A stretch of 44,419 bases of DNA from Phlyctochytrium arcticum. Lineage: Eukaryota > Chytridiomycota > Chytridiomycetes > Chytridiales > Chytridiaceae. Below, piece by piece: positions 1 to 44,419 of the stretch. The position numbers were made by a program, and so were the translations under genes. The notes beneath the pieces are model-generated. The model had not been told where the DNA came from, did not search any database, and saw only the letters and a program-made list of their open reading frames with translations. Location of the stretch: positions 1-44,419 of the forward strand of contig JAHLKI010000066.1 of NCBI GenBank assembly GCA_025602905.1, read 5' to 3'. Each line of letters starts with the position of its first letter. The stretch's first letter is position 1.

Positions 1-625
1 CACTGTCACCGCCGATTTCTACCTGCGCTTTTGCGCCGCAAACGACCTGGTCTCTCTCCTCCCCAGCAACCTCCTCCTCTTCACCACCACCGATACATCA
101 ACGTTCAACCATGCCACAGCATTGGCGGACTACAACCGCGCTGCTCGCGAGTCCGGACTCCCACCAAATGCTCCCCGCCCGCCCGCCTTTGCCCCGCATC
201 CCCGCCGCGGAAAGTAACGATATGGACATTGCGCCCCCGTCCCCTTCGGCGCCCCCTACCTCCAACACCATGCCGGCAACCGTCCCACCACCACTACACC
301 AACTACCGCCCCCCCGGTCACGCCCACCACCTCAGCTGCTATGGAACTGACACTTGAGAAACCAAGCATTTCGCCATCTCCCCCATCTCAACCATTTGCA
401 ACGCAAGCACCGCGCGGTCCACGGGATTCGTCATCCCCGCTTACGTCTGGACGCGTTGACAGATCCGCTCGCCCACCACGCGTTAATACCGTCAAGGACC
501 TCCCCAGCAACACACCCGAATACCGCACGCAAGACAGCGAGGCCGGCCAGCCTGCTCCCCACACCAAAGAACAGCAACCACCCCTCCCCCACTATGATAA
601 CCAGCGGAGGCGCCGCTCAGAATGA
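1..625 (+). pseudogene. LINE ORF1, C-terminal part, copy A
   Basis: Corresponds to the last ~208 residues of the ORF1 protein that is intact in copy B, downstream of the RRM-like fold: the Pro/Thr/Ser-rich linker and the basic tail ending in QRRRRSE. The frame is broken by an extra A in the run at about 210-212 and by a missing C near 285. From 341 the correct frame is open to the stop at 623-625. The ORF2 start codon overlaps this stop as ATGA, as in the other copies. It is labelled a pseudogene because of the indels, though these may be consensus errors. Confidence 0.75.
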
Positions 626-3600
626 GTGCCGAACCCACCACCACCCTTGCACGGACGGTAGCGTACCTGAACGTGCAGGGTCTTACCGATGCAAAGTATG
701 CTACACTCGCGACCCTTTTCGATCCCTGGCAATGGGGTGTCCTTGTCTTGGCCGAGACATGGCGCACGCCCTCCCCTGCTCTCTACGACAATTGGCTTAT
801 GGCCAAATCAACACCACCCGCTACCCCCGCACCACTGGACACCAGAACGCCGGCCTTGCTCTTATGGTTCCCCCTCCTCTCCAACAATACATTTCCCTCC
901 TCGACATCAGCGAATTCTCCATCACCTTCCGTTTCCACCACCACACCATCCAGGCCGTCTACCTCCCACCTCGCCTAGAAGACACCGCCATCACCGCCAT
1001 CCTCGAACGCCAACCTACCCCCGACATCCTTATTGGTGATCTCAACATCCGACTAGGCCGCCTCACCAAAGACACTACAACCTCCGAACCCGGCCGCCGC
1101 TCCACCATCTTCCACTAACACCGACGCCCGCGACCTAACGCTCACTCCACCCACGGAAGGCAGAACCACCACCGACTTGATATTTGCCCGCCCATCCACT
1201 GTCCCATATTGGGGGTATTTCCGCAACGCTACCGTCCAATCCGATCATGGCTTAATGTATACTCACCTCTCATCTCTTCCTTCTCAGAATACCGGGGCGC
1301 ATGGGTCCGCTCTACCAACTGGACCTGGGGAACGACAACGCGTTCAGTACCCGTCTGGTTGGTGGGGAGTGGATGAGGACCCACTGGAAAGTCGCTCCAT
1401 CCATCTCCGAGACCTGGTAAGACTTGACGTCCGCGAACGTGTATGTAACAAATATCTCTCCCTACGCTCTACCCTCACCGACGCCCTCGACACTGCCATC
1501 CAATGCTCCTCTGCCAGCCGCTCTATGGTCGTCGACTCCGTCGACGCTTTGGTCTCGCCCTTCACTCCACCATCCTTGCCACCGCCAACAACACCCTCGG
1601 CTACTATTATGTTAAAGCCGCCAAGGCCCGCCCACAACCCACCGACATCATCCACTCCTCCACCAACGACCTCCACGACCCCTTCCACACCACCGCCGCC
1701 ATCCGCGCATTCAAACGATCCCGGCGCGGCCTTCAACCCACCCTCACCAGCGGCCATCCCGACCTTTCCCCCATCCAAGCAACCGAAGAGCGGTTCAAGA
1801 AAACTTCTCCCAATGCCACGCCGAACGCCCCACGGACCCCGGTGGCTCCGACAACTTAGAGCTATCCCATCCAGAACGCAGCGCATTCTCTACCAACAAC
1901 ATTTCCTCTGCCCTTCGCCACTATCCCAAATGTCGCAGTGGCGGCCCTGACGGACTCCACCAAACCCTCCTCTCTGCGCTCTGCGACTCTACCACCTTTG
2001 AAGAAGATCTTGCTGCTGTGTTCCGTCACTTGTGTCCGCGTCTGGTGCCAGCCAATCCCCGCCTGCGGGAACACAAGCAAAACTTAGTACTCAATCCCCA
2101 AGAACCGACCACCAACACCCACATTCCCAACTGCCGACCTATCGCCCTTACCCAAATACTTCCGCCGCATCTTCGAAAGCTGCTTACTCAAGGCATGGCG
2201 CACGCGTGCCTGGATCCGTACCCACCCCTCGCAAGGCGGTTTCCAAAAACAGCAAGGCTGCTCCCACCTCGCCCTTGCCTCCGATGCTTCATGCCGCCTA
2301 GGAGCAGAATACCAAGTCTTCCTAGATGTGATGGGCGCGTATGACCATGTACCCCACCACCACCTGATTGCAATCCTTCTGGGCCGTAATGCACCCCGGC
2401 GGGACGTCAGTCTTGTCTTCACCCTCTTCTGCCGTCAGATGTCCACCGTCCCAATTGTCAACGGCATGCGATGCCCCCCAATCTCCATCATCCGCGGCCT
2501 TTTCCAAGGCTCCGTTCTCTCACCCTCCCTTTTCAATGTTTTTATAGATCCCCTCGCCGTCCGCCTCGCCACCGTCAACGACTTCCCCAATAACGACCTT
2601 CCCAGCGCCCTCCTCTTCGCCGACGACATCAAGCTCCAATCCGCCACCATCCCCTCCCTCCGCAAGTCCATCACCATCTGTGAAGAATGGGCCGACACCA
2701 ACTTTCTCCAGTTTGGCCTACCCAAGTGCGGCATCATCAACGCTCCCCCCGACACCGTCTTCCCCCTCCAGTCTGGCACCATCCCCCACGTCACCTCCTA
2801 CAAATACCTCGGCTTTCCCCACACTTCCCGCGGCATAAATTGGCCGGACTTTGTCCGTGGCACAACAGCCAAGGCCGCTGGTCTCCTCTCCTACACCACC
2901 ACCCGCAGCCAATCTTGGACCCCCGCTACCCGCCTTACCATCTACCGCACCTTCATCCAGTCACTCTCCACGTACGGTATGGAGTCCTTCGGCCTTTGGC
3001 TGGATGGACAACCGCCTGAAATACAACGCCAGCTGCTCGACCCCATCCACGCCATCCACATCGACGCCCTTGAGTGGATCTTCGGTTCCTCCTCCCGCAA
3101 CTCCCGTGCCATCATGGAAAGTATGACTGGCCTCCCGCACCCTGTTCGCCGTATGGAAGAACTCGCCGCGTCCTTTGCGTCCCGCCTGACCCTCCCCTCT
3201 ACCTTTGCGCCCACATCCCCCTGGTCACTCGTCAACCGCAAGTTCACCCGCCACGGCCCATGGCCCATCGGCGAAATCATCCCCCGCCTGCGTCTTCCTA
3301 CTCAACCCCTCCTTGTCCTCTACAACACCATCCTCGACAACACACCCAGCAACCAACCCCGCCTGTCCTGGAAAACCTTTCTACGCCGCGACCGTCTCCT
3401 CCAACACCGCCTTACCATCGACGACGACAATCCCCACCGCCCACCACGCACTACACCCCCCGCTATCTTTCGCTCCTCCTACCTCGCCACCCCAGCAATC
3501 CTCCCCAACTCCATCACCTCCACCTGCCGCTCATCAAAAGGAAATGGCGCTGACCGCTGTCTTCTCGCCAGACCACCTTCCCTCGCTCGCGCCCTCATCC

Positions 3601-3977
3601 AATGGCGTTTGAACAAGCTCTCCCCCCATCTCCGCTGCCCCCGCCCCGGATGCCACCACCAACAGCTTACCCGCGGCCACGTCCTCGATTGCAACGTCTT
3701 TGGACATCACCCAACTACCTCCGCCACATCCGCGCTCATGTCCAAGGCCACCGCCCGCCGTATCCACCTCGCCCAACGCGGCTTCCGCGCAAGTCACCAC
3801 AACCTCCTCGACGAAGCCATCAACGCCCAAGAATACGACACCTTCCTCCTCCTCTACACCGAAATGAAGCAATGGACCGCCGCCAACCTCGAAGCGCGCG
3901 CACAAGCCGAAGACGACAACCCCGCCACCCCACCAAGCTCCCCGTCCGCCTCTCACCCTCCCACCGGCATCGGATAA
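622..3977 (+). pseudogene. LINE ORF2 (APE endonuclease + reverse transcriptase), copy A, frame-broken
   Basis: Same protein as copy B ORF2. Visible endonuclease elements are the N-terminal YLNVQGL and LAETW motifs, GDLNIR near 1036-1055 and SDHG near 1243. Reverse transcriptase elements are the catalytic FLDVMGAYD block at about 2320-2345, GLFQGSVLSP at about 2495-2525, and FADD at about 2617-2628. The Cys/His motif (CPRPGC, then HVLDC) lies at about 3636-3694. Interruptions relative to B and C are a missing base near 825, an extra A making TAA at 1116-1118, losses near 1551 and 1806, and a divergent stretch at 2030-2105. From 2328 to the stop at 3977 the frame is fully open. Confidence 0.85.
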
Positions 3978-4015
3978 GTATTATCACTCCCCATCACTAT
4001 GTCTCGTTGCTCTCA

Positions 4016-4034
4016 CCCCCCCCCCCCCCCCCCC
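4016..4034 (+). repeat. Poly-C tract, 19 C, copy A
   Basis: Uninterrupted run of 19 C, 39 nt after the ORF2 stop. The matching tracts are 18 C in copy B and 21 C in copy C, so the length varies while the flanks do not. Confidence 0.95.
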
Positions 4035-4659
4035 TCACCGTCCGGTAGATTAGAACATGTAGATAGCCTCCCCTGCCCCGCGTATTACCACCACCCAGAC
4101 CAGCCTTACCACCACCACCACCCGCAACATCTTCAACACCGGCGCCCGACATCTGACCTCCCAGCAGACTCGGCCGCGTTGTTGTCCTCCCACCATCACC
4201 CAGACCATCCCCCACACTAATATCATCGGGTCCACCACCATATCCCCACCATTCCCTTGACCGTTCCTACCACTAATACCGCACGGTCTCACATCACTCG
4301 CCCCACTCGCATCACACTCTCCCCATCACCATGACCATGTCCTCCATTAATCCCACCCGGCCTTCCACCAAAATTACCGCTACGCCCATTCCCTACCACA
4401 CGCCATGCCGGACCTTGACACAATTAATACCGCCCGGCCCGCAACCACCCTCTCCACCAACGACACCTCTCCCACCACACCCCGGCCATCCCCTTCATTA
4501 ATTACATCGGCCCTCTTCTCCCAAACCACCGCTGTGTGCAACCCATGCTACCCCAAGTCTCGGCCATCCCCATCACAAATACCACCCGGCCTTCTACCAT
4601 TTCCCAACCACGCAAGACTCTCCGTCACCACCCAGCCCATCTCCTATCACCCATTAAGT

Positions 4660-4718
4660 CTGGGACTTCGTCCCAGCGTCGAATTGTCGCCTTTACTGAG
4701 TCTGGGACTTCGTCCCAG
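4660..4718 (+). other. Paired 3'UTR hairpins, copy A
   Basis: Two copies (4660-4676 and 4702-4718) of CTGGGACTTCGTCCCAG, each a perfect 7-bp stem with a 3-nt loop. A third hairpin with loop TCC instead of TTC lies at 5373-5389. Confidence 0.9.
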
Positions 4719-5822
4719 CGTGGAACTGCCGCCATCATTGCTCCCATCCCACTCTCAACATCCCACCCACCCGTTAGATAGACTAGTACCCTGTAGATAG
4801 CCTCCCCAGTCCCGCCACTTATCACCCCCACTCCCCGCAATGTTCCCAACACCGGCGCCCGATACCTGACCCCTCAGCAGACTCGGCCGCGTTGTTGCAC
4901 TCTCCACCACCACCAAGATCATCCTCCTCACCAATACCACCGGGTTGACCACCATATCCCCAACACCATAACGACCATCCCTCCCATCTCTGCCGCACGG
5001 CCTTCCACCACTCTCCCCACATGGAACACATCACCCACATCACCCTGGCCATCCTCTTCATTAATTCCATCGGGCCCCTCACCACAAATGCCGCTATGTC
5101 CATCTCCCATCACCTCCCATCTCGGGCATTGCCTCAAATAATACCGCCCGATCCCCAATCACCCTCCCCACGCACACCATCGTTCCCCAAACACCCTGGC
5201 CACCCTCTTCATTAATTCCATCGGCCTCCTCACCAAAATCACCGCTGTGTGCAACACACGCTACCCCACGTCCCGGCCATCGCAATCATTAATACCACCC
5301 GGCCTTCTATCATCCACCACTCGCACAACACTCTCCCCCATCACCCTGCCCATCTCTCATCATTCTTTTAGTCTGGGACTCCGTCCCAGCTTGGAATTGC
5401 TGCCATCCTCACTACCACCCCGCCCTGGACATCACACCGGCCTTCATCTCTGCCCCGCTGCTTCCTAACATCCACGACATCATCCAATGCATGGGCCCAC
5501 CCCTCCTACCGGTCAACACATCCTCTGGCACCCCAAGTACCTCTCCTCCATCACTTTTTGCGTTTTCTCGGCGTATTTTGACTATCCTAGCATCTCTTGT
5601 GTCTTAGTACATAGCTATGCCCTCCTCCACCTCCATCTCTAAGGATTGGTCCCCCTTGCTCACTCCTCCTCTCCGCTGCCCCACCTCGGTCTGCCATCAC
5701 ATCTTAGCCTAGTTTTTTGCATTTTTTCGATTTTTTCCATTTTTTCCTCGATTGTCTAGTTGGTCTTATAGATAGATGTCCTGTATACATGTACATTGCT
5801 TCTAATAACACCTCCCTCTCCT

Positions 5823-5836
5823 CCTAACCCTAACCC
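5823..5836 (+). repeat. Telomere-like seed at A/B junction
   Basis: CCTAACCCTAACCC, two and a third units of the C-rich telomere strand, followed by TG and then the first 22-nt repeat of copy B. It marks the boundary between copies. Confidence 0.93.
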
Positions 5837-5838
5837 TG

Positions 5839-5988
5839 TTTCTTTCTAGTAGTTCAGATGTTTCTTTCTAGTAGTTCAGATGTTTCTTTCTAGTAGTTCA
5901 GATGTTTCTTTCTAGTAGTTCAGATGTTTCTTTCTAGTAGTTCAGATGTTTCTTTCTAGTAGTTCAGATGTTTCTTTCTAGTAGTTCA
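5839..5988 (+). repeat. 5' tandem 22-nt repeats, copy B
   Basis: Six perfect units of 22 nt, each beginning TTTCTTTCTAGTAG and ending CAGATG (5839-5970), followed by an 18-nt partial unit (5971-5988). They sit at the extreme 5' end, directly after the telomeric seed of copy A. Tandem 5' monomers act as promoters in some LINEs (mouse L1); that role here is inference. Confidence 0.92.
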
Positions 5989-6430
5989 CGCGCATAAAAC
6001 ACGTTTACGACCATTACTAGACCCACACAAGGCGGCTTCATCTCACCGCACATCCACCCGATAGCGCTCATCTACGGCTATCCAACGACCCAACGCACGA
6101 CTTGCCCGGACTCCTTTGACTTAGTGAAGTTTTCAGCATTTCGCCATTGCCAAGATCTTTTTGGCCAATTCCACAACCACCACCACGTTTCTGTCTACTC
6201 TGTAGTCAATTTGCACTCGATCCATCCATCCATCCGCTCAATTTATTCAGCAACCTCTCGCGCACATTTCCAGACCATTTGTGTGCCAGTACGTCACCGT
6301 CCCACCATCTTCCATATAGTACCGCCCCCTTTTTCGAAGCTCCTCTCGCTGATCCCGCCAGAAAATCCGCCGCTTAAACACTCACCCGACGCGTGTACCA
6401 CCAGCCCACCCAAGCACGCACAAGTTTAGA
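5989..6430 (+). promoter_or_regulatory. LINE 5' leader, copy B
   Basis: 442 nt between the 22-nt repeats and the ORF1 ATG, conserved in copy C except for one C indel near 6355. No coding signal is convincing. It presumably holds the internal promoter and 5'UTR expected of a LINE; no specific box was recognised. Confidence 0.5.
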
Positions 6431-8626
6431 ATGTTCGACAGGTGGATGAGCAAGGGTTCTCCGTCTAAGCCGCTGGATATCCCAGCATCTGGCTCTACCC
6501 CCAAACTCCGCAAGGCCCTCCAAGTTTATGCAGAGACCGGAATGTCAAGCGGATCTGACTCTGAGAAAGAACACACTGACCACCACCATCTCCACATGTC
6601 TGACCACGAAGAAGACTTCCAAGATGCCACATCGTCCCAGGCTGCCTCACCCCCAACCACTGGCGAAGGATTCAAACCCGTAGCCGGCCGCCGCCGTAAA
6701 GGAAAGAACGACACCCCAGAAATTACTGCCCAGAAGAACTGGTTTTACGACAACCGCGCTACGCTTCAGTGCATTGCCCCCACTTGCACCGCCATTGGCA
6801 AATACAACAGCGATGGCATGAACGGCAACAAGTATCGCATTAAATGCGGTGTCTGCAACGACCGCCCGTCCTTCGTCGATGTCAAGACTTCCATGGCCAA
6901 GATGCAGACCTCAGGAGCCAAGCGTGCCCGCCGCCACTCGCCCTCTACCTCGCGATCTCCTCCCCGCTCGCAAGAGACAATGTCTCCTCCCCTCCTCGAC
7001 ACCCCGGAACCAGAGGAACGCCCCGCTACCTCAGTCCCTGGCCGCCCTCCAACAAAGCCGTTTGTCCCGCGGAAGCCTACATTCCGTATCCCGGAGAAAC
7101 CCGCCAGAGCCTCCACCGCGCCGCCTGCCACCAATGCGCCGCCTTTCAAGTTCACCGCGCCGACAACGACCAACGCACCACCCACCAGCACCACTACCAC
7201 TGCCCCCAATGCCCCAGTCTTCACTGCCGCGAATGGAGTGCCCGCTACCACCAAACCCATCCTCACCACGCAAGCCTTGATTACCCAGCAACCCGCTAAC
7301 AACACAACCATCACCAACCCCGAGATGCTTGCCTTCATGCATATGATGCAGAGTCAGATGCAGAACTTTATGCAAAACACCATCACCATTGTCAACACAT
7401 TGGCCGACCGTCTGCCCCCGAAAGCACTCCCTGCACCTGCTCCCCAACCCGCTGGCCCCGCTCCTCCCAACACCCCGATGGACCAGACCCCTCACCACCA
7501 AATGCCAGGACCCGCCCCACGCACCGTCAACCCCCGTGCCAATACTACTACCAGCAAACCTCGCCCATCTTTCCGTGAAGTAGCCGCGCGCTATGCACCC
7601 GCACGACAAGCAGTTGTCCTCGACGCCCTCCGCGCACTCAACCCACCAACAAACCCCATCCCACGTCGCCAGCCTTCCGGCCCCATCACCGCCAACGCCC
7701 TGTATGTTCGCACATCATTCCGCGGAGCCTACCGCGACCTCAGAGAGAAGTTTGCCGCACTTGATGTTAACACCATCCGCATCCTCGAATTATCCTACAT
7801 TGGGTCCAATGTTGTCGAGCTCATCGTACGGAACGACAACATCCCCTTCATCACCGAGCAACTCGAACGCGCCGGCATCCCACTCCTCCACGACTTCAAC
7901 CCCACCATCCGCAACTACGGCACGCCCACAGAGAACTGGACCACCTATGCCCGCAACTCAGCCTCTACGCGCATTGCCCGCATCCTGAACTCCACCACGT
8001 CCACTGTCACCGCCGATTTCTACCTGCGCTTTTGCGCCGCAAACGACCTGGTCTCTCTCCTCCCCAGCAACCTCCTCCTCTTCACCACCACCGATACATC
8101 AACGTTCAACCATGCCACAGCATTGGCGGACTACAACCGCGCTGCTCGCGAGTCCGGACTCCCACCAAATGCTCCCCGCCCGCCCGCCTTTGCCCCGCAT
8201 CCCCGCCGCGGAAGTAACGATATGGACATTGCGCCCCCGTCCCCTTCGGCGCCCCCTACCTCCAACACCATGCCGGCAACCGTCCCCACCACCACTACAC
8301 CAACTACCGCCCCCCCGGTCACGCCCACCACCTCAGCTGCTATGGAACTGACACTTGAGAAACCAAGCATTTCGCCATCTCCCCCATCTCAACCATTTGC
8401 AACGCAAGCACCGCGCGGTCCACGGGATTCGTCATCCCCGCTTACGTCTGGACGCGTTGACAGATCCGCTCGCCCACCACGCGTTAATACCGTCAAGGAC
8501 CTCCCCAGCAACACACCCGAATACCGCACGCAAGACAGCGAGGCCGGCCAGCCTGCTCCCCACACCAAAGAACAGCAACCACCCCTCCCCCACTATGATA
8601 ACCAGCGGAGGCGCCGCTCAGAATGA
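6431..8626 (+). CDS. LINE ORF1 protein (zinc ribbon, coiled coil, RRM-like), copy B
   Basis: Intact 731-residue nucleic-acid-binding protein expected to coat the element RNA. Residues ~114-142 hold four cysteines (C114, C119, C139, C142) around a GNKYRIKCGVC stretch. This resembles the C4 zinc ribbons of transposase helper proteins more than the CCHC knuckles usual in LINE ORF1. Residues ~145-295 are Pro/Thr/Ser-rich and probably disordered. Residues ~298-329 (rich in M, Q and L) look like a short coiled coil. Residues ~422-490, starting NALYVRTSFRG, fit the RRM-like fold of fungal LINE ORF1 proteins. The tail is basic. The ATG follows an in-frame stop a few bases upstream. The stop overlaps the ORF2 ATG as ATGA, suggesting coupled translation. 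The frame is unbroken here, unlike copy C. Confidence 0.88.
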   Translation: MFDRWMSKGSPSKPLDIPASGSTPKLRKALQVYAETGMSSGSDSEKEHTDHHHLHMSDHEEDFQDATSSQAASPPTTGEGFKPVAGRRRKGKNDTPEITAQKNWFYDNRATLQCIAPTCTAIGKYNSDGMNGNKYRIKCGVCNDRPSFVDVKTSMAKMQTSGAKRARRHSPSTSRSPPRSQETMSPPLLDTPEPEERPATSVPGRPPTKPFVPRKPTFRIPEKPARASTAPPATNAPPFKFTAPTTTNAPPTSTTTTAPNAPVFTAANGVPATTKPILTTQALITQQPANNTTITNPEMLAFMHMMQSQMQNFMQNTITIVNTLADRLPPKALPAPAPQPAGPAPPNTPMDQTPHHQMPGPAPRTVNPRANTTTSKPRPSFREVAARYAPARQAVVLDALRALNPPTNPIPRRQPSGPITANALYVRTSFRGAYRDLREKFAALDVNTIRILELSYIGSNVVELIVRNDNIPFITEQLERAGIPLLHDFNPTIRNYGTPTENWTTYARNSASTRIARILNSTTSTVTADFYLRFCAANDLVSLLPSNLLLFTTTDTSTFNHATALADYNRAARESGLPPNAPRPPAFAPHPRRGSNDMDIAPPSPSAPPTSNTMPATVPTTTTPTTAPPVTPTTSAAMELTLEKPSISPSPPSQPFATQAPRGPRDSSSPLTSGRVDRSARPPRVNTVKDLPSNTPEYRTQDSEAGQPAPHTKEQQPPLPHYDNQRRRRSE

Positions 8627-11600
8627 GTGCCGAACCCACCACCACCCTTGCACGGACGGTAGCGTACCTGAACGTGCAGGGTCTTACCGATGCAAAGTAT
8701 GCTACACTCGCGACCCTTTTCGATCCCTGGCAATGGGGTGTCCTTGTCTTGGCCGAGACATGGCGCACGCCCTCCCCTGCTCTCTACGACAATTGGCTTA
8801 TGGCCAAATCAACACCACCCGCTACCGCCCGCACCACTGGACACCAGAACGCCGGCCTTGCTCTTATGGTTCCCCCCTCCTCTCCAACAATACATTTCCC
8901 TCCTCGACATCAGCGAATTCTCCATCACCTTCCGTTTCCACCACCACACCATCCAGGCCGTCTACCTCCCACCTCGCCTAGAAGACACCGCCATCACCGC
9001 CATCCTCGAACGCCAACCTACCCCCGACATCCTTATTGGTGATCTCAACATCCGACTAGGCCGCCTCACCAAAGACACTACAACCTCCGAACCCGGCCGC
9101 CGCTCCACCATCTTCCACTACACCGACGCCCGCGACCTAACGCTCACTCCACCCACGGAAGGCAGAACCACCACCGACTTGATATTTGCCCGCCCATCCA
9201 CTGTCCCATATTGGGGGTATTTCCGCAACGCTACCGTCCAATCCGATCATGGCTTAATGTATACTCACCTCTCATCTCTTCCTTCTCAGAATACCGGGGC
9301 GCATGGGTCCGCTCTACCAACTGGACCTGGGGAACGACAACGCGTTCAGTACCCGTCTGGTTGGTGGGGAGTGGATGAGGACCCACTGGAAAGTCGCTCC
9401 ATCCATCTCCGAGACCTGGTAAGACTTGACGTCCGCGAACGTGTATGTAACAAATATCTCTCCCTACGCTCTACCCTCACCGACGCCCTCGACACTGCCA
9501 TCCAATGCTCCTCTGCCAGCCGCTCTATGGTCGTCGACTCCGTCGACGCTCTTGGTCTCGCCCTTCACTCCACCATCCTTGCCACCGCCAACAACACCCT
9601 CGGCTACTATTATGTTAAAGCCGCCAAGGCCCGCCCACAACCCACCGACATCATCCACTCCTCCACCAACGACCTCCACGACCCCTTCCACACCACCGCC
9701 GCCATCCGCGCATTCAAACGATCCCGGCGCGGCCTTCAACCCACCCTCACCAGCGGCCATCCCGACCTTTCCCCCATCCAAGCAACCGAAGAGCGGTTCA
9801 AGAAAACGTTCTCCCAATGCCACGCCGAACGCCCCACGGACCCCGGTGGCTCCGACAACTTAGAGCTATCCCATCCAGAACGCAGCGCATTCTCTACCAA
9901 CAACATTTCCTCTGCCCTTCGCCACTATCCCAAATGTCGCAGTGGCGGCCCTGACGGACTCCACCAAACCCTCCTCTCTGCGCTCTGCGACTCTACCACC
10001 TTTGAAGAAGATCTTGCTGCTGTGTTCCGTCACTTTGTCCGCGTCGGTGCCACCCCCGCCTGCTGGAACACAAGCAAACTAGTACTCATCCCCAAGACCA
10101 CCACCAACACCCACATTCCCAACTGCCGACCTATCGCCCTTACCCAAATACTCCGCCGCATCTTCGAAAGCTGCTTACTCAAGGCATGGCGCACGCGTGC
10201 CTGGATCCGTACCCACCCCTCGCAAGGCGGTTTCCAAAAACAGCAAGGCTGCTCCCACCTCGCCCTTGCCTCCGATGCTTCATGCCGCCTAGGAGCAGAA
10301 TACCAAGTCTTCCTAGATGTGATGGGCGCGTATGACCATGTACCCCACCACCACCTGATTGCAATCCTTCTGGGCCGTAATGCACCCCGGCGGGACGTCA
10401 GTCTTGTCTTCACCCTCTTCTGCCGTCAGATGTCCACCGTCCCAATTGTCAACGGCATGCGATGCCCCCCAATCTCCATCATCCGCGGCCTTTTCCAAGG
10501 CTCCGTTCTCTCACCCTCCCTTTTCAATGTTTTTATAGATCCCCTCGCCGTCCGCCTCGCCACCGTCAACGACTTCCCCAATAACGACCTTCCCAGCGCC
10601 CTCCTCTTCGCCGACGACATCAAGCTCCAATCCGCCACCATCCCCTCCCTCCGCAAGTCCATCACCATCTGTGAAGAATGGGCCGACACCAACTTTCTCC
10701 AGTTTGGCCTACCCAAGTGCGGCATCATCAACGCTCCCCCCGACACCGTCTTCCCCCTCCAGTCTGGCACCATCCCCCACGTCACCTCCTACAAATACCT
10801 CGGCTTTCCCCACACTTCCCGCGGCATAAATTGGCCGGACTTTGTCCGTGGCACAACAGCCAAGGCCGCTGGTCTCCTCTCCTACACCACCACCCGCAGC
10901 CAATCTTGGACCCCCGCTACCCGCCTTACCATCTACCGCACCTTCATCCAGTCACTCTCCACGTACGGTATGGAGTCCTTCGGCCTTTGGCTGGATGGAC
11001 AACCGCCTGAAATACAACGCCAGCTGCTCGACCCCATCCACGCCATCCACATCGACGCCCTTGAGTGGATCTTCGGTTCCTCCTCCCGCAACTCCCGTGC
11101 CATCATGGAAAGTATGACTGGCCTCCCGCACCCTGTTCGCCGTATGGAAGAACTCGCCGCGTCCTTTGCGTCCCGCCTGACCCTCCCCTCTACCTTTGCG
11201 CCCACATCCCCCTGGTCACTCGTCAACCGCAAGTTCACCCGCCACGGCCCATGGCCCATCGGCGAAATCATCCCCCGCCTGCGTCTTCCTACTCAACCCC
11301 TCCTTGTCCTCTACAACACCATCCTCGACAACACACCCAGCAACCAACCCCGCCTGTCCTGGAAAACCTTTCTACGCCGCGACCGTCTCCTCCAACACCG
11401 CCTTACCATCGACGACGACAATCCCCACCGCCCACCACGCACTACACCCCCCGCTATCTTTCGCTCCTCCTACCTCGCCACCCCAGCAATCCTCCCCAAC
11501 TCCATCACCTCCACCTGCCGCTCATCAAAAGGAAATGGCGCTGACCGCTGTCTTCTCGCCAGACCACCTTCCCTCGCTCGCGCCCTCATCCAATGGCGTT

Positions 11601-11968
11601 TGAACAAGCTCTCCCCCCATCTCCGCTGCCCCCGCCCCGGATGCCACCACCAACAGCTTACCCGCGGCCACGTCCTCGATTGCAACGTCTTTGGACATCA
11701 CCCAACTACCTCCGCCACATCCGCGCTCATGTCCAAGGCCACCGCCCGCCGTATCCACCTCGCCCAACGCGGCTTCCGCGCAAGTCACCACAACCTCCTC
11801 GACGAAGCCATCAACGCCCAAGAATACGACACCTTCCTCCTCCTCTACACCGAAATGAAGCAATGGACCGCCGCCAACCTCGAAGCGCGCGCACAAGCCG
11901 AAGACGACAACCCCGCCACCCCACCAAGCTCCCCGTCCGCCTCTCACCCTCCCACCGGCATCGGATAA
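8623..11968 (+). CDS. LINE ORF2 (APE endonuclease + reverse transcriptase), copy B, one frameshift
   Basis: Polyprotein of about 1115 residues that would nick or use a DNA 3' end and copy the element RNA. The endonuclease domain begins with YLNVQGL and LAETW; GDLNIR lies at about 9040 and QSDHG at about 9240. Reverse transcriptase blocks: NCRPIAL (~10122), FLDVMGAYD (~10309), GLFQGSVLSP (~10490), FADD (10607-10618) and LPKCG (~10710). A C-terminal motif CPRPGC...HVLDC (from 11627) matches the Cys/His motif found at the end of many LINE ORF2 proteins. The only defect is a C6 run at 8872-8877; copies A and C have C5, which keeps the frame. From there to the TAA the frame is open. The start at 8623 is chosen because ATGA overlaps ORF1 and gives the endonuclease N-terminus. 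Confidence 0.9.
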
Positions 11969-12006
11969 GTATTATCACTCCCCATCACTATGTCTCGTTG
12001 CTCTCA

Positions 12007-12024
12007 CCCCCCCCCCCCCCCCCC
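12007..12024 (+). repeat. Poly-C tract, 18 C, copy B
   Basis: Run of 18 C, 38 nt after the ORF2 stop. The first cDNA strand would carry the matching run of G. Confidence 0.95.
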
Positions 12025-12649
12025 TCACCGTCCGGTAGATTAGAACATGTAGATAGCCTCCCCTGCCCCGCGTATTACCACCACCCAGACCAGCCTTACC
12101 ACCACCACCACCCGCAACATCTTCAACACCGGCGCCCGACATCTGACCTCCCAGCAGACTCGGCCGCGTTGTTGTCCTCCCCACCATCACCCAGACCATC
12201 CCCCACACTAATATCATCGGGTCCACCACCATATCCCCACCATTCCCTTGACCGTTCCTACCACTAATACCGCACGGTCTCACATCACTCGCCCCACTCG
12301 CATCACACTCTCCCCATCACCATGACCATGTCCTCCATTAATCCCACCCGGCCTTCCACCAAAATTACCGCTACGCCCATTCCCTACCACACGCCATGCC
12401 GGACCTTGACACAATTAATACCGCCCGGCCCGCAACCACCCTCTCCACCAACGACACCTCTCCCACCACACCCCGGCCATCCCCTTCATTAATTACATCG
12501 GCCTCTTCTCCCAAACCACCGCTGTGTGCAACCCATGCTACCCCAAGTCTCGGCCATCCCCATCACAAATACCACCCGGCCTTCTACCATTTCCCAACCA
12601 CGCAAGACTCTCCGTCACCACCCAGCCCATCTCCTATCACCCATTAAGT

Positions 12650-12708
12650 CTGGGACTTCGTCCCAGCGTCGAATTGTCGCCTTTACTGAGTCTGGGACTT
12701 CGTCCCAG
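12650..12708 (+). other. Paired 3'UTR hairpins, copy B
   Basis: CTGGGACTTCGTCCCAG at 12650-12666 and again at 12692-12708, each a 7-bp perfect stem with a 3-nt loop. They are separated by 25 nt. Confidence 0.92.
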
Positions 12709-13362
12709 CGTGGAACTGCCGCCATCATTGCTCCCATCCCACTCTCAACATCCCACCCACCCGTTAGATAGACTAGTACCCTGTAGATAGCCTCCCCAGT
12801 CCCGCCACTTATCACCCCCACTCCCCGCAATGTTCCCAACACCGGCGCCCGATACCTGACCCCTCAGCAGACTCGGCCGCGTTGTTGCACTCTCCACCAC
12901 CACCAAGATCATCCTCCTCACCAATACCACCGGGTTGACCACCATATCCCCAACACCATAACGACCATCCCTCCCATCTCTGCCGCACGGCCTTCCACCA
13001 CTCTCCCCACATGGAACACATCACCCACATCACCCTGGCCATCCTCTTCATTAATTCCATCGGGCCCCTCACCACAAATGCCGCTATGTCCATCTCCCAT
13101 CACCTCCCATCTCGGGCATTGCCTCAAATAATACCGCCCGATCCCCAATCACCCTCCCCACGCACACCATCGTTCCCCAAACACCCTGGCCACCCTCTTC
13201 ATTAATTCCATCGGCCTCCTCACCAAAATCACCGCTGTGTGCAACACACGCTACCCCACGTCCCGGCCATCGCAATCATTAATACCACCCGGCCTTCTAT
13301 CATCCACCACTCGCACAACACTCTCCCCCATCACCCTGCCCATCTCTCATCATTCTTTTAGT

Positions 13363-13379
13363 CTGGGACTCCGTCCCAG
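13363..13379 (+). other. Third 3'UTR hairpin, copy B
   Basis: CTGGGACTCCGTCCCAG: the same stem as the upstream pair, with loop TCC. Copies A and B share the TCC loop; copy C has TTC at the same place (21352-21368). Only the loop varies. Confidence 0.9.
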
Positions 13380-13702
13380 CTTGGAATTGCTGCCATCCTC
13401 ACTACCACCCCGCCCTGGACATCACACCGGCCTTCATCTCTGCCCCGCTGCTTCCTAACATCCACGACATCATCCAATGCATGGGCCCACCCCTCCTACC
13501 GGTCAACACATCCTCTGGCACCCCAAGTACCTCTCCTCCATCACTTTTTGCGTTTTCTCGGCGTATTTTGACTATCCTAGCATCTCTTGTGTCTTAGTAC
13601 ATAGCTATGCCCTCCTCCACCTCCATCTCTAAGGATTGGTCCCCCTTGCTCACTCCTCCTCTCCGCTGCCCCACCTCGGTCTGCCATCACATCTTAGCCT
13701 AG

Positions 13703-13735
13703 TTTTTTGCATTTTTTCGATTTTTTCCATTTTTT
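13703..13735 (+). repeat. Four T6 tracts with exact 9-nt period, copy B
   Basis: T6 runs start at 13703, 13712, 13721 and 13730, each separated by three non-T bases. The same block is at 5713-5745 (A) and 21692-21724 (C). It lies about 75-110 nt before the 3' end of the element. Confidence 0.92.
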
Positions 13736-13812
13736 CCTCGATTGTCTAGTTGGTCTTATAGATAGATGTCCTGTATACATGTACATTGCTTCTAATAACA
13801 CCTCCCTCTCCT

Positions 13813-13826
13813 CCTAACCCTAACCC
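13813..13826 (+). repeat. Telomere-like seed at B/C junction
   Basis: Identical 14-nt CCTAACCCTAACCC, followed by TG and the first 22-nt repeat of copy C. Confidence 0.93.
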
Positions 13827-13828
13827 TG

Positions 13829-13977
13829 TTTCTTTCTAGTAGTTCAGATGTTTCTTTCTAGTAGTTCAGATGTTTCTTTCTAGTAGTTCAGATGTTTCTT
13901 TCTAGTAGTTCAGATGTTTCTTTCTAGTAGTTCAGATGTTTCTTTCTAGTAGTTCAGATGTTTCTTCTAGTAGTTCA
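13829..13977 (+). repeat. 5' tandem 22-nt repeats, copy C
   Basis: Six perfect 22-nt units (13829-13960) and a partial unit that lacks one T compared with copy B. The repeat number is the same as in B. Confidence 0.92.
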
Positions 13978-14420
13978 CGCGCATAAAACACGTTTACGAC
14001 CATTACTAGACCCACACAAGGCGGCTTCATCTCACCGCACATCCACCCGATAGCGCTCATCTACGGCTATCCAACGACCCAACGCACGACTTGCCCGGAC
14101 TCCTTTGACTTAGTGAAGTTTTCAGCATTTCGCCATTGCCAAGATCTTTTTGGCCAATTCCACAACCACCACCACGTTTCTGTCTACTCTGTAGTCAATT
14201 TGCACTCGATCCATCCATCCATCCGCTCAATTTATTCAGCAACCTCTCGCGCACATTTCCAGACCATTTGTGTGCCAGTACGTCACCGTCCCACCATCTT
14301 CCATATAGTACCGCCCCCTTTTTCGAAGCTCCTCTCGCTGATCCCCGCCAGAAAATCCGCCGCTTAAACACTCACCCGACGCGTGTACCACCAGCCCACC
14401 CAAGCACGCACAAGTTTAGA
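13978..14420 (+). promoter_or_regulatory. LINE 5' leader, copy C
   Basis: Leader between the 22-nt repeats and the ORF1 ATG, matching the copy B leader except for one extra C near 14344. It presumably carries the promoter and 5'UTR; no box was recognised. Confidence 0.5.
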
Positions 14421-16616
14421 ATGTTCGACAGGTGGATGAGCAAGGGTTCTCCGTCTAAGCCGCTGGATATCCCAGCATCTGGCTCTACCCCCAAACTCCG
14501 CAAGGCCCTCCAAGTTTATGCAGAGACCGGAATGTCAAGCGGATCTGACTCTGAGAAAGAACACACTGACCACCACCATCTCCACATGTCTGACCACGAA
14601 GAAGACTTCCAAGATGCCACATCGTCCCAGGCTGCCTCACCCCCAACCACTGGCGAAGGATTCAAACCCGTAGCCGGCCGCCGCCGTAAAGGAAAGAACG
14701 ACACCCCAGAAATTACTGCCCAGAAGAACTGGTTTTACGACAACCGCGCTACGCTTCAGTGCATTGCCCCCACTTGCACCGCCATTGGCAAATACAACAG
14801 CGATGGCATGAACGGCAACAAGTATCGCATTAAATGCGGTGTCTGCAACGACCGCCCGTCCTTCGTCGATGTCAAGACTTCCATGGCCAAGATGCAGACC
14901 TCAGGAGCCAAGCGTGCCCCGCCGCCACTCGCCCTCTACCTCGCGATCTCCTCCCCGCTCGCAAGAGACAATGTCTCCTCCCCTCCTCGACACCCCGGAA
15001 CCAGAGGAACGCCCCGCTACCTCAGTCCCTGGCCGCCCTCCAACAAAGCCGTTTGTCCCGCGGAAGCCTACATTCCGTATCCCGGAGAAACCCGCCAGAG
15101 CCTCCACCGCGCCGCCTGCCACCAATGCGCCGCCTTTCAAGTTCACCGCGCCGACAACGACCAACGCACCACCCACCAGCACCACTACCACTGCCCCCAA
15201 TGCCCCAGTCTTCACTGCCGCGAATGGAGTGCCCGCTACCACCAAACCCATCCTCACCACGCAAGCCTTGATTACCCAGCAACCCGCTAACAACACAACC
15301 ATCACCAACCCCGAGATGCTTGCCTTCATGCATATGATGCAGAGTCAGATGCAGAACTTTATGCAAAACACCATCACCATTGTCAACACATTGGCCGACC
15401 GTCTGCCCCCGAAAGCACTCCCTGCACCTGCTCCCCAACCCGCTGGCCCCGCTCCTCCCAACACCCCGATGGACCAGACCCCTCACCACCAAATGCCAGG
15501 ACCCGCCCCACGCACCGTCAACCCCCGTGCCAATACTACTACCAGCAAACCTCGCCCATCTTTCCGTGAAGTAGCCGCGCGCTATGCACCCGCACGACAA
15601 GCAGTTGTCCTCGACGCCCCTCCGCGCACTCAACCCACCAACAAACCCCATCCCACGTCGCCAGCCTTCCGGCCCCATCACCGCCAACGCCCTGTATGTT
15701 CGCACATCATTCCGCGGAGCCTACCGCGACCCCTCAGAGAGAAGTTTGCCGAACTTGATGTTAACACCATCCGCATCCTCGAATATCCTACATGGGTCCA
15801 ATGTTGTCGAGCTCATCGTACGGAACGACAACATCCCCTTCATCACCGAGCAACTCGAACGCGCCGGCATCCCACTCCTCCACGACTTCAACCCCACCAT
15901 CCGCAACTACGGCACGCCCACAGAGAACTGGACCACCTATGCCCGCAACTCAGCCTCTACGCGCATTGCCCGCATCCTGAACTCCACCACGTCCACTGTC
16001 ACCGCCGATTTCTACCTGCGCTTTTGCGCCGCAAACGACCTGGTCTCTCCTCCCCAGCAACCTCCTCCTCTTCACCACCACCGATACATCAACGTTCAAC
16101 CATGCCACAGCATTGGCGGACTACAACCGCGCTGCTCGCGAGTCCGGACTCCCACCAAATGCTCCCCGCCCGCCCGCCTTTGCCCCGCACCCCGCCGCGG
16201 AAGTAACGATATGGACATTGCGCCCCCGTCCCCTTCGGCGCCCCCCCTACCTCCAACACCATGCCGGCAACCGTCCCCACCACCACTACACCAACTACCG
16301 CCCCCCCGGTCACGCCCACCACCTCAGCTGCTATGGAACTGACACTTGAGAACCAAGCATTTCGCCATCTCCCCCATCTCAACCATTTGCAACGCAAGCA
16401 CCGCGCGGTCCACGGGATTCGTCATCCCCGCTTACGTCTGGACGCGTTGACAGATCCGCTCGCCCACCACGCGTTAATACCGTCAAGGACCTCCCCAGCA
16501 ACACACCCGAATACCGCACGCAAGACAGCGAGGCCGGCCAGCCTGCTCCCCACACCAAAGAACAGCAACCACCCCTCCCCCACTATGATAACCAGCGGAG
16601 GCGCCGCTCAGAATGA
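14421..16616 (+). pseudogene. LINE ORF1, copy C, frame-broken
   Basis: Same product as the intact ORF1 of copy B. The N-terminal third, including the four-cysteine zinc ribbon, is open from the ATG to about 14917, where an extra C breaks the frame. Further indels lie near 15617, 15731, 15786 and 16048. The coiled-coil and RRM-like segments can be read in alternating frames. The stop overlaps the ORF2 ATG at 16613-16616. Every break is private to this copy, which suggests consensus errors or very recent decay. Confidence 0.85.
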
Positions 16617-19600
16617 GTGCCGAACCCACCACCACCCTTGCACGGACGGTAGCGTACCTGAACGTGCAGGGTCTTACCGATGCAAAGTATGCTACACTCG
16701 CGACCCTTTTCGATCCCTGGCAATGGGGTGTCCTTGTCTTGGCCGAGACATGGCGCACGCCCTCCCTGCTCTCTACGACATTGCTTATGGCCAAATCAAC
16801 ACCACCCGCTACCCGCCCGCACCACTGGACACCAGAACGCCGGCCTTGCTCTTATGGTTCCCCCTCCTCTCCAACAATACATTTCCCTCCTCGACATCAG
16901 CGAATTCTCCATCACCTTCCGTTTCCACCACCACACCATCCAGGCCGTCTACCTCCCACCTCGCCTAGAAGACACCGCCATCACCGCCATCCTCGAACGC
17001 CAACCTACCCCCGACATCCTTATTGGTGATCTCAACATCCGACTAGGCCGCCTCACCAAGACACTACAACCTCCGAACCCGGCCGCCGCTCCACCATCTT
17101 CCACTACACCGACGCCCGCGACCTAACGCTCACTCCACCCACGGAAGGCAGAACCACCACCGACTTGATATTTGCCCGCCCATCCACTGTCCCATATTGG
17201 GGGTATTTCCGCAACGCTACCGTCCAATCCGATCATGGCTTAATGTATACTCACCTCTCATCTCTTCCTTCTCAGAATACCGGGGCGCATGGGTCCGCTC
17301 TACCAACTGGACCTGGGGAACGACAACGCGTTCAGTACCCGTCTGGTTGGTGGGGAGTGGATGAGGACCCACTGGAAAGTCGCTCCATCCATCTCCGAGA
17401 CCTGGTAAGACTTGACGTCCGCGAACGTGTATGTAACAAATATCTCTCCCTACGCTCTACCCTCACCGACGCCCTCGACACTGCCATCCAATGCTCCTCT
17501 GCCAGCCGCTCTATGGTCGTCGACTCCGTCGACGCTCTTGGTCTCGCCCTTCACTCCACCATCCTTGCCACCGCCAACAACACCCTCGGCTACTATTATG
17601 TTAAAGCCGCCAAGGCCCGCCCACAACCACCGACATCATCCACTCCTCCACCAACGACCTCCACGACCCCTTCCACACCACCGCCGCCATCCGCGCATTC
17701 AACGATCCCGGCGCGGCCTTCAACCCACCCTCACCAGCGGCCTCCCGACCTTTCCCCCATCCAAGCAACCGAAGAGCGGTTCAAGAAAACGTTCTCCCAA
17801 TGCCACGCCGAACGCCCCACGGACCCCGGTGGCTCCGACAACTTAGAGCTATCCCATCCAGAACGCAGCGCATTCTCTACCAACAACATTTCCTCTGCCC
17901 TTCGCCACTATCCCAAATGTCGCAGTGGCGGCCCTGACGGACTCCACCAAACCCTCCTCTCTGCGCTCTGCGACTCTACCACCTTTGAAGAAGATCTTGC
18001 TGCTGTGTTCCGTCACTTTGTCCGCGTCGGTGCCACCCCCGCCTGCTGGAACACAAGCAAACTAGTACTCATCCCCCAAGACCACCACCAACACCCACAT
18101 TCCCAACTGCCGACCTATCGCCCTTACCCAAATACTCCGCCGCATCTTCGAAAGCTGCTTACTCAAGGCATGGCGCACGCGTGCCTGGATCCGTACCCAC
18201 CCCTCGCAAGGCGGTTTCCAAAAACAGCAAGGCTGCTCCCACCTCGCCCTTGCCTCCGATGCTTCATGCCGCCTAGGAGCAGAATACCAAGTCTTCCTAG
18301 ATGTGATGGGCGCGTATGACCATGTACCCCACCACCACCTGATTGCAATCCTTCTGGGCCGTAATGCACCCCGGCGGGACGTCAGTCTTGTCTTCACCCT
18401 CTTCTGCCGTCAGATGTCCACCGTCCCAATTGTCAACGGCATGCGATGCCCCCCAATCTCCATCATCCGCGGCCTTTTCCAAGGCTCCGTTCTCTCACCC
18501 TCCCTTTTCAATGTTTTTATAGATCCCCTCGCCGTCCGCCTCGCCACCGTCAACGACTTCCCCAATAACGACCTTCCCAGCGCCCTCCTCTTCGCCGACG
18601 ACATCAAGCTCCAATCCGCCAACCATCCCCTCCCTCCGCAAGTCCATCACCCATCTGGTGAAGAATGGGCCGAACCAACTTTCTCCAGTTTGGCCTACCC
18701 AAGTGCGGCATCATCAACGCTCCCCCCCGACACACGTCTTCCCCCTCCAGTCTGGCACCATCCCCCACGTCACCTCCTACAAATACCTCGGCTTTCCCCA
18801 CACTTCCCGCGGCATAAATTGGCCGGACTTTGTCCGTGGCACAAACAGCCAAGGCCGCTGGTCTCCTCTCCTACACCACCACCCGCAGCCAATCTTGGAC
18901 CCCGCTACCCCGCCTTACCATCTACCGCACCTTCATCCAGTCACTCTCCACGTACGGTATGGAGTCCTTCGGCCTTTGGCTGGATGGACACCGCCTGAAA
19001 TACAACGCCAGCTGCTCGACCCCATCCACGCCATCCACATCGACGCCCTTGAGTGGATCTTCGGTTCCTCCTCCCGCAACTCCCGTGCCATCATGGAAAG
19101 TATGACTGGCCTCCCGCACCCTGTTCGCCGTATGGAAGAACTCGCCGCGTCCTTTGCGTCCCGCCTGACCCTCCCCTCTACCTTTTGCGCCCACATCCCC
19201 CTGGTCACTCGTCAACCGCAAGTTCACCCGCCACGGCCCATGGCCCATCGGCGAAATCATCCCCCGCCTGCGTCTTCCTACTCAACCCCTCCTTGTCCTC
19301 TACAACACCATCCTCGACAACACACCAGCAACCAACCCCGCCTGTCCTGGAAAACCTTTCTACGCCGCGACCGTCTCCTCCAACACCGCCTTACCATCGA
19401 CGACGACAATCCCCACCGCCCACCACGCACTACACCCCCCGCTATCTTCGCTCCTCCTACCTCGCCACCCCAGCAATCCTCCCCAACTCCATCACCTCCA
19501 CCTGCCGCTCATCAAAAGGAAATGGCGCTGACCGCTGTCTTCTCGCCAGACCACCTTCCCTCGCTCGCGCCCTCATCCAATGGCGTTTGAACAAGCTCTC

Positions 19601-19954
19601 CCCCCATCTCCGCTGCCCCCGCCCGGATGCCACCACCAACAGCTTACCCGCGGCCACGTCCTCGATTGCAACGTCTTTGGACATCACCCAACTACCTCCG
19701 CCACATCCGCGCTCATGTCCAAGGCCACCGCCCGCCGTATCCACCTCGCCCAACGCGGCTTCCGCGCAAGTCACCACAACCTCCTCGACGAAGCCATCAA
19801 CGCCCAAGAATACGACACCTTCCTCCTCCTCTACACCGAAATGAAGCAATGGACCGCCGCCAACCTCGAAGCGCGCGCACAAGCCGAAGACGACAACCCC
19901 GCCACCCCACCAAGCTCCCCGTCCGCCTCTCACCCTCCCACCGGCATCGGATAA
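16613..19954 (+). pseudogene. LINE ORF2, copy C, frame-broken
   Basis: Endonuclease and reverse transcriptase blocks are all present: GDLNIR near 17027, SDHG near 17230, FLDVMGAYD near 18294, GLFQGSVLSP near 18474, FADD near 18592. They are spread over several frames. Indels lie near 16769, 16790, 16815, 17060, 17627, 17701, 18075, 18620, 18650-18740, 18843, 19185 and 19325. It ends at the same TAA as the other copies. It is probably non-functional as assembled. Whether it is intact in the real genome depends on whether the indels are real. Confidence 0.85.
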
Positions 19955-21801
19955 GTATTATCACTCCCCATCACTATGTCTCGTTGCTCTCACCCCCCCC
20001 CCCCCCCCCCCCCTCACCGTCCGGTAGATTAGAACATGTAGATAGCCTCCCCTGCCCCGCGTATTACCACCACCCAGACCAGCCTTACCACCACCACCAC
20101 CCGCAACATCTTCAACACCGGCGCCCGACATCTGACCTCCCAGCAGACTCGGCCGCGTTGTTGTCCTCCCCACCATCACCCAGACCATCCCCCACACTAA
20201 TATCATCGGGTCCACCACCATATCCCCACCATTCCCTTGACCGTTCCTACCACTAATACCGCACGGTCTCACATCACTCGCCCCACTCGCATCACACTCT
20301 CCCCATCACCATGACCATGTCCTCCATTAATCCCACCCGGCCTTCCACCAAAATTACCGCTACGCCCATTCCCTACCACACGCCATGCCGGACCTTGACA
20401 CAATTAATACCGCCCGGCCCGCAACCACCCTCTCCACCAACGACACCTCTCCCACCACACCCCGGCCATCCCCTTCATTAATTACATCGGCCTCTTCTCC
20501 CAAACCACCGCTGTGTGCAACCCATGCTACCCCAAGTCTCGGCCATCCCCATCACAAATACCACCCGGCCTTCTACCATTTCCCAACCACGCAAGACTCT
20601 CCGTCACCACCCAGCCCATCTCCTATCACCCATTAAGTCTGGGACTTCGTCCCAGCGTCGAATTGTCGCCTTTACTGAGTCTGGGACTTCGTCCCAGCGT
20701 GGAACTGCCGCCATCATTGCTCCCATCCCACTCTCAACATCCCACCCACCCGTTAGATAGACTAGTACCCTGTAGATAGCCTCCCCAGTCCCGCCACTTA
20801 TCACCCCCACTCCCCGCAATGTTCCCAACACCGGCGCCCGATACCTGACCCCTCAGCAGACTCGGCCGCGTTGTTGCACTCTCCACCACCACCAAGATCA
20901 TCCTCCTCACCAATACCACCGGGTTGACCACCATATCCCCAACACCATAACGACCATCCCTCCCATCTCTGCCGCACGGCCTTCCACCACTCTCCCCACA
21001 TGGAACACATCACCCACATCACCCTGGCCATCCTCTTCATTAATTCCATCGGGCCCCTCACCACAAATGCCGCTATGTCCATCTCCCATCACCTCCCATC
21101 TCGGGCATTGCCTCAAATAATACCGCCCGATCCCCAATCACCCTCCCCACGCACACCATCGTTCCCCAAACACCCTGGCCACCCTCTTCATTAATTCCAT
21201 CGGCCTCCTCACCAAAATCACCGCTGTGTGCAACACACGCTACCCCACGTCCCGGCCATCGCAATCATTAATACCACCCGGCCTTCTATCATCCACCACT
21301 CGCACAACACTCTCCCCCATCACCCTGCCCATCTCTCATCATTCTTTTAGTCTGGGACTTCGTCCCAGCTTGGAATTGCTGCCATCCTCACTACCACCCC
21401 GCCCTGGACATCACACCGGCCTTCATCTCTGCCCCGCTGCTTCCTAACATCCACGACATCATCCAATGCATGGGCCCACCCCTCCTACCGGTCAACACAT
21501 CCTCTGGCACCCCAAGTACCTCTCCTCCATCACTTTTTGCGTTTTCTCGGCGTATTTTGACTATCCTAGCATCTCTTGTGTCTTAGTACATAGCTATGCC
21601 CTCCTCCACCTCCATCTCTAAGGATTGGTCCCCCTTGCTCACTCCTCCTCTCCGCTGCCCCACCTCGGTCTGCCATCACATCTTAGCCTAGTTTTTTGCA
21701 TTTTTTCGATTTTTTCCATTTTTTCCTCGATTGTCTAGTTGGTCTTATAGATAGATGTCCTGTATACATGTACATTGCTTCTAATAACACCTCCCTCTCC
21801 T
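19955..21801 (+). other. LINE 3'UTR, copy C
   Basis: Same structure as copy B: poly-C tract of 21 (19993-20013), ~75-nt degenerate repeats, hairpins at 20639-20655, 20681-20697 and 21352-21368, and phased T6 tracts at 21692-21724. The last bases before the telomeric seed are the pyrimidine-rich block CACCTCCCTCTCCT. Confidence 0.85.
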
Positions 21802-23691
21802 CCTAACCCTAACCCGCTTAGAACGGGGAAAGAGCAGTCGTGGCTCATCATCCGACTCATCAGAGGCGTTTGGATCAAGTTGTCCATCCATAAACTCAGC
21901 AGGTTCGACTGGCTTCTCAATGCGCTTCCGCTTCATCCCAGCCTTGGGCGAAGAAGAAGCAGAAACATCCGCAGAAACATCCTCATCGTCCGTGTCATAC
22001 ACCAATTGCGTAGTGATATTTCTCGATCGCATACGTCCCTCACTACCCGCGTTCCACTCTTGGTTCTCGGTGGGAATTTCGTAGCGACACGATGGACATG
22101 TGCAGGATGTTTTCAACCACGGGACCAAACATGTTCGATGAAAGAGGTGGTGGCACGGCATCAGCAAATGGGCAGTGTCATCCGGGGTATTTGATTCGCC
22201 ATCGGGTAGAGTAGGAGATGTTTTTGGCGGTACTACGACAAATTCTTCCATGCAGATGGCACATCGACTATGTTTGTCCCGCCGACGCGCGGAAATGAAA
22301 TGTACAATCTTGAGAGCTGCAATGGCCGCGTCGCTGGCCGGGGGTTGGCCTTGCATGTGCTGATTCGCGGGGTTGGCTGAGTTGAGCCTTTCGAGGAGGA
22401 TGGACAGTAACATAATGGGCAGGTTGTCGGTCCTATCTGTGGGGTCCTCGTCGGGAAGCAGATCAGAGTCAAGCGAGCCGTCGCCGGGGATAGTTGGGAA
22501 GTCTGGGTCTCGAGGGGTGTCTGGTCCAAAAACGAGAGGTTGGTTGCGGCTGCGGCGCTGATGGGCGCGTTGGCGAGCACGGGCGTATAATTCACCAAAA
22601 TTAAAAGCACCGGGAGGAAGGGGCATTCTATGTAATGGGTTGGCCGGTTGCGGCTGTTGTTGCCCAGCTTCCGAGGCACTTCCATCTTCGCCGCCTTGCT
22701 GACTACCTGGCACAGTGGCCGTGGCCGCTTGGCGAGCGTTGGCAATTAGTTGTGCAAAGTCTATTGTCCGACCCGATCGGGGCGGTTGCGCCTGTTGCTG
22801 TCCAGCTCGCGTGGCAGGTTCATCTTCGCGCCCTTCGTGGGTAGCTGGCGAAGATTCCGCTCCCGCCACATCCGGAATATCGTTGGAGATGTAAAATGTC
22901 AGCGTCAACGTTTGTGCCCGATGGGGATCGTTGGCTTCTCCAGTTCCAGCAGTTGCCGAACTGGTAGTATTTGAACCGCCTTCTGTAGCAGGGGCATCGT
23001 TGGAGACATGAAAATGAATATCATACGTTCCGCGCAATGAGCCGTTTTCGCCCGTACCAGCCCTGCTGGCAGCTTCGTTAGTGCTGGCGCCCCCAATGCC
23101 ACTGGAGCTCGCTTCATTCTCGTCACTCGAGGTAGTGGCGCCGGCCAAGTCTGATTGAGATCTGGTTGATAACGTCGGGCCCATCAATCCGGGTGGCGGG
23201 AGGGGAAAGCCGTCAGGAAGAACAGCCCATCTTCTGGCCATCGATTCCGCTGAGGCATTGGCAGGCTCCGACGATGGTGTAGTGGCTGGAATACCGAGTG
23301 ACGGCGCGGCCAATGTGGCAAGCGAGCGAAACATGGATGTGAAGGAGAGCGACTGTGACCAGTCAAATGGCGCACGCGGCAAAGGTGGACGACCAGACGG
23401 GGTGGGTTGCATATACTCTGTCTCTCCGAATAGTGTTGAGCGGGGTGTCTCTCGACGTTCCGTTTCGCCTCGTTCCGCTGAAGTCCTCGGAATGGATGAC
23501 CCAAATACCCGCCGACTACCATTACCTACATTGCTGCTGCTCGACTGTCCTTCTGGCGGGGTATTTACTTGATCAGAGCCAGTCGTGGGTGTGGCATGTG
23601 CAGACCCAGACTGATCCGGTGTGGTAGAACAATGATCGCTTGTTGAATCCATCTGCCGGTCAGAGGACAAAATCGGCTCTTGATCGGCCAT
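21781..23691 (-). CDS. RING-H2 E3 ubiquitin ligase-like protein, 3' end replaced by telomere/LINE sequence
   Basis: Single-exon frame of 636 codons from the ATG at 23691 (MADQEPIL). Most of the protein is Ser/Thr/Pro/Gln-rich and probably disordered. A RING-H2 finger lies near the C-terminus at about 22080-22265: CAIC, then MPCHHLFHRTC, then CPSC, with a long insert between the first two pairs. This is the signature of E2-recruiting ubiquitin ligases. After it come acidic and basic stretches ending LLFPRSKR at the junction. The frame then continues through the telomeric seed as VRVRRRGRCY and stops at 21781 inside LINE copy C. The last ten residues are therefore retroelement-encoded and the natural stop is missing. 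Substrate and pathway are unknown. Confidence 0.85.
   Translation of the reverse strand: MADQEPILSSDRQMDSTSDHCSTTPDQSGSAHATPTTGSDQVNTPPEGQSSSSNVGNGSRRVFGSSIPRTSAERGETERRETPRSTLFGETEYMQPTPSGRPPLPRAPFDWSQSLSFTSMFRSLATLAAPSLGIPATTPSSEPANASAESMARRWAVLPDGFPLPPPGLMGPTLSTRSQSDLAGATTSSDENEASSSGIGGASTNEAASRAGTGENGSLRGTYDIHFHVSNDAPATEGGSNTTSSATAGTGEANDPHRAQTLTLTFYISNDIPDVAGAESSPATHEGREDEPATRAGQQQAQPPRSGRTIDFAQLIANARQAATATVPGSQQGGEDGSASEAGQQQPQPANPLHRMPLPPGAFNFGELYARARQRAHQRRSRNQPLVFGPDTPRDPDFPTIPGDGSLDSDLLPDEDPTDRTDNLPIMLLSILLERLNSANPANQHMQGQPPASDAAIAALKIVHFISARRRDKHSRCAICMEEFVVVPPKTSPTLPDGESNTPDDTAHLLMPCHHLFHRTCLVPWLKTSCTCPSCRYEIPTENQEWNAGSEGRMRSRNITTQLVYDTDDEDVSADVSASSSPKAGMKRKRIEKPVEPAEFMDGQLDPNASDESDDEPRLLFPRSKRVRVRRRGRCY
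21802..21815 (+). repeat. Telomere-like seed at LINE/host junction
   Basis: CCTAACCCTAACCC followed at once by GCTTAGAACGGGG of the host gene. The last CCC could belong to either side, because the host minus strand would end ...AAGCGGG. Three-base microhomology of this kind is expected if telomerase added TTAGGG to a broken end finishing in GGG. Confidence 0.9.
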
Positions 23692-24296
23692 GGAGCAACC
23701 AACTTTTGACCAAGGTCTTTGCCGAGTATAGCGCAAGAAAGCTGGTCTTCTCAATGAAAAATAGTCCAACCTCCCTTGATAAAATTTCCGTCTATTTGCA
23801 GTATGCCCAGAGCGTTGCAATTAGAAGCACGTCAAACACGGGTACGTTGACGCAAATCCAGGAAAGATTTGCTGCCGGTTCAAAAAAACTGCACCGGTAT
23901 ATCCGGTTGACGTTCAGGCTGCAGTATGTGTATGTAGTCGTCGTCAAAGTAACTTTCCCACGCCAGCGTCCCAAATGTCACACAATTCCGTTGCCAGTTT
24001 TCAGCAGGGATGGTGTTCCTACGCTTCCCAGAGTACCCGGAAAAGATTGCAGTCGTGGGTATAAAAGATGGCAAGGAAGCGAAGGCAGAGACAATAAGTT
24101 TGCCGAGTGGGGAAGATGCAAAAGATGTCAAAAGTGCTGGGAAACTGCGAAACTCTCAAAGTCCCCGATTGCCCATTTGAATTTTGAAAGACCGCGCAGC
24201 GGCGTCCTGTGGCTATGCAACTTGATTAGTTTCAGGGCAGATTTTGAATTTTTGACAAAACCTCGCACTGAGGATCTCAAAATCAAAGAGGAAAGA
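23692..24296. promoter_or_regulatory. Divergent intergenic region
   Basis: About 600 nt between the RING gene (minus) and the F-box-like gene (plus). The plus frame happens to be open from 23640, but its upstream part lacks any recognisable domain. This probably contains both promoters; no TATA box or repeat stands out. Confidence 0.4.
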
Positions 24297-25465
24297 ATGA
24301 AGGGAACAAACGCTTACTGCATATTCTGTGGAGGGCCACCGACCCACAAAGTTCTGAGCCCGGACAAAATCATCACCCCCGTAAGGGAACTCGACACATC
24401 CGACACCCTGACTGCAGCCGATTCCCGCTTTCTACAAAGGGTCCAAACCGTTTACGCTGACTTGGCGACAGACAGCGGAGCCTATTTTCGATGTGCCCGG
24501 CTGTGATGGTTTATAGTCCTGCTTGGAGGTTCAGAAAGGGGTTATTGCCGATGCAACGAGTTGCTGCGGGGAATCGGTATGGACAAACCCAGCATTTAGA
24601 TTCGGATCGGGAGGAGGACAGTGCCGACGACGAGGATGAAGATGAAGATGATCCGTTAGAAAATGATCCGTATTGCCAAGAAGCATATACTTGCCACCCG
24701 TCAATCGGACGTAGCGGTGCCCTCACACATACGATTTGTTATCGCTTGTACATTGCCCTATCCGATCAAGTTTTCTCCAAGACGAGTGACGAACCGCCGA
24801 GCCGTGGTCCACTGTGGGACTCGGAAGGACGGCCATGTGTACAGGCCGCGGCCGTGCACGGGGACGTAATTAATCTTCGGGTTCATACAAGGACACTGGG
24901 TTTGTCTAGAGCGCAGGGTAGAGTGAGTGGAATCACGTACGGGACAGAAGAGCAGAGTCACCAAGATTTTGATTTCGTGCCCGAGAATATCTGGATGCTT
25001 GCCCGGCCCGACCGGTTTCCCGCCGTGCCAGTCTGGAAAGCTCAGCCTAATCCCACCGCGCTGCGTCGTCAGAGTGGGTTGGTGCGTCTGCCAGTCGAGA
25101 TGCTCGAGTTACTTTTACAAACCATCGCGGACGGGCCCGATCATCCAATTTCAAAAGGAAAAACTCTGCTTGCGCTGGCGGGAAGCAGTCCGTGGCTTCG
25201 ATACCATGTTAGAATTTCGAATTTATGGGTCCAAATATGCGCTGAAGCAGAGTTTTTGCCTTACACAGACAAAACAGCTTCTGCCATAGCTGTGGCAAAG
25301 GCCATCAAGTTGTCCAAAGCCCAACCACTCCCCCAGCCAAAGTACGACTGGATGGCGTACTTTATTCAAGCTGCTAAATATCCGTCCCTACGGAATCGCT
25401 CAAGAATTATACGGATTTGCGAAGAAATTTGGGATAGATTGGGGTTTTACCGGAAGCGAATATGA
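24297..25465 (+). CDS. F-box-like protein with N-terminal zinc-binding motif, one frame change
   Basis: Begins at ATG 24297 with a CIFCGG motif, as seen at the start of many fungal F-box proteins. A strongly acidic run (EEDSADDEDEDEDD) follows at about 24610-24655. An F-box-like block, LVRLPVEMLELLLQTI...LLALAGSSPWLRYHVRISNLW, lies at about 25079-25230. F-box proteins bind Skp1 and bring substrates to SCF ubiquitin ligases. The N-terminal frame (to about 24504) and the main frame (from about 24491) do not join without one indel or an unrecognised intron. The ~47-nt tail after 25465 (starting ATGACCAATG, open to ~25608) could be a further exon, but this is unproven. Substrate unknown. Confidence 0.6.
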
Positions 25466-26252
25466 CCAATGTAGATTTTCCCCGGATTATAAGTTTTGTA
25501 TTTTCAGTCGAATCTCGACGAGACCACAGAGAGATGGACAAAGACATTCTGGAAAATCTGCTCGCCAAGTTCTGGCCCGAGGAATTGCACCCCACTCTCA
25601 GACTGTGACTGTATTCAAATCACGAGAGAAAACAAACATGTGATACCGTGGTTAAACATCCTTCTCCTAACTGGTCTGTGTCCGTTTTTTGGCAGTGGTA
25701 TGAGAGTCAACGAGTTTTGAAGCAAAAACACAGTGAGGTATGGCAGGGTTTGTCCACGAAGAAAGCCGATGCAAAAACAAAGGACTCCGTTTCCTCTGAA
25801 ACAGTACAATGCAAATGAATTGATCCGATCTCTGGTAAGGTTTGTTAGGGTGAAGCAAATCTGACGTACAATGTCGTTTGTAGCATGCTCCAACTTTTGG
25901 CCAGAGAGACGCTCTCTGTATGTGTGCTGCTGTCCGTTGAGGCGTGGGAAATCTGAAGGGAGGGATGTGGTTTGCTACGCACTTACGCGAGTTGTTTCGT
26001 TCAAGTGCCGGCACAACTCTAGTAATCTCAGAACGACATTTTTAAGCCTCAGATTCATGAACATTGGGCAATTTGAGCCAAAAGTTGTTGTAGAAAAATG
26101 ACATAAAGGTTTTTACATGAAAAGATTAAAGCATGTTGGGTACTTGAAGGAAGCGTCTAACACCAAACAACGCAAAAGAAACAAAGCAGGAGAGGGGTTG
26201 GAGATATTACTGTCTAGAAGCGGGGTATGCGTCCCAAGAAAAACACTAACAA
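25466..26252. other. Intergenic, no gene recognised
   Basis: AT-richer stretch between the convergent ends of the F-box-like gene and the C2H2 gene. Only short open frames without recognisable domains are seen. Confidence 0.4.
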
Positions 26253-28200
26253 TCATGTCTGATCCATCACATCCGGAGATGATGACTTCTGCACCGCCGA
26301 CGACGTCTTGGCGGCTGGGTTACTGCTCGGGCCCCCAGGGGTTGTTGCCATATCAGGTGTTGAGGCCGTACACGCCTTGGTGTACTCATGTTTCTTGCAT
26401 TCATCGTATTTATCAAAAATCTCGTTGCACAGGACACACGAAAAGACTCGGGTCTCGTTATGTATCAAGCGGGCGTGGCGGGACATATCGTGGGGGCGGA
26501 TAAAGGTGCGTTGGCAGATGGGGCAGGTGTAGGGGCGGGGGCTGGCGGGTGAATGGATGGGGAGATGAGCGAGGAGCACGGAGTGGCGGTTGAAGGATTT
26601 GTCGCAGCCGGGGTGGGGGCAGTTATGGAGTTCGTCATCGTTGTCGCCGGCTGTGGGGGTATTGCTGGATTTTCTGCGGGAGGATGTACGGGTCGGAGGA
26701 GGAGAACAGGAGGGGAAAAGAGATGCTGCAGCCACGTTTGCTAGTTGAGAAGGAGTGGTGGTCGGTGTGGTTGACGGGCCGGCGTCAATAAACTTGTAAG
26801 TCGGCGTGCTAGGTGGAACCGAGGAAAAAGGAACGAATGCTCTATTTATGCTCTCACTGGGCGTGGTCGTCGCAGCTCGATTTGCAGATATTGGCGTGAC
26901 GGGAGGTCTACTGTTGGCTGAAATGAGTGTACTACTAGTTGACGGAGTCGTCGCCAACCGACGTTTTTTGGCCCACTGGTTATAAGCCGAAAGTGAAGAA
27001 CCGGGGGATTCCACCGGAATCTGATCTTCCGGTACCAGCACAAGAGACTTGAAAATCTCGGGAAGGGGCTGCCAGACTCCTCGTGTCCCCTGTCGATGCC
27101 ACGAATACTTGTTTTCTCGGGCCAGCTGAATCAAAGCCATTTGGATGGGTTCCAATTTGGTAGGACATCCGTTGCGTAAGAGGGTGATTTGCAGCCAGGG
27201 TATTGTGTGAGTGACAAACAGTCCGTGATTCGCAATGAGAAGCGCGGCAATGGTGACAATGGTGGGTCGAAGTGTCGCCTCTGTGGTAGTGACGGGAGGA
27301 TTCGGGATAATCAGGCCTGGTGGATCAATGTGCGCTCTCAACTGATCCCGGGATCCTAGGTGAGCATGGGTCGGAGCTATGTAATTGAAAGGGCCGCTGA
27401 GCCCCGCAGGAAAATTATTAATGTAAGGTATAGGATCCTATAAAGAAACATCTCGTAAGTTTCTTTCATAGACTTTATCCCAGATGTAACGTAACTAAAC
27501 TTACAAAATCTGGGTTGGGAGGCAGCCCGTGGTCCCACACTGTTTCCAAGGTGTCTTTGCCCTTTGAGTGTCCCGTTGCTTGCACGGCAGGCAAGTTTTG
27601 CTTGGGGTCCAGTATACACACGATCGGCGTAATATCAACATCTTGACTGCGTTGGGACGTGTTGCTGCTAATCGGACTACGGTTGATGCTAACCTCCGCC
27701 TCGTCGTCAAAGGAAATCTCCTTTGCAAGAGATTCATCAGGAGTACCTTCCGATGCCATAGCGGGTTCAGCCGCTCGTGCCATAACTTTGATGGGAGGTT
27801 CGGATGCCATACCTTTGCTTGCTGCCAAGGGTGTTGCAGATTTGCGACTGGACGTGCGTAGCGGAGTTGGTCGTTTTGTCGGCGGAGGAGGAGTGTGCGA
27901 TTTTGACGTGGAGGAGGCTGCGCTGGACCTTTTGAGGGGCAATCTGGACGACGACTCGGGTTCTTCCCTGGGCACGATTCGAAAGACCAGCTCGATATCT
28001 TTGTCTTTCCGCACACGTTCCAGGATTTCCGTCTCGCTCTGGCACCCGTCCAGACTAAACTCGAGTTCCTCCACGGCCAAGTCGAGGCGACACCATTTCG
28101 CCACGCGGTCGACAAACTCGGCCCACGGCTCGAGGTGGGATGCAAAGGGGACGAGGATGGCCTCGTCAATATCGTCCCGACGGACCTGAACGTAGTTCAT
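26253..28200 (-). CDS. C2H2 zinc-finger protein with N-terminal beta-grasp-like region
   Basis: Two exons: 28200-27505 (232 codons, starts MNYVQVRRDD) and 27437-26253 (394 codons plus stop), joined in phase across a 67-nt intron with donor GTAAGT and acceptor TATAG. The first ~75 residues (ILVPF...WAEFVDRVAKWC...ELEFSLDG...KDKDIELVF) look like a PB1- or ubiquitin-like fold; this is inference. Then comes a Ser/Thr/Pro-rich stretch, a helical region in exon 2, and three C-terminal fingers at about 26375-26635: CPHPGC...H...H, CPIC...H...H, and CVLC...H...C. The third ends in Cys rather than His. Probably a DNA-binding transcription factor; targets unknown. An upstream TTG frame exists, but the ATG is preferred. 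Confidence 0.75.
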
Positions 28201-30262
28201 CCTTACTTTTCCCTGTGGGCAGCAGGAGCAGGCAGAGATTGGGGCCCCACTATACACTTTGGAATCCAAGACACGTCAAAATGCCGCGCGAGGAGCTTGT
28301 CGCGGGGCGAAATGGCGCAGGCAGCAGGTTGATGTGTTGCCAGGGCTACGACCAACTCCGACGCGAAGCGTGAGATTTTTCAAGACCCTGAGACCCTGAG
28401 ACAGTGAGACTATAATGCTGAATGAAATTCAAGGCAAGAAGAAGTATTAAAAATCTGAGCCAGGATACGATCTAGTGATGAAATTCAAAGTTGACAGACC
28501 TTGATGAACAAAGGTTGTAAAGGGGAAGGAAGCTATTCCCAGGAAGACGAGCTGCTTGATAGACCATTAGTTGACGGCTATTGCCATCGAATTGGATTCC
28601 TCCAAACCTTCTGTGTCGCGGCAGATCTGCGCGGTATGCCCAGTCCCTCGTTTCCCAAAAGAACCACTTTTCCGCTCCGTAGAGGGCCCACCCAACCCAT
28701 TTAAATTGCGATACTGGGAAAAGGCGTCCATTTAACAGAGCAGAAAGCAAAGCCGTGCATTGAAACTGAACAATTCCTTATTATTACTCAGATTTGGACA
28801 GCGGGGATAACAATGTAAAATTAACAAGATGTACAAAGGCGACAGGACGGCAAGACGAAGTCATCATTAGTCCTCCTTTTTCAGACATTTGCGCTTGCCT
28901 GGCTATGGGTATCAACTTGGTCCTGAGAGGTCTTGAGCCTTGGACATTGACCTGATCTAGAAGTCTGGGGTAGAAAAAATGTAAAGTCGGGATGTGTCCT
29001 CGTATATAGACGCAAAAAGATTGCCGGGATGTGCGCACTTACGATTATACCAGGGGTATTTCGCCAAAAACCTGCCTACTGTGCTGTCCTTCGGCGATTT
29101 GCAATTTTTTGGCCACAAAAAGACGTACGTCCTCAACGAGTTTCCCATTCGTCTCGGTAAGTCTGCCTTCCTTTTCCCCAAACAATCATAGCAACTCCTC
29201 ATTCTAATCCACGAAATCCGGTGAATACGGCGAGTCAACGTCAAGCACCCAAAGGTTTCTTCAAGAAGACGGGCAGAAAATTTTTACCCACGGACGGCTT
29301 CAGCATCTCAGAGGCACCATCCGGAGAAGTCCAGCGTGCAGAGGCCCACTATAGACATTTTTGCCTTACCTTTTCTTTTGTGAAAAAATATTGTCTTGTA
29401 AATTATCTTACTGGATCCGATGCCTCTGAAGAATCGGCGCTTTTTTCTCTCTTTTCTATGTACATTGTCTTCTTATCCAACCTAAGTCAGTTACACTCAC
29501 CAGTTCCGCCAAATCAAATCTAGATAGTGCGGACCTTTTCAAAAAACCGAAAAGCACATTGACGATATTTTCCACACTTCTTTCTGTTTGATTAAATGGC
29601 TAAAGACGAAATCAAAGATTTGATTCCTGATACATACAGTGGCAATCCAATTTACCACCTCCAAATAGAGTAGAGTACTTGTGTCAGAGTTCATTGTGAA
29701 TCAGTGCCAAGAACCCAAAAAAAAAGTGACCAAAATCAATCGCTGTCGGAGGTCGGCGTTTTGACTGACCCACGCTGCCATTTTCGCGACCCGCACGATG
29801 CTGCTCCGCCATATGAGACCTCCGCCGCAGGTTGGACGAACTCATTTACGTTTCGATTCTTAGAATAGTTGGATACCATTTATTTCCACAGAATGTGTCG
29901 TAACAGCATTTTTATATTCATTTTATTCAGACTTGGAAATTTAGCGCAAACATTCCCAAAAAATTCGCTAAAACTTGAGGGAAAGTCGCCCATGACAATA
30001 CGACGATGAATAAGATTGAAGATTGAAGATGGCTGAATACCTCATGGTTTATACATTTGGTCTCGGAGGTGTGGAATATTTAGATTCTACTGCCCTCAAT
30101 TATAAACGTTCGACTGAACCACCAGTGGAATAGAACGCGCCCACGATCTGGCCAGCCCATGCTGCTCCGCCGCTATGCTGCTCCACCGACCAGCGACAAT
30201 GTTGCAAAACAGCGATGCTCCGGTTATGCTCATGGACCGTAGGTCCTTGTCCACCAAAAACT
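28201..30262. other. 2-kb intergenic region, mostly unexplained
   Basis: Between the divergent C2H2 and NADAR genes. It contains short tandem copies of GACCCTGAGA near 28385 and AT-rich sequence from about 29380. A plus-strand island at 29040-29155 reads KNLPTVLSFGDLQFFGHKKT and ends at a GTAAGT-type donor. It could be an exon of a small unrecognised gene or a relic. I could not join it to a start or stop. Confidence 0.35.
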
Positions 30263-30269
30263 TATAAAA
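30263..30269 (+). promoter_or_regulatory. TATA box of NADAR gene
   Basis: TATAAAA in context CTTATAAAAGG, about 230 nt before the first ATG of the NADAR gene. It is the clearest core promoter element in the host half. The palindrome GGACCGTAGGTCC lies about 30 nt upstream. Confidence 0.6.
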
Positions 30270-30302
30270 GGAGGAGTCCTCCAAGGCCCTTTTTACAAAA
30301 TT

Positions 30303-30446
30303 CATCAACCCATCTCCACTTGAAATTGAGTCTTCCTTACAACTTCCAGTTCCGATCTCTCTCCATACAAAAATCATCAACCCATCTCCACTTGAAATTG
30401 AGTCTTCCTTACAACTTCAAATTCCGATCTCTCTCCATACAAAAAA
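30303..30446 (+). repeat. 72-bp tandem duplication in NADAR leader
   Basis: Two adjacent 72-bp units (30303-30374 and 30375-30446) that begin CATCAACCCATCTCCAC. They differ clearly at only one short site (CAG versus AAA). They lie downstream of the TATA box and so are probably in the 5' untranslated leader. Confidence 0.93.
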
Positions 30447-30492
30447 CATAACGATCCCTCAACAACCTACTCACCTCACACTCTCCCCACAA

Positions 30493-30948
30493 ATGCCATC
30501 CCACCCATCTCAGACAATGGCCCCTCCCACCGCCTTTTTATCCGCTACCTACTTTGCCCCCATCACCATCAACTCCCAAGTCTACCCCTCCGCAGCCCAC
30601 TACATCCACTCCCAAAAATTCACATCGGATCCCGCAACCCAGTCTCGGATCCGTCTTGCCGAAACCGGTGAACTGGCGGCCAAGATGGCTCAAGAGCACG
30701 CATTCTATTGCCGGGCTGACTGGTCTAAAGTAGAGGAGAAAGTGATCCGCAAGGCACTGGAAGCTAAATTCACCCAACATCCCATATTGCGCGATCAGCT
30801 ATTAGCCACTGGGACGCAGGAATTAGATGAGCAGGCAGCAAACGGGATTCCTGTGCGGTATCTGATGAACACCCGAGCTCAAATTCAGCGGGAAACTGTC
30901 TTGGCGTCTCGGAATGCAACATTCCAACGCTCCATATCGGTTGTGTGA
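30493..30948 (+). CDS. NADAR-family protein (YbiA/RibX-like)
   Basis: Single-exon protein of 151 residues, or 143 if the second ATG at 30517 is used. It matches the NADAR superfamily: YPSAAHYIHSQKF in the first third, AAKMAQEH...R.DW..V in the middle, then ALEAKFTQHPILRDQLLATGTQEL and a late RYLMNTR. Characterised members act as N-glycosidases on ADP-ribose- or riboflavin-pathway-related substrates; the substrate here cannot be read from sequence. The length is normal for the family and no targeting signal is seen. It is preceded by a TATA box and a duplicated leader, which suggests regulated expression. Confidence 0.88.
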   Translation: MPSHPSQTMAPPTAFLSATYFAPITINSQVYPSAAHYIHSQKFTSDPATQSRIRLAETGELAAKMAQEHAFYCRADWSKVEEKVIRKALEAKFTQHPILRDQLLATGTQELDEQAANGIPVRYLMNTRAQIQRETVLASRNATFQRSISVV

Positions 30949-31752
30949 TCTTCATATATTCGTCGAGCCTACGCTTTCTTTTTGTATATACCCATTTTCC
31001 TTGTATATTCCTTTCGTTTATACCACTTATTCTTATGTAAAATTTGTACATCATCGTTGCTATCAATACTACTTGTTTTTTCCAAAAGTGAATGATCATA
31101 TCTTGATTTGGCGATATTATCAAACCCATGGTGCATTCAGGCATCTGTTCCTTTGTTTAACATTGACGAATTTACTTAACTGGTTCAGCACAATTTGGGA
31201 ATGTTTGCGCTGCATAGGCCGATATTCGACAATCGTCGGTTCGTACATCCATTCGAGCTCGGCGGCGGAGTCAGTCTTGCGTGGGAATCTGCCCGGGCTA
31301 CAATGATCTTGGACAGCGCAGCAACCGGGACACAACTGATATCTGGGAGCTTTTGCAAATCCGTCTTGCCTTGAGAGATTAGGCTGCTATGGAAATAGGG
31401 AATACACGTATGCGCATGCAAAGAATGCTGCATCTGCGCGGGGATGTGCAAGCAGGCTTTTGGGATACATTAGGGTTCCCGCTGGACAACCTTGCTGCAG
31501 TTGCCTCTTCTTGTCCCAGAACAAATGTGTACACTGCCTCGGGAAAATTTTGAACAAACACGAACATCATTTCCTCTAATTGAGCATAGCTGGTCTTTCA
31601 GTCCTTCCCCCCGCTGAAGGTTGGGGAGGGCTACGTATACGACTCTGGCGTGAGATGCATGACATATTCTATTATTCGAGTACGGACTATATGGAGATGT
31701 GGATATGGGGGGGGATATCATGTATAATTTACAAAAAAATGGACAAGATCAA
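30949..31752. other. Intergenic, no gene recognised
   Basis: Convergent 3' flanks of the NADAR gene and the second C2H2 gene. Only short open frames without recognisable domains are present. Confidence 0.4.
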
Positions 31753-33166
31753 TTAATCCTCCTCCTTTTCACATTTCTTCAACTTTTCATGTCGTTTCCA
31801 AGCATCCAACCGCGTAAACCTGGTCGAGCAGCGCGAACATTCAAACGGTTTATCTTCTGAATGCACGCTAGCATGACGCGAGAGGTCATGGGCGCGCGTG
31901 AATGTGTTGTGACAGGTCGGGCAGGTGAAGGGTCGAGGGCGGTGTGGGTCGTGGGTTCGGAGGTGGGCGGTCAGATTGAAGCGGCGGGAAAAGGTTTTAG
32001 TGCAGAATGGGCAGGGATGTCGGATGGAATCGGAAGGTTGGGCTGATGAAGGGTGTCCTAGGTTGTGGTGGGAATGTCGGGTGATTGCGGGGAGTGGAGG
32101 CCGAGGAGGTGATCCGCTGTCAGAAGTGGACATGTCCGGAATGTTGCTTGTATCCAATTCCAATTTAAAATCTTCGCGCATTGTCCTTTGCATCGCAAGG
32201 CCCAAGGGTTGTTCCTGATACTCCGACTGGGGTAGTCCCGTCAAAGATAGAAATGGCTGCGAAGGTACGATACGCTGTTGCGAAGTCAGCAAGCTTGCGA
32301 CGTCCCGGGGAGGAGCCAAATCAACCGGGCGTGTTGCAGGTACGATGCGGGTGCAGAGTGTTTCGACAATGCCCATACGTTCGAGGCTATCCAGGGCGTC
32401 ATCAATCGAGGCCGATTCCGGGGTTGGCATGCAAGCTGTGGTCTGTGGATAGGCTACCGAGTTGATGAGTGGGGGAAGTTGAGGGTGATATGGCTGTGAG
32501 AAGGACGAGGAGCGACGCATCTCATTCAAGATGGGCTGTGGTGGCATGGGCGACGTTGTTATGGAGGGTCCGGTGCTCAAATCCATTCCCTCGTCCATCT
32601 GTTCGTCCAACTGGCGCTGCCATGCTGAAATATCATCAACCGTCCACATTCGCTTGCCGGTGAAGGAGTCTTGCAATGCTACTGGTTGAGGTTGGCGAGG
32701 AGACTGCCGCGCAAATTGCCTTGGTTCTCCTCCAGATGGTGTGAGGGAATCATGAAGGGGGGTACCTATCAGCGGCGACTGGGATGATATCGTCGGGGGC
32801 AGCTGCCAGGACCATGGCTCTCCAGAAAGCATCGTCGTCGGTGCCCGTTCCAGCGGGGATGACGGCGGGAGTGGGTCCTCCGTGGTTGTTGTTATATCCA
32901 TGCATGGCTGTTTCCGCTGGCGATGGGTGGGAACTACTGAGGAGTGAAATAGTGGGTGACGGGAGGGTGGTAGGAAAGTGTTTGCTGGCAAAGATGGGTC
33001 CGGTTTCGGGTGATTCTTGTTCTAGTGGATGATGTGGAGCGTAGCCGTTGACTGAGCGATGACCCGAATGATGTTGATACGATGCTGCTTGCGTTGAGTA
33101 TTCGCCTGAATACAATCCAGAGTCAAAGTCGATGCTGCCACTGTCGGTCGCCGACCACGCTTCCAT
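31753..33166 (-). CDS. C2H2 zinc-finger transcription factor, frame break in a G6/C6 run
   Basis: Starts at ATG 33166 (MEAWSATDSG). The N-terminal frame is open to 32750. The main frame is open from 32991 to the stop at 31753. They overlap in different frames; removing one base from the six-base homopolymer at 32757-32762 would join them smoothly (ADRYP to LHDSLTP), so an indel is likelier than an intron. The long middle is Ser/Pro/Gln-rich. The last ~90 residues (about 31765-32030) carry three fingers: CPFC...H...H (with RFNLTAHLRTH), CPTC...H...H, CSRC...H...C. The non-canonical third finger is shared with the neighbouring gene at 26253. Probable sequence-specific regulator; target unknown. 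Confidence 0.78.
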
Positions 33167-33748
33167 GATCGATGTGTCTTCTAGTCCTAGTCCTACTTTC
33201 TTTCTGTCTGGTCTTTAGTTGGTTTGTTGGCGAGAGGATAGCTCTGTTCTAACGTCCGGCGGCGGGTGTCTCTGGCTGTGTACTCGAGTATAAGTCTCCC
33301 CCGCCAAGACTCACGGTCAAAGGACAGCAGGCCGGTATCTTCTATTATGGAACGAACGTCGCCGTAGGAAAGCCCCGGTAGCCGATCCGCCGAGACGGTG
33401 GTATTCGATAATTCGATGCGGCTCAGGCTGCTGCTGCTGCGAAAATGATTATGGGACAAAATGGAACATGAGTGACGCTGGAAATGGAATATTCCACGCG
33501 CGGTTCTGGAAAGGAATGTTCTACGGGCCCCAACGCCAGCCCTAGCTTCGGCTTCGGCGGGGTCGGCGGGGACATTTGGCATCAATTCGACAGGACGGTT
33601 TCAGGCTTGCAGTGGGGTATATTATTTTATGTTACAGATTCCAGATATCAACACACAGTTACGACGCCTATACACTAGGATATTAATCAGGACCCGAACA
33701 AAACAAGGGACCGGGAGCATCAGAGAAAACTCGAGTACATGACTAAAG
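33167..33748. other. Intergenic
   Basis: Between the start of the second C2H2 gene and the 3' end of the Fmp46-like gene. A 130-residue minus-strand frame (33193-33585) has no recognisable domain and lies where the C2H2 leader is expected, so I do not call it a gene. Confidence 0.4.
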
Positions 33749-34135
33749 CTACGGCAGCATCTGCTCAATGTTGCTGAACGGCCGGCCGACGGTAGCCCGG
33801 CGCTGATCCCAGTCAACGAGCAGTGGACGCTGCAACCGCGCAGCAACATCTCGGCTCACTAGCTCGCCAACAAAAGCGGCAGTCGCATTCTTTGCCAACT
33901 CTTGCCGTTCCACGTCAGTCAATTCATCTTGGCGAATGGCATCCAGCAGAGATTCGCGAGGAAGGAGTGCCAGGGCCTCGGGTAGTGTGCTGCACGCTGA
34001 GGAAATCTGGTCCGGCTGGGCGTAGAAAATGGTCTGAAAGTCCGTGGCTGGCAATCGGGCGGTAAGCAAGTCAAAAGCTGGGCGAGACTTGCTGCAGTCC
34101 GGATAGTGGAACAGAGTGAATCGAGGTCGTGCCAT
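33749..34135 (-). CDS. Fmp46/ArsC-like thioredoxin-fold protein
   Basis: Single-exon protein of 128 residues from the ATG at 34135 (MARPRFTLFHYPDC). The N-terminal beta strand followed by YPDCSKS (Cys14) and the C-terminal RPLLVDWDQRRATVGRP are the two hallmarks of the ArsC-like thioredoxin fold. The second is especially close to the fungal mitochondrial Fmp46 family of putative redox proteins. Length fits. The middle is helical. No clear mitochondrial presequence is visible from this start; a slightly longer non-ATG start upstream is open. The reaction is not established; a thiol-dependent redox role is the usual suggestion. Confidence 0.7.
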   Translation of the reverse strand: MARPRFTLFHYPDCSKSRPAFDLLTARLPATDFQTIFYAQPDQISSACSTLPEALALLPRESLLDAIRQDELTDVERQELAKNATAAFVGELVSRDVAARLQRPLLVDWDQRRATVGRPFSNIEQMLP

Positions 34136-34189
34136 TTTCGCTAATGTTTTCAAAAGTGTCAAGTCAAGGTCTGATCGTTGTGTCGTTCG

Positions 34190-37100
34190 ATGAGCGAGAT
34201 ACTCGGCGGGGGAGATACACAGACACCGATTATTTATGTGACAGACGACTCAGATCCTACATGATCCCGTTATGGGTTGTTCTTTGCGGCCTTCTTCTTC
34301 GCCACTGCCACTCGTCGCCAGGCGCTCTGTCACCTCTGTGGCGACGGCCATGCAGCCAGAGAGTGTCCGAACCCTGGACCCTGGCACGTCCGAATCATTT
34401 ACCCAAATCCGGAATTTGAGTTTGCTCTCCTTTGAAGTTCCCAGTTTTTGCCAGGCCATTTACCGAGAGGGCCCGTATATACCTCCAACGGAATCTGACC
34501 TTTCCCAACCCACCCAAGTCCACTGGACGGGTAGATCAAGACCGAGCACCTTCCACCCCAACTTTTCCAAGAGCGATTCAGCAGCCATGTCGCCGGGGGA
34601 ACTGAAAAGACCCTTTAAAGAGGACGAGGTGCCAAAAGCGCAACCTATTGCCGATCTGAAGCAAGAAGATACGCAAGTCCAAATTGCAGAGGAAAAATAT
34701 GAACAGCAAAATGAAGCCCTGCATGCACCCAAGCGCATGCGAAAGGGAGAAGACAATACCGAGGTACGCTACTATAAGACATGCTCATACTCTTCATCTG
34801 GCCTAATGGTATAACAGCACGCCAGGATTGTGGAGGAAACTTCGATACGCAGAAAACGATGGCTGGCACAGAATCGTCATCTGTTTGAGCCGGTTCTTCC
34901 CGAAAAAAATTACTTTACTCGCATCACAGAGACAAATTTGGGTCCGACTGTACCCATGAGGTTGTTGGATCAGCCACCTGGTGTCAAAGCTACCATGAAA
35001 GATTACCAATTACGAGGGGTACGTGGTGCATCACTTTAATATGGACCAGGGATTCATATTGATACACTCGTGCAGTTAAGTTTTCTGGTCAATACCTACG
35101 AAACGGAATGAGTGCGATTTTGGGTATGTTGTTCGTGCCTAACTGATGTGCATCTCCCGTACTTATGTATCACCCGACAGGTGACGAAATGGGTCTTGGA
35201 AAGACTCTTCAGACCCTGTCCCTCTTCTCGCATCTTGCTTCAACCCACAACATCCGGGGGCCACATTTGGTGGTCGCACCGCTGTCCGTCCTCTCCAGCT
35301 GGGTGGCCGAAACTGCGCGGTGGACGCCAGAGTTTCGAACCATGTTGTTTCATGGTGGCGTGGACGAGCGAAACCGCTTGAAGAGAACCTCTTTAGAGGA
35401 TGCTGCGGATATTTATGTGACGAGTTATGAAATGTTTGTCGCCGAAGCTGGTTGGTTCAGGACGTTCCGCTGGCGTTATGTCGTACTCGATGAGGGCCAT
35501 CGCATCAAAATGAAGATACCCTTGCAGCAAAAGCCCTCCGCGGTCTGTCTTCACAAAATCGATTACTCCTTACCGGAACACCTTTACAGAATAATTTACA
35601 TGAGCGTAAGCCCAGACGAGTTGTGCTACGAGCCTTATCAATGTGCTTAAACTTTCTCTCGTAGTTTTGGGCTCTGTTCCACTGGTTGTTCCCTGAAGGT
35701 ATGGGTAGCAGTGTGGCAGTTTTTGCGCCCGTATACTAACTGCGTCTTCCCCAGTGTTCACGAGTATGACCGTCAAGAAATTTAACGAGAGTTTTGACCT
35801 GACCCGTGGAATGTACGACATTGGTATGCTCAACAACTGCCGCCGGTTGCTCGAAACAATCATGTTGCGCCGTATGAAATCACACGTCGATTTCGACATT
35901 CCGCCACAGGAAGAGCTGACCCGTAAGTTCCATCACCCTTTCTTTTCCCATGGATATGAATCTCACACTTTTTTTGAAAAATCAGTTTACGTACCTCTCT
36001 CCGACATGCAAGCGCTTCTGGTATAAGCGGCTCTGACCCGGCTCGACGCGCCTACCCTTACTGAGGTCATGACCACCACGCCCAATGCAGATGGTACAGT
36101 AGACGAGAAACATGGCAAACGGGGAAGGAAAGCGGCGGCCACCACGATGACAAATATGGCACCAGCAGAAGCCGGCAGCGACTGGAAAAAGTTGATGAAC
36201 TTGGTCATGCAGCTGAGGAATGTTGCAACCAGTACGTCCCTCGCTCAAATTTAGGTCTAGTCCTACATTTCTAACTGATGATTTTCCCACAGTCCTTATA
36301 TGTTACCGAATTCAGAGTCTGAACCGGTAAGTCTCCTTTTTTTGTGACTGCCGACATGTGAGGCTGATCGGGCTTTATGCTAGTTTGTCACTGCGGAGGA
36401 TATTGTGTATGCGTCGTCCAAAATGGTTCTTCTTGATAAACTGATTGTTCATCTACGCGCCAACAAACACCGTATCCTCATCTTTTCTGGTTTCACAACC
36501 ATGCTGGATATTCTCGAAGACTTTATGCTGTTTCGCAACATTCCCTATTGTCGTCTTGACGGAACCACGAGTCGCACGCGTCGAAACCTCGACATTCGCT
36601 TGTTCCAGCACCCAAACTCTCCGTACGACGTTTTCATCATTTCTACACGCGCAGGAGGTCTCGGCATCAACTTGACTACTGCCGACACGGTCATTTTCTT
36701 TGATAACGACTGGAACCCGCAGGTGGATTTGCAGGCTTTAGCTCGTGCGCATCGGATTGGACAAACCAAACCCGTCAAAGTATACCGGTTAGTCTGCCAA
36801 GACACAGTTGAAGAACAGATGCAGAGTCGTTTGCATAAAAAGCTCTACCTGTCTGCCAAGTCACCGAAGACATGAACGATCCTAGTGCGCTCGCCCATGA
36901 AGAACCCCGTTTGTCGACGGGAGAGTTGATGTTGATGTTGCGACGCGGCATGCGCGCTGTCACCCGTCTCTACGATGATGCGGCGCAGTTTAACCGGGAA
37001 CCCATTGAAGAAATTCTCCGACGGTCCAAGGAACGGCAAATTGAAGTCGAGAAGCGCGAAACGACCAGTGTTGTCGTGAGTGTCAATGAGGATGTACCTG

Positions 37101-38348
37101 TCTCGTCGGGCGGAACGACGGGGACCACTTCCCCTACTCAAGCGATCGCTCCCCCCGCCGAGGACGATTTTATTCTGGAAGGAATGGAACAGATCAAATC
37201 CCGACTCTTTGAAGGCGTGACTGTCCATAAATCCCACAAGACCATTGGTGACGAGTGGCAGGAGATGAAAGAAAAGCGGGCACGACAGGAGCGTGTTGTC
37301 AAGATTGGGGCGCATTCAGTTTTGAAGGAGACGATTGGATGTGGAGAATGGGAGGCTCGAGCGACGTTTTACGGGGTCGGGCACGAGCGTGGAACCTGCG
37401 CCCAAACGAGAACGACGAAAATTCGGCCACGAAAAGATTTGTCATGAATGTATGGACGAGAAACCCACTCTGGACTGCTCACTCTGTCCCCGCGCCTACC
37501 ACAAAAAATGCACTCCCCAGCAACTCGGTATGTGGGGTTTTGTCTGCCCCCAACACGCCTGTGTCCTCTGTGACCGTAAAGCCGCTGCGGCGGGCGGCAT
37601 GCTGTTCCGGTGTCACTGTTGCGCGGTGGCCTTTTGCGAAGACTGTCTTGATTTCGACAAGATTTTACCTATGGGTGATACCCTCCCCGAACTTCAACTC
37701 CTTGGCTACGGTAAAGTCATGCAGGCCTATTTCATTCGGTGTGCCGAGTGTGTCGCGTATTATAATGCCAATCCGGATAAACTGGCTATCATGGAAAAGG
37801 ATACGGAGCAGAATCGGGCACGGCTTGAACGTGGCGAATCGGATTATGATGAAAAGGCCGAGGCTGCTGCGCTGGCCCGAAAGCAAAAAGGTACATCTTT
37901 TTTTTTTGGTTACAGGAAGGTGGAGCTAACAATATGTTTTCTTCAATTAGCTCTACAAGCAAAATCCAAAAACTCTCACAAAACAACCATCAAAAAACCT
38001 AAATATATTCCCAAGACTCCTAGCAGGTGGGTCATGCCGGACGCTGTCTCGGCAACTCTGCCTCCACCACGGAAACCCAGGGCACCACCTAAAGATCGGA
38101 GTGCTCCGGGTAGTGCTCCGGCTAAAATATCTGTTGGTGTCGCTGCCTTTACGTCCAGTCTTACCCCTGGTGTCGCCGTAACTTCCAGTGTTGCCCCTGA
38201 TGTCGCCGTGACTTCCAGTGTTGCCCCTGGTATCGCCGTTTCCAATGGAACCCTTGGTGATGCCGCCGTTCCTTCTAATGTTACCCCTGGTGTCGCCGTT
38301 TCCAATGGAACTCTCGGTGTCGCCGCCGTTTCTTCCAACGGTGTTTGA
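34190..38348 (+). CDS. SNF2/ISWI-type chromatin remodelling ATPase with C-terminal PHD-like fingers
   Basis: Multi-exon gene. The start is unresolved: ATGs at 34190, 34272, 34350 or 34587. Clear splice sites include donors at about 34763, 35029, 35148, 35695, 35923, 36235, 36330 and 37893. Motifs: [15 protein letters not shown] (ATP binding, ~35181), DEGH (35489-35500), [28 protein letters not shown] (~36640), ARAHRIGQ (~36737). After the helicase core, a Cys-rich block at about 37425-37650 ([19 protein letters not shown], then CPQHACVLC...CHCC..AFCEDCL) resembles a PHD finger plus the C5HCH half found in NSD-type proteins. The C-terminus is a repeat of ~10 residues. At least five single-base breaks (near 35101, 35507, 36010-36028, 36227, 36858) interrupt conserved motifs. 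Expected to slide nucleosomes in the nucleus. Confidence 0.85.
38140..38345 (+). repeat. ~30-bp coding minisatellite at the SNF2 C-terminus
   Basis: Imperfect tandem units encode variants of TPGVAVTSS / APGIAVSNG up to the stop codon. About six units are visible with in-frame divergence, so copy number could vary without frameshift. Confidence 0.8.
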
Positions 38349-38606
38349 AGAATGCTCATATTGTTTTTTTGGGATCATTTTTTCGCGTGTACATGTGCTT
38401 TTTTGCATAGTTTTTATTATTTACTTTCCAAACAAGTGTAATTAATAGAATTGGAAAGGGCAGGTTACTTGCACAATAAATGAAGGGAGGGAGATAAAGA
38501 TGAGGGGGGAATAAGGACCCTTGGGTTTGGGAGGGGAATGTGAGGGATGGGATTTGGTAAATATACGCATGTTTCAGTGTTCGAGCAGTGGACGTTGGGG
38601 CGTTTT
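38349..38606. other. Convergent intergenic region
   Basis: 258 nt between the stops of the SNF2 gene (plus) and IDH2 (minus). AT-rich with T runs; no other feature seen. Confidence 0.5.
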
Positions 38607-40281
38607 TTACTTGGTAAGGTTGGAGATGACGGCTTGCGTGAACTGGGTGTTGGTAGCCTTGCCGCCCAAATCACCAGTGCGTGCCTGTGGGGAATGACAG
38701 GTTATTTATCATCTTCTCACGACGTGATGGAAAGAAAATGGAAGACTTACGTGGTTCTCAGCAATGGTCTTGAGGACAGCCTGCTGGATGCTATCTGCGT
38801 GGGCATCCATCTTCATGGTCGCAACATCATGACGGCGGACAACAACAAGGCCGTTGGATTGGCCAAGTCCTTTCCAGCGATATCGGGGGCAGTACCGTGG
38901 AACACTCGCAAAGATGCTAGCCTTCTGGCCAATGTTTCCGGAGGGAGGTCAAACCGAGGCCACCAATGAGGCCGGCGCACAGGTCAGAGAGAATGTCACC
39001 GTAGAGGTTGGGCATGGCCATGACGGTTGATGAGAACTTGGTGGGGGTCTTGGACGATCTGGAGGCAGACACGGTCGAGAAGGACATCGTCCATCTTGAT
39101 GTCAGGGTAGTCCTTACCAACTTCTTGGGCGACTGAGAGGAAGAGACCGTCAGCGAGTTTCCTGTTGCAACGGTTAGAGATGGCCAAATAAAGGAAGCAT
39201 TCAAAAGGTGGCTTACTGAATGTTGGCCTTGTGCACAATAGTGACGCGGTCACGGCCAATAGCACGGGCGTACTCGAACGCGTAGGTGGCGCATCGTCGG
39301 GAAGCTTCTTCGGTAATCAGCTTGATACTTTGCACAACGCCATCAATGACAACGTGCTCGATTCCAGAGTACTCTCCCTCCGTGTTTTCTCGGATGAGGA
39401 CAGTGTCGACGTCGTCAAAGGGAGTTTTGTATCCAACAATGGACTGCAGGGTCGGACATTGGCGAAAAGATCAAACGTTCTAAAATTTGTCGAGGACTCA
39501 CATCAGCTCTGTGCACTCATTCAGCTATCATGAAACTACATACCGACGCAAAGTCAAGTTCATGGAAACGTGACCCTTGCCAACTGGGGTGGCCAATGGT
39601 CCCTTCAGGGCGACCTTGTTTTTGTTGATGGAAACGAGAGAATCGTCAGGAATGGTGGTCTTTCCGTCGCGGAGAATGGGGTAAACATCCACAGATTCCC
39701 AAACCACTGGGACCTAGATCGTGCATCATTCAGCTAAGGGTTGTTTTTTCGGATCTGGGGTCTGATCTACTTACACCCTGGGCCTCGAAAATGCTAACAA
39801 CAGATTTGGAGATCTCGGGTCCGATACCATCTCCAGGGATGAGGGTCCACTATACGCTTTCCGGTCCTGGTAACCAATCAGTCAAGTGTAGACAGATTTT
39901 ATGAAGGAGGAGGTATACCGCGGTGTAAGCACCCTCGCCAGTAGCAGAAGCGAAACCACGGCGAACAAGAGGCGTTGTCTGGAAATTACGAGTAAATCAG
40001 TTAAACTCTAGGCAAGAGTTCAAGGTGCCCAGGACGACTTCTAGTCGCCCGGCATCGTTGCAATCATCACATACCTGGCGGGCAGCCGGGCGAAAGCGTT
40101 TCGGAACAATCTTGCAGAGATTCCTGAAAAGATTCTTGAGGGTAAATCGCAAAGTCAGCAGTTCCAGAGGCACAGATCTTCCTACCGGTAGAGGGGAGGT
40201 TGGATATAGATAATCCGAGGAATCGCCAACGGGGGTGAAGGATTGCGATTTGAGTTCCGGTTTCGTTTCTGCAAACACCAA
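38607..40281 (-). CDS. IDH2: NAD-dependent isocitrate dehydrogenase, catalytic-type subunit
   Basis: TCA-cycle enzyme converting isocitrate to 2-oxoglutarate in mitochondria; fungal NAD-IDH is an octamer of two subunit types. Exons in reading order: ?-40075, 39978-39919, 39866-39775, 39713-39544, 39479-39217, 39161-38751, 38684-38607. Introns are 52-96 nt. Recognisable blocks: [93 protein letters not shown] and a C-terminus [15 protein letters not shown]. The [11 protein letters not shown] and NLYGDILSD motifs point to the IDH2 rather than the IDH1 type. The Arg-rich exon ending at 40075 suits a mitochondrial presequence, but the first exon and ATG are uncertain. One-base breaks occur in several exons, for example near 38930, 38898 and 39447. 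Confidence 0.9.
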
Positions 40282-40417
40282 ATTCCGGTGGAGGGTGGAT
40301 CGAGGGTGCTCGCCTTAACCGGCTCGAACAGTTTAGGGCTCGCAGATGACAATCCGAAATTCCATCGCCCTTCGGAGTTGAAAGTATCTTTGGCTGTAAA
40401 GATAGCCGTCTGCCACC
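40282..40417. promoter_or_regulatory. Divergent promoter region of IDH2 and sorting nexin
   Basis: Short spacer between the presumed 5' end of IDH2 and the ATG at 40418. Its exact limits depend on the unresolved IDH2 first exon. No box recognised. Confidence 0.35.
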
Positions 40418-41979
40418 ATGTCTGCCGCGGATGAACCCCCACCGCCATTATCGCCGCTGTCACCGAGGGAAAAGGAACTTCCAAAACCAAAGGTGGCAGT
40501 CAGAGAGTGCTCAAAACTAACTTTCAAGATCCAAAAGGACCAGCCTTTGGTCTTCAACTGGAGGTATGTATACTTTCTCAAAAACAGAGTTCCAAATCAC
40601 GCACTGACATCTTGCTTAATTCAGACGATCGGACCCCCCTTCACTACCACCTTTTAGCGCCCCGACACGGACCTACTTTGAATTGGAACGGACTTCATCA
40701 GTACATTTGCCGTTTAATATCCTGGCCACATACCCACCTCTCTGCCACCTCTCCCTTCCCGACAAGAGGGATGTTGCCTAGCTTCAAGATCCGAATACGC
40801 GAATGGATATCTTCCTTGATGAATGAATACGGAATGCGCCAGGCATCGTTCTCTTTGCCGAGAGTCAGTTCGAGGTAAGGGTTTCCGGACGAGTAGCACC
40901 CTGTTGACAGATGCTCATACCTTGGATCCATCAACTCAGTTCTTTCCACCGGATGACACGCCCCAGTTAAAGAAACCCACGAGTGCAGGTGGCGGGATAC
41001 TTCGTGCACTGACGGGCGGGGTCGTAACGTGGCCAAAGAAGTTGTGATGCCTTTTTCGATTCTGCCAAAGTCACTGGCCAGTACGGACAAACACGGCGCT
41101 GTCGACGTGTGCACGCGTCGGGGACAAAGTTGCTAGGCTGGATACTGGTATGTGCCCCTCCCGCAACAGCGTAACACAGCTGATTAAGTTTATTTGTTTG
41201 ACAAAAGAACTGGCAAAAGATTGCGAACAAGTGTCATCCCACATGAATGCATTTGCTCTGGTGGAAGACAAGTCTGTTATCAGGTAAGGCTTCCTAGTTG
41301 ACTATCGGCATAGACAAATGGACTAATTATGTTGTCTGATGCGCAGCGCATGTAAACGATTAGGGCGGGCGTTTGCAGCAAGTGGAAATCTGCACACTGA
41401 ACAGGCTACATTTCTCTCGGGCAGCTTTGTCGAGGAATGTAAAAAGTGTCTTAAAGACACACAAACCGCGCAGGTACGTCCCTCTCTGATATAGTCTGGT
41501 GAAAGGCCCCGATGAACCAAGTCTGGAACCATCACAGGCCGCTCTCGATCACCGCTTTGCGACACTGCAAGAGTATGACAGTTCTTGCAAGCTTACTCAG
41601 AGGAAGCTGGTCGCGCTAGATAAGATCAGGTCATCGTCAAATATCCGGCAAGATAAAGTGGATGCCGCTTTGGAAGATCTTCAAGAGGTACATCCACTTC
41701 TCGACACTTGCGATGAACCGCCTCTAAAGCAAATCTACCCTATTTTAGGCAAAAGAAGAAGAATCCAAGGGCCGTCGATCGTTCCGGACAATCTCTGAGG
41801 TGCTCCGTCCTGAATTTGAAAAGCACTTGGAGCAGCAAGAGAAGGATATTCAAGTTGTCATTGACCAGTATGTCAACGAGCAAATACAGCACTCGACGAG
41901 ACAGCTGGAGGTCTTTAAGGCTGCCTTGAATGATATTTCATTGCTGGATGAACGTATGCGGTATCCCGAGAACCTCTAA
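40418..41979 (+). CDS. SNX-BAR sorting nexin, Vps17-like, frame-interrupted
   Basis: Multi-exon gene from ATG 40418 (MSAADEPPPP). Confident exons: 40418-40561, 41180-41283, 41347-41473, 41538-41687, 41749-41979. Segments at 40625-40874 and 40940-41179 contain coding blocks broken by stops or frame changes. An N-terminal PX-like region is suggested by RTYFELER...YPPL..LPDKR and AESQFEFFPPDDTP. The C-terminal half is helical and fits a BAR domain: LTKELAKDCEQVSSHMNAF, QEYDSSCKLTQRKLVALDKI, FRTISEVLRPEFEKHLEQQEKDIQVVIDQYVNEQI. SNX-BAR proteins form the membrane-bending half of retromer coats on endosomes. Vps17 (SNX5/6-like) is my best match from the post-PX linker (GGGILRALTGG), not certain against Snx4 or Snx41. 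Confidence 0.65.
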
Positions 41980-42092
41980 ATTTAATCCCTTCTTTGTATA
42001 TACTTTTGATTTATTGAATAATGGTTCATGCGAAGTGAAAAGATGATGATGTCTACTCTACTTTACATGTACTTCTATCTGGCTAATGTGAC

Positions 42093-43197
42093 TTAACCTA
42101 GCTTGCAGACATCTTCGGATACGATTTCGCCAATTTCAAACTCGGCATCTACATCAACAATCACCCCAGCCTTCTTGAGAACGCGTACGCACTCGTTGAT
42201 GACCTTGGTGCTGACTTCACGCGTGTCTTTGGGATACTGAACACCCGCGAACCAGGTATCAACATCAGCGGGGGGTAGATGGAACTTTTCAGCTACGTAT
42301 TTAGTCGAAATGCCATCCGTCTTGTGGGAGTAGAATTCATGCGCAAACCGCGTAGTAACATCGAGGAAGTGTTGGAGAGCCGTTGGTTCTTTCAGAACCT
42401 TTTCCGTTGCTGCGAAAAGGAAAGCAGGCCATGGAGGGGTAATGTTGGACAAGTGGTGGAGTTTTCCAGAATCGTAGTATGGCTGGAAATTGGGATCAGT
42501 TACGACGGATGAGTTGTCCGATAATGCGTAGACATACCTTGGTCATGATGCGCTCCCACAGAAAGACATCGATTTTCCCTGATGTAACGCCTTCCACCAG
42601 GCCAGTAATGTTCTTCAACTCGACAAATGTGAAAGGGTCATCCCCTCCCAAAGTTCCCAAAGCAATGCCGTCTTCAGCAAACCATCCCATCTTATCGGCC
42701 AACACATATGGAATGAGATGGCTCCCGCTTCCATACCGCGAGATGCCGATCCGCTTACCCCGGAGGGCAGGCCACGCCTCCTCCCCAGCCTCGCGAGGCA
42801 AGTTTCCGGCCGTTGCAGGATTGGACGCTATTGACCACGTAAGGGGCGATTGGACGTAGGTACCAATGATGCGCCAAGAGGGGCGGTTGTTTACAATATT
42901 GGAGATTAAGCCTTCAGTCAGCGCGATAGCAACATCGATTTCCCCGTCGTTGAGCTTGTTTGTCATCTGCAGATATGGACGCATGTCAGATACACTACTT
43001 TATGCCGTTTCAAATGGGTAGCAGGTACTAACCTCACCGGTTCCGCCGGGACAACTGACAATCTCCACCTCCAAACCCTTTTCCTGGTAGGCATCGGCGG
43101 CCAGGGCCTGATACAGTGGGGCCGAAAAGTGTTCTGGAACACATCCTACTCGGATCTTTTCCACGAGCACTTGCTCTTGCTGTTGCTTCTGGCTCAT
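42093..43197 (-). CDS. Ca3427-like periplasmic-binding-protein-fold protein (NMT1/THI5-like)
   Basis: Three exons: 43197-43033 (55 codons), 42966-42538 (143 codons), 42482-42093 (129 codons plus stop), all joined in phase 0 across introns of 66 and 55 nt (donors GTTAGT and GTATGT). The 327-residue product starts near RVGCVPEHFSAPLYQAL and continues with EIVSCPGGTGE, GEIDVAIALTEGL, GKRIGISRYGSGSHL, then PYYDSGKLHHLSNITPPWPAF and a helical C-terminus. This is the type-2 periplasmic-binding fold of the fungal Ca3427 group, related to THI5/NMT1 and bacterial SsuA/TauA binding proteins. It has no signal peptide, so it is probably intracellular. Ligand and role are unknown. Confidence 0.8.
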
Positions 43198-43421
43198 ACT
43201 TCCTGGTACTCAAATGCAATATCCCAGCTGATGCTGCTGCTATGATCTTTCGTACTAATCTCGTCGCCCGTCCCAATTGATCAAAACCCCCTACCTGGTA
43301 ATGACAGTGTGGCGCGGGCTCAGCACGGTGTCGAAACCCGAACGCTTTGGCCCAAACAATTCCAACAACAAGCCCACCACGTTGCGAAAGTTGCCATAAG
43401 ATCCGAGGCGCACTCAGCGTA
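43198..43421. promoter_or_regulatory. Divergent promoter region
   Basis: 224 nt between the starts of the Ca3427-like gene (minus) and the gene at 43422 (plus). No repeat or clear box recognised. Confidence 0.4.
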
Positions 43422-44419
43422 ATGCGGCGTGGCCACCCTGCATCGAACGATGAACATCCTCAAGATCTCTCGGGCTACTTGGAAGAGCATGCACGCTTAA
43501 ACCATCCCCGACAAGCTAATCCCTCAAGAAACTCTGTAATGGGGGAAACTCAACAGGGCGCAATCAAAGCAGACTCCAACTTGCCCAATAACCCACCGAT
43601 CCGCCGCCTGCATGGCTCCCATTCTGATACATCGGCTGCCAGTCCCTTTCTTTCGGTACATACTCCTTCTATAGACACAGCCAGTAGTCCTTGGACGGCA
43701 CTAAACCTAGCTGCTTCGCGCTCCAAGTCAGTTACAATGGACGGAGGAATAGCGGGCTCCTGCCCTGAACCCTCTAGCCCGCTCAGTAATCACCAGGCGC
43801 GGTTACTGGATGAGGAGGGGAATCCTTTTACCAATAGCGCCAAATCCCGAATGATCCCTTCCTCATACAATCAGGCATTTACCGCGTATCGTGATGGCGG
43901 ACGTGTCGTGTCAGGACATACAGGGGGGGTGCCGTCGTCCTTGGGAAGCGGCATGAATGCTTCCAACTCGCGATATCGGCGCGGAATGTACAGCCGAATG
44001 GACCACTTTGATGCGGACGAAGATGATGAGGATGACGACGACAGTCAGTTTTTCTCCTCCATGATTCGCATGCGACGTGCCAGTCTGAGTCGTAACGGGG
44101 GAACGATGGGAAATCCGGGTGGGGAAAACATTGGGGCGACACGTACTGGTACGGATGATTTAATGACATCTGGACGACGAACGCCGCAACCTTTGCGGCA
44201 TAACCGGTCTACGTTATCCATTCAAGTTGGATCAGTGGACGATGGAAATAGATTATCCCGCAGCCAAAGCCTGACGGGGCGAAACGAGAGAGGCGATATG
44301 GACACGAGTAGTCCAAAGAGCACGGAAAGTTTCCGGAACGCGCGACGCGAGTCAAATGCAATGATGATGGATGCTGATGTGGGTGCAAGATCCCACGACT
44401 CTATGGCGGTGGACGGATT
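43422..44419 (+). CDS. Unrecognised disordered protein, N-terminal part (runs off window)
   Basis: Frame open from ATG 43422 (MRRGHPASND) to the right edge, at least 332 residues with no stop or intron. It is Ser/Gly/Asn/Arg-rich with an acidic run (DADEDDEDDDD, about 44007-44041) followed by SQFFSSMIRMRRASLSR. RRAS and RSQS motifs look like kinase sites. No domain is recognised; the folded part may lie beyond the window. A second in-frame ATG at 43539 is possible, but the upstream codons read like coding sequence. The N-terminal tail of a membrane transporter or a regulatory protein would both fit; I do not assign a function. Confidence 0.7.
   Translation, partial: MRRGHPASNDEHPQDLSGYLEEHARLNHPRQANPSRNSVMGETQQGAIKADSNLPNNPPIRRLHGSHSDTSAASPFLSVHTPSIDTASSPWTALNLAASRSKSVTMDGGIAGSCPEPSSPLSNHQARLLDEEGNPFTNSAKSRMIPSSYNQAFTAYRDGGRVVSGHTGGVPSSLGSGMNASNSRYRRGMYSRMDHFDADEDDEDDDDSQFFSSMIRMRRASLSRNGGTMGNPGGENIGATRTGTDDLMTSGRRTPQPLRHNRSTLSIQVGSVDDGNRLSRSQSLTGRNERGDMDTSSPKSTESFRNARRESNAMMMDADVGARSHDSMAVDG

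Follow-up and report, generated by a model that had tools for sequence, protein, structure and literature searches.

The window analyzed here, which is the whole of contig C66 (44,419 bp, in a 31.48-Mb assembly of 91 contigs), starts with a head-to-tail array of a LINE (family A) whose copies each end in a telomere-like 3' tail. This array appears to occupy an internal locus where the number of copies varies, barring a misjoin shared by two other contigs, C6 and C65. The tail is common to at least four LINE families in Phlyctochytrium arcticum, and this chain-forming group of telomere-tailed LINEs is a variant of known LINE-chain behavior, with Zepp nearest. Our preferred reading, to which we give about even chances, is that the chains grow by reverse transcription that joins the telomere-like tail of a new copy onto an exposed DNA end, and that the window holds such a chain at an internal site. 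An early-diverging fungus in which several LINE families share such a tail and are chained tail to head is a natural case that makes the transition from an ordinary to a telomere-building LINE directly testable, and it has a bearing on the origin of LINE clusters as markers of chromosome ends or centromeres.

The array and its right flank are laid out as follows:

1..5836, plus strand: LINE family A copy 1, 5836 bp, lacking its 5' part because the contig starts within it
5823..5836, plus strand: telomere-like 3' tail CCTAACCCTAACCC of copy 1
5837..13826, plus strand: LINE family A copy 2, complete, 7990 bp
5837..5988, plus strand: 5' monomers of copy 2, 22 nt x 6.9
6431..8626, plus strand: ORF1 of copy 2, 731 aa, without a Pfam family
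8690..11968, plus strand: ORF2 frame of copy 2, with a weak APE-type endonuclease, a reverse transcriptase and a C-terminal cysteine/histidine motif (by eye)
12007..12024, plus strand: poly-C run after ORF2 of copy 2 (4016-4034 and 19993-20013 in copies 1 and 3)
12650..12708, plus strand: first two of three inverted CTGGGACTTCGTCCCAG motifs in the copy 2 3' UTR, the last being at 13363 (copies 1 and 3 likewise)
13813..13826, plus strand: telomere-like 3' tail of copy 2
13827..21815, plus strand: LINE family A copy 3, complete, 7989 bp, with frames broken by many small indels
13827..13977, plus strand: 5' monomers of copy 3, 22 nt x 6.9
21802..21815, plus strand: telomere-like 3' tail of copy 3, followed directly by genic DNA
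21816..44419, no strand: genic right flank, collinear by its end points with C6:724115-746706 and C65:13191-35771

The three copies end at 5836, 13826, and 21815, each in CCTAACCCTAACCC (about two telomere repeats), and wherever another copy follows, its 22-nt monomers start immediately after this tail. The initial annotation had described three copies of about 7.99 kb separated by 14 nt of telomere sequence plus TG. The array and the 14-nt tail hold up, but only two of the copies are complete, and the TG is the start of the first monomer. Copy 2 differs from copy 3 by 2 substitutions and 36 indel events over 8010 aligned columns, and from copy 1 by 1 substitution and 20 indel events. Because these indels are mostly of one base, with many in homopolymers, they are probably consensus errors, and so are the broken frames of copy 3.

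Regarding the parts ascribed to the element by the same annotation, the 5' monomers (6.9 units) and the poly-C run (19, 18, and 21 nt in copies 1, 2, and 3) are present. The hairpin 3' UTR is borne out in part: each copy has three inverted motifs of the CTGGGAC-NNN-GTCCCAG type, and positions 12640-12720 have a stable predicted RNA fold (z -2.78 against shuffles, of which 3 in 200 fold as well), but two motifs pair with each other in this fold instead of forming two separate hairpins. The CTGGGACTTCGTCCCAG motif is shared by families A, B, and C in their 3' UTRs (window 12650-12708, L014:1439-1504, L045:1599) and was not found in the scanned pieces of D, D', and E. The proposed zinc ribbon in ORF1 was not confirmed, as it comes down to a cysteine pattern with no Pfam match. 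A zinc ribbon conserved between the ORF1 proteins of families A and C was likewise considered and is not supported, the similarity between the two being not significant (E 0.36).

For ORF2, the reverse transcriptase is matched by Pfam RVT_1 (E 1.7e-18; 67.5 bits, cut-off 29.6). The APE-type assignment stands in a weaker form, for N-terminal endonuclease matches exist but lie below the Pfam cut-offs (21.5 vs 27.4 and 17.6 vs 24.5 bits, in a general Pfam search). Among solved structures, R2 proteins (E 4.9e-19) and LINE-1 ORF2p (E about 1e-5) come closest, and the most similar protein is P0001 (42% identical). In a 60-row reverse transcriptase tree, which had no known Zepp, Tad, R1, or CRE reference, family A and 13 other proteins formed one clade with a support of 100/100. 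These 13 partners are unnamed proteins, and assignment to a named LINE clade was dropped, as no named close relative was found. A search for relatives in viral contigs confirmed none of 41 pattern matches.

The position of the array can be read from C6 (1.28 Mb), which from left to right contains 719 kb of DNA, a single 5'-truncated copy of family A, and the window's right flank. C65 starts in the last 124-127 bp of the C6 left flank and has the same truncation joint, one extra full copy, and the same right flank. When compared over its 1500-bp start and its 2120-bp far end, the right flank of C66 is 100% identical to C6 and to C65 in the former and 100% identical to C6 and 99.9% to C65 in the latter. 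The statement that the last copy abuts unique DNA is thus incorrect, given the presence of this flank in three contigs. A THI5-like gene in the window, with its exons assembled by eye, encodes a product that matches a P. arcticum protein found on three contigs at 100% identity over 327 aa. Because C6 and C65 both carry the left flank, the truncated copy, and the right flank, the array is taken as internal with a contig-dependent copy number. The difference in number may be one between cells or haplotypes, or an effect of the assembly.

At this locus on C6, the left gene has its stop codon 106 bp from the joint, and if the flanks are joined without the array, the convergent gene on the right, RING-type by eye, ends 12 codons beyond the joint. 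The left flank on C6 (9 kb at 708-717 kb plus 405 bp at the joint) has no match to any LINE found in this genome, and no empty allele of the locus was found. Exact target-site duplications of 2-20 nt are absent from both internal arrays with both outer flanks read (this locus and the D array, both on C6), which agrees with the initial view that insertion with target duplications is not involved. Two other features of the surrounding DNA may be recorded. To the left of the locus, at about 708-710 kb of C6 (L040:50-1900), a gene resembles by eye a Crinkler-type (CRN) protein, and at window positions 30294-30449 a 72-bp segment is duplicated in tandem (95% matches), a short distance upstream of a small ORF.

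The telomere-like tail is not confined to family A. Family B shares 74% identity with A across 0.7 kb of ORF2 and has 5' monomers of 21 nt. The 3' UTRs differ among families C and D and the more divergent 3' ends of D' and E, but all of these carry the same tail. A putative short element of 1.2 kb was rejected, as family C proved to be a longer LINE seen 5'-truncated in D arrays. Genome-wide, the exact 13-mer CCTAACCCTAACC is found 27 times, compared with 10 for a control (the pattern read backwards). All 28 distinct tail junctions examined were located by the word CCTAACCCTA, and the tail is 10-18 nt long at these junctions. Further telomere-like sequence is absent at the start of 27 of the 28 distinct 3' flanks, the exception being junction 16.

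In 15 of these 28 junctions (1, 2, 3, 7, 8, 9, 11, 12, 14, 15, 16, 17, 22, 25, and 26), whose loci were mostly gathered through LINE searches, the tail runs into another LINE; among the 16 distinct junctions that came from genome-wide exact 13-mer matches only, eight do so. These joints were called by sequence match, except for junctions 11, 14, and 17, which were called by ORF content. Junction 16 reaches the LINE after some 20 nt of further D tail, and junction 22 runs into a truncated B. Junction 21, which matches A over 31 nt only, is outside the 15, and the other 12 junctions run into DNA without a demonstrated LINE, some of which resembles other mobile elements by eye. The 5' ends joined in this way are full-length in A|A, C|B, and B|C, and others, from A, B, C, D, and D', are truncated. 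From its center leftwards, the cluster on C27 contains a truncated B, an apparently full C, a full B, a truncated C, and a 48-bp B remnant with its tail, followed by other DNA, and the joints read there have no spacer. Elements were read on both sides for B (C27 and C46), C (C27), C and D (D arrays), and A (window), and in each case the 5' side carries the tail of another element, not the missing half of the 3' neighbor. Ordinary nested insertion with empty sites, which was considered for the A-B, C-A, and B-D joints, is therefore rejected where both sides were read; the A-B and C-A joints on C57 were followed on the 3' side only. In addition, about 17 kb of LINE cluster is apparently common to C27:17002-34106 and C46:119480-136586 (equal spacing; 99.96% identical over the 4.5 kb compared). 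Since the downstream flanks differ, the clusters may exchange sequence, or the assembly may be chimeric there.

A search with the window's ORF2 protein (45 of 62 candidates scored) gave 50 matches in about a dozen clusters, with none on C1, C2, C4, C5, C7, and C9. LINE arrays are present at eight contig ends (C3R, C8L, C8R, C28L, C46R, C47L, C57R, and C66L), and all eight known arrays have their 3' ends inward, although these ends are partly dependent, as C66L is the internal C6 locus and C46R appears to share about 17 kb with C27. The left end of C65 was left out of this count because it begins in the left flank, and the outermost 1.2 kb of C8L is a head-to-head minus piece with its 3' side toward the contig end. 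Four clusters (C17, C27, C50, and C75) are head-to-head: their left-hand copies are minus and their right-hand copies plus, such that the 3' ends point outward. On C6, the DNA 5' of each of the two internal arrays is non-LINE. C50 also contains a large inverted repeat, in which the LINE copies, and the flanks as far as read, are mirrored around about 78.6 kb. A head-to-head B pair lies near its center, and C8 and C27 also have a B-B joint with similar end points.

With tails joined to full or truncated 5' ends and no missing half, the joints, all read from assembled contigs, fit end-joined reverse transcription at chromosome ends or breaks. The DNA end that is joined would often belong to an earlier LINE copy, as its full or eroded 5' end. 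The primer may be an exposed 3' end, provided by a break or a chromosome end, and the CCCUAA tail of the LINE RNA may help in docking or priming. The window's array may have filled a break between the two convergent genes and then closed on the 5'-truncated side, and further rounds, template jumping, or unequal exchange may have added the extra identical copies. The claim of terminal-type attachment is not supported for the window's array but is supported in kind, since tails run straight into the 5' ends of other elements and 3' ends face inward at the eight contig ends. However, the non-LINE 5' flanks of the C6 arrays weaken this end-joining model, because they are also expected from target-primed insertion with template jumping. 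The partial dependence of the eight contig ends, the tandem amplification behind some of the array growth, the 12 junctions that lead into DNA without a demonstrated LINE, the 31-nt match at junction 21, and the telomerase domain matches likewise count against it.

The latter process, as in Zepp, is a serious alternative that we consider less probable. Here, target-primed insertion would occur at internal sites, perhaps in centromeric clusters, with new copies landing in the telomere-like tails of resident copies or the enzyme jumping from RNA to RNA. Zepp is the closest known behavior and was reportedly first described at telomeres. Later work describes Zepp/ZeppL of Coccomyxa, Chlorella, and Chlamydomonas as clustered, mostly internal chains of 5'-truncated LINE copies (PMC3446292; PMC8226300), with one mostly internal cluster per chromosome (PMC3446292) and with nested insertion into existing copies giving rise to tandem arrays of 5'-truncated elements (PMC8226300). 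Clustered, same-orientation chains of 5'-truncated copies are also found in P. arcticum, the ORF2 matches likewise fall into clusters, and the outer flanks at the two C6 arrays show no LINE. However, this alternative predicts either orientation at contig ends, whereas all eight known arrays face inward, and non-LINE DNA 5' of each cluster, whereas four clusters are head-to-head chain pairs. A strict pattern of one centromere cluster per chromosome was rejected, since C6 has two clusters and C8 has arrays at both ends. The telomere-like tail, the several families per cluster, the head-to-head clusters, and the presence of more than one cluster on C6 and C8 all distinguish this group from Zepp/ZeppL.

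It is improbable that one insertion gave rise to the identical copies through unequal exchange or break-induced tandem amplification, instead of repeated retrotransposition. The 1-2 substitutions between copies are consistent with this idea, and a 7.0-kb unit of truncated C and truncated D has clearly been amplified as a block. Because this unit recurs on C6, C3, and C46 with truncations that are identical, and the 3 kb compared show 100% identity, it is plain tandem amplification, and part of the array growth is of this kind. It resembles the repeating arrays of truncated MoTeR, in which the same process is seen (PMC7367193). However, a 5'-truncated copy adjoins the left flank on C6 and C65, leaving no source for the 5' part of the full copies, and the joints between different families require a separate joining event.

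Among fungal LINEs, MoTeR (Magnaporthe) and FoTeR (Fusarium) have their 5' ends toward the chromosome end, and MoTeR further resembles the present group in relics that end in telomere repeats, in truncated composite arrays, and in internal relics (PMC7367193; PMC12857005). MoTeR and FoTeR differ in having a telomeric location, whereas the flanks here are mostly non-telomeric; the window's array itself has a genic flank and is internal on C6. They also carry a restriction-like endonuclease, a probable further difference, as the endonuclease match of ORF2 here is weak and APE-type. HeT-A, TART, and TAHRE of Drosophila form head-to-tail chains in which eroded 5' ends are joined to the next 3' end, a likeness to the chains described here. 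They have poly(A) tails in a host that is not known to have telomerase, whereas P. arcticum has telomere-like tails on its LINEs and three matches over cut-off to the telomerase RNA-binding domain (PF12009) on C19. SART1 and TRAS1 of Bombyx are APE-type LINEs, and they resemble the present group in being tied to telomere repeats. However, the SART1 target requires at least three repeats (PMC7265360), whereas here the element itself ends in roughly two repeats as its tail, and no insertion into telomeric repeat tracts is seen at 27 of the 28 distinct 3' flanks. No description of this LINE group appeared among the top-ranked papers on telomere-tailed or chytrid LINEs and related subjects, a search that left most subscription papers outside its scope, and none of four papers naming P. 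arcticum is, by its title, about transposons of this species.

The initial proposal that the window's array caps a chromosome and that the LINE maintains telomeres is very unlikely, since the inward 3' ends, the contig start inside the array, and the absence of an exact CCCTAA x3 tract would fit a cap, but DNA lies beyond the array on C6 (719 kb on its far side) and on C65 (the same left joint), and the telomerase domain matches also speak against it. More generally, an exact tract of three CCCTAA/TTAGGG units with 0-2 nt spacers occurs nowhere in the assembly (control, 1), and 35 of the 182 contig ends, each read over 150-500 bp, showed no recognizable telomere. Another chytrid, Batrachochytrium, has TTAGGG telomeres (PMC6284735). 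With telomerase domain matches present and no telomere recognizable in those ends, a LINE role in telomere maintenance stays hypothetical, and arrays other than the window's may serve as caps. Somewhat doubtfully, one may picture a LINE group that took the telomere repeat as its 3' tail and adds to both chromosome ends and breaks; the ends would be mixed-family chains replacing long TTAGGG tracts, with the telomerase gene kept, and the head-to-head clusters would be fused former ends. Finally, the right end of C10, the left end of C7, and the right end of C2 stop in one common non-LINE repeat (by eye), and a short, different repeat is common to the right ends of C5 and C27. These two repeats are candidates for other end-associated repeats.
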